36,441 nt of DNA from Prevotellaceae bacterium (lineage in GTDB: Bacteria > Bacteroidota > Bacteroidia > Bacteroidales > Paludibacteraceae), in assembly GCA_031271005.1 (NCBI GenBank), contig JAISWT010000096.1, forward strand, positions 1 to 36,441, in the 5' to 3' direction. The notes under the pieces were generated by a model, which ran no database searches, was not told the origin of the DNA, and worked only from the letters and a program-made list of their open reading frames with translations. Numbering within the stretch: the stretch's first letter is position 1; each line of letters begins with the position of its first letter. The position numbers and the translations under genes were made by a program. Below are positions 1-36,441 of the stretch, in pieces.

Positions 1-510
1 ATTGGCGGAATGTATCAACAATCTGACCTTGTTCTTGGCGGGGCGTGGGCTGGCGATATTAAGGGCGTGAGTTTTCGCGGAGAATTTTCTGTTTTTCAAC
101 CGTTTGAGCATTTTACCGATACTATCACTACCGTTGCCGCCTCTGTCGGGTTGGATTATACCTTTTCAAATTCGCTGTTTTTGCAAGCCGAATTTTTGTA
201 CAACAACATTAAAAACTCCGGTCAGAGCGGAATTTTGGGGTTGTATTCTGCGCCGCTTTCTTCCAAAACGCTTTCTATTTCGGAATGGAATATTTTTGCG
301 CAGGCAAGTTATCCTTTTTCTCCGCGACTGAACGGCTCGCTGTCAGGAATGTACTTTATTGATGTAAAGTCGTTTTATGCAGGTTTTTCGCTTGATTTTT
401 CCGTGCTTGAAAATTTGGATTTATCGCTGATTTCGCAATATTTTACCACCACACAATCACCGTCTGTTCAGGCATTACTCGGTTTTGTGCGGCTGAAATA
501 CAGTTTTTGA
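1..510 (+). CDS. Outer-membrane beta-barrel protein, C-terminal part (cut by window edge)
   Basis: The reading frame is open from base 1 (Ile-Gly-Gly before the first ATG at 10), so this is the 3' part of a longer gene. The visible 169 residues alternate polar and hydrophobic positions in stretches separated by short turns, and the chain ends in Lys-Tyr-Ser-Phe. A terminal aromatic after an amphipathic strand is the usual signal for outer-membrane barrel insertion. About eight to ten strands can be counted by eye. No specific family is recognised; a porin-like or surface barrel of Bacteroidetes is likely. The stop codon at 508-510 is followed directly by foreign helicase-like sequence, so the native downstream region has probably been replaced. 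Confidence 0.7.
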   Translation: MGGMYQQSDLVLGGAWAGDIKGVSFRGEFSVFQPFEHFTDTITTVAASVGLDYTFSNSLFLQAEFLYNNIKNSGQSGILGLYSAPLSSKTLSISEWNIFAQASYPFSPRLNGSLSGMYFIDVKSFYAGFSLDFSVLENLDLSLISQYFTTTQSPSVQALLGFVRLKYSF

Positions 511-519
511 GCAACTGCC

Positions 520-664
520 TCGCGCTACTCATCCAAACTCACCCCCAATGACGAGTACCGCTGGTTCTTTGGAGACGAATGGGACGCAACCGACTGGAAC
601 GAATTTTACTCGTTTATGATTAGATGTGCAGACGAATACATACAAAACGGAGTTACAGAAACTG
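520..664 (+). pseudogene. Relic of an SF3-type phage helicase gene
   Basis: Translated in the frame of 547-660, this stretch reads N-D-E-Y-R-W-F-F-G-D-E-W and on to Q-N-G-V-T-E. It matches the internal part of the helicase encoded at 30715-32280 (about residues 365-411). Over 38 residues, 31 are identical by eye, and the flanking residues are also similar (RYSSKLTP against YYSDILRP). No start codon, Walker motifs or other helicase parts are present, so this is a roughly 145-bp remnant. The differences show it is not a copy of the resident element but of a relative. It lies between the barrel stop codon and the end of the helicase-nuclease gene, whose stop codon (653-655) falls inside the relic. 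Confidence 0.85.
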
Positions 665-3600
665 AACCTTTTTCAATTTTACATAGCAAATTATTCCTTC
701 GCAGGAGTAGTTCATTTGCGTTAGCAGGTTTATATATGTTTTCATTTGCGTTATGTATTGCGGCTGTTCCTGTTCGCCAAATTTATAGTCGATAACGGTT
801 GCTCTGTTTGCGTTGAGCAGGATTCTGTCGGGGCGATATTTTTTGCCTTCCGGGGTTATGATTGTTTTTTCGGTCAATATAATATTCTCATTATCAAACC
901 ATTGCTTTGTTTGTGGAATGTCCCAGAACTTTTCCATTTCGGCGTCTATTTTCAGGCTCTCCTCGTGTGTAATTTTCCCTTGCATCACCATTTGTGCAAG
1001 CGCTCGCGGCTGGTCGGCGCGGGTTCGTATGATTTGCAAAATTTCGTGCATTATTTTGCCGAAATTTACGCGCTCGGCAGCCTTATTGTTTTCCCAAAAA
1101 TCAATGCTTTTTGCCGTTATTTTTAATGTTTTGATTTTTGATATAGTCGGATAATTCTCAACCTGCTCATCATTGCAAATCTGCTTGTCTTCTTTGTACA
1201 TCACAACGGGTTTGCCTATTTCCAAAATTCTATTTTCGGGGTCAAAAAATTCCTTTAAATTTTCCTGCTGAAAACATTCTGACATCAACAAATTGAAACT
1301 GTTGATTTTCAGGTTGTCGCCGCTCTTGCTTTTTTCGCTGTAAGGCGCAAAGCAAATTAATTCGTGCTTCGGGCGCGTGAATGCAACGTATGCAACGTTC
1401 AGATTATCAACCAATTGTAATGTTTTTTCGTTATAATAATCATCTGCAAAGATGCTGTTTTTCAATGCGCTGCCATAATCTACGGGGCAAAGCGGCAGTT
1501 CTGCAAATTGCCCGACCTTTATTTGGCACCACAAAATGTCTGCTTTTGTGCCTGTGTTTTCCATCTTCCAGTCGGCAAAAGGTATTATAACTGCGTCAAA
1601 ATCAAGCCCTTTTGATTTGTGAACCGTCAATATTCGGAATGCGCGTTGCGAGTCCGAAACGGACACCATTTTTTTGCTGCCTTCGTCTGTCCACCACGCA
1701 AGGAAGTCGTTGAGCGATGCCGACTTGCCGGTAATATACTGATACACAAGGTCTTGGAAAGCCTGAATAAAAACCGGCGCGTTGTGCCAACTGCCAAGTT
1801 CAAAAAGCGAAACAACAGTTTCTACCATCTCAAATAATGGTAAAGCACTTATCTGTTGCAGTTTAACAAAAAAACCATCGCTTCCCGTGTCGTAGCCGTG
1901 CCTCGCGCCTTCGTCTTTGGAAGACTTGGAGACCGCAATCTCCACAAGTTTGTGCGCAATGCTGTTTTCGGGGTTCACAACAAGTTGCAGCACATTGATA
2001 ATAAAGCGCACAACGGGCGATGAGGCAATGCTAAGTCCCTCATTTCCAATAATATCGTAGCAAAGGTCGGGCTGCGCGCGCGCCTCAAGTTTGTATTGCA
2101 GCAGATGTTGTACAACCGCTTGCGCTTCCGTATTTTTGCGCACCAAAATACATACTCTATCGGGCTGAAAACCACGCAGTTGCAGGTCTTCCAACACTTG
2201 TGGCAACCGCTTCAAACTTTCCGCTTGCCACGGCAACTCCGCATCTTTGCTGTTATCCAAGAACTCCACCCTAACATATCCTTCCTGCGCTTTGGCGCTA
2301 ACTTGCTGATTTACATGCCTGTAAGCATTTGGAATTTTTTCAGTAATATCTTTGAATTTTTCAAAGTCAAAATTATTCTTTAAAATGTTGTCTTTCAATT
2401 CATTATAAAGAATTGCGGGAGCGATGGAAAAAAAACTGTTATTAAACTCAATAATATTCCTGTCGCTTCTCCAGTTTTTATCCAATTGAATTTCGGCAAT
2501 TTGCGTCTGCTTAAAATCATTGAAAATTTGCTCGTCAAGCAGTCGCCAGTCCGAGTTTCGCCATCTGTAAATGCTCTGCTTCACGTCTCCAACGAGCATA
2601 TTTGCATTTCCGCTCGCTATACTGTTGCTAATCAAGGGTTTGAAATTTTTCCATTGCAAAACCGAAGTATCCTGAAATTCGTCAATCATAAAATGGTTGA
2701 TAAAAATTCCGGTCTTTTCGTATATAAATGGGGAGTCGCTTTCGGCAATAATCTTGTTGAGCAGCAGGTTGGTATCCGAAAGCAAAAATGCGTCTCTTTC
2801 GTTCATTAACTTGTTGATTTCCAGCAGCAAATCGGAGATAACTCCTAAATTTCCGATGTTCTTCAGAATAATTATCGCAGAATTGCGCCACCGCATATTT
2901 CCTTCAATAAAGTCCAACAAATCGTTGACCGCCAACTGCATCCCGTTTGCGTAAGCGAATTCTATTTTTGCTTTTGCAGGCGATTTTTTGGTATAACAAC
3001 CCTCCACATTGCGCATCTGCGCTACTCGCTCACCGATTGCAGACGTTGGCTCTTCAAGCAATCTCTCAAATTTTTTAGTTTTTTTGAACGCAAAATCTTC
3101 GTGTTGCAGTCCAAACTTTTCCATCAAAAGCAGAATGTTTTTAGATTTTAATTTTATGTTTTCATCGACATCGGTAATGATTGCTTTTAATTTATTAGTA
3201 TATTCTTTTAAAAACCTTTTATCGTGTAACTTTTTGTCGGCTTTATCTGCCAGATTCTGAAATTTCTCTTTGAAAATTTGGCTTCCCAAGCGCTGCATCT
3301 TTTGGCGAATATTCCAGCCCTGTCCTTCTTCAATCATATTGCAGGCAATGTCTGTGAGCCATTGCAGCAGTTGCTGTTTGTCGGGGTCTGACAGGTTAAT
3401 CATCATATTATCAGATGCTTGCATCAAGACGGCGATTGTGTCCAACTCAATATTGTAATTCCCGGCGATGCCTGTTTCGCGAGCAAAAGCCCGCAAAATC
3501 TGCTGAAAAAAGCGGTCGATAGTGCTGACCGCAAAAAAATGATAGTCGTGCAAAATATCAAACAGTAGTTGTTGTGATTTGCTAACTATCTCATTTTCAG

Positions 3601-3838
3601 ACATTCCCAATTTCAATGAAATCTCTTTGGCACGATTCTGATTTTGGTTGTGCGCCAGTTCAAACAGAGCATTAATTATGCGCATGCGCATCTCCTCGGT
3701 GGCTTTGTTGGTAAAAGTAACTGCCATAATGCGGCGGTGCGCAAAACGCCCTGCATCCTCAAAGAGACGCATAACAAACTCATTAGTAAGTTGATAGGTT
3801 TTACCTGACCCCGCCGATGCGCGATAAATATTGAGCAT
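653..3838 (-). CDS. addA: AddA-like UvrD-family helicase with C-terminal RecB-type nuclease domain
   Basis: This is a DNA double-strand-end processing enzyme (ATP-dependent exonuclease, RecBCD/AddAB type) of about 1061 residues. Visible motifs, numbered from the chosen start: Walker A ASAGSGKT at 7-14, motif II DEFQDTS at 386-392, VGDVKQSIYRWR at 416-427, VHKSKGLDFD at about 739-748, and AYVAFTRPK at about 816-824. The nuclease domain shows His931, RPDR with Asp1004, and Asp1017-Tyr-Lys1019 followed by QMKTY, the PD-(D/E)XK pattern. The ATG at 3838 is chosen because Walker A then lies at the usual place near the N terminus and an A-rich leader precedes it; a longer frame to 3904 adds 22 atypical residues. 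An AddB partner is not in the window. The last few codons and the stop lie in the helicase relic, so the extreme C terminus may be altered. Confidence 0.93.
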   Translation of the reverse strand: MLNIYRASAGSGKTYQLTNEFVMRLFEDAGRFAHRRIMAVTFTNKATEEMRMRIINALFELAHNQNQNRAKEISLKLGMSENEIVSKSQQLLFDILHDYHFFAVSTIDRFFQQILRAFARETGIAGNYNIELDTIAVLMQASDNMMINLSDPDKQQLLQWLTDIACNMIEEGQGWNIRQKMQRLGSQIFKEKFQNLADKADKKLHDKRFLKEYTNKLKAIITDVDENIKLKSKNILLLMEKFGLQHEDFAFKKTKKFERLLEEPTSAIGERVAQMRNVEGCYTKKSPAKAKIEFAYANGMQLAVNDLLDFIEGNMRWRNSAIIILKNIGNLGVISDLLLEINKLMNERDAFLLSDTNLLLNKIIAESDSPFIYEKTGIFINHFMIDEFQDTSVLQWKNFKPLISNSIASGNANMLVGDVKQSIYRWRNSDWRLLDEQIFNDFKQTQIAEIQLDKNWRSDRNIIEFNNSFFSIAPAILYNELKDNILKNNFDFEKFKDITEKIPNAYRHVNQQVSAKAQEGYVRVEFLDNSKDAELPWQAESLKRLPQVLEDLQLRGFQPDRVCILVRKNTEAQAVVQHLLQYKLEARAQPDLCYDIIGNEGLSIASSPVVRFIINVLQLVVNPENSIAHKLVEIAVSKSSKDEGARHGYDTGSDGFFVKLQQISALPLFEMVETVVSLFELGSWHNAPVFIQAFQDLVYQYITGKSASLNDFLAWWTDEGSKKMVSVSDSQRAFRILTVHKSKGLDFDAVIIPFADWKMENTGTKADILWCQIKVGQFAELPLCPVDYGSALKNSIFADDYYNEKTLQLVDNLNVAYVAFTRPKHELICFAPYSEKSKSGDNLKINSFNLLMSECFQQENLKEFFDPENRILEIGKPVVMYKEDKQICNDEQVENYPTISKIKTLKITAKSIDFWENNKAAERVNFGKIMHEILQIIRTRADQPRALAQMVMQGKITHEESLKIDAEMEKFWDIPQTKQWFDNENIILTEKTIITPEGKKYRPDRILLNANRATVIDYKFGEQEQPQYITQMKTYINLLTQMNYSCEGIICYVKLKKVQFL

Positions 3839-3934
3839 GTGTTTTGATGTTTTTTTATCCCGGTTTTGCCTCTGCGAGAGATAACCGTAGCAAGACAAAG
3901 GCAATTTGTTAAATTTCGGAATTATTTATTTCTG

Positions 3935-3942
3935 CAAAAATA
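3935..3942 (-). promoter_or_regulatory. Candidate -7 box for the AddA-like gene, inside an inverted repeat
   Basis: The minus strand reads TATTTTTG, matching the Bacteroidetes TAnnTTTG -7 element, about 95 nt upstream of the chosen start. It lies within an inverted repeat spanning 3921-3948 with 11-bp arms. No clear TTG -33 box is seen, so support is weak. Confidence 0.35.
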
Positions 3943-4049
3943 AATAATTTATGTGAATTGCAGGCATAATTCTTTCAGTTTTCAGTTATCAGGAGAATAC
4001 AGCGTAAAAGCACGGGGATTTCTGTAATTAAAATGATTGTGGTGATAGT

Positions 4050-4075
4050 CTCCCGTTTTGGCGGGACAAGTCTTT
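4050..4075 (+). repeat. Dispersed palindromic repeat, CCCGCTTTGGCGGG family (single copy)
   Basis: This is a variant with TTTT in the centre (CTCCCGTTTTGGCGGGACAAGT). The same unit recurs at 7608-7687, 10926-11096 and 36229-36349. The GCGG/CCGC arms make it a short hairpin. It lies in the gap between the GH115 and AddA-like genes, next to direct repeats of AACTGAAAACTAAC (about 4088-4114). Confidence 0.75.
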
Positions 4076-4109
4076 GTCTTTACTCTAACTGAAAACTAAC
4101 AACTGAAAA

Positions 4110-6641
4110 CTAACCGGAGGGCGCGCCGAGATAACTTGGTTTCAATCCGCCAAAATCGAGCATGATTTTTTCAAGAACGATGCCCGCATCAAGCACGCGA
4201 ATACGCAGAGTGTGAGTTCTTTGCACCTCTTCGCATTGCCGGTTGCCGGCGCTTTGGAGTGTGGCAAGTTGCATGGTTGTAACCGAAGTAATGATGCTTT
4301 TGGCTTGCCATTCTCCGAGTTCGCCGCGATAATGTCCGTTGAAGTTCACAATCGTTTCTTCGCCGCCGTCAATGGAAAGCGCATAGCGCAAACCCTTGTT
4401 AGCATTGAAGTTAAGCGTTGGCGCAAGCAAGACGTAAACGGAAATTACGCCTGTGTTGCAAGTCTTAAAATCATATTCCAAATATGTTTCACCTTCTTTT
4501 TCGGGGTTTTTGGTAACGGGAAAAGCGGTAACCCCGGAAAGCGTTTTCCCAAAGTGGGGGATTACAGTCCATTCTATACTCTTCGGGCTTGCTTTACGTG
4601 TAAAATGCTGCGCTTCAACAGAATAGAATTGATTATCGACAGTTGAAAACTGACAGTTATTTTTTTGCGGCAGGCGCGAAACTCTAACCTGCGCCTCTGA
4701 AACGTACTGTACTTTCGGCATCGTTTGCTTTTCGGGCTGCTGCCAGTCTGCGTAGCCAATATGCGTTTGCGACATCATAAAATTCCACTTGCCGCCTGCA
4801 ATATCTTCGTGATAATGAGCGGTTAATATCGAATCGTTATGATAAAAATATTTTACCTGTTCTGCCCAAAAGTTTGCCTGCGAGTCGTTTTGTTCTGCAA
4901 AAAAATGATTTTTTGCTACCGCAAAATACATCTCGTAGAGGTTACAAACAGCGTTTATTGGAAATGCCACAAGTTGGTCAAAAGCGTCTCGGCGATTTTC
5001 GGGCAGCAGATAATAAAGTTCCAACGCTTTCAGTTTCAACGCTTTATATTCGTTTACAACCTGTTCCCATTCGTTGTAATTTTCCAAACTGTAAGTGTTT
5101 TGGTCCAGCAGTTCGGGCGACACGCGGCGCACGTATTTATTGTGCGTATTGAGCAATTCGGCTGCCTGCTTCGCAAATTTTCTGCCAAACTGTTGAGCGC
5201 ACCATTTTTCCGTATATTCCATTAAATTGCTGGCATTGAAGCGTTTAGGGTTCCATGCCATGTCCAGAAAAAACGAAATCGGAAATTCCATCGGTTTAAG
5301 GTCGCCGACATTTACCACCCACAATTTATCAACGCCATATTCGTACGTTAAATTCATTTGTTCCCATATTCGCTGTATCTGGCTTATATTCAGCCATTTA
5401 TAATTTCGCGGGGCGCCAACGTAATCAAAATGATAATACATTCCGTAGCCGCCTGTGCGTTTATTTTCCTGCAAATCAGGCAGTTTGCGCACATTACCCC
5501 AGTTGTCGTCGCAGAGCAGCAGCGTAACATCGTCAGGGACTCGCATTCCTTTGTCGTAATAGTCTTGCACTTCTTTGTATAAAGCCCACACTTGCGGCGT
5601 TGCATCTGCCGGTTGCCCTGTAACTTCTTGAATAATAGAACGTTGATTTTTTACTATCTCTTCAAGTAGCGCAATGTTTGCTTCTTCGCTCATTGGCTCG
5701 TCTCCATCGCCGCGCATGCCGATTGTAACTGCTTTTTCCCAATTTTTTATTCGCTGCATTCCGCCGCGCCAAAATTCGTTAAGCGCCTCTTTGTTAGTCT
5801 GATAGTTCCACGCGCCGCCGCCTGCACGCCGCCATTCGTCATGGGCGCGCCCCATTGGTTCGTGATGCGAAGCGCCAATGATAATGCCCATTTCGTTTGC
5901 CAGTTCGCCGTTTTTGGCATCATCAGCGTAAAAAGCGCTGCCCCACATTGCAGGCCAAAGGAAATTTCCTTTTAAACGCAAAATTAATTCAAATACTTTT
6001 TCGTAAAAATGATGGTTAAAACCGCCATAAGTCATTTGCGCCCAAGCGCTTAACGCGGGGGCTTCGTCATTAATAAAAATGCCGCGCCAGCGCACCGAAG
6101 GCTCATTGTCGGTATATTTTCCGTTTCTAACAAACAGATTTTCGCGCCTCTCAACAGGCACATCAGCCCAAAAGTACCAGGGTGAAACGCCAATTTGCGC
6201 CGAAAGTTCGTAAATGCCGTAAATCGTTCCACGCTTGTCGCTGCCCGCAATTACCAAAGCGCGTTCGGTGCCAACTGTCGGATTATCAACGGTTTGAATA
6301 ATAAATTTTTCGGTTTTTCCATGCAAATCGCTTTTGCTTATTTTGTCGGAATTAATCAGTTTATCAATAATTTCAGAACTGCCTGCTGTTCCTATTATCA
6401 CCGCGCAAGGCAAACTGCTTGGCGACAAGTTGCCGCTCACCGCGCGAAAATCTGCGTACAGGCTATTTACCGCACGTTTTACCCCACCGTCAATATCATC
6501 GCTAACTATACTCGCGCACATTCCATTGGTAATGAGTGGAAAATCTTCAGCGCTGTTTCCTTCAAACACAAATTGTTCGGCAGGTAAAAGGCTTGTCGAC
6601 AACAAAGAAAAAGCAACGAAAGTCAAAAAAAATTTCCCCAT
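4110..6641 (-). CDS. Glycoside hydrolase family 115, xylan alpha-1,2-glucuronidase-like
   Basis: The 843-residue exported enzyme would remove (4-O-methyl-)glucuronic acid side groups from xylan. A signal peptide is seen at residues 1-21 (hydrophobic core, cleavage near LLPAEQ). GH115 landmarks are clear: WRGIFINDE at 185-193, LRLKGNFLWPAMWG at 221-234, ASHHEPM at 257-263, a CDDNWGN segment near 375, and the GDLKPMEFP region near 450. The C-terminal part (about 650-843) is beta-rich and ends in LDFGGLKPSYLG, as usual for the family's C-terminal domain. Length is normal for GH115. It stands alone; no SusCD pair or other xylanase gene lies beside it here, so it is not in an obvious polysaccharide utilisation locus within this window. 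Confidence 0.93.
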   Translation of the reverse strand: MGKFFLTFVAFSLLSTSLLPAEQFVFEGNSAEDFPLITNGMCASIVSDDIDGGVKRAVNSLYADFRAVSGNLSPSSLPCAVIIGTAGSSEIIDKLINSDKISKSDLHGKTEKFIIQTVDNPTVGTERALVIAGSDKRGTIYGIYELSAQIGVSPWYFWADVPVERRENLFVRNGKYTDNEPSVRWRGIFINDEAPALSAWAQMTYGGFNHHFYEKVFELILRLKGNFLWPAMWGSAFYADDAKNGELANEMGIIIGASHHEPMGRAHDEWRRAGGGAWNYQTNKEALNEFWRGGMQRIKNWEKAVTIGMRGDGDEPMSEEANIALLEEIVKNQRSIIQEVTGQPADATPQVWALYKEVQDYYDKGMRVPDDVTLLLCDDNWGNVRKLPDLQENKRTGGYGMYYHFDYVGAPRNYKWLNISQIQRIWEQMNLTYEYGVDKLWVVNVGDLKPMEFPISFFLDMAWNPKRFNASNLMEYTEKWCAQQFGRKFAKQAAELLNTHNKYVRRVSPELLDQNTYSLENYNEWEQVVNEYKALKLKALELYYLLPENRRDAFDQLVAFPINAVCNLYEMYFAVAKNHFFAEQNDSQANFWAEQVKYFYHNDSILTAHYHEDIAGGKWNFMMSQTHIGYADWQQPEKQTMPKVQYVSEAQVRVSRLPQKNNCQFSTVDNQFYSVEAQHFTRKASPKSIEWTVIPHFGKTLSGVTAFPVTKNPEKEGETYLEYDFKTCNTGVISVYVLLAPTLNFNANKGLRYALSIDGGEETIVNFNGHYRGELGEWQAKSIITSVTTMQLATLQSAGNRQCEEVQRTHTLRIRVLDAGIVLEKIMLDFGGLKPSYLGAPSG

Positions 6642-6696
6642 TTATATTTGATTTTTTATAAATTATGCAAAATTTTCATCAATTTTATTGTATATT

Positions 6697-7494
6697 CTAA
6701 ATTTCCCCCAACTTTTTCAATGCTTTTTGCTTTTCATTTTCCAGATTTTGAATCTCTTTTTTTAGTTTCCAGAATGTGTAAGTAATTGCAATTGATTGTT
6801 TTTCGTTTTCAGAAAGTATATGGTTGATATTTTTTTTGCCGTGCTGGGTTACGGTCAGATTTTTGTCGACAAATTTTTTTACAAAAGCGGCAAACTTCGC
6901 CGCCTGCGCATTGCTGAAAGTAACGCTTTCTACAATGCTGCCATCTGCTTCAAAACTGTGAAAGGCTTCGCTGCCGAGCGCAAGCGTGTCTGTTGAGGCG
7001 TAAAGGTCGGCAGCGGCAACGGTAAGAAAAGCAGGCAGGTTTTTTATCCCAAAATTATATTTAACTAAATGAAAATCATTCTTTTCGTCAACAGAAACTT
7101 TAATTTCTGTTCCATAAGTATTTTTAATCTGCTTTTTGTAAATAAAACTGCCGATAATTTGATATTTCGCATCTTTTTCCAGCAGGAAGAGGCTACTCAT
7201 GGAATCTCTTTTTTGCGCATAAACAGCCATCAAACTGTCGCAGTAGGCAACCGTCCGCCTGTTTTGCTGTCGCAAAATGCTGTCTTCCAGAGTCAGAGCG
7301 CGGCGGCGCAATTCAATCTGTTTTGGAAAGCGGAGGTGAAAACTGTCTAAGGCCAAAACTGCGGCATTGTATTTCCCCGAATTTACAAGATGTTCTATCT
7401 CTGCAAACTGATTAGCAGCCTGCTGCCCGTCTTTGTCGCCCGCGCAACAAGATAGCAATAATGTTGTTACTATAATTAAAACGCTGTATTTCAT
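6697..7494 (-). CDS. Lipoprotein with coiled-coil segments, unknown function
   Basis: The 265-residue protein starts with a lipoprotein signal (MKYSVLIIVTTLLLSCC, Cys at 16 or 17). Residues 25-100 are helical and heptad-like with a short TPR-like stretch (SGKYNAAVLALDSFHLRFP). The middle part (about 105-210) looks beta-rich, and a lysine-rich coiled coil closes the chain (about 225-265). It resembles poorly characterised Bacteroidales lipoproteins; no enzymatic motif is seen. It ends 55 nt before the GH115 start and runs in the same direction, so co-transcription is possible, but no functional link to xylan is evident. Confidence 0.8.
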   Translation of the reverse strand: MKYSVLIIVTTLLLSCCAGDKDGQQAANQFAEIEHLVNSGKYNAAVLALDSFHLRFPKQIELRRRALTLEDSILRQQNRRTVAYCDSLMAVYAQKRDSMSSLFLLEKDAKYQIIGSFIYKKQIKNTYGTEIKVSVDEKNDFHLVKYNFGIKNLPAFLTVAAADLYASTDTLALGSEAFHSFEADGSIVESVTFSNAQAAKFAAFVKKFVDKNLTVTQHGKKNINHILSENEKQSIAITYTFWKLKKEIQNLENEKQKALKKLGEI

Positions 7495-7514
7495 GTTCTT
7501 ACTAAATTAGAATG

Positions 7515-7522
7515 CAAATTTA
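7515..7522 (-). promoter_or_regulatory. Candidate -7 box for the coiled-coil lipoprotein gene
   Basis: The minus strand reads TAAATTTG (TAnnTTTG consensus) 20 nt upstream of the ATG at 7494. TTTTG on the same strand at 7550-7546 could serve as a -33 element but with a longer spacing (23 nt) than usual. Confidence 0.4.
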
Positions 7523-7607
7523 AAGGATTTTTAGCAAAAACCCGGCAAAAGTCTAAAAGTTTTCTGTTTTTTCTGTTTTTCAGTACTCAGCAAAAAAAAT
7601 CTTTATT

Positions 7608-7687
7608 CTCCCGCTTTGGCGGGTCAAGTCTTTTTCTTTCACAGAGTAACACGGAGTAACACAGAACTTGTCCCGCCAAAGCGGGAG
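7608..7687. repeat. Inverted pair of CCCGCTTTGGCGGG repeats
   Basis: A forward unit at 7608-7630 and its reverse complement at 7666-7687 enclose a short spacer with direct repeats of ACAGAGTAAC/ACGGAGTAAC. The whole can fold into a long hairpin. It fills much of the gene-free stretch 7495-7865. That gap also holds a TGCGAATCACG(A/G)GTTGAAA element at about 7709 that recurs at about 10889, and a terminator at 7804-7835. Confidence 0.75.
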
Positions 7688-7803
7688 TTCACAATTTTAC
7701 ATTACTAATGCGAATCACGAGTTGAAAAGCCCGTAATTCGCATAAATAACTAAACTCTAAACTCTAATAACTAATAACTATTAATACGTAAGCCGTATAA
7801 GAA

Positions 7804-7835
7804 AACGAAGGGGCTTGCGAATAAGCCTCTTCGTT
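7804..7835 (-). terminator. Intrinsic terminator after the Pro-rich lipoprotein gene
   Basis: Arms AACGAAGGGGCTT and AAGCCTCTTCGTT form a 13-bp stem (one G-U pair) with a 6-nt loop, 31 nt past the stop codon at 7866. The T-run is better on the plus strand (TTTTTC) than on the minus strand, so it may work in both directions. Confidence 0.6.
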
Positions 7836-7865
7836 TTTCAAGAAATTTGCGAATAAATACTATGT

Positions 7866-8552
7866 TTAAAAGTTAAATACAGTTTTGTCGCAGTCAACAT
7901 ATACTCTGCCCGAATCCACCTGTTCTACACTTATATGCTTGATGTATAGCGGTTCGGGTGCATCGTTCAAGTATGTTTCAACAGTTATATCGCCGCCGGA
8001 GGTGAAGCGAAAGTGCATATCCAACACTTCAACAGGTTGTGTATTTTGCGGATTGAAAGTGGCATAAAACCACTGGCTTTGCGTTGCATAATCGTAGGCG
8101 GAGGGCTGCCAGCCGTCAATTATTCCGGCGTTGCTGTAATCGGAACTCATCCACGAACCGCCTTTCAGAAGCACTTTAAACGGCTGTTTATCAGGCACAC
8201 AGGCTACCATACGATAATCTGCCCAGGTGTATGCCGATTCAAATTTTTCAAACAGAATGTTTTTGCTGATGTAAAAACATTCGGGCAGCAGTTTATCTGT
8301 GGGTTGCGGCGGGTCAACGGGCGGTTCGGGTGGTGGCGGTGTGATGGTATCGGGGTCGTTGCCATTGCCATCATCAACGGGTGGAACAACCGGATTGTCG
8401 GGTGGTGGCACGGTAATTGTGTCGCCCGACTCTTCCACAACAAGAGACGGTGCGGGATTTACAGGATCGGTGTCGGATTTTAATGTGTTTTCGCACCCAA
8501 AAAAGAGCGCTGCAAATCCGACAGTTACAAGAATTAAAAATTTGTGATTCAT
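7866..8552 (-). CDS. Surface lipoprotein with Pro/Asp-rich linker, unknown function
   Basis: The 228-residue protein has a lipoprotein signal (MNHKFLILVTVGFAALFFGC, Cys20). Residues 28-85 form a low-complexity linker rich in Pro, Asp and Thr, with repeated ITVPPP / ITPPPP blocks. A compact C-terminal domain (about 90-228) has many aromatic residues and looks beta-rich. The linker suggests a domain held away from the outer membrane. No family is recognised. The gene lies 57 nt from the C25 fragment and reads in the same direction. An intrinsic terminator follows at 7804-7835. Confidence 0.8.
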   Translation of the reverse strand: MNHKFLILVTVGFAALFFGCENTLKSDTDPVNPAPSLVVEESGDTITVPPPDNPVVPPVDDGNGNDPDTITPPPPEPPVDPPQPTDKLLPECFYISKNILFEKFESAYTWADYRMVACVPDKQPFKVLLKGGSWMSSDYSNAGIIDGWQPSAYDYATQSQWFYATFNPQNTQPVEVLDMHFRFTSGGDITVETYLNDAPEPLYIKHISVEQVDSGRVYVDCDKTVFNF

Positions 8553-8609
8553 ACGTTTTATTGGTTTTAAATTTTTATTTTTTCAATTAAAATATCATAA
8601 AATATTTTT

Positions 8610-9686
8610 TTACCTTATTTCCAACTCGGAGCCGGGTTGAACTTCAAAGTTACTGTTAATTGTTGTTGTGCCGTTTGCATCGAGAATAAGATTTGCACCA
8701 TTTTCGACTGATACATTGTCAACAGAAATATCTCCGCAATTTTCAACAACTGTATTTGTTATAACAGTTTGGTCTGTAAGATAATAAACAGACGTACCAC
8801 ATGCCGCGTAAGGGATGTAATTGTGTTTGGTTACTGTAAGATTACAAGGCACAGTTACATTAGAGAATGTATAAGATGAAACATCATGTGCAACCTCAAA
8901 GTAAGACTGTCCGTAATCTAAACTCGTTAAAGCTATTGTACAGCCTGTTACCCCTGTATTAACTGTAATAGAGGAGGAGGAAGCAGGAGATACGGTAACA
9001 TTAAACATATCGGGAACATTAGTCCAGACTTGCATTTCGGGATCACTGAGAAGATGGAGACGCCATCTTTGCGATGCTGTTCCTGTACATACTTTTTGAT
9101 AAACACTTGCAATATCATATCGTCCTAAACTTGGATATCCTGTTGTACTGTAAACAGCATCAAGAAAATTCTGTAATTGCCCCGTAGCTTCTGATTGCCA
9201 TCCAACATCTGTATTTCCAATAAATGTAACACCGCCGCCATTTGGATGCATCAAATAATTTTTTGCAACACAAGAGCCATTGCTATTATGAAAATCGGCA
9301 GGATGGCAACCGCTGGACAAGAAAATTTGATAAGAATCTCCATTAGTTAACTCGTCCATTTTCAACGCATTGACAACCAGACCTTTATCTTTAAAGGAAG
9401 ATCCTAAATTCATCGTGCCTGAATGATCCAAATGATAGATAAAATGAAACTTGCCAACGCCTAAGCCCGCTCCTGTGCTTAAACATGACAAAAAATTATC
9501 ATGATTAAATTCTATGTCTCCATTTATATTTCCATTAGAACAATCTGAACCACTTATTCCGTATCGGGTTGTACTGCCACTACAATCAGCATTTTTGCAG
9601 TCACATTCCTTGAAATTTGTCCAATTCCATAGGAGCAAATCCCTATCCAAATAGTTATAAAAAATATAATTCGTTTCATAATTCAA
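8610..9686 (-). pseudogene. C25 (gingipain-like) cysteine peptidase, C-terminal fragment
   Basis: The 358-residue frame matches the second half of a Bacteroidales C25 family peptidase. The likely catalytic His is in YHLDHSG and the catalytic Cys in LSSGCHPADF, followed by GGGVTFIGNTDVGW and LLSDPEMQVWTNVP, typical of the end of the catalytic domain. A beta-rich part follows and ends in FEVQPGSELEIR. The propeptide and N-terminal catalytic subdomain are missing. There is no ATG at the front: the frame opens with TTG directly after the TAA of the upstream T9SS gene, in the same frame. I therefore read it as a 5'-deleted gene. Translation as a separate protein is possible but a working enzyme is unlikely. 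Confidence 0.75.
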
Positions 9687-10712
9687 TTATTTAGTTATTA
9701 ATTTTCCTGTTTGTATTACTTTTCTATTCTTTTGTACCTGATATATCCAAATTCCTTTTAAGAGATTAACAGGTATCTGTTCGGCGCTTGACTGTAATCT
9801 TGTCTCTAAAATTAATTGTCCTGTCAGAGAAAACAGTTTCAATTCACAGGGAAAAACCGCAGATTCGCCCTGAACTCGAATGTTGTTGTTGTTGTATGTC
9901 AGGTACAGAGGAACAGTGCGGCTTTCTAAAACGCCTGCTTCTACAGGGAAACATGAATTGCAAAGGTCATTCAGGTACTTAACTTCACCGCCCTGCTTGA
10001 AACAGGCAAGATAAGGGTCGGAACAGATGCAAGGTACGAGCGGACTTAAAAACCACCACAACTCGCCTTTTATGCTGCCAATTCCTTCTATCCAACTGTC
10101 TGTTTGTCCAGGAGAAAATTCGCCATTATCGTGTGCGTATGCCTGTATATGGTATATTTTGCGCATCTGTTCATCTGTTTCTATGGATGTAATTACGCTT
10201 GCATAAACAGAGTCCTGCATAGTCCAATAAACTTGACCAAACCCATTATGCCATATTGTATCTCCTGCGTTTTTTGAAAAATCATACAGTATCGTTTCTT
10301 TTGGATACGGAGAAGAACCTTCTTCGGATACAGTAAAGAAATCGGGACTTGGTCTGAACCATACTTTTTTCCCTTCCTGCCGCAAGCCGCCAACATACCG
10401 GTCTGCTGAATTTATATTAAGCACAGTATCGTTGAGCAGATATAATTTATTATATGCCTTATCTCCAACAATCGTATCGCCAGACAAGCCATAATACAAC
10501 GCACTGCCTTCAAATACCCGAACCCCATCTATTACTATATCATCTCTTTGAATATTCCATATTGCATCAGAGGTGGGAAAAACATTTTGAGAACCGGCTG
10601 CTTGAGAGTAAGAGTAACTCAAAAAAAACGCCTGCAAAAAACAAAACAGCACAATAAGTTTCAGGTTTTTCATATTCCACATCGCACTTACTAAAGTTAT
10701 TTTTCTTTTCAT
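9687..10712 (-). CDS. Secreted protein with T9SS type A C-terminal sorting domain
   Basis: The 341-residue protein has a signal peptide (hydrophobic core LKLIVLFCFLQAFF, residues about 17-30, ending near SYSQ). The final roughly 75 residues fit the Por-secretion sorting domain: ELKLFSLTGQLILE, IPVNLLKGIWIYQVQ and the terminal GKLITK. It should be exported through the type IX system. The central part (about 40-260) is beta-rich with Cys clusters near 230-255 and resembles uncharacterised Bacteroidetes secreted proteins. An internal ATG at 10673 would also give a signal peptide; 10712 is kept because an A/T-rich leader and a -7 box lie just upstream. Its TAA stop is immediately followed, in frame, by the truncated C25 peptidase. 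Confidence 0.85.
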   Translation of the reverse strand: MKRKITLVSAMWNMKNLKLIVLFCFLQAFFLSYSYSQAAGSQNVFPTSDAIWNIQRDDIVIDGVRVFEGSALYYGLSGDTIVGDKAYNKLYLLNDTVLNINSADRYVGGLRQEGKKVWFRPSPDFFTVSEEGSSPYPKETILYDFSKNAGDTIWHNGFGQVYWTMQDSVYASVITSIETDEQMRKIYHIQAYAHDNGEFSPGQTDSWIEGIGSIKGELWWFLSPLVPCICSDPYLACFKQGGEVKYLNDLCNSCFPVEAGVLESRTVPLYLTYNNNNIRVQGESAVFPCELKLFSLTGQLILETRLQSSAEQIPVNLLKGIWIYQVQKNRKVIQTGKLITK

Positions 10713-10752
10713 AATTGTAAAATATTTAAAATTATTTGATTTAAAATTTGTA

Positions 10753-10786
10753 CAAAGTTATAAAACATTTTTTTTAATTATGCAAA
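10753..10786 (-). promoter_or_regulatory. Candidate promoter of the T9SS cargo gene
   Basis: The minus strand reads TAACTTTG at 10760-10753, 40 nt upstream of the start, matching TAnnTTTG. TTTG at 10786-10783 could be the -33 element, with spacing 22 nt, slightly long. Confidence 0.45.
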
Positions 10787-10925
10787 TTTTTTCATCTTTT
10801 TTAATAAAAATTTATATAAAAAAATTCAGTTGAAAAAAGAAGTAAAAAAGTTATAATTTTTATCCGTTTTTAAAGAAAAGACTTATAAATGCGAATCACG
10901 GGTTGAAATAAAACATAAATTGCGC

Positions 10926-11096
10926 CCTCCCGCTTTGGCAGGACAAGTCTTCGCGCTCTCCCGCTTTGGCGGGACAAGTCTTGCGTATTTCTCCCGCTTT
11001 GGCGGGACAAGTATTGTGTCCTTTGTGGTGAAAAAATTAACCACAAAGGACACAAGATTTATCCCGCCAAAGCGGGAGGCTTCACAAAGGACACAA
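10926..11096. repeat. Composite repeat: three CCCGCTTTGGCGGG units, a 43-nt inverted repeat and a reversed unit
   Basis: Three forward units (about 10926, 10956, 10991) are followed by an inverted repeat of TTGTGTCCTTTGTGGT / ACCACAAAGGACACAA (about 11014-11055) and a reversed unit (about 11060-11078), then CACAAAGGACACAA again. The reverse complement of 36229-36349 matches most of it almost base for base. It fills the centre of the gene-free stretch 10713-11252, whose remaining bases are AT-rich without a visible gene. Confidence 0.85.
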
Positions 11097-11252
11097 TTTT
11101 ACATTATTAATTATATTTTAATTATTCACTGTTTAGTCCGTGCCGTTAAATACGTTTTACATAATTAATATAATTTTCAGAATTTACATAACTTCTTTTT
11201 TGTACACGAATTTATCTAACGCGGGATTTTTAGAAATTTGCAATACTTGCAT

Positions 11253-11283
11253 TTTGGTAATCAAACAAAAGTAATTAATTTTG
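11253..11283 (+). promoter_or_regulatory. Promoter of the DUF6263-like lipoprotein gene
   Basis: TTTG (11253-11256), a 19-nt spacer and TAATTTTG (11276-11283) give the full Bacteroidetes -33/-7 pattern. Transcription would start near 11288. The upstream ATG at 11281 lies inside the -7 box, which rules it out as the start codon. Confidence 0.6.
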
Positions 11284-11313
11284 CAGATAATTTTTTTAAA
11301 AAAATATATATAT

Positions 11314-12225
11314 ATGAAGAAAAGTATTATTTATTCTCTTTCACTGATTTTCAGCATATTATTTATTGCCGCGTGCGTCAATCCGAACAAATATGATTTG
11401 AGGTATAACCTGCAAAAAGGCGATAGTTTTATCCAAACTGTTGATATGGATATGACAAGTTCGGTAATGGGGCATGAGGTGAAAATTACTATGAATGCGT
11501 CTGTTGGAATGGATGTAGTTGATATTCAGGACGGTATTTACCAAATTTCAACGGCATACAGGAGTATGAAAATGAGTTCGGAAAGTGAGACTATGCAAAT
11601 GCGTTTCGACACAGAAAATCCCGATGCCTATCCTCAGTCTGCTGCCTTTTCGCGCATAATGCAGGCTATGGTCAATGTGCCGTTTGATGTGGAGATGGAC
11701 AGGCAGGGTAAAGTTGTTGAGATTAGCGGCTTTGAGAACTTGCAAAAAGCAATAATTGATGCAGCAGCAGGGAGCGCCGAGGAGATGAGCAAACAAATTG
11801 CAATGCAAATGTCAGAACAGCAGTTTTCCGAGGAGCAGTTGAAAGAAATGTTCAGTCAGTTCCGGAATATTTATCCTGTGCATCCGATTAAAATTGGCGA
11901 CAGTTGGGAAGCAACCGATTCGCGCAATATGAATGGCATGGAACTCGCAATGACGGCAAAATACACGCTGCAAGCAGTAGAAGGCAATATTGCTACCGTC
12001 GCCGTAAGCGGAAAATTTGACGCCCAATCCTCCGCAATCAGTACCGCGCAGGGAGACATTTCCACAACAATAGACGGTCATTTAAGTGGCACAACGAACA
12101 TAAATTTAGAAAACGGAATGGCAATTGCAGGCAACTTGCTGACGAGTATAGACGCAACAATGGACATCGGCGGCAGAAATGTGGAGCAAAAAACTGTTGT
12201 AAAGATGCAGTTAAAAAGCGAATAA
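11314..12225 (+). CDS. Lipoprotein, DUF6263-like
   Basis: The 303-residue protein begins with a lipoprotein signal (MKKSIIYSLSLIFSILFIAAC, Cys21). The rest is made of long beta-strand-like segments with a helical, Gln/Met-rich insert at about 150-185. The opening YNLQKGDSFIQTVDMDM and the later HPIKIGDSWEAT match Bacteroidetes DUF6263 proteins as I remember them; the role of the family is unknown. The start at 11314 follows an A/T-rich leader and sits about 26 nt downstream of the predicted transcription start. It is convergent with hemD, only 9 nt away. Confidence 0.8.
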   Translation: MKKSIIYSLSLIFSILFIAACVNPNKYDLRYNLQKGDSFIQTVDMDMTSSVMGHEVKITMNASVGMDVVDIQDGIYQISTAYRSMKMSSESETMQMRFDTENPDAYPQSAAFSRIMQAMVNVPFDVEMDRQGKVVEISGFENLQKAIIDAAAGSAEEMSKQIAMQMSEQQFSEEQLKEMFSQFRNIYPVHPIKIGDSWEATDSRNMNGMELAMTAKYTLQAVEGNIATVAVSGKFDAQSSAISTAQGDISTTIDGHLSGTTNINLENGMAIAGNLLTSIDATMDIGGRNVEQKTVVKMQLKSE

Positions 12226-12234
12226 TCCCTGCAA

Positions 12235-12993
12235 TTATTTCCTCACCCGTTTATTAATCTCCTTTAAGAAGTTGTCGAGTGCGGCAGTCATGGATGGAAA
12301 TTCCGGCGTTGGCGCTTCGAGGTCAAGTCGGAATCCTGCTTCGCGGATTGCTTGGGCTGTTGCCGCGCCAAAGCAGCCTATTTGCACGTCGTCCTGCTTG
12401 AACTTTGGGAAGTTCTTTTTGAGCGAAGCAATACCCACCGGGCTGAAAAACAGCAACATATCATAGTCAAATCCTGTCTTCTTGTCGAATTCGGTGCTTA
12501 CGGTACGATACATAATTGCCTTGTCGTTATTGACTTTGGATTTTTCGAGCATATTGACAAGTTCCTCGTTCTGAACGTCAGAAGTAACAGCCAGAAACCG
12601 CTCGCTGGAATGTTTTTTCAGCACCCCTGCAAGGTCGGCAAGTTTGCCTGTGGGCGAATAAAAGACTTTGCGTTTTCTGTAAGTGGTATAGTGCTGCAAA
12701 TACAGCGCTACCGTTTCCGAGACGCAAAAAAACTTCACCGTTTGAGTCAGTTTAACGCGATTCTCTTCGCAGATACGAAAAAAATGGTCAACACCGTGGC
12801 GTGCATTGAATACAATTGCGGAATAATTGGGGATATGAATTTTTTGCGTGCGAAAATCTTTCCCCGAAATTGGTTCTACTCTGATAAACGGGCGAAAGTC
12901 TATTTTTACATTATATTTTTGTTCTATGTCAAAATAAGGCGACTTGTCGGTTGTAGGTTTGGGCTGCGAAACTAAAATTTTTTTTATCTTCAT
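12235..12993 (-). CDS. hemD: Uroporphyrinogen-III synthase
   Basis: The protein is about 252 residues and closes hydroxymethylbilane to uroporphyrinogen III in tetrapyrrole synthesis. The family is poorly conserved; support comes from the N terminus KKILVSQPKPT, the segment SAIVFNARHGVDHFF, LAVTSDVQNEEL near the middle, LLFFSPVGIASL and IGCFGAATAQAIREAGF near the end, the usual order for HemD. The ATG at 12993 is chosen over 13029 because the family starts with a Lys-rich strand like MKIKKILVSQP and the extra residues are atypical. It lies directly behind the DUF4271 gene, an arrangement usual in Bacteroidales. Confidence 0.87.
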   Translation of the reverse strand: MKIKKILVSQPKPTTDKSPYFDIEQKYNVKIDFRPFIRVEPISGKDFRTQKIHIPNYSAIVFNARHGVDHFFRICEENRVKLTQTVKFFCVSETVALYLQHYTTYRKRKVFYSPTGKLADLAGVLKKHSSERFLAVTSDVQNEELVNMLEKSKVNNDKAIMYRTVSTEFDKKTGFDYDMLLFFSPVGIASLKKNFPKFKQDDVQIGCFGAATAQAIREAGFRLDLEAPTPEFPSMTAALDNFLKEINKRVRK

Positions 12994-13021
12994 ATCTATA
13001 ATTAGAAACCGTAAATAGTTG

Positions 13022-13834
13022 TTACACAATTATTCGGTACACTTTTAACAAACTAAAAACCGGAAGAATTTCAAGGGTGCAAAGATACAACAAAATATAA
13101 AATAAATCTATAAATTTTGAAAAAAACAGCCCAAAAAGTTTTACTATTACAAGTAAAATGCTGACAATCAGAATGATAGCACTTAAAATATCTAAGTAAA
13201 AATGCCAACCCGGATTAGCATAAATTCTGAAAACCAGAATAGGAAAAATAAATAATCCGCACAGAGAGAGAATATTTAGATAGTCGGTAGTGGTAACACG
13301 TGTGATGGTAGAATCGAAAAAAACGTAGGTTAAAAACCTTATAAACAATATTTTAACTAAAAAGAATGTTGCAGTTGCCACAATAATCAAACTTAATTTC
13401 AGATACGAAAAAGTTGCACTCTCATAAAACGAAAAGTTAAAAACATACAAACTCATAGAAAAGATAAAAAAGATACTCAATAAAGCAAAAACCGACATCG
13501 TGGGCGAGCGAAAACTGCGAAACGTGTTTTGTCGGCGCCGCGTCTTTAATATCATTGCAAATGAATCTTTGAGAAAACCTTTTGACTTGTGAAAAACAAG
13601 CAACGGCAAAAACAGCAAGGCAACAATTCCGATAAAAACAAACGGAGATGTCTCCATAGAACTGCCCAGCGCAACGCCTTCGAACCCCGTTGACCAGGAA
13701 GGCGGAACATACGAAGTGCGCAAGGTATCCCATTGACAGTTAGAACTTTGCCCAACAAAAGCCACTGCATCGCCAACTGAGTTATGCAATGAATCGCCGG
13801 TATATTTGAAGGTTTCAAATGAAGATATCAACAT
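13022..13834 (-). CDS. DUF4271 integral membrane protein
   Basis: The 270-residue protein has about six hydrophobic segments (about 66-82, 110-130, 144-162, 183-203, 213-235 and 240-260), with a soluble N-terminal part of about 60 residues. Sequence character and position directly before hemD fit DUF4271, a membrane family of unknown function in Bacteroidetes. The stop at 13022 lies 28 nt before the chosen hemD start, so the two are probably co-transcribed. A -7 box candidate is upstream at 13852-13859. Confidence 0.85.
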   Translation of the reverse strand: MLISSFETFKYTGDSLHNSVGDAVAFVGQSSNCQWDTLRTSYVPPSWSTGFEGVALGSSMETSPFVFIGIVALLFLPLLVFHKSKGFLKDSFAMILKTRRRQNTFRSFRSPTMSVFALLSIFFIFSMSLYVFNFSFYESATFSYLKLSLIIVATATFFLVKILFIRFLTYVFFDSTITRVTTTDYLNILSLCGLFIFPILVFRIYANPGWHFYLDILSAIILIVSILLVIVKLFGLFFSKFIDLFYILLYLCTLEILPVFSLLKVYRIIV

Positions 13835-13851
13835 CTTTTTAATTCGTGCTG

Positions 13852-13859
13852 CAAAATTA
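13852..13859 (-). promoter_or_regulatory. Candidate -7 box for the DUF4271-hemD unit
   Basis: The minus strand reads TAATTTTG, 18 nt upstream of the ATG at 13834. A TTTG at 13887-13884 is a possible -33 element but with 24 nt spacing. Confidence 0.4.
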
Positions 13860-13947
13860 ATATTTTTTTATCACTTTCCTCTGCAAAAAACTCTTTTTTC
13901 CTTCATCTTAACTTGGGGGGACACACAGGCTATCCTGTGCATAGAAC

Positions 13948-13986
13948 GAATACAGTTTGTTATCTTATTGACAACAAACTGTATTC
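13948..13986. repeat. 14-bp inverted repeat between pckA and DUF4271
   Basis: The arms GAATACAGTTTGTT and AACAAACTGTATTC are perfect, with an 11-nt loop. A smaller palindrome CACAGG-CTAT-CCTGTG lies just left of it (about 13925-13940), and a GAGGC/GCCTC hairpin lies to its right (14007-14028, T-run on the plus strand). One or more of these probably ends pckA transcription. Confidence 0.55.
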
Positions 13987-14045
13987 ATCTGTTAAATTAG
14001 CGTGATGAGGCGTTTTTTATACAGCCTCTTTTTCTTTACATCTCT

Positions 14046-15659
14046 TCAAACCAATAATTTCGGTCCTGCATTTACCAATTCTTTGCCCGCGGGCTTGCCT
14101 GTGAATTTCTCGAAATTTTTGATGAAACGCGCGGCAAGGTCTTCGGCTTTTTCGTCCCATTGAGCGGCATCAGCATAAGTGTCGCGCGGGTCAAGGATTT
14201 TGGGGTCAACGCCGGGCAGTTCCGTTGGTACTTCAAAGTCGAAGTACGGAATCTTCTTTGTCGGGGCTGTGTTGATAGAGCCGTCGAGGATTGCGTCAAT
14301 TATTCCGCGCGTATCTTTGATAGAAATGCGCTTGCCGGTGCCGTTCCAGCCTGTATTTACGAGGTAGGCTTTTGCGCCGGACTGCTCCATACGTTTTACG
14401 AGTTCTTCGCCGTATTTTGTGGGGTGCAAACTGAGGAATGCCGCGCCAAAGCACGCCGAAAAAGTAGGCGTAGGCTCTGTTATGCCGCGTTCTGTACCTG
14501 CAAGTTTTGCGGTGAAGCCCGACAGGAAATAATATTTTGTCTGTTCGGGGCTCAAAATAGAAACCGGCGGCAATACGCCAAAAGCATCAGCCGAAAGGAA
14601 GATAACCTGTTTTGCAGCAGGACCTTTGGATACAGGCTTCACTATTTTTTCGATATGATAAATCGGGTACGAAACGCGGGTGTTTTCGGTAACCGACTTG
14701 TCGTTGAAATCTATTTTGCCGTCTGCGTCCACCGTAACATTTTCCAGCAGGGCATCGCGCCTTATTGCGTTGTAAATATCAGGTTCGGCGTCTTTTGAGA
14801 GATTAATAACCTTTGCATAGCAGCCGCCTTCAAAGTTGAACACCCCTTCATCGTCCCAGCCATGCTCATCATCTCCTATAAGCAACCTTTTTGGGTCAGT
14901 TGAGAGGGTCGTTTTTCCTGTGCCCGACAAGCCAAAGAAGACAGCCGTATTTTCGTGGTTCATATCGGTATTTGCCGAGCAGTGCATCGAGGCGATGCCG
15001 CGCAAAGGCAGCAAATAGTTCATGTAAGAGAACATTCCTTTTTTCATTTCGCCGCCGTACCAAGTGTTGAGAATGATTTGAATTTTTTCCGTCAGATTGA
15101 ACACAACTGCCGTTTCGGAGTTCAAACCAAGTTCTTTGAAGTTCTCTACTTTTGCTTTTGAGGCGTTCATAATCACAAAATCGGGTTCGCCAAAAGCCTC
15201 CAATTCTTCGGCGGTGGGGCGAATGAACATGTTTGTAACGAAATGTGCCTGCCAAGCCACCTCCATAATGAAGCGGAGTTTGAGGCGAGTGTTTTCATTT
15301 GTTCCGCAGAATGAATCGACAACAAACAAACGCTTGTCGCTCAATTCTTTTGTGGCGATTTTTTTGAGTTCAGCCCAAGTCGCTTTCGATACGGGCTTGT
15401 TGTCGTTTTTGTATTCGTCAGAAGTCCACCAAACAGTGTCCTCGCTGGTTGCGTCTTTCACAAAAAACTTGTCTTTGGGAGAGCGACCCGTATAAACGCC
15501 CGTCATCACATTCACTGCGCCAAGTTCTGTAACCTGACCTTTTTCAAACCCTTCGAGTTCCGGTTTTGTTTCTTCTGCAAACAAAACGTCAAAAGACGGG
15601 TTGTATACAATCTCTTTTACGTCATTTATGCCGTACTTTGATAAATCTAATGTTGCCAT
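14046..15659 (-). CDS. pckA: Phosphoenolpyruvate carboxykinase (ATP)
   Basis: The 537-residue cytoplasmic enzyme interconverts oxaloacetate and PEP with ATP/ADP; in fermenting Bacteroidetes it commonly runs toward oxaloacetate on the way to succinate. Seen in the sequence: TGRSPKDKF at 57-65, [18 protein letters not shown] near 213-230, the kinase-1a loop GLSGTGKT at 243-250, DDEHGWDD at 263-270, and the [11 protein letters not shown] segment near 445. Length is normal. The [12 protein letters not shown] terminus is usual for Bacteroidales. Single gene with its own promoter region upstream. Confidence 0.97.
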
Positions 15660-15725
15660 TGTTTTAATAATTAATATTTTATGGTTTTTTTAATTCAATT
15701 TTTTTGAACTTTATAAAAGTTGCCA

Positions 15726-15733
15726 CAAAATTA
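15726..15733 (-). promoter_or_regulatory. Candidate -7 box for pckA
   Basis: The minus strand reads TAATTTTG, 66 nt upstream of the start. No convincing -33 element. The rest of the gap 15660-15930 is AT-rich with no gene visible. Confidence 0.4.
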
Positions 15734-15933
15734 CAGTTTTTTATTCTTTTGAAAAAATAATATAACAAAAATTTCGGTTAATTATTTCTAAAAATCGCCA
15801 TTTGAATTTCCTACAAATTTCGGCGGCAATAAAATATTTTTTAAACATTTAAGAATCAACGAATTAAGAAAATATTTATAAAAAAAAATAAAAAACAGTG
15901 TTCAAAAAAAAATATTTTATCAAAATAAAGTAT

Positions 15934-15941
15934 TATCTTTG
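15934..15941 (+). promoter_or_regulatory. Candidate -7 box of the tRNA-Pro transcript
   Basis: TATCTTTG followed by CA fits the strong Bacteroidetes -7 element seen at rRNA/tRNA and ribosomal genes. A leader of about 125 nt would precede the tRNA. The leader holds an AATCAC...GTGATT pairing followed by eight Ts (about 15990-16055), of unknown role. Confidence 0.5.
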
Positions 15942-16074
15942 CACCCCCATTTAGAAAAAAGATTAGTCTTTTGCCCCGCGCTTACTCAAAATAGCGAATG
16001 CCGTTGCATAAATCACGTTGGCGAAGCACAATGCGAGGCTGTGATTCTTTTTTTTAGTTTTTTATGGGAAATCT

Positions 16075-16151
16075 TCGGGATATAGTTCAGTCCGGTTAGA
16101 ATGCCTGCTTTGGGAGCAGGAGGTCGTGAGTTCGAATCTCGCTATCCCGAC
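16075..16151 (+). tRNA. tRNA-Pro (anticodon TGG)
   Basis: Acceptor arms TCGGGAT (16075-16081) and ATCCCGA (16144-16150) pair fully, with C as discriminator base. The anticodon arm CCTGC-TTTGGGA-GCAGG gives anticodon TGG. The T arm GTGAG-TTCGAAT-CTCGC is complete. The CCA end is not encoded. The gene is intact although its 3' end is the integration site of the element to the right; a second copy of the final 17 nt lies at 35954-35970. Confidence 0.97.
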
Positions 16152-16219
16152 AAAACCTTTTATAAGATGCTGATAATCAATAGATTATCGGCATTTTGTA
16201 ATTTTAAAAACACACATTT
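16135..16219 (+). repeat. attL: 85-bp direct repeat at the tRNA-Pro 3' end
   Basis: It is identical over 85 nt to 35954-36038. It begins in the T loop of the tRNA, covers the acceptor 3' strand and runs 68 nt further through the terminator hairpin. Just outside, the two copies differ at once (G against A on the left; G against T on the right). The repeat is the crossover region of the neighbouring integrase. Confidence 0.95.
16167..16204 (+). terminator. tRNA-Pro terminator within attL
   Basis: The arms ATGCTGATAATC and GATTATCGGCAT form a 12-bp stem (one G-U) with loop AATA, then TTTTGTAATTTT. An identical hairpin lies in attR at 35986-36013. Confidence 0.75.
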
Positions 16220-16330
16220 GTTTTTGTGCTGCAAAGGAATTGTTTTTGCAAGTGTTTGTATTTTAATGCGTTACAGGCGATTTTTACACACAGTTTACAC
16301 ACAATTAACACACAATTATAAAAAAAAGAG

Positions 16331-17539
16331 ATGCCAAGAAAGAGCAGTATCATAATTTATCCCTTCCTGAATGAGCGTAAGGGCGATTTGTCGAAACAAT
16401 GGTACGTTGAATATCAATACCGCGTGCCAAATATCGACAAGCCTTTTCGCTTTCGGATTTACGAGGGGATAAGGGGGGCATCGGTGGCAGAACGGCGCAA
16501 GGCTGCGAAGAAAATCATTGCGGAAAAAACGGCATGGCTTAAGGCGGGCTTGTATTTGCAGCAGGAAACTAACACCGCGCCGGTGTATGCTGATGAACTT
16601 TCGTATCGACAAGAGGCGCGGCTGTGGAACACCGCAAAGGAGTTTCCGCAGATGAAAAAGTTGATTAACGACTACTTGGAGTTTGTCAAAAAAACCAAAT
16701 CGAAAATATCATTTGCAAATATTCAATCAAAAATGCGCTTGTTTGTTTCGTGGCTTGAAAGTAAAAACTACATCGCAGAGCATCCGAAATTCTTTAAACG
16801 CGCTCATATAATTGATTTCATCAATGATATTGTAGAGAAATACGGGTTCTCAAAAGTTACGGTTAACAAGTATAAAAGTAATGTGCAGTGGCTTTTTGAT
16901 TATTTTGTTGACGCGGAACTGATAGAGAAAAACCCGGTCTATCGGATTTCAAATAACGGCGTGGTAAAGGATTGCGCGGCGCAACCGTTTTCGCTCGATG
17001 AGCGTGAAATGTTGCGCGCGGCAATAGAGCCGGCGAACCCGCAATTGTGGTTAGCGTGCAAGGTGCAATTTTATTGCGCGCTGCGTCCGGGCAATGAATT
17101 GCGCTTGATGAAAATTAAATGGATTGATTTTGATAACAAACAAATCCGCGTGCCGTGCGTGGAAGCAAAAAATAGCAGTACCGAAATTGTAGATATTCCC
17201 GACATCCTTTTTGCTGATTTTGTGCAATGGAAACTTTATACTTATCCTTCCGACTTTTATGTTTTTGGAAAAGAGGGTATACCCTCTGCACAGCACTGGG
17301 GCAAAAATCATTTTCGCATGGAATTTGTGAAGTACAGGGACAAACTGGGTATCCCTGCTAATCGTAAATTTTACAGTTGGAAGCACACAGGAGCAATTTC
17401 TCTGATACAGAACGGCGCGCAACCTTACGACCTGATGGAGCACCTGCGACACAAAGATTTTGCCACAACGGAAAAATATTTGAAAAAGCGCGTTAAGAAC
17501 CCGAAAAAGCGCATTTCTCAATTTGTCAGCAAAATATAA
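16331..17539 (+). CDS. int: Tyrosine recombinase / phage integrase
   Basis: The 402-residue protein should catalyse site-specific integration and excision at the tRNA-Pro att repeat. An N-terminal arm-binding-like part (1-90) and SAM-like core-binding domain (about 105-205, LINDYLEFVKKTKSKISF...) precede the catalytic domain. Catalytic residues visible: Arg252 in ALRPGNELRLM, Lys280, the box-II segment YSWKHTGA (Lys351 where most families have Arg), His374 in HLRHKDFATT, and nucleophile Tyr383 in TEKYL. The YSW(K/R)HTGA form is common in Bacteroidetes integrases. It lies 111 nt inside attL and points into the element, convergent with the late operon. Confidence 0.93.
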   Translation: MPRKSSIIIYPFLNERKGDLSKQWYVEYQYRVPNIDKPFRFRIYEGIRGASVAERRKAAKKIIAEKTAWLKAGLYLQQETNTAPVYADELSYRQEARLWNTAKEFPQMKKLINDYLEFVKKTKSKISFANIQSKMRLFVSWLESKNYIAEHPKFFKRAHIIDFINDIVEKYGFSKVTVNKYKSNVQWLFDYFVDAELIEKNPVYRISNNGVVKDCAAQPFSLDEREMLRAAIEPANPQLWLACKVQFYCALRPGNELRLMKIKWIDFDNKQIRVPCVEAKNSSTEIVDIPDILFADFVQWKLYTYPSDFYVFGKEGIPSAQHWGKNHFRMEFVKYRDKLGIPANRKFYSWKHTGAISLIQNGAQPYDLMEHLRHKDFATTEKYLKKRVKNPKKRISQFVSKI

Positions 17540-17544
17540 AAAAA

Positions 17545-17569
17545 AACGGACTGCGATAAGCAGCCCGTT
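17545..17569 (-). terminator. Terminator of the late operon
   Basis: On the minus strand, the arms AACGG and CCGTT, extended by a GCTG/CAGT pairing, form a hairpin followed by nine Ts. It lies about 50 nt past the stop of the endolysin gene and also right behind the convergent integrase gene. Confidence 0.65.
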
Positions 17570-17617
17570 AAAACAACGGGGTTTCATTTATGTTTCATTT
17601 CGGTATTTGAAAATAAC

Positions 17618-18508
17618 TTAATCTATGTTGCCCTTACTCCCCCTAACAAACTTTTTTATTCTAAAAAAAAGATATATTATACCTGCAATAATTATGCCAA
17701 ATGATATTTTGCCGGTTAAATTAAAAAACTTTTCTGCCTTGTCAGGCGGTTTGTCAGATACTGTATTTTTTTCTATAAATATAGTATCTGTCAGTCTTAC
17801 AGTATCTTTTACTATTTTTTCCTTGTAAAAAATCTGTTTTACTTTTTTTGTGATGAACACAGTATCGCCGCGCCTGTCAGTATAAATGCTGTCAGTAATA
17901 TTAATGTAAATACTGTCTCTGACAGTATGCGCTTTATTGTTGTCATAATTTTCGATAATACTGTTTTCATTTGTCAGAACTTTTTTTTTTGTTGCGCAGC
18001 CGGCAAGCGACACGGCAACAAGCGCGGCAAGGACTATTACCGGCACGATTTTTTTAGCGGTCGGTACTGATGGGCTCGCGCCTTTGAGTTCAAAATGCGG
18101 GTAATCTTTGAATGAAGTCCAGTCGCCGCCCCATGAGATTATCGCGCCCAGTTGCCGCGCCGCCTGCTTTACTGCTTTTGCAATTGCTTTCAGGTATGGT
18201 ATTGCCGCGCTGCTTATTTCGTTGCTTTGCACAACGCCATCTTTATTGATGTCCGGGTACAAATCAACGGCGTAACCGAAGCCGTCAGATTTTATTTGAT
18301 GGGGCGATTTGTTTTTTATGCCATCGCATTGGGTAACTATCGCGCCGGGCTGTGTGCGCCCTTTGGCGTACAGGGCTTGTTGTTGCGCCGTTGTGCGCAC
18401 GCCATCGGTAACGATAAAAGGCGTGTCGCTTATTTCAAGTGCGCGTTTAATTACCTGCACCAGCAGGGGATGCACTCCTTTGAGGTTTTGTTGTGTGCGC
18501 GTGTCCAT
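17618..18508 (-). CDS. M15-type peptidoglycan endopeptidase fused to a lipobox/spanin-like tail
   Basis: The 296-residue protein has two parts. Residues 1-143 form an M15 (VanY/CwlK-like) peptidase: SPHQ with His70, AVD with Asp82 and DYPHFEL with His138 fit the zinc ligands. An EF-hand-type loop DINKDGVVQSNE (86-97) sits inside. Residues 150-171 look like a complete lipoprotein signal (KKIVPVIVLAALVAVSLAGC). A polar, beta-like DSIY/DTVFI/DTIFI repeat region (195-250) and a C-terminal membrane segment (about 267-284) follow. The tail resembles small stand-alone proteins near lysis genes of Bacteroidetes phages. No start codon is seen at the join, so the fusion appears real. It overlaps the upstream gene by 62 nt. 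Role: endolysin, perhaps combined with a membrane-disrupting function (inference). Confidence 0.85.
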   Translation of the reverse strand: MDTRTQQNLKGVHPLLVQVIKRALEISDTPFIVTDGVRTTAQQQALYAKGRTQPGAIVTQCDGIKNKSPHQIKSDGFGYAVDLYPDINKDGVVQSNEISSAAIPYLKAIAKAVKQAARQLGAIISWGGDWTSFKDYPHFELKGASPSVPTAKKIVPVIVLAALVAVSLAGCATKKKVLTNENSIIENYDNNKAHTVRDSIYINITDSIYTDRRGDTVFITKKVKQIFYKEKIVKDTVRLTDTIFIEKNTVSDKPPDKAEKFFNLTGKISFGIIIAGIIYLFFRIKKFVRGSKGNID

Positions 18509-18842
18509 TGTTACGTTTTTTGTAGTCCGAAAATTCGCGTTTCAAGCGGTTATATTTTTCGTTGAGTGTAATATATTTAGTTTGCAGTTTTTGGAAATTG
18601 GTTTTTTCCTTCTGCAACTCGATGCCTAAACTTTCGGCAACCCTTTTGTTTTCGGCAACCTGCCTTTTCAGTTGATTTATTTGCGCCGAAAAATCGCGCA
18701 CAAATTCATCGTAAATATCCTGAATAGCCTTCAGCGTGTCCGCTTTGCGCTTCTTACGCTCAACGAGCAAACCTACAAGCGACGTGCCGCCGATAAGCAG
18801 CGGTAATACCTGTGTTAAAACTACTATTAAAAATTCTGACAT
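18447..18842 (-). CDS. Small membrane-anchored coiled-coil protein, holin/spanin-like
   Basis: The 131-residue protein has one N-terminal membrane segment (about 5-27), a basic stop-transfer stretch (ERKKRKAD), then a long coiled coil (about 35-107) and a basic, Gly/Ala-rich end. One membrane segment plus a coiled coil directed outward, directly before and overlapping an endolysin gene, is the layout of i-spanin or holin-like proteins in phages. The sequence has no motif that proves the role. Confidence 0.75.
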   Translation of the reverse strand: MSEFLIVVLTQVLPLLIGGTSLVGLLVERKKRKADTLKAIQDIYDEFVRDFSAQINQLKRQVAENKRVAESLGIELQKEKTNFQKLQTKYITLNEKYNRLKREFSDYKKRNNGHAHTTKPQRSASPAGAGN

Positions 18843-18984
18843 AATATATTATTTATAATAAAAAAAATCTAATGATGTCCCAAAATAGTTCTCTTTTTAA
18901 GATGTGCCATTATCAGATACCGGCGCCCCGAAGGACTTAATCCGATTTTCCATAGTTAGAACTCAATGTTTTTTTTTGTTTCTT

Positions 18985-19560
18985 TTATTTAAAATGTACT
19001 GTGCAGATATAGTTATCCCTACCAAAGGGGTGGTTCCTTACTACACGGAATTGGTCTCCAATCATTACTCCTTTTTTGCCGTTTTTTTCGTACAGCACTT
19101 TAAGCCTGAACTGCACATATTTTTTGTTACGGTTTTTTGATTGCGTAAAAACAAATTCTACAAACTTTCCTGCTTGATTAAAACTGCAGCCAATAAACTG
19201 TTGCCAGTTGCCAATAATAACCGAAGCCTCATTAAAAAGAGATTTCGGCACATCGTATCGGGTAATAAAGCGTGGGAAATGCGAGCGCACCGGCTCACAG
19301 AAGCCGGGTTGTATTGTATGGTATTTTCTGTAATTCCCCTCCATTAATTTGTAGGCTCTGTGCTTTTTTTTCTTTTGTTCGAGCGCTATTGTAACGCTGT
19401 CAAACAGGTGGCGGTTCAGAATTGTTGCCTTAAGTTTGGTTGCGTAATACGGCGCTTCAGGCGTGTTGATGTTCTCATAACCAGCGGCTGACAGTTTGAG
19501 TACCGGCAGTTCTGCCGACGTGTTTGGTGATGTTGCACAATATGGAATAATATTAGCCAT
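18985..19560 (-). CDS. Unknown late-operon protein
   Basis: The 191-residue soluble-looking protein has no signal peptide or membrane segment. It is basic with many aromatics, contains a Lys-rich stretch (EQKKKKH) near residue 60, and has a beta-rich second half (YVQFRLKVLYEKNGKKGVMIGDQFRVV). It starts 1 nt after the upstream gene, showing tight coupling. No family is recognised. Position among late genes suggests a virion or assembly protein. The following 142 nt to the holin-like gene hold no convincing gene. Confidence 0.75.
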   Translation of the reverse strand: MANIIPYCATSPNTSAELPVLKLSAAGYENINTPEAPYYATKLKATILNRHLFDSVTIALEQKKKKHRAYKLMEGNYRKYHTIQPGFCEPVRSHFPRFITRYDVPKSLFNEASVIIGNWQQFIGCSFNQAGKFVEFVFTQSKNRNKKYVQFRLKVLYEKNGKKGVMIGDQFRVVRNHPFGRDNYICTVHFK

Positions 19561-19561
19561 T

Positions 19562-19816
19562 TTATTTTAAATAATTTTTTATTACTAAAAGTTTGTTTAC
19601 CGTGTTTTGCGTGTTGAAATAGAAAGGTATGGGGCTGTCTATAACAACGCCGGGATGGTTTTGCCATGCGAACTGCTCGCCCGGCTGCAATACTATATTA
19701 TCAAGTATAGTAACAGTTCCATCGCTCATGTTGCGAAAATCAATGCTGTTAGTGCGCCCATCGGGTGGTATTGTTCCGTTGCTACTTTTAATTTCTGTGT
19801 AAATTGTTGCTTTCAT
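19562..19816 (-). CDS. Small beta-rich late protein
   Basis: The 84-residue protein is predicted by eye to be nearly all beta strand, with Gly/Pro/Asn turns (IPPDGRTNSI, LQPGEQFAWQNHPGV) and a hydrophobic C-terminal stretch. No signal peptide. It could be a minor capsid, spike-base or cement protein; no homolog is recognised. It lies 15 nt after the transglycosylase gene and 1 nt before the next. Confidence 0.75.
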   Translation of the reverse strand: MKATIYTEIKSSNGTIPPDGRTNSIDFRNMSDGTVTILDNIVLQPGEQFAWQNHPGVVIDSPIPFYFNTQNTVNKLLVIKNYLK

Positions 19817-19831
19817 TGCTTGACTTCCTTT

Positions 19832-20446
19832 TTATGAGAAAAAAAAACATGCGGCGCCAAACGTGCCGTATAGAACTCGTTTGTCGATTTTTAAAATATT
19901 CCCTTTGGGGCTGCTGTCGTAAGGGTTAAAGGTTGCGTAATAGCGCGGGTTTGTAACGCCGGCAGCGATAAATTTTTTGTCTACATATTCTTCAAATTCG
20001 GCAATGGTAATTTTGCCGTCCTTGTTAATGTCCATACCTGCATTTAACGCGGCGATACGGCTTGCGCTCAATGTCGAGGTTTGAAAAACCCAGTTTTGAG
20101 GCTTGCCCAGTGAAATAGGAAAAAATGTTATTTTATATAAATCATACGCGGATTTTATTTTGCCGGTATATTTTTTGAAATATTTATAAACCCAGTCCAT
20201 TTGCGCCACGTTGGAGAGCGCGCGCAGGCTTTCGGTTGTAGTTCCTAATGCTTTCGCCGTTGCCGGCATGAACTGTATCAAGCCCGAAGCGCCGGTACTG
20301 CTGTTATATGCAGCGGGGTTCAGGCGGCTCTCTGCATACATTACCATCATTAACCAGTCCGGGTTGATTGCCAGTTTTTGGGCAACGCTTTCAACCTTTG
20401 CCTTGAAACTTTCCACATTATTTTTTATATAACTTTCAAACAGCAT
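19832..20446 (-). CDS. Lytic transglycosylase with EF-hand loop
   Basis: The 204-residue protein has an SLT (goose-lysozyme-type) fold signature: catalytic Glu39 in YAESRLNP, GASGLIQFMPATA at 52-64, and a Tyr/Lys-rich helix (YKYFKKYTGKIKSAYDLY). An EF-hand loop DINKDGKITIAE (139-150) follows, as in EF-hand-bearing lytic transglycosylases, then a hydrophobic C-terminal end (GAACFFFS). It would cut the glycan strands of peptidoglycan. It lies among presumed structural genes and apart from the endolysin, which suggests a virion-associated enzyme that opens the wall at entry. Confidence 0.9.
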   Translation of the reverse strand: MLFESYIKNNVESFKAKVESVAQKLAINPDWLMMVMYAESRLNPAAYNSSTGASGLIQFMPATAKALGTTTESLRALSNVAQMDWVYKYFKKYTGKIKSAYDLYKITFFPISLGKPQNWVFQTSTLSASRIAALNAGMDINKDGKITIAEFEEYVDKKFIAAGVTNPRYYATFNPYDSSPKGNILKIDKRVLYGTFGAACFFFS

Positions 20447-20449
20447 TTA

Positions 20450-21322
20450 TTAACCTCCTCCTATTTTATACGCTCCAAAGGCAATTGCCGCCCATTTCAA
20501 AATATCTTTTATCGAAAATTTAGATGTGTCCGGGTACAGTTCCGGGAACAGTTTGCGCCGCTGTGCGTCTATCCACGCCTGCACGCTCTCCATGCTTTCG
20601 TATTTTATTGCCGTTTCGCGCACCCATCCTACAGTATTTGTTATGCGTTCCGGCAGGTGGTAGCCGCGCATCTCAAACCAGCAGTAGGCGCGGCTGTCGA
20701 AGGCAACGCGCCCGGTAAGAGAGCCGGCAAGCGAAAATATCTGCCGTTCATACATTTCACGCTCCGCATCTGTAAGCGCGTCCAAGTCCACAAGAAATTT
20801 ATCGATAAGCGTTTTCTCATCAAATTCAAAGGCAAATTTGTATTTCCTTTGCTCAAAGGCTTTTTTTGAAATAAAAATCAAGTCCTGACCTACTGTGCCG
20901 CTTGTTTGTTTAAGATACGTGCAGGCGTTCTCGTACCATTTATCCTCATCGTATTTGGTTACCTGCTTGCTTTTCATCAAAACAGGTACTATCAAAAAGC
21001 CGGTTAAAACAGAAAGTATTACTCGCGGCTTTACTGTTTCCCATACATCAACGCTCCCGGACAAAAAACTTTGTTTTTCAAGTTCATGGAGAGAGTAAAT
21101 CAATGGAGTGTTGGGTTTAACTCCCAAGTAGAACTTGCTTTGGCTGCCTGTCTGTTTCTTTTGGTTTTCAAAATCGAGAGCCTTGTAAGAAAACAGCATG
21201 TAAGAACTTCTTTTTACAGGTCTGTCGTACATTGCAGCCCACCGGCAGCGCACTCCGGCCTCCTCGCCGGCAGCGGGGTGCATTTCACTCAAAATTTCGT
21301 ATTCAACATTTTCTTTTAACAT
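20450..21322 (-). CDS. Membrane-associated late protein, unknown
   Basis: The 290-residue protein has one strong membrane segment at about 100-117 (VILSVLTGFLIVPVLM) and a weaker C-terminal hydrophobic stretch (ILKWAAIAFGAYKIGGG) ending in glycines. Between them lies a helical, charged part with many aromatic residues. No signal peptide. It starts 15 nt after the preceding gene. Candidate inner-membrane or vertex protein of the particle; no family is recognised. Confidence 0.75.
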   Translation of the reverse strand: MLKENVEYEILSEMHPAAGEEAGVRCRWAAMYDRPVKRSSYMLFSYKALDFENQKKQTGSQSKFYLGVKPNTPLIYSLHELEKQSFLSGSVDVWETVKPRVILSVLTGFLIVPVLMKSKQVTKYDEDKWYENACTYLKQTSGTVGQDLIFISKKAFEQRKYKFAFEFDEKTLIDKFLVDLDALTDAEREMYERQIFSLAGSLTGRVAFDSRAYCWFEMRGYHLPERITNTVGWVRETAIKYESMESVQAWIDAQRRKLFPELYPDTSKFSIKDILKWAAIAFGAYKIGGG

Positions 21323-21337
21323 CTCTTTTTCCTTATT

Positions 21338-22237
21338 TTATTGAGTTAAGCCCAAATTTTTTGCTACCGGACGCGCCAATAGCAGAACGGCAACGCCGCC
21401 GCCAATGTACAAATATTTTTTCCACTTTTCTTTATTTGCTAAATCCGTCAGGTTCTTTATTTGCGCTGATGCGCCGGCTGCCTTCTCATTCCATTCCTTT
21501 ACAATTTGGTTATAGAGGTCTGTCGGCAGGGCTTTTTGTAACCGCTGCCGCAAATCATCGGACATCATAAAATCGGATTTAGCGGCGAGGTAATGCCTCT
21601 TTGTCAATGACACGCTAATAGCAACAGCAGCCCCTACCAACACCGTAACAACTATAACCAGCGGCAACCACGCAATACCTATATATGCTTTCGGGTTGCT
21701 CATAACGGCTTCCAAATGCGAGTTGAAAGGAAACGAGCCGCTGCCTTCTTCATATCCTATATTTGGAATACTTTTTATTTCAGCATTTCGCGCGGCAAGG
21801 CGTTGCGCCAGTTCTGTCATCTGCTGTATCGACCCGGCAGATGTTGTTTTAGAATATTCTTTTGCCCGATGAACAATGTAACCGCAAAGTAAAAGATTGT
21901 CTAAAATTGCCCGGTTGTATTCGATGCTGTCGGCAAGGTAATTTTGTGCTTTGATGCCATCGGCCGAGCCATGCTGCGTCAGGTAGTTCGATTGCGAGTT
22001 GCCCTTTGTGGATACCATACACAGCCATATCTCCCGACCGTCATCTACAAAACTTTGAAAAAATAAATCATCGTTATATTCATAAAACTCACCGGTAAAG
22101 GTAACAGTTTGTCCTTTTTTTATGGTGAAAATCCTTCTGTTGCGATTTTGCACCATATCCTCGTAAGTGGGATAAAAGTTTATCTGCATGTTTCGCGCGG
22201 CGACCATTTTTACATTTACCCATTGTTGTGACGTCAT
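21338..22237 (-). CDS. Two-pass membrane late protein with SH3-like N terminus
   Basis: The 299-residue protein has an N-terminal beta-rich domain (about 1-80, with IFTIKKGQTVTFTGEFYEYND and EIWLCMVS), a helical middle, a strong membrane segment at about 187-209 (AWLPLVIVVTVLVGAAVAISVSL) and a second at about 275-290. The loop between them (210-270) is charged and helical. It overlaps its upstream neighbour by 4 nt (ATGA). No family is recognised; likely a membrane-embedded virion component (inference). Confidence 0.75.
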   Translation of the reverse strand: MTSQQWVNVKMVAARNMQINFYPTYEDMVQNRNRRIFTIKKGQTVTFTGEFYEYNDDLFFQSFVDDGREIWLCMVSTKGNSQSNYLTQHGSADGIKAQNYLADSIEYNRAILDNLLLCGYIVHRAKEYSKTTSAGSIQQMTELAQRLAARNAEIKSIPNIGYEEGSGSFPFNSHLEAVMSNPKAYIGIAWLPLVIVVTVLVGAAVAISVSLTKRHYLAAKSDFMMSDDLRQRLQKALPTDLYNQIVKEWNEKAAGASAQIKNLTDLANKEKWKKYLYIGGGVAVLLLARPVAKNLGLTQ

Positions 22238-23004
22238 GATAACATTCCTTTCAACTTTTGCGGTGAAAACATCTTTTTAACCTGTTGGTAGGTCATTCCC
22301 ATAAATTTTTTGCCTGAGTGCGCAAACTCAGCAAAGGTTTCAATAAATTGATAATATTGCGGGTCTGCCTGCTCCCACTTTTCCAGCGCGGACAATAGCC
22401 GGGAGTCGGTATCGCTACCTTCTGCGGCGGCAGCGGCGTGCGTCCCATTAACTTTTGCGTCAAAGTTTTCAATCCCTGCTATTGCTATTGGCGGCGCGGG
22501 CGTGCCTGTATATTTCTGCACAAGCCCGGACACTGCCGCGCTGATGAGCGGCATGTATTCGTTCACGCGCTCCCAGACCTTCGCCTTGGCGATGTCTGCA
22601 CGTTCATTTTCTTTGCTTAAAAATTCAACTTCCAATTTTAAATCCGCATTGTCGCGTTCTATCAGGGCGTATTTTATGCGCCTGTCAACTTCATCTTCAC
22701 TGACGCCCTGTATTTGCGGCACGCCGCTGATGAGCGCGGAGTTCTGATTATTTTGTAAATTGGAAAATTCAAAATAAAACAAGCCGGTAGTTTGTTTCTT
22801 TGCCGTGCTGCCTTTAATAATTATTCTTCCGAAAGGAGAATAAGACATTACTTTTTTAAATTTGTCTAAATTCTCCTCAAATGGAAGGTCATCAACGCTT
22901 TCAAAAAGTTTTTTGTTTTGCCCGTCAGAAGTGTGCGCCGAAAAATATTGTATGTTATTTTCGCGGAGCCACTCCACTGCGTTATCTAAATTTGCAAAGG
23001 TCAT
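22234..23004 (-). CDS. Late protein with central coiled coil
   Basis: The 256-residue protein has an N-terminal domain (1-95), a highly charged helical or coiled-coil stretch (about 101-147), an Ala/Pro/Gly-rich hydrophobic middle (about 150-200) and a helical C terminus. No signal peptide. It overlaps both neighbours by 4 nt (ATGA type), showing strong translational coupling with the beta-rich gene upstream and the membrane protein downstream. It could be a scaffold or a spike-base protein; neither can be shown from the sequence. Confidence 0.75.
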   Translation of the reverse strand: MTFANLDNAVEWLRENNIQYFSAHTSDGQNKKLFESVDDLPFEENLDKFKKVMSYSPFGRIIIKGSTAKKQTTGLFYFEFSNLQNNQNSALISGVPQIQGVSEDEVDRRIKYALIERDNADLKLEVEFLSKENERADIAKAKVWERVNEYMPLISAAVSGLVQKYTGTPAPPIAIAGIENFDAKVNGTHAAAAAEGSDTDSRLLSALEKWEQADPQYYQFIETFAEFAHSGKKFMGMTYQQVKKMFSPQKLKGMLS

Positions 23005-23768
23005 CTTTTTTCAATTAAAGCGTTAAAAAATAATGTCTTATCAAGAATCACGTTGTTACAGTTTTCGATGTACGAGTTACGAAAATCGAACATTATATTT
23101 TCCATATAAAAATAATAATGCCTGCTGTGCTGCCTCAATAAAGAGAGCGGCACGTTTGAAAAGAACTGTACATTGTCTTTTTGCAGCGTGAGAAACATTC
23201 CTGAATATTCGCCGCTGCTGTACAGCGGTTTTTTGTCGGGCGACCATTGCGCATCACACATAAGGATATTGCGGTAGCGCGCGGTAGACAGTTCGTTGTT
23301 CTCAAAAAAGTAGGTTCTACGTCCTTGCAGGTCTATTTGAAAGGACGTTATATCTGTTTCGGTTGTCCTGTCCGCGTGGAGCGCGGCAGGTTCTTCATAG
23401 AATATTACAAAATACTTTGCCTTGCCGTCCAAGTTTGCGCCGTTGTAGACCTCAAAAAACGACCTCTCAAAATCTATTTCGCGGCGTATCTGCGGAACGT
23501 TCCCAAAATCGAAGCCGCGCAACTCTGTGGACTCCACGCTGTCGAGTATGTATTTGTTTGTGTTTTTTTCGCACAGCGATACATACGCGCTTTGATTTTC
23601 GTACGCATAATTATTTGGCGTTTTACTTGCGCCGAAATTGTTATGCTGCATAATCCAAAGGATTTTTTTTCCTTCTAATTGTTGCAAGCGCGGAAAACTG
23701 TATTTTGTGCGCCCGGTTTGCATAGGTATTTCAACTCCCATTGCTCCGGAAAATGTATTTTTTTTCAT
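23001..23768 (-). CDS. Beta-rich late protein, capsid candidate A
   Basis: The 255-residue protein has no membrane segment or signal peptide. It is rich in Tyr, Phe and Asn with many strand-turn alternations. Near its N terminus it reads YSFPRLQQLEGKKILWI, similar in form to the neighbour's CYFNDSAYSGKKVTGIFF. Size and composition suit a jelly-roll capsid or penton protein of a tailless phage. This is an inference; no database family is recognised. It is separated by 6 nt from the upstream 262-residue protein of similar character. Confidence 0.75.
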   Translation of the reverse strand: MKKNTFSGAMGVEIPMQTGRTKYSFPRLQQLEGKKILWIMQHNNFGASKTPNNYAYENQSAYVSLCEKNTNKYILDSVESTELRGFDFGNVPQIRREIDFERSFFEVYNGANLDGKAKYFVIFYEEPAALHADRTTETDITSFQIDLQGRRTYFFENNELSTARYRNILMCDAQWSPDKKPLYSSGEYSGMFLTLQKDNVQFFSNVPLSLLRQHSRHYYFYMENIMFDFRNSYIENCNNVILDKTLFFNALIEKR

Positions 23769-23774
23769 CTCTTT

Positions 23775-24563
23775 TTAATAATAAAATGTAAGGTCTAATT
23801 TTATGCTGCCGTCTCCGAAAGGGTCTTCCGGCAAATTCGTATCCCCAATGTATCGCATTTTTATCAGCGATTTTTCAGCATCGATTTTTAGATTTTGAAA
23901 CATTGTTTCTTCTTTTGGCAGCAGCGCTCCGGACTGGATATACATGTTTTCGATAAAAAATTTATCGGTAATAAGCCACACATATATATTGTGAAACGCA
24001 GAGTTGCTGCCGCGCACTCGAATATCTTTTACTCTTTTCCCTTTTAAAAAATTACCTGTTATTTCAGATAATTTTTTATCGACAATATAAGTATTGTCGG
24101 TTTGCTTTTCAAAAATTGCGCTGAAAGTTTTCACGCCGTTAATATCAGTACGGCTTACGTGTTCTACGGGCGCGGTTTCGTAAATCACGCACATTAGCAA
24201 GTTCACCGTTTGCTCTACTTGATATTCTATATAACTCAAATCAGGATTTATTTCAAAGTTCAGCGGAATAAATCCGGGTCTTTGCCCGTCGGCAAAGTTT
24301 TTAATCTGATAATCCGACACAAAATTTTGCACGCGCAAATTACCCGCTTTATCTGCAAGCGTTAAATAGAAATGCAGCGAGGCGGGCAACTCTAAAATCC
24401 GGGCGGGGTCTTTGTACAGCGGAGACGCGCTGTAACCGTTGCCCTGATAAAAGAATATACCGGTAACTTTTTTTCCGGAGTATGCGCTGTCGTTAAAATA
24501 ACAGCGGTGACTGTCCGGGCTTAATGTAAGTTGTATGCACGTAAGATTTTGGATTATCATCAT
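23775..24563 (-). CDS. Beta-rich late protein, capsid candidate B
   Basis: The 262-residue protein is soluble-looking and beta-rich throughout, without signal peptide. After about 15 residues it has a YF-x(5-6)-GKK(V)-x-GI stretch shared in form with the next gene, then long strands (LHFYLTLADKAGNLRV, YIEYQVEQTVNLLMCVIYE), and it ends in a strand SIKLDLTFYY. A hairpin (24604-24635) precedes it in the mRNA, and the 85-nt leader is the longest inside this part of the operon, which might mean separate control of a highly made protein. It is one of two best guesses for the major capsid protein. Confidence 0.75.
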   Translation of the reverse strand: MMIIQNLTCIQLTLSPDSHRCYFNDSAYSGKKVTGIFFYQGNGYSASPLYKDPARILELPASLHFYLTLADKAGNLRVQNFVSDYQIKNFADGQRPGFIPLNFEINPDLSYIEYQVEQTVNLLMCVIYETAPVEHVSRTDINGVKTFSAIFEKQTDNTYIVDKKLSEITGNFLKGKRVKDIRVRGSNSAFHNIYVWLITDKFFIENMYIQSGALLPKEETMFQNLKIDAEKSLIKMRYIGDTNLPEDPFGDGSIKLDLTFYY

Positions 24564-24603
24564 GTCCGTTGTATTGTTAATTTTTGTTTTACAGGAAAAG
24601 TTT

Positions 24604-24635
24604 CAGGGGATAACGTCAGAGGCTGCTACCCCCTG
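24604..24635. other. Hairpin between two late genes
   Basis: CAGGGGATA and TACCCCCTG (plus strand) pair over 9 bp with one G-U and a 14-nt loop. On the plus strand it is followed by seven Ts, on the minus strand only by AAACTTTT. It may block antisense transcription or act as an mRNA processing or stability element before the capsid-candidate gene. Confidence 0.5.
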
Positions 24636-24648
24636 TTTTTTTCCTTTT

Positions 24649-25311
24649 TCAAGAGTTGAAAGAAGTGCCGCGCATTTCGGTACTGGAGCCGCCGTTAACC
24701 AAAAAGCCGTGAAACTCTACAACGGCGAATGCCCTGTATAGCAGCGTTACGGAAATATTCGAGGTTGACAGTACAGGAAAATCCAGAATTAAGGTCTGGT
24801 CTTTTTGCCCTACGAGGTTAATTTTTTCCGGCAGTTCAACAACGCCATCAGTTGCTTCAATCTTTTGCGTTAACATCTCTGCATCCGGCGCCTGGCGTTC
24901 GAGCCTGAAATAAGAGAGCGGCAGGGCTTCGAGCGTCAGTTCGCTGCCGGTTTTCAACTGGAGCGTGCCGTTCCATATCGCTTCCGCGTCCAAGTTGAGA
25001 AAAACACCTTTTTGCGTTTCGGTGGGGTGCGTAAGCGGATAAGTAAGAAGACGCCCGCTGCCGGTTTTTGCCGCTTCAATCATTACGCCAAAGCGGATTG
25101 CGTACGCCTGAAACAAATCCTGCGTTCTCAAATATCTTTCTGTAACATGCTTTACAGAGGTTTCAAGCGCAAGCTGTTTTTGATAGTGTTGCCCGTTGGC
25201 AGTGAGTTCAAAAACGTAACGCAATTTGGAAGTTTGCGGGTACAGCCCTTTGGAGGCGTATTTTGTTTGCAAAGCCTCGTACAATTTTCTACGATATTCA
25301 ATATTTTTCAT
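24649..25311 (-). CDS. Late protein, beta-rich C-terminal half, unknown
   Basis: The 220-residue protein has a helical basic N terminus (MKNIEYRRKLYEALQTKYA) and a beta-rich rest with turns such as LQLKTGSELTLEALPLSYFRL and an extended C-terminal half (about 140-220). No membrane segment. It lies next to the two capsid candidates and may be a third structural protein. No family is recognised. Confidence 0.75.
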   Translation of the reverse strand: MKNIEYRRKLYEALQTKYASKGLYPQTSKLRYVFELTANGQHYQKQLALETSVKHVTERYLRTQDLFQAYAIRFGVMIEAAKTGSGRLLTYPLTHPTETQKGVFLNLDAEAIWNGTLQLKTGSELTLEALPLSYFRLERQAPDAEMLTQKIEATDGVVELPEKINLVGQKDQTLILDFPVLSTSNISVTLLYRAFAVVEFHGFLVNGGSSTEMRGTSFNS

Positions 25312-25352
25312 TTTAAATATATTTTTTTTTTTTTGAAATTAATAATTATTTT

Positions 25353-25784
25353 TTACGAAAGCGTTTTCGCTGCATTTGAGGTCGCTTTGCGCGCTTCAAA
25401 TTTGCGCTGAAAGTTGTTTTTTACTGCCGGGAAATACGAATTTCCTATTGCGAGGTTGTCCTGATATCCTATTACTACAGGATCATCACTTGTAGTTCCG
25501 CCAAACATTGTACGCAATCCCAAGTTCTCCCCTACTTTGTAGGCTGCAACGGCTGCCAGTGCGTCCCCTGCGCGCTCTATGCCGGGGCCTTCTACTATTA
25601 TGGGTGCGGCAATGCCAACTCCCAGTTCTACATACGAAAGGATATCACCGGCGAGGCTGTCGCCAACGAGCCCTTCTACCAAATTAAGCCCCGCGCCTGT
25701 TACCACTGTAACTAACGCTTGCTTTACCCTGTCCTCGACGTCAACCTTTTTGTTGCGCCGGTATTTTGTTGTGTTACGTGCCAT
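25353..25784 (-). CDS. Glycine/alanine-rich hydrophobic late protein
   Basis: The 143-residue protein has a basic start (MARNTTKYRRNKKVD), then a weakly hydrophobic Gly/Ala/Val-rich region at about 20-90 (VTVVTGAGLNLVEGLVGDSLAGDIL, VGIAAPIIVEGPG), then a polar C terminus. The pattern fits a small membrane-associated virion protein. It starts 32 nt after the basic 81-residue protein. No family is recognised. Confidence 0.7.
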   Translation of the reverse strand: MARNTTKYRRNKKVDVEDRVKQALVTVVTGAGLNLVEGLVGDSLAGDILSYVELGVGIAAPIIVEGPGIERAGDALAAVAAYKVGENLGLRTMFGGTTSDDPVVIGYQDNLAIGNSYFPAVKNNFQRKFEARKATSNAAKTLS

Positions 25785-25816
25785 TTTTTTTATTTTTTTT
25801 TTTTAAAATTAATAAA

Positions 25817-26062
25817 TTATTTACTGCCTGTTTTTTTCCGTCTGATAGAATCGACAGAAAGTTTTGTTTCCTGAACTTTTTTTACAAGTTTTTTTCGGGA
25901 GTTTTCCTTACTTATTACCGCTCTTACATCCTTTGTCCATTTTTGCGCCCGCTTCAAAAATCCTTTCAATTCGCTTTCGGGCGCGGTTAATCTGGGCTTT
26001 GGAGGCGGGCTTGGAAACTTCAGTTTAACCGAAGTTGTCGTTGCTTTTCTTTTTGTTGCCAT
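25817..26062 (-). CDS. Small very basic protein
   Basis: The 81-residue protein is strongly basic (Lys/Arg close to a third of residues), with a Pro-rich patch KFPSPPPKPRL near residue 15-25 and no hydrophobic core large enough for a membrane segment. It may bind the genome inside the particle or serve as an internal scaffold; this is a guess from composition. It lies in the late operon, 39 nt after the Ca-loop membrane protein. Confidence 0.65.
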   Translation of the reverse strand: MATKRKATTTSVKLKFPSPPPKPRLTAPESELKGFLKRAQKWTKDVRAVISKENSRKKLVKKVQETKLSVDSIRRKKTGSK

Positions 26063-26101
26063 TTTTTTTGTTATTTTTAATATATTGTTTTGATAAAAAA
26101 A

Positions 26102-26686
26102 TTAGTCTTTTGTGAAAAAATATACAATCAATGCGAGCCCTGCTATAGGCAAGAGTCCTATTACCATTTCCTTTACAGGGTCGGGGTCGGGGTCGGAGTT
26201 GCCACCGCTGCCGCCGGTGTTGTCTTTGCGGACAAAGATACTGCCTATTTGGTCAAGTATTTTTCCAATACCGTTGAGATAGTCGAGCACGGTTGTTTTT
26301 TTGCTGCCTGTGTCGTCGCCTGTGCTGCCGCCTGTGCTGCCGCCGGTATTGCCGCCGGTATCCTGCCAGTCGGGCACGCCGTCGCCGTTAAAGTCTTGCA
26401 GATAATCAGGTATGCCGTCATTGTTATTATCAGGCCACACCGGTGTTACGCCTACCTGTGCGCGGGTTATGCCTTGCGCCAACAGTTCGGCGGGGGTTTG
26501 CCCTGTTTGCTTCTGAATTTGATTAGCAATTTCTGCCATCATTATTCCGTATGGGATATTGTTCACTGCTGCATACAGGTTAAGTCTTTTCACGGTATAG
26601 GCGCGCTCCTTTGCAAGCGCTGCCGGCAATTGCGCGTTTGCGTCAATAAAAGCCGGTAAGGCGATAGTCCAGTTAGTTGTTTTCAT
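26102..26686 (-). CDS. Membrane-anchored protein with tandem calcium-binding-type loops
   Basis: The 194-residue protein has a helical N-terminal domain (1-80), two DxNxDGxPD loops (DNNNDGIPD at 86-94 and DFNGDGVPD at 98-106, thrombospondin type 3-like), a Gly/Ser/Thr linker (111-128), a short amphipathic helix, an acidic DPDPDP stretch and a C-terminal membrane segment (about 173-190) ending in KD. It overlaps the upstream gene by 4 nt. A long frame on the plus strand covers the same bases, but the loops, the membrane segment and operon position support the minus strand. Possibly a calcium-stabilised spike or vertex protein fixed in a membrane (inference). Confidence 0.8.
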   Translation of the reverse strand: MKTTNWTIALPAFIDANAQLPAALAKERAYTVKRLNLYAAVNNIPYGIMMAEIANQIQKQTGQTPAELLAQGITRAQVGVTPVWPDNNNDGIPDYLQDFNGDGVPDWQDTGGNTGGSTGGSTGDDTGSKKTTVLDYLNGIGKILDQIGSIFVRKDNTGGSGGNSDPDPDPVKEMVIGLLPIAGLALIVYFFTKD

Positions 26687-28227
26687 CGGTTTTTGTGCTT
26701 TTTAATTTTTTTATTTTTTTTCTTCTTCTTTTTGCCAAGCATAATAAACGCTCCGCCGACAAAGAGCATGGGCCACATTGAGGATAAACTGAAAATAGAA
26801 CCGCCGCCGCTGCCGCCGCTGCCGCCGCCTTCTATCGAAAAATCTCCGGGTTGCACTCCGCCGGAATTAATCAAAGAGTCGGACGGCTTCTGTTTGAACC
26901 AACTTATTATTTGCCCAATTAGACCAATGGCAGCCGAAATTATCATCATTACCATCATGGGTTCAATGCCGATGCCTTTAATGCCGTTCACGCGCATTTG
27001 CTCGCAGGCGGCGGCGGGCGAGGCTTTGAAGGCGCTTTGGCAGCCGTTTTCGTGGTAGTTGTCAATTGTTTCTTTTTTTACGCCGCTTTCGTTGTAGACA
27101 TATCCCAGCACTAACTTTTGTATGCCGCTTTTGCTTCGCACGGCGGCAGAATATTTATTTTTTTGCGCTGCTGTCATATTTGCCAAGCCGTAGTTGTAAA
27201 TATAGTATGCGCCGCTGCCGGTAATTTTTGATTTCTTTTCGACGGCAGAGGCGCCGCTTATGCCTGCAATGCGGACGTTTTCGTTCAGCACATTAACCGC
27301 CCACTTGTTATAAGTAGGTAGATACCGGTTTTTGTCAAAGTCGGGGTTAGTGAAAACGAAACTGTATTTGTCGCCGTCATCATAATTACGGCTGTAAATG
27401 TCGGCGTCCTGTGTGTCGAACACTTTGTAATATTCGCACCATGCGAGGCGTTGAAAAAAATCTTTGAGTTCATCGGGGTACCGGTAAAACTCCAAGTATC
27501 CGCGTATAGCAAGCGCGGTATATTCAAGGGCGTTAAGCGTATTCAGATATTGTAAAAACGAGTCCGGGTACTGTGCCTGTGTCCACTTTAAATCCCATTC
27601 GGAAATAAGCCACAGTTTTGCCTGCGTAAGGCTGTCATCATCCACACGTTGCAACCATGAGGGGTCGCGCCCGTCGGTATCATCTTCAACGTTACCTATT
27701 TTAGCGCGACCATTAACGCCGGCTAAATATGCTATTTTTGTTTTTGCTGTTTGCATGTCGCATCTAAATTTATAATAAAGTTCTGTTCCGAAGGGCGCGC
27801 CCTTTTGTAAGGCTGCTACCACGTCTATCGGAATAATTTCATTGTCGATAATTGCGCACGGGTATACGTGTGTTGCTTCGGGGTAAGGGCTGTAACTTAC
27901 GAAGCGAAAAAAACACTTTATTCCCAAGTACCGAAGGCAAACGCATGTAAGTAGCGAAAAACTTTTGCAATCGCCCTGCCTGTCGTGTATAAGGCGCGCG
28001 GGCGTGCGTATTTCCTGTGTTGATGTGTCTGCCACATATATTATATTGTTTAATAAAAAGTCAAATATATTTATACAGGCGTCAATCGGCGTATCTCCCT
28101 GTAATTCGAGCGCTAAATCTTTAATTTGGCTGTCGTTTTCCATATCAAAGGCTTTCATTACTACTGAAATAATATCATTAGTAGTACCTTCTCTGTGTGT
28201 AACGGTGTATGTGTTTTTTATTCTCAT
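26683..28227 (-). CDS. Transglutaminase-like cysteine protein with C-terminal membrane segments
   Basis: Residues about 45-140 carry a transglutaminase-like core: Cys87 in RQGDCKSFS, His120 in ATHVYP and Asp135 in PIDVV form the usual Cys-His-Asp triad. Such folds act as peptidases, amidases or cross-linking enzymes. The middle part (150-410) is helical and unrecognised. A hydrophobic segment at about 426-446 (MMVMMIISAAIGLIGQIISWF), a Gly/Ser-rich linker, a second membrane segment at about 487-500 and a very basic tail (KKKKKKNKKIKKHKNR) follow. It lies 3 nt after the LEA14-like gene. A membrane-bound virion enzyme acting at entry or maturation is plausible; not proven. Confidence 0.8.
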   Translation of the reverse strand: MRIKNTYTVTHREGTTNDIISVVMKAFDMENDSQIKDLALELQGDTPIDACINIFDFLLNNIIYVADTSTQEIRTPARLIHDRQGDCKSFSLLTCVCLRYLGIKCFFRFVSYSPYPEATHVYPCAIIDNEIIPIDVVAALQKGAPFGTELYYKFRCDMQTAKTKIAYLAGVNGRAKIGNVEDDTDGRDPSWLQRVDDDSLTQAKLWLISEWDLKWTQAQYPDSFLQYLNTLNALEYTALAIRGYLEFYRYPDELKDFFQRLAWCEYYKVFDTQDADIYSRNYDDGDKYSFVFTNPDFDKNRYLPTYNKWAVNVLNENVRIAGISGASAVEKKSKITGSGAYYIYNYGLANMTAAQKNKYSAAVRSKSGIQKLVLGYVYNESGVKKETIDNYHENGCQSAFKASPAAACEQMRVNGIKGIGIEPMMVMMIISAAIGLIGQIISWFKQKPSDSLINSGGVQPGDFSIEGGGSGGSGGGSIFSLSSMWPMLFVGGAFIMLGKKKKKKNKKIKKHKNR

Positions 28228-28230
28228 ATA

Positions 28231-29658
28231 TTAAAACGGCACATCTTCATCTGTTTGCGCCTCTAACCACATCATTTTTTTTTCGGAAACAGGCATCGCT
28301 CTTACTAACAGGTTGAGAGCAATGTCTCTTGATGGTGCTGCCTTTATTGCTTCGTAAGCGGCGTCTCTGATAGCTAACGCTTCGCCTGTGTTGTCAACAT
28401 CGTAATCTGTAATATTTTCTGCGTACTTTGCGGGGCTTATTCCGTTTTTTTGGTCTATAATACCCTTATAATATTTTTTTTCGGGCGTGTTGTAGTTCCG
28501 CGAGCGGAAATTTTTTCCGGTGGCAGTGTATCCAAAAATATCCGCTATTCCTTCCTGCGTGCCAACTTTTGCCCATGTGAATTTTAAGCCGTTTGCTATA
28601 TTATATAAGGTAATTATATATGCCTGGTCGGCATCTTTGGCATATTCGGTTTGCCCGAAAGTTTCGTGATATTGGTTAAAAATTTGTTTCGGGGTAATCA
28701 ATTCTCCCATCTGATTATCAATATCATCAAAATGTACTATTGCGTTGTTTGCGGCTTTCGAGGCGCGGATAGCTTTTCGCAGGTTTTTTTTTGAGCTGAA
28801 AATCCAGTTATTCAGGTCTGCCGCCTCCTGTATTGGTTCGGTAACTGCAAACGTACCCGCGCCGTCCGAAAACACGTCATAATTAATATTACCTTGTTTG
28901 GCAATAAGTTTGTCGGCGGTATCTTTGAGTCGGCGTATACCTTCTGCGTTGTGTCCTAAATCGCTTAACGCTCCAATGCGTGTATATGCTTGCGCCCTGT
29001 TCCAGTAGTTCATCGCGGCGGTCTCCGCATCCCAGCCTGTGCGCTTCAATGTTTCGTACATTCTGCTTTCGGCAGGGGTGAAGTTGTAATCATTGTTTTT
29101 GAGTTTTCGGAGCACCTGCTTTGCAAAGCCTTGCGTTTGCTTTAAAGAGCGCAAATATTTATTGCCGGTAACGCCGGCGGGTTTGACGGTAACGTAGTCG
29201 GGTGTGACGGGGTGCGCTGCCAGTTCTCCAACATACATTTCGACAGAGAGTGGCAGCGGTCGTCCTGAAATTAACGCGCTGCCTTGCAGTCCTATTTTTG
29301 TGCCAAGCAGGTCGCCCGAACTGATGATATACCAAATCTTATGTGCAACGCTGTTAATATCAACGCGGACATAGATAGGAGCGGGGCTGGTTTTTCTGCC
29401 GGGTAAGTGGAAATTTGTTATAAATGTTTTGCCAATTTGCTCGCCGTTAATTGAAATGTTTAATGTCAATTTTTCTATCAGCAAACTTACAATTGTGGGG
29501 TTCTTTACATTGACGGTAATAACGAGGTCAATGTATTTTGCTGTGGCGGCGGCAAATTGCAGACGTGATACTGCAAATGTCAGCGTTTTCCACGCTGACA
29601 TAAGCGGCAAATACCACGCTGCAACCAAACCAACACCAATTAATAAAATTTTACGCAT
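28231..29658 (-). CDS. LEA14-like domain protein with N-terminal membrane anchor, first gene of late operon
   Basis: The 475-residue protein starts with a membrane segment (MRKILLIGVGLVAAWYLPLM). Residues about 28-150 form a beta-rich domain with VNVKNPTIVSLLIEKLTLNISINGEQIG, the pattern of LEA14/LEA2-type (WHy) domains, which have an immunoglobulin-like fold. The remaining roughly 320 residues are helical with many Asn/Lys/Ala and contain no recognised motif. LEA14-like domains with a lipid or membrane anchor exist in bacteria; their presence at the head of a phage late operon is unusual. The gene follows a -7 box at 29685-29692 by 26 nt. Confidence 0.75.
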   Translation of the reverse strand: MRKILLIGVGLVAAWYLPLMSAWKTLTFAVSRLQFAAATAKYIDLVITVNVKNPTIVSLLIEKLTLNISINGEQIGKTFITNFHLPGRKTSPAPIYVRVDINSVAHKIWYIISSGDLLGTKIGLQGSALISGRPLPLSVEMYVGELAAHPVTPDYVTVKPAGVTGNKYLRSLKQTQGFAKQVLRKLKNNDYNFTPAESRMYETLKRTGWDAETAAMNYWNRAQAYTRIGALSDLGHNAEGIRRLKDTADKLIAKQGNINYDVFSDGAGTFAVTEPIQEAADLNNWIFSSKKNLRKAIRASKAANNAIVHFDDIDNQMGELITPKQIFNQYHETFGQTEYAKDADQAYIITLYNIANGLKFTWAKVGTQEGIADIFGYTATGKNFRSRNYNTPEKKYYKGIIDQKNGISPAKYAENITDYDVDNTGEALAIRDAAYEAIKAAPSRDIALNLLVRAMPVSEKKMMWLEAQTDEDVPF

Positions 29659-29684
29659 CTTAACTTTTACCTAAAAAGACATGG

Positions 29685-29692
29685 CAAAGATA
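29685..29692 (-). promoter_or_regulatory. Candidate late promoter (-7 box)
   Basis: The minus strand reads TATCTTTG, the strong form of the Bacteroidetes -7 element, giving a leader of about 20 nt before the first late gene. There is no TTG -33 box; in its place lie phased GGGAAAAAT repeats (29713-29768), which suggests dependence on an activator. Confidence 0.5.
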
Positions 29693-29712
29693 ATGGAGCG
29701 CGTTTAAAGGTG

Positions 29713-29768
29713 TGGGAAAAATGGGAAAAATGGGAATTTTGGGAAAAATGGGAATTTTTGGAAAAAAA
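29713..29768. repeat. Phased GGGAAAAAT / GGGAATTTT repeats upstream of the late promoter
   Basis: Five or six units of 9-11 bp (TGGGAAAAA, TGGGAAAAA, TGGGAATTTT, GGGAAAAA, TGGGAATTTTT) follow each other. A- or T-tracts spaced close to one helical turn usually curve DNA. Their position, 20 nt upstream of the -7 box, fits a curved or activator-bound upstream element. Confidence 0.7.
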
Positions 29769-29788
29769 ATTCGATTAATTGCTAATTG

Positions 29789-29977
29789 CTAATTAATCAA
29801 TATATTATAGAAACGGTAAAAATCCTGCTTTGATACGTATTGCGGTTTTTTTTTGCCTTGTGCAATAAAAACGTGCACAATCATGCGGCCGGCAGTTGAC
29901 TTGCTGCAATTGCAAAGGCTCATTACTTCCTTCACTCTGATTTTTGCGTATTTATTTTCTTTAATAATGCTTTCCAT
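29789..29977 (-). CDS. Small HTH protein, possible late regulator
   Basis: The 62-residue protein contains a helix-turn-helix-like stretch (VKEVMSLCNCSKSTAGRMIVHV, about 16-37), where SKSTAGRMI has the look of a recognition helix, followed by a short beta-like end (KPQYVSKQDFYRFY). Similar small HTH proteins in phages act as excisionases or late activators. It lies directly upstream of the phased repeats and late promoter and reads in the same direction. Control of late genes is an inference from position. Confidence 0.6.
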   Translation of the reverse strand: MESIIKENKYAKIRVKEVMSLCNCSKSTAGRMIVHVFIAQGKKKPQYVSKQDFYRFYNILIN

Positions 29978-30077
29978 TTTCTGTCTATTTCCTTCCTGTT
30001 TTCTTTAAAAATTCTGTGCATGTACAGGCTTACTGTATAACGCTACCTGTAAGGCGCAAAAAAACAACACAAAAATA

Positions 30078-30220
30078 GTGAAAAAATTATTAATTAATAG
30101 TGAATAGTGAATAATGGGTGGGGCGCGATTGGTTGCGATTTTAGTTAGAAATAATTAATTGTTCATTGTCAATTGTCAATTTAAAATTTAGTATAAAAAA
30201 TAAAAAAAAAAAAAAGTAGT
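30078..30220. other. Gene-free AT-rich stretch left of the iterons
   Basis: No gene is visible. It holds short direct repeats (AATAGTGAATAGTGAATAATG; GTCAATTGTCAATT) and an A-tract of about 14 (30202-30215). Together with the following iterons and hairpins it makes a 737-nt gene-free gap (29978-30714). Confidence 0.5.
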
Positions 30221-30496
30221 ATTTCGTAAGAAGTTGAGAAGTTGCGCATCTAAATATTTATCAATCAATAATTTATCAACTTCTTACTCTTTGTTTGAGT
30301 GAGAAGTTGTGAGAAGTTGAGAAGTGAAAGCGTGAGAAGTTTTACCCTACTTTTGAGAAGTTAAGATGTATGTTTGAGAAGTTGTAAGAAGTGATTTTAT
30401 ACTGTATTTTAGTTTTTTTTTTTTTTATATATTTGAAAATAAAAGAGTTAGATAAAATAATGTGATACGCTAACTTCTCAACTTCTTACGAAATTC
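30221..30496. other. Iteron-rich presumed replication origin
   Basis: About twelve copies of an 8-9 nt unit GAGAAGTT(G) or AAGAAGTT(G) lie in 275 bp, nine in one direction and three reversed. The two ends are near-perfect inverted copies: ATTTCGTAAGAAGTTGAGAA at 30221-30240 and its complement ending at 30495. Between them lie AT-rich stretches including a run of 16 T (30411-30426). Repeated short sites plus AT-rich DNA next to primase and helicase genes is the usual layout of a replication origin. Which protein binds the repeats is not known. Confidence 0.7.
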
Positions 30497-30532
30497 TAAA
30501 AATGGGAGAGAGGGGGGGGTAAAAAAAACGGC

Positions 30533-30601
30533 AGCCCCGGCGGGGGCTTAAAAAGGACGCGCCTAAGGGCGCGGATTTTTAAAGCGGCATTAAGATGCCG
30601 C
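30533..30601. repeat. Three consecutive GC-rich hairpins
   Basis: AGCCCC-GGCG-GGGGCT (30533-30548), GCGCC-TAAG-GGCGC (30559-30572, then GGATTTTT) and GCGGCAT-TAAG-ATGCCGC (30584-30601) follow each other at short intervals. They may be part of the origin (primer or nick structures) or terminators that insulate it from early transcription. Confidence 0.65.
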
Positions 30602-30643
30602 TATACAAACAGCATCTGCGCGACAAAAGCCGGGCGCAAAAAA

Positions 30644-30674
30644 AAACATCGGTGTTTCACAACGACGATGTTTT
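30644..30674 (-). terminator. Terminator of the early operon
   Basis: On the minus strand, AAAACATCG and CGATGTTTT form a 9-bp stem with a 13-nt loop, followed by a run of Ts. It lies about 40 nt behind the helicase stop codon at 30715. Confidence 0.65.
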
Positions 30675-30714
30675 AAAAAAAAATAATAAACACTATAAAT
30701 TGAATGGAAAAAAT

Positions 30715-32280
30715 TTATTTCTTTTTGCGCTGATTTTTGCATTTCTGCATTGTCAGACTGTCGGGGAATATATAAAACTCATCTACGGTACTGCGAAATT
30801 CGGAATAGGGGAATGATTTTTTGCGGCAGTAAATCCGTACCCAGTCCCAAAAGTAGTTCATGGGTTTTTTATACACAGCCAAAGTTTCAGAATATTTTGC
30901 AGTGTAAAGGGCATAAAATTCGCGCTTTTCAAACATCGCCATTGAACGTTTTTCTGTGTAGGGCGCAATTTGTTCTTCAAACCAGAACACAAAATCCTCG
31001 CAGGTAGTTTCCATAATAACGCGGTCGCTGTAGTTCACTTCTGACACTTCTGTTACTCCGTTTTGCATGTATTCATCTGCGCAGCGTATCATAAAAGAGT
31101 AAAACTCATCCCAGTCTGTAGCAGTCCATTCGTTGCCAAAGAACCATTTAAACTCATCGGAAGGTCTAAGAATGTCGCTGTAATAATTTGACAGTTCAAA
31201 AATTTTTGCACGTCTGCGGTCGCTGGGGTTGTCAAAATTAGGAGCAAAATTTGTAGATATATAAAATTTTACTTGCTGATTGAATTTGTCAGCGTACATT
31301 TTGCGAACTCCCACGCCTTCGCTTATGTCTGTTATAAACGTGTCGGGTTTGATTTTTTTCGGCAAATCATCAATATTTATTATTTGCGTATTCACATCAA
31401 CATCACTGTAACGCCGTTCATTTGTTTTATCAAAATCTACGCCATCAATTTTAACAAAAGTGGTATCTTTGTTCGTGTCGCGGTTGCACATCTGCCGCAA
31501 GGCTTTTGAAATAATTCCTTTGCCGGTTCCGCCGGCGCGTTCTGAAAATTCAATATTTATATCAGTTACATATATTGCGAATAAATCATAATCGAAATAA
31601 TTGTGCAGCAAATATCCAACCATTGACATTAACGATTTTTTGCGCTCCGGGTCGTTGCCTGTTATTTTTTCAAAAAAAAGTTCAAAATCGCCACGTGAAG
31701 CGGCAAAATTAAAATCGCGGTTAATTATATTGTTTTCCCAAACTTTTTTTGTTAAATTACTGTATTCCAACTTTTCGGGCTTTGCTCTCTTTTGAAGCCT
31801 GACGACTGTATTGTTGAAATAAAAATATTTTTCCTGCGCGGCGTCCTTTTGAAACTCCAAATCGGAAATTGACGGTAAAAAATAAAAGGTAACTTTATTA
31901 GACAGGTTGCTGCTGTTATTTATCAGCGCGTCAATTATTTTTTGGCTGTCGATGTCAAATGTTATCATGGTTTCGGCATCAATGGCGATTGAAACCTGAC
32001 GCGGCGGCAAATTTTTGATGTAATTAACCAGTTCGGAAAAAATCACATCATCGGTAACAGGTACTGCGCGGTTATCTTTTATATGAATGTAGGAAGCATT
32101 GCGCCCGTTTATGTAATATTTGCAAAAATTCAAGCGTATAAGCAAGCGTATAAATTGAGGTTTGGTAATATTAAGTTTGAGATTTTTTTTGTCGTTTTCT
32201 TTAATTAGGGCATAATTATAGAAATCGTGCAGTGTCTCATTTTTTTCCACATCGGTTATTTCTGTTATATATTTTTCCAT
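30715..32280 (-). CDS. SF3/D5-like replicative helicase
   Basis: The 521-residue protein has Walker A AGGTGKG (249-255), Walker B IINIDD (300-305) and motif C FYISTNF (339-345), the superfamily 3 helicase set, as in phage and plasmid primase-helicases with a DUF5906-type core. The N-terminal 190 residues are unrecognised; the C terminus (about 420-521) may hold a winged helix. It should unwind the element's DNA and probably works with the primase and PriCT-like protein encoded just upstream. A relic of a related gene is found at 520-664. It is the only protein of the element in which a clear Walker A motif is seen. Confidence 0.92.
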   Translation of the reverse strand: MEKYITEITDVEKNETLHDFYNYALIKENDKKNLKLNITKPQFIRLLIRLNFCKYYINGRNASYIHIKDNRAVPVTDDVIFSELVNYIKNLPPRQVSIAIDAETMITFDIDSQKIIDALINNSSNLSNKVTFYFLPSISDLEFQKDAAQEKYFYFNNTVVRLQKRAKPEKLEYSNLTKKVWENNIINRDFNFAASRGDFELFFEKITGNDPERKKSLMSMVGYLLHNYFDYDLFAIYVTDINIEFSERAGGTGKGIISKALRQMCNRDTNKDTTFVKIDGVDFDKTNERRYSDVDVNTQIINIDDLPKKIKPDTFITDISEGVGVRKMYADKFNQQVKFYISTNFAPNFDNPSDRRRAKIFELSNYYSDILRPSDEFKWFFGNEWTATDWDEFYSFMIRCADEYMQNGVTEVSEVNYSDRVIMETTCEDFVFWFEEQIAPYTEKRSMAMFEKREFYALYTAKYSETLAVYKKPMNYFWDWVRIYCRKKSFPYSEFRSTVDEFYIFPDSLTMQKCKNQRKKK

Positions 32281-32304
32281 AAAAAAAAATTTTTTAATAA
32301 AAAA

Positions 32305-32658
32305 TTAAATGCTTATTCCTGCATTTTTTGCGAGGAAAAAAAATGTTGAAATCGTTATACCACTTTTATTGCGCAGGCAGCGCGTATATTGTTTATCGGT
32401 TTGGGTTGCGCTGTATTTGTGATAGTATCTACTTGCGCGCTGAAAATATTCGCGCCCGCGCTCTCCATATTCCGAAGCAATTGCAAAGCCCATATTTCGC
32501 CACTGTTCATAAGTTGGCGCAATGTCGAGCGCGCGATATTCTATTGTCCGCAACACTTTTTCAAACGGGGGTTGAGGAGTTAATGCAGAAATTTTATATA
32601 CAACTTCCTTTGCAGGTTGTTTAACGTCCGGTATCCATTCTTGCGGGTTAAATTTCAT
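32305..32658 (-). CDS. PriCT-2-like primase-associated protein
   Basis: The 117-residue protein carries the pattern ALDIAPTYEQWRNMGFAIASEYGERGREYFQRASRYYHKY and ends in TFFFLAKNAGI. This matches the PriCT-2 domain that normally sits at the C terminus of AEP primases or in front of the helicase. Here it is a separate gene overlapping the primase gene by 4 nt and lying 24 nt before the helicase gene. Primase, PriCT and helicase therefore form three consecutive proteins rather than one fused protein. Confidence 0.82.
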   Translation of the reverse strand: MKFNPQEWIPDVKQPAKEVVYKISALTPQPPFEKVLRTIEYRALDIAPTYEQWRNMGFAIASEYGERGREYFQRASRYYHKYSATQTDKQYTRCLRNKSGITISTFFFLAKNAGISI

Positions 32659-33380
32659 TTTCGGTATAAATTAGGATTAATATATGCTTGCGCATCGTGA
32701 CAGAGAAAACAAGCGCGGGCAACGTCGCTGCCTGATTTGTCAATTGTTTTTCCGTATGTATTCAAAATATAGTGATAAATTCCATCGAACCAAACGCGGT
32801 GCGAATAGCGTGTGAGGTCGATATTGATAAGCCACTTCAGCCCATCGCCCGACGGCGAGCGAAACATTAAAAGCGTCTCAAAAAAACGGTCTTTGAGTAA
32901 ATTTGCCTTCAATTCATTTATTGCTGAAATATCGCCCACGTGGTCGAAATCTATTACAATTAATCCGCTGTGCCGCTCTAATTTCTGCGCGTTGCGCTCA
33001 CTGAACACGCCCGAAAAGCAACAATAAGGTAAACATTTTGATTTTATTTCCTTACTTTGCGTCAAATTTTCGCGCAAATAATCTGTGCATTGTTTTATTT
33101 CGGCATGATGTGTAATAAGTTCGTAAGCATCAGAGAGGCGCATTGTACGGCATGGAAAAATATTAGTTATTGGCGCATCGAAGCCGGAGAACTCCGCGGC
33201 GGCAAAGGGAAACGCATCACGCTCTGACGCTGCGACAATTTGATTTTCGCGCGCGTTGACAAAATCAATAATTGCATTGATAATTTGCTCGTTTTCGCGC
33301 GCGTAATCAGTTATACCTTTACGCTGTGCATAATGATTATTGCGCCGTTGTAATATTTTTATCGCCGTTTCAATGGTCAT
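32655..33380 (-). CDS. AEP-type primase, BT4734/VirE-N-like
   Basis: The 241-residue protein shows the archaeo-eukaryotic primase fold of the BT4734 group common in Bacteroidetes mobile elements: HSGLIVIDFDH with Asp144 and Asp146 (motif I), FRSPSGDGLKWLI (174-186, motif II region) and DKSGSDVARACFLCHD (214-229, motif III region). It would make primers for the element's replication. A helical region (1-110) precedes the catalytic part. It overlaps the PriCT gene by 4 nt. Confidence 0.87.
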   Translation of the reverse strand: MTIETAIKILQRRNNHYAQRKGITDYARENEQIINAIIDFVNARENQIVAASERDAFPFAAAEFSGFDAPITNIFPCRTMRLSDAYELITHHAEIKQCTDYLRENLTQSKEIKSKCLPYCCFSGVFSERNAQKLERHSGLIVIDFDHVGDISAINELKANLLKDRFFETLLMFRSPSGDGLKWLINIDLTRYSHRVWFDGIYHYILNTYGKTIDKSGSDVARACFLCHDAQAYINPNLYRK

Positions 33381-33404
33381 GATTTTCTAATGAGAATTGA
33401 GATC

Positions 33405-33494
33405 TAGGGGCAAAAGCCTTTTGTCTCTCTACGGGCAAAAGCCTTTTGCCCCTACCTGTCTCTCTACGGGCAAAAACCTTTTGCCCCTACCTGC
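33405..33494. repeat. Palindromic repeats GGGCAAAAGCCTTTTGCCC, three copies
   Basis: One partial and two full units, spaced about 35 bp (ACGGGCAAAA(G/A)CCTTTTGCCCCTACCTG), fill the gap after the 79-residue gene; a fourth copy at 33761-33788 lies on the other side of that gene. Each unit is a near-perfect palindrome. Such units are known as dispersed hairpins in AT-rich bacterial genomes; the function is unknown. Confidence 0.8.
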
Positions 33495-33733
33495 TAATTG
33501 TAAAAGTCTCCTATCAGTCTTTGCAGCGTTAAATCTATGTTGTAAAAATTATTCGCCGCAAACGAGCCGTGAATAAAGCACCGGTCTATTTTGGGGTTCG
33601 TGCCCCATTGGTTAACCTCGATGCCTGCAAAGGCTCCTTTGGTTTCGAGGTGGTCGCAGAGCGCGCCCATGTTGTCGCGCTTGTCCATCAGCACGCGGAA
33701 CGTGCCGCCGTTGGTGATTACTTTGATGTCCAT
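33494..33733 (-). CDS. Small early protein, unknown
   Basis: The 79-residue soluble protein has a beta-strand start (MDIKVITNGGTFRVLMD) and a mixed rest with Gly/Asn-rich turns. It is flanked on both sides by palindromic GGGCAAAAGCCTTTTGCCC units. No family is recognised. It lies in the early unit between a DNA-binding-like protein and the primase. Confidence 0.65.
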   Translation of the reverse strand: MDIKVITNGGTFRVLMDKRDNMGALCDHLETKGAFAGIEVNQWGTNPKIDRCFIHGSFAANNFYNIDLTLQRLIGDFYN

Positions 33734-33760
33734 AATTTTTTTGTAATTCGATTAATTGTT

Positions 33761-33788
33761 GTAGGGGCAAAAGCCTTTTGCCCTTACG
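33761..33788. repeat. Palindromic repeat GGGCAAAAGCCTTTTGCCC, fourth copy
   Basis: GTAGGGGCAAAAGCCTTTTG followed by CCCTTACG: same unit as at 33405-33494, lying between two small early genes. Confidence 0.8.
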
Positions 33789-33791
33789 GTT

Positions 33792-34001
33792 TTAGACGTC
33801 AAAAATTTTCTTTTTTAAGATTTGATTTATCAGAATTTGTCCGGGCGGCGGCACTCTGCAGAGTCCGCTTGCCCAGTTGCGGAAGGTTTGCCGGTCTATG
33901 CCGCAGCCCTTTTTGATTGCTTCTACTTTGTCGTTGTAAAATTGTGACGGCACTCTGCCCAAATAGTCGGACAGGGGGTTGGGGTTAATTACTTTAATCA
34001 T
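33792..34001 (-). CDS. Small HTH-like early protein
   Basis: The 69-residue protein contains a possible helix-turn-helix (CGIDRQTFRNWASGLCRVPPPG, about 33-54), of the kind found in short repressors and Cro-like proteins of Bacteroidetes elements. The N terminus (MIKVINPNPLSDYLGRVPSQFYNDKVEAIKKG) is helical. It is in the early unit, so it could be the Cro-like counterpart of the repressor encoded at 34756; this is an inference from size and place. Confidence 0.65.
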   Translation of the reverse strand: MIKVINPNPLSDYLGRVPSQFYNDKVEAIKKGCGIDRQTFRNWASGLCRVPPPGQILINQILKKKIFDV

Positions 34002-34030
34002 TTTGTTTTTGAAATATTTGTTAATAAATT

Positions 34031-34083
34031 GAGAATTGAGAATTATTTTTAAATTGAGAATTGAGAATTGAGAATTGAGAATT
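34031..34083. repeat. 7-bp tandem repeats GAGAATT
   Basis: Two units at 34031-34044 and four at 34056-34083 lie between the HTH-like gene and the 74-residue gene. Simple repeat; function not evident. Confidence 0.8.
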
Positions 34084-34088
34084 GCTAA

Positions 34089-34313
34089 TTAAAACAGAAA
34101 AACAGGGTCTTCCATCAGTTTATCGATTTCGCGTTGGCGTTCTGCTTTTGTAGCATATTCGCCGTACTTTTTCCACGTTCCGAAGCTTTCGGAATACTTA
34201 ATGATATACTTCACGCCTGTTGCGCTTTTTGTGTTTGTGCTGTCTTCCGCGCGCAAAAACACAAAACCCGCGCTGTAAAGTGTCTTTACCGATTTTTTAC
34301 TTTTTAAATTCAT
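34089..34313 (-). CDS. Small early protein, unknown
   Basis: The 74-residue, basic, soluble protein has a beta-rich middle (AGFVFLRAE, VKYIIKYSESFGTWKKYG) and a helical end (KAERQREIDKLMEDPVFLF). The first ATG overlaps the upstream gene by 4 nt. The pattern (strands with aromatic pairs followed by a helix) recalls AP2/WYL-like small DNA-binding folds, but no family can be claimed. Confidence 0.65.
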   Translation of the reverse strand: MNLKSKKSVKTLYSAGFVFLRAEDSTNTKSATGVKYIIKYSESFGTWKKYGEYATKAERQREIDKLMEDPVFLF

Positions 34314-34579
34314 TTTTCCTCCTCCTCTCTTTTTTCAAGTAAGTAATAAAATACTAACCGGTTAGCAATGTGGTTGAACTCGAGTAGGTCTCCACTTTCC
34401 CCCGTAGTTTTATTGTACAACATTGCCGGCGCAATATTAGCAAAGGCGTGCATAAATTGCATCAAATCAACTTCGCTAAATTTGCAAATAAAATTTTCAT
34501 TTTCTTCATCAAATACGTTTATCACAGCCTTGAAAATAGCCATTGAATAAACTTCTAATTTTGTTTTGTCTTTTTTCAT
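34310..34579 (-). CDS. First gene of the early operon, unknown
   Basis: The 89-residue protein is helical and acidic at the C terminus (LEKREEEEK), with a Lys-rich start. Hydrophobic residues are spaced as in soluble helical proteins. It is the first gene behind the leftward switch promoter and is translationally coupled (ATGA overlap) to the next gene. No family is recognised. Confidence 0.65.
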   Translation of the reverse strand: MKKDKTKLEVYSMAIFKAVINVFDEENENFICKFSEVDLMQFMHAFANIAPAMLYNKTTGESGDLLEFNHIANRLVFYYLLEKREEEEK

Positions 34580-34613
34580 TTTTGTTTTTATTAATTTATT
34601 ATTATTTTGTTTA

Positions 34614-34644
34614 TTTGCGTAAATGTTGGTTTTGCGTATATTTG
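34614..34644 (+). promoter_or_regulatory. Rightward promoter of the repressor unit
   Basis: TTTG (34614-34617), exactly 19 nt of spacer and TATATTTG (34637-34644) match the Bacteroidetes -33/-7 pattern. Transcription would start near 34650 and give a leader of about 105 nt before the repressor gene. The box overlaps the TTTGCG repeats. Confidence 0.6.
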
Positions 34645-34650
34645 CGCAAA
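34614..34650. promoter_or_regulatory. Operator-like TTTGCG repeats and palindrome
   Basis: TTTGCG occurs at 34614, 34631 and 34641; the last is a perfect palindrome TTTGCGCAAA (34641-34650). The sites cover the -33 and -7 boxes of the rightward promoter and the start region of the leftward promoter, as expected for binding sites of the phage repressor or a Cro-like protein. Confidence 0.55.
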
Positions 34651-34675
34651 AGTAATAAAATTAATTATATTGCAA
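34647..34675 (-). promoter_or_regulatory. Leftward early promoter
   Basis: On the minus strand, TTG at 34675-34673, an 18-nt spacer and TACTTTTG at 34654-34647. The start would be near 34641, giving a leader of about 62 nt before the first early gene. It overlaps the palindrome TTTGCGCAAA. Confidence 0.55.
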
Positions 34676-34755
34676 TTATTTTGATTGTTAAAAATAATTA
34701 ATTTGATTATAAAATAAGTTGTATAACATCTTAAATAATTATAAATTAGTTCTTT

Positions 34756-35079
34756 ATGAAACAGGAAAAAAAACATATTGGAAAAATAATTGAAAGCGCT
34801 TTTAATCAAAGCGGTATGACACGTGCAGAATTTGCGCGAAAAGTTGGAATTTACAATCAAAATGTGCAAAGATTGTTTGATAGTGAAGATTGCAGCGTAA
34901 TCAGATTGATTAATATAAGTCAAGCAACACAGACCGATTTTTCGTATCTATTTGAAGTAAAGGATACGAATATAGATGTACCGAAAATTTTTGTGCAAAT
35001 TGAAGTTAATGAAAAAAACAAAAATGAGGTCGCTAAATTGATAAATAACAAAGGATTGTATGATTTAATAAAAAAATAA
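34756..35079 (+). CDS. Xre-family repressor (CI-like)
   Basis: The 107-residue protein has an HTH of the Xre/CI type at about 19-48: GMTRAEFARKVGIYNQNVQRLFDSEDCSVIRLINIS, with the turn at KVGI. The C-terminal part (about 65-107) is short and acidic-basic with no peptidase domain, so it is not a LexA-type self-cleaving repressor. It is transcribed away from the early operon and would keep the lytic genes off. It is followed at 12 nt by a secreted protein and then a lipoprotein in the same direction. Confidence 0.82.
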   Translation: MKQEKKHIGKIIESAFNQSGMTRAEFARKVGIYNQNVQRLFDSEDCSVIRLINISQATQTDFSYLFEVKDTNIDVPKIFVQIEVNEKNKNEVAKLINNKGLYDLIKK

Positions 35080-35091
35080 AACTTAAAAAAT

Positions 35092-35556
35092 ATGAAGTCA
35101 AAAAAACATTTTTTATTATGTATGTTTGTTTTTGCCTCTGTTTGCCTTTCAGCGCAAACAACATTAGAGGAATACAACTACATAACCAAAGGGTACAAAA
35201 TCCAGATGGAAAGCGGGCTGGATATGAAAAAAGGTTACTATTTGCAACCTTTGAAATCTGTAACATACAACGCTAACAGAGTGTCAAGAACATTTAATTT
35301 TAAAAATCTTGTACGAATACAGGGTGAAAAAATTTGCGCTATTATGGTTGAATATATCAAAAGTGAGCAAAATATACATAACCGCTGGGAAAACACAGTT
35401 ACCTATTTTTGCATACCTGCGAAAAATTCTTCTACTGAAATATGGGAATTAGCAAAAAAGCAAAATACATCAATTCAGAAAGATTTGGCTATTGCGTATT
35501 CGTGGGCATTGACTTTATTAATTTCCGATGTTTATTTAGAAAATTGTAAATTATAA
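35092..35556 (+). CDS. Secreted protein, presumed lysogenic conversion gene
   Basis: The 154-residue protein has a clear signal peptide (MKSKKHFLLCMFVFASVCLSAQ, cleaved after SAQ). The mature part has mixed strands and helices, with a beta-rich first half (YKIQMESGLD, GYYLQPLKSVTYN) and a helical end. No family is recognised. It lies 12 nt behind the repressor gene, so it is probably expressed in the prophage state. Periplasmic or surface proteins in this place often protect the lysogen from related phages; here that is a guess. Confidence 0.78.
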   Translation: MKSKKHFLLCMFVFASVCLSAQTTLEEYNYITKGYKIQMESGLDMKKGYYLQPLKSVTYNANRVSRTFNFKNLVRIQGEKICAIMVEYIKSEQNIHNRWENTVTYFCIPAKNSSTEIWELAKKQNTSIQKDLAIAYSWALTLLISDVYLENCKL

Positions 35557-35569
35557 TAATTAAAAAAAT

Positions 35570-35887
35570 ATGAAAAAAGTTATTTTAATAGCGGCTTTAG
35601 CGCTGATGGGTTTGCCCTCGTGCCGTGATTATATTACGCCTGATTGCGAAAGAAACAGGACTTTTCAGTTAGAAGTAACAAACGGCTCAAATGACACTTA
35701 TGCTATTTATGCAAATAATAAGTTTCAAACAAACATTGCGGGAAAGAAAAAAGTTTTACTGACTTTGCCTGCCGGCTTTATCAAAATAAATGCAGTACAG
35801 GTGAACGGTTATGTCCTGTATCCAACTGAAAAATACTGGGAAGCGACCGTAACCGAATGCGACAATTTATATTTAGTAGTACCTTAA
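35570..35887 (+). CDS. Small lipoprotein, presumed lysogenic conversion gene
   Basis: The 105-residue protein has a lipoprotein signal (MKKVILIAALALMGLPSC, Cys18). The mature part is beta-rich (RTFQLEVTNGSNDTYAIYANNKF, KKVLLTLPAGFIKINAVQVNG) with one further Cys near residue 23 and one near 99. No family is recognised. It lies 13 nt behind the secreted protein and is the last gene before attR. Probably co-expressed with the repressor. Confidence 0.78.
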   Translation: MKKVILIAALALMGLPSCRDYITPDCERNRTFQLEVTNGSNDTYAIYANNKFQTNIAGKKKVLLTLPAGFIKINAVQVNGYVLYPTEKYWEATVTECDNLYLVVP

Positions 35888-35953
35888 TAAAAAACACATA
35901 AACTACAGAAAAATAACAAACTGATAATCAGCGCCGGTAGAAAAACGAGTAAA

Positions 35954-36038
35954 AATCTCGCTATCCCGACAAAACCTTTTATAAGATGCTGATAATCAAT
36001 AGATTATCGGCATTTTGTAATTTTAAAAACACACATTT
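35954..36038 (+). repeat. attR: 85-bp direct repeat
   Basis: It is identical to 16135-16219, including the last 17 nt of tRNA-Pro and the terminator hairpin (35986-36013). It marks the right end of the element. The rest of the tRNA gene is not present here. Confidence 0.95.
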
Positions 36039-36228
36039 TTCGGCTAAATCTTCTTTTGAGGCGCTATGAAAAATATCCGGCAGTTCCTAACTTTGACACG
36101 TTTCTTTCTTTAATTTATAAATATTTACAAATCAACGATTTACAAATTTCAGGACACCGTTTTATCTGTCCTGTCCATATAGCGAAGTCAGGAAGAGTTC
36201 TTAATGGAATATTGTGAACTTTGTGCAA
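36039..36228. other. Host DNA right of the element, no gene seen
   Basis: This is the original downstream side of tRNA-Pro before integration. No frame with gene-like character was found on either strand. The sequence from attR to the window end (36039-36441) otherwise holds the composite repeat at 36229-36349 and AT-rich DNA. Confidence 0.5.
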
Positions 36229-36349
36229 CCTCCCGCTTTGGCGGGATAAATCTTGTGTCCTTTGTGGTTAATTTTTTTTACCACAAAGGACACAATACTT
36301 GTCCCGCCAAAGCGGGAGGACGCAAAGACTTGTCCCGCCAAAGCAGGAG
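36229..36349. repeat. Composite CCCGCTTTGGCGGG repeat, inverted copy of 10926-11096
   Basis: The reverse complement reads, in order, two forward units, the TTGTGTCCTTTGTGGT...ACCACAAAGGACACAA inverted repeat and a reversed unit, almost the same as about 10955-11080. Differences are few (for example length of the central A/T run). Confidence 0.85.
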
Positions 36350-36441
36350 AAAAAAATGAAATAATTAGCAAGTAGCAAAAATCCTTTTAATTTTTAATTA
36401 TTAACCGAAATCCTAATAATCCTAATCAAGAAAAGACATAG

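Follow-up and report, generated by a model that had tools for sequence, protein, structure and literature searches.

Temperate non-tailed phages of Bacteroidales are practically undescribed. Among the phages of Bacteroidota, FLiP, PhiCjT23 and Cellulophaga phi48:2 are tailless, with lipid in FLiP and PhiCjT23, a temperate lifestyle in PhiCjT23 and, in FLiP, a transglycosylase and no packaging ATPase (PMC5894146, PMC9719478, PMC13269007). The FLiP group differs from the element described here in its ssDNA, its rolling-circle Rep and its one double-jelly-roll capsid protein; besides, the genomes of PhiCjT23 and FLiP measure only 7.6-9.2 kb, PhiCjT23-like prophages integrate via Xer/dif, and sequence comparison revealed no similarity of the element to any of the three phages. 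PM2 (Corticoviridae) and the Helvetiavirae (P23-77, SH1), whose jelly-roll capsids enclose a membrane, resemble the element by fold (its late protein g9 matches PM2 P2, and g11 matches VP16/VP17 and SH1), but encode FtsK/HerA-family ATPases. The solved structure closest to g11, a VP4-like single jelly roll, comes from Sulfolobus polyhedral virus 1 (SPV1, Portogloboviridae), which likewise has about 20 kb of DNA, lacks a packaging ATPase (PMC8812541), none having been found in the element either, and has a membrane beneath its shell (PMC8459092). However, SPV1 is archaeal, presumably nonlytic and without identified replication proteins, whereas the element belongs to Bacteroidales and encodes a primase/helicase; an integrase, a primase and a double jelly-roll pair are undescribed in the cited SPV1 literature. 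Finally, SSIP-1, a membrane-containing phage, has been described as having hardly any similarity to GenBank content (PMC6356626) and grouped with the vertical single-barrel viruses (PMC4958249). It shares with the element a transglutaminase-like structural protein (gp34), a transglycosylase-like protein (gp54), an integrase and the lack of PHROG families for its capsid genes, and differs in its 43.8-kb circular genome, its hypersaline host (Salisaeta), its extra structural genes, including one for a 2319-aa protein, and its AAA_25 ATPase gp40.

The window, i.e. the whole stretch of 36,441 nucleotides that we analysed, carries an integrated Bacteroidales virus whose shell is almost certainly tailless and made of jelly-roll capsid proteins. 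We consider it highly probable that this is a temperate phage without a tail, probably containing a membrane, from an as yet unclassified lineage related to SSIP-1, with the reservation that no particle has been seen and that tailless particles, membrane, inducibility, genome type, viability and the identity of the major capsid protein are unproven. It adds one more to the jelly-roll lineages in which no packaging ATPase can be recognised, and the present virus family supplies SSIP-1 with relatives.

Integration site, replication and putative lysogeny genes

16076..16151, + strand: tRNA-Pro (TGG), integration target (ARAGORN, Rfam)
16135..16219: attL, exact 85-bp repeat overlapping the tRNA-Pro 3' end (sequence repeat)
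16331..17539, + strand: tyrosine integrase (PF00589, 8.8e-9; phrog_1, integrase, 2.8e-32)
29789..29977, - strand: g17, small conserved protein encoded just ahead of the late genes, perhaps a regulator
30217..30498: iteron-like repeats, putative origin, direct and inverted copies of GTAAGAAGTTGAGAAGT
30715..32280, - strand: g18, SF3-like helicase / primase C-terminal part (phrog_28855, 4.9e-34; phrog_6088, primase, 8.9e-6)
32305..32658, - strand: g19, PriCT_2 primase domain (PF08707, 1.3e-15)
32655..33380, - strand: g20, BT4734-like primase N-terminal domain (PF08800, 2.4e-23)
34756..35079, + strand: g25, HTH repressor or repressor-like protein (phrog_2439, PHROG regulator, 5.5e-6)
35092..35887, + strand: g26 and g27, two proteins with signal-like N-terminal segments
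35954..36038: attR, exact 85-bp repeat (sequence repeat)

The direct repeats at the two ends are identical, and at the level of sequence they define the element as a prophage in tRNA-Pro(TGG); excision and an empty site have not been shown. In a search for the latter, genome G002 was found to carry a tRNA-Pro(TGG) that is intact and followed by a similar region, flanking synteny being unchecked. The integrase with its att repeats, the repressor and the origin-like iterons proposed in an earlier sequence-only reading were all recovered. Of the primase-helicase in that reading, the primase is supported by two domains, while helicase-like g18 had no Pfam match. No rolling-circle replication protein was found in the element with Pfam and PHROG profiles; a primase/helicase is encoded instead. 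The HTH repressor would hold lysogeny, and upon induction the genome would be excised by the integrase and replicated from the iteron region by the primase together with the SF3-like helicase. A role of g26 and g27 as lysogenic-conversion genes is possible.

Late operon and the search for tailed-phage hallmarks

17618..18508, - strand: g1, endolysin of the M15 peptidase type, two TM segments (PF13539, 5e-12; phrog_465, 1.9e-44)
18447..18842, - strand: g2, one TM segment and a coiled coil; holin or spanin possible, by inference only
18985..19560, - strand: g3, unknown and unconserved (no family, no relatives)
19562..19816, - strand: g4, small conserved late protein
19832..20446, - strand: g5, lytic transglycosylase with an EF-hand-like loop (PF01464, 3.4e-11)
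20450..21322, - strand: g6, late protein with TM segment, kept in part of the bacterial family
21338..22237, - strand: g7, late protein, conserved, one with a TM segment
22234..23004, - strand: g8, conserved late protein, present too in the more distant lineage L056
23001..23768, - strand: g9, double jelly-roll capsid protein with internal duplication (AF2 pLDDT 89.5; Foldseek; hhalign of the halves, P 1.6e-17)
23775..24563, - strand: g10, paralogue of g9
24649..25311, - strand: g11, capsid protein with a single jelly roll, candidate for the major capsid protein (AF2 pLDDT 81; Foldseek; BFVD)
25353..25784, - strand: g12, small Gly/Ala-rich protein
25817..26062, - strand: g13, 81 aa, net charge +19, genome-condensing candidate
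26102..26686, - strand: g14, Ca-loop-like protein, TM segment at the C terminus (from sequence)
26683..28227, - strand: g15, transglutaminase-like virion protein, TM segment at the C terminus (PF01841, 3.7e-8)
28231..29658, - strand: g16, protein with a LEA_2 domain, TM segment at the N terminus (PF03168, 3.3e-7)

Among the late genes, Pfam and PHROG profiles gave no match to terminase, portal, HK97 capsid, tail tube or tape measure, so that an absence formerly judged by eye is now upheld by profile searches. The sole strong tail-labelled match, phrog_196 (baseplate hub) on g5, spans only the lysozyme domain of this protein. A tailed phage with morphogenesis genes beyond profile detection could be invoked, as many small late proteins are without family and g5 is similar to lysozyme domains of tail hub proteins. 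We regard this as barely conceivable in view of the missing large terminase and portal, a largest late protein of 514 aa, which is not of tape-measure size, the jelly-roll models and a core module that fits within genomes of about 12.5 kb. An FtsK/HerA packaging ATPase was likewise not detected with Pfam and PHROG profiles, and the late proteins showed no Walker A match.

TM segments are predicted in seven late proteins (g1, g2, g6, g7, g14, g15, g16), several of which have just one, where the sequence-only reading had counted at least five. Its lytic transglycosylase is confirmed in g5 and its endolysin in g1, whereas the holin remains an inference. The transglutaminase and the LEA_2 domain had not been mentioned before. 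By inference, a membrane vesicle inside the shell may bear g6, g7 and g14-g16, and no packaging ATPase would be needed for the genome to be taken up; the basic g13 perhaps condenses it. During entry, the transglutaminase-like protein and the transglycosylase might open the envelope, and the M15 endolysin would finally lyse the host. That g3 is the receptor-binding protein is a guess.

Relatives, circular viruses and SSIP-1

The element occurs in single copy in one draft genome. Its late gene order recurs in 10 further genomes from this bacterial family; four of these loci adjoin tRNA-Leu, and another, beside tRNA-Thr, has 30-bp repeats of its own at a distance of about 20 kb from each other. 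When direct terminal repeats were sought in other relatives, only G026 had them. Counterparts of g16, g15, g12, g11 and g4 together with a half-length g9 homologue are present in circular IMG/VR viral contigs of 12.1-13.9 kb, which have terminal repeats of 110-127 bp; single-protein IMG/VR scans with g15 and g16 of the element, plus a scan with close g9 relatives, gave no match. Three strains with a name, Puia dinghuensis CGMCC 1.15448, Nafulsella turpanensis ZLM-10 and Aquimarina sp. RZ0, also have loci of the group, in which the module takes its distant form. The module is found in many genomes of Bacteroidota overall. The virus group is widespread and essentially undescribed, with SSIP-1 as its one recognisable isolate. 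These relatives also bear on the idea of a domesticated or defective remnant, or a gene-transfer-like particle, in place of a living phage. It cannot be dismissed with one copy and no induction data, as even an intact-looking prophage may be inactive; nevertheless, we think it improbable, because every core gene is open and syntenic with distant relatives, the integrase is intact, the att repeats are exact and the module is shared with circular viral genomes.

Concerning SSIP-1, the link between g15 and structural gp34 is strong (hmmsearch E 2.7e-19; hhalign P 1e-12). The best matches among the 57 SSIP-1 proteins were gp44, annotated as structural, for g12, gp46 for g11 and gp48 for g4, in the same order as in the element, but each is weak (P ~0.01), and the seven other families tested against SSIP-1 matched non-corresponding proteins. 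No similarity was detected between gp47 and g9. A homologue of gp40 is absent from the window; an AAA_25 protein is encoded by the circular relative L104. As far as sequence comparison reaches, homology of the SSIP-1 capsid stays mostly below proof.

The element had been proposed to form a distinct group, which agrees with capsid genes without PHROG family and with the failure of g11 and g15, queried from the element and from L104, to find a tblastn homologue in 50,697 phage records; SSIP-1 itself is missed because it is too diverged for a pairwise search. Kinship with PM2, FLiP or tectiviruses has no support from sequence, packaging ATPase or rolling-circle Rep, and the nearest viruses are SSIP-1 and the unclassified circular viruses of 12-14 kb. 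FLiP and phi48:2 were rejected for lack of sequence similarity and of a replication match, as were the Charybdis elements (PMC12324425) because they are 4.6 kb long, come from marine archaea and carry different genes.

Predicted jelly-roll proteins and duplication

The beta-rich proteins of 220, 255 and 262 aa noted earlier are present (g11, g9 and g10), and structure prediction with fold search on g9 and g11 gave capsid-like folds for both. Since the sequence-only reading would have been refuted by non-capsid folds or by a terminase, portal or tail protein in the late operon, it stands in this respect. The best PDB match of g11 is the SPV1 capsid chain 6oj0_A (Foldseek E 9.6e-5, prob 1.00, TM 0.46/0.54), followed mostly by viral jelly-roll proteins including P23-77 VP16/VP17 and SH1 chains. 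In BFVD, g11 matched I1ZBH9 (211 aa) best, and I1ZBI0 (256 aa), the accession next to it, came 15th; lengths and adjacency fit SSIP-1 gp46/gp47, annotated as structural, from which we infer that I1ZBH9 is gp46. The top five Foldseek matches of g9 include PNGase F, which is a double jelly roll, as well as PM2 P2, its best viral match, which is modest (TM 0.28) and ranks below PNGase F. Sequence profiles of g9 and g11 had no significant match in the PDB, so that g9 shows no FLiP-like double jelly-roll capsid sequence; therefore, the relation is one of folds.

We propose that the shell would consist of g11 capsomers, with g9 and g10 as additional capsomers or vertex proteins. Mixed capsomers of g11 and the g9 family, as in the two-capsid-protein type of Helvetiavirae, are possible but doubtful: both are jelly rolls encoded by adjacent genes, and the VP16/VP17 and SH1 matches as well as the placement of SSIP-1 point this way, while an FtsK/HerA ATPase is absent and the g9 family resembles double jelly rolls, not VP16/VP17. 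Somewhat less credible is a PM2/FLiP-like virus with g9 and g10 as major capsid proteins and g11 as penton or minor protein. The P2 match of the g9 model, lengths near that of P2 (269 residues, chain 2vvf_A) and the presence of both genes together in almost all complete elements of the temperate branch speak for it; the single-domain g9 counterpart of the circular viruses, the L056 lineage with a recognisable g11 but no recognisable g9, and the lack of both rolling-circle Rep and FtsK-type ATPase speak against it.

In the element, g9 and g10 form a tandem pair of paralogues, each internally duplicated, of which g9 is modelled as a double jelly roll. The single-domain forms of the circular viruses make up their own branch beside the N and C domains; because this tree is unrooted, truncation of the double form into the single one is not excluded. 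The virus group seems to have kept the transition from one jelly roll to two by duplication of a capsid protein. That double jelly-roll capsid proteins descend from duplicated single ones is the older view, which a proposal of cellular origin challenged in 2022 (PMC8812541). We lean slightly towards a new Bacteroidota virus group of order or class level that would link temperate prophages and small circular viruses with the orphan SSIP-1. Within it, a single jelly-roll capsid gene would have undergone a within-gene duplication and then a whole-gene one (g9/g10) next to a still single g11, a natural record of how double jelly rolls can arise. With one-domain and two-domain forms of one jelly-roll protein at hand, this duplication can be examined inside one virus group.

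Boundaries and gene families of the element

Both ends of the element are marked by an exact 85-bp direct repeat, at 16135-16219 and at 35954-36038; its left copy overlaps the 3' end of tRNA-Pro(TGG) (16076-16151). These ends agree to the nucleotide with the coordinates 16135-36038 proposed in the sequence-only reading, and the equipment of a temperate phage that it had listed (integrase, att repeats, repressor, primase-helicase, origin-like iterons, late operon) is present inside the element:

Inside the element, + strand: integrase
29977 down to 17618, minus strand: long late operon
Inside the element: primase/helicase region
Inside the element: HTH repressor and two small signal-bearing genes, the small genes on the + strand
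30217-30498: iteron-like copies of GTAAGAAGTTGAGAAGT, between the late and the replication genes

Directly to the right of attR lies a high-copy interspersed repeat (36039-36410, also at 10920-11106) containing a 55-nt inverted repeat (36217-36331); attR together with the right flank has 97 matches in the host genome and few in two congeners. Since a similar downstream hairpin region is seen at other tRNA-Pro genes of the host and the congeners (G000:C71, G000:C244, G001:C49, G002:C179), the att core extends into conserved post-tRNA sequence.

When the integrase, late and replication proteins were scanned against Pfam and PHROGs at E-values up to 1, the families matched were integrase, endolysin, transglycosylase, transglutaminase-like, LEA_2 and primase. 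The scans bear out the absence, first judged by eye, of terminase, portal, HK97 capsid, tail tube and tape measure, for which nothing credible was found. The candidate virion proteins g8-g12 and g15 were without a significant PHROG family, and a motif search over all element proteins revealed no Walker A motif in the late proteins. Assignment of g18 as a putative helicase rests on PHROG matches and our reading of its sequence. Two candidates were rejected: the baseplate hub match (phrog_196) of the transglycosylase g5 spans only its lysozyme-like domain, and g2 resembles tape-measure and scaffold families only weakly, at E 0.005 or worse, through its coiled coil.

Jelly-roll fold models and the relationship to SSIP-1

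For g11, the AlphaFold2 model (pLDDT 81, pTM 0.81, 32 aligned sequences) found chain A of Sulfolobus polyhedral virus 1 (SPV1), a tailless archaeal virus, as top PDB match in Foldseek (6oj0, E 9.6e-5, probability 1.00, TM 0.46/0.54); most of the next matches are jelly-roll capsid proteins from many viruses. In the model of the paralogues g9/g10 (pLDDT 89.5, pTM 0.89, 22 sequences) the strand order is repeated, and each half has a short helix in the corresponding position. Against the PDB, g9 retrieved PNGase F, whose double jelly roll is known, at E 2.3e-4, and P2, the major capsid protein of PM2, at E 3.7e-3 (probability 0.80, TM-score 0.28); other double jelly-roll capsids came further down. 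As the TM-scores are low, the fold class rests on the match list and the repeated strand order with its helix. Double jelly-roll capsid proteins carry helices following strands F and F' that are missing from PNGase F (PMC8812541).

In BFVD, g11 matched best I1ZBH9 (211 residues), and I1ZBI0 (256) also scored. Both lengths and the adjacency agree with gp46 and gp47 of the membrane-containing Salisaeta phage SSIP-1, which are neighbouring proteins of 211 and 256 residues annotated as structural, and we therefore infer that I1ZBH9 is gp46. Among all 57 SSIP-1 proteins, the g15 profile scored best against structural gp34 (hmmsearch 2.7e-19), while g12 picked gp44, g11 gp46 and g4 gp48, each weak singly (P about 0.01); these three are clustered in SSIP-1 in the same order as g12, g11 and g4. 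Seven other profiles picked non-corresponding proteins among the 57. SSIP-1 shares a transglycosylase-like protein with the element, and also encodes an AAA_25 ATPase; an AAA_25 protein is likewise present in the circular virus L104 but absent from the window. On this evidence we term the element SSIP-1-related, its membership not being proven.

Relatives and the proposed duplication of the g9/g10 domain

Ten further genomes of this bacterial family carry the late module (11/300 with the window's own counted); the order g17-g16-g15-g12-g11-g10-g9-g8-g7-g6-g5-g4 is kept apart from some gaps, and in several an integrase lies beyond it. The integrase adjoins tRNA-Leu in four relatives and tRNA-Thr in one, where two 30-bp repeats are separated by about 20 kb; tRNA genes are thus common integration sites, and a size of about 20 kb recurs. 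Matches to g11 were found in 6/393 genomes of an order-level sample, one of them weak, and only in the window's own genome among 396 of a phylum-level sample. Named relatives on GTDB contigs are metagenome bins (Paludibacter, Porphyromonadaceae, Prevotellaceae, Chitinophagaceae); one labelled Omnitrophota is possibly misbinned.

Homologues of g16 and g15 occur in nineteen further Bacteroidota loci, among them loci of three named strains, Puia dinghuensis, Nafulsella turpanensis and Aquimarina sp. RZ0. In L056, the only one examined for further genes, they are followed by matches to g12 (P 1.7e-4), g11 (3.1e-6) and g8 (8.4e-7) in the order of the element; the g9 position holds proteins of 127 and 182 residues without detectable similarity. 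Relatives of the three matching proteins are present in most of the nineteen loci. L048-L069, which come from varied Bacteroidota and take in these three strains, make up a third branch of the late module that lies further off.

Scanning IMG/VR with the transglutaminase alignment gave 46 contigs, 15 of which (12.1-13.9 kb) carry terminal repeats of 110-127 bp, as expected of circular genomes, and encode homologues of g16, g15, g12, g11, g9 and g4 whose cyclic order agrees with that of the element. A g11 search gave 80 contigs, overlapping in part. In L104, a 199-aa lysine/alanine-repeat histone-like protein (6596-7195), a candidate genome-condensing protein, lies between the g15 and g12 homologues.

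At about 135 residues, the g9 homologue of the circular genomes is half as long as g9 itself. In profile comparisons this family matched the N half of g9/g10 at 9e-17 and the C half at 9e-15, and the halves matched each other at P 1.6e-17, with unrelated control families at 0.17 or worse. The domain tree joins g9N with g10N and g9C with g10C, the single-domain proteins forming a third set; the two main forks are supported at 91/83 and the singles at 90/67. In the g11 tree, elements with a two-domain g9 fall on one side of a branch supported by 99/99, near which long branches meet. The simplest reading is that a single domain was duplicated inside the gene and the whole gene then duplicated to give g9 and g10; as the domain tree is unrooted, early truncation is not excluded. 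The loci L043 and L071 combine a one-domain g9 with g8, L043 also with g5, and L071 sits on a 58-kb viral contig; they are possible intermediates between circular viruses and temperate elements.

Proposed life cycle

The FLiP group, the PhiCjT23 prophages and SSIP-1 are already described; for the family of this element we found no description in the open-licence literature, and an earlier one elsewhere is possible. Its integration elements, enzyme domains and fold models are demonstrated; particle form, membrane, packaging and protein roles are inferred. Lysogeny would be established through integrase and repressor and end in excision, with replication starting at the iterons and carried out by the primase and the SF3-like helicase. 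The jelly-roll shell would assemble, probably on a membrane vesicle carrying single-TM proteins, and take up DNA without an ATPase, perhaps with the basic g13; uptake without an ATPase is stated for SPV1 and FLiP (PMC8812541). Entry may rely on the transglutaminase-like and transglycosylase enzymes, and lysis on the M15 endolysin. The latter (17618-18508) has, fused to it, a TM segment resembling a lipobox and, at the C terminus, another TM tail; it is possibly an endolysin-spanin fusion.
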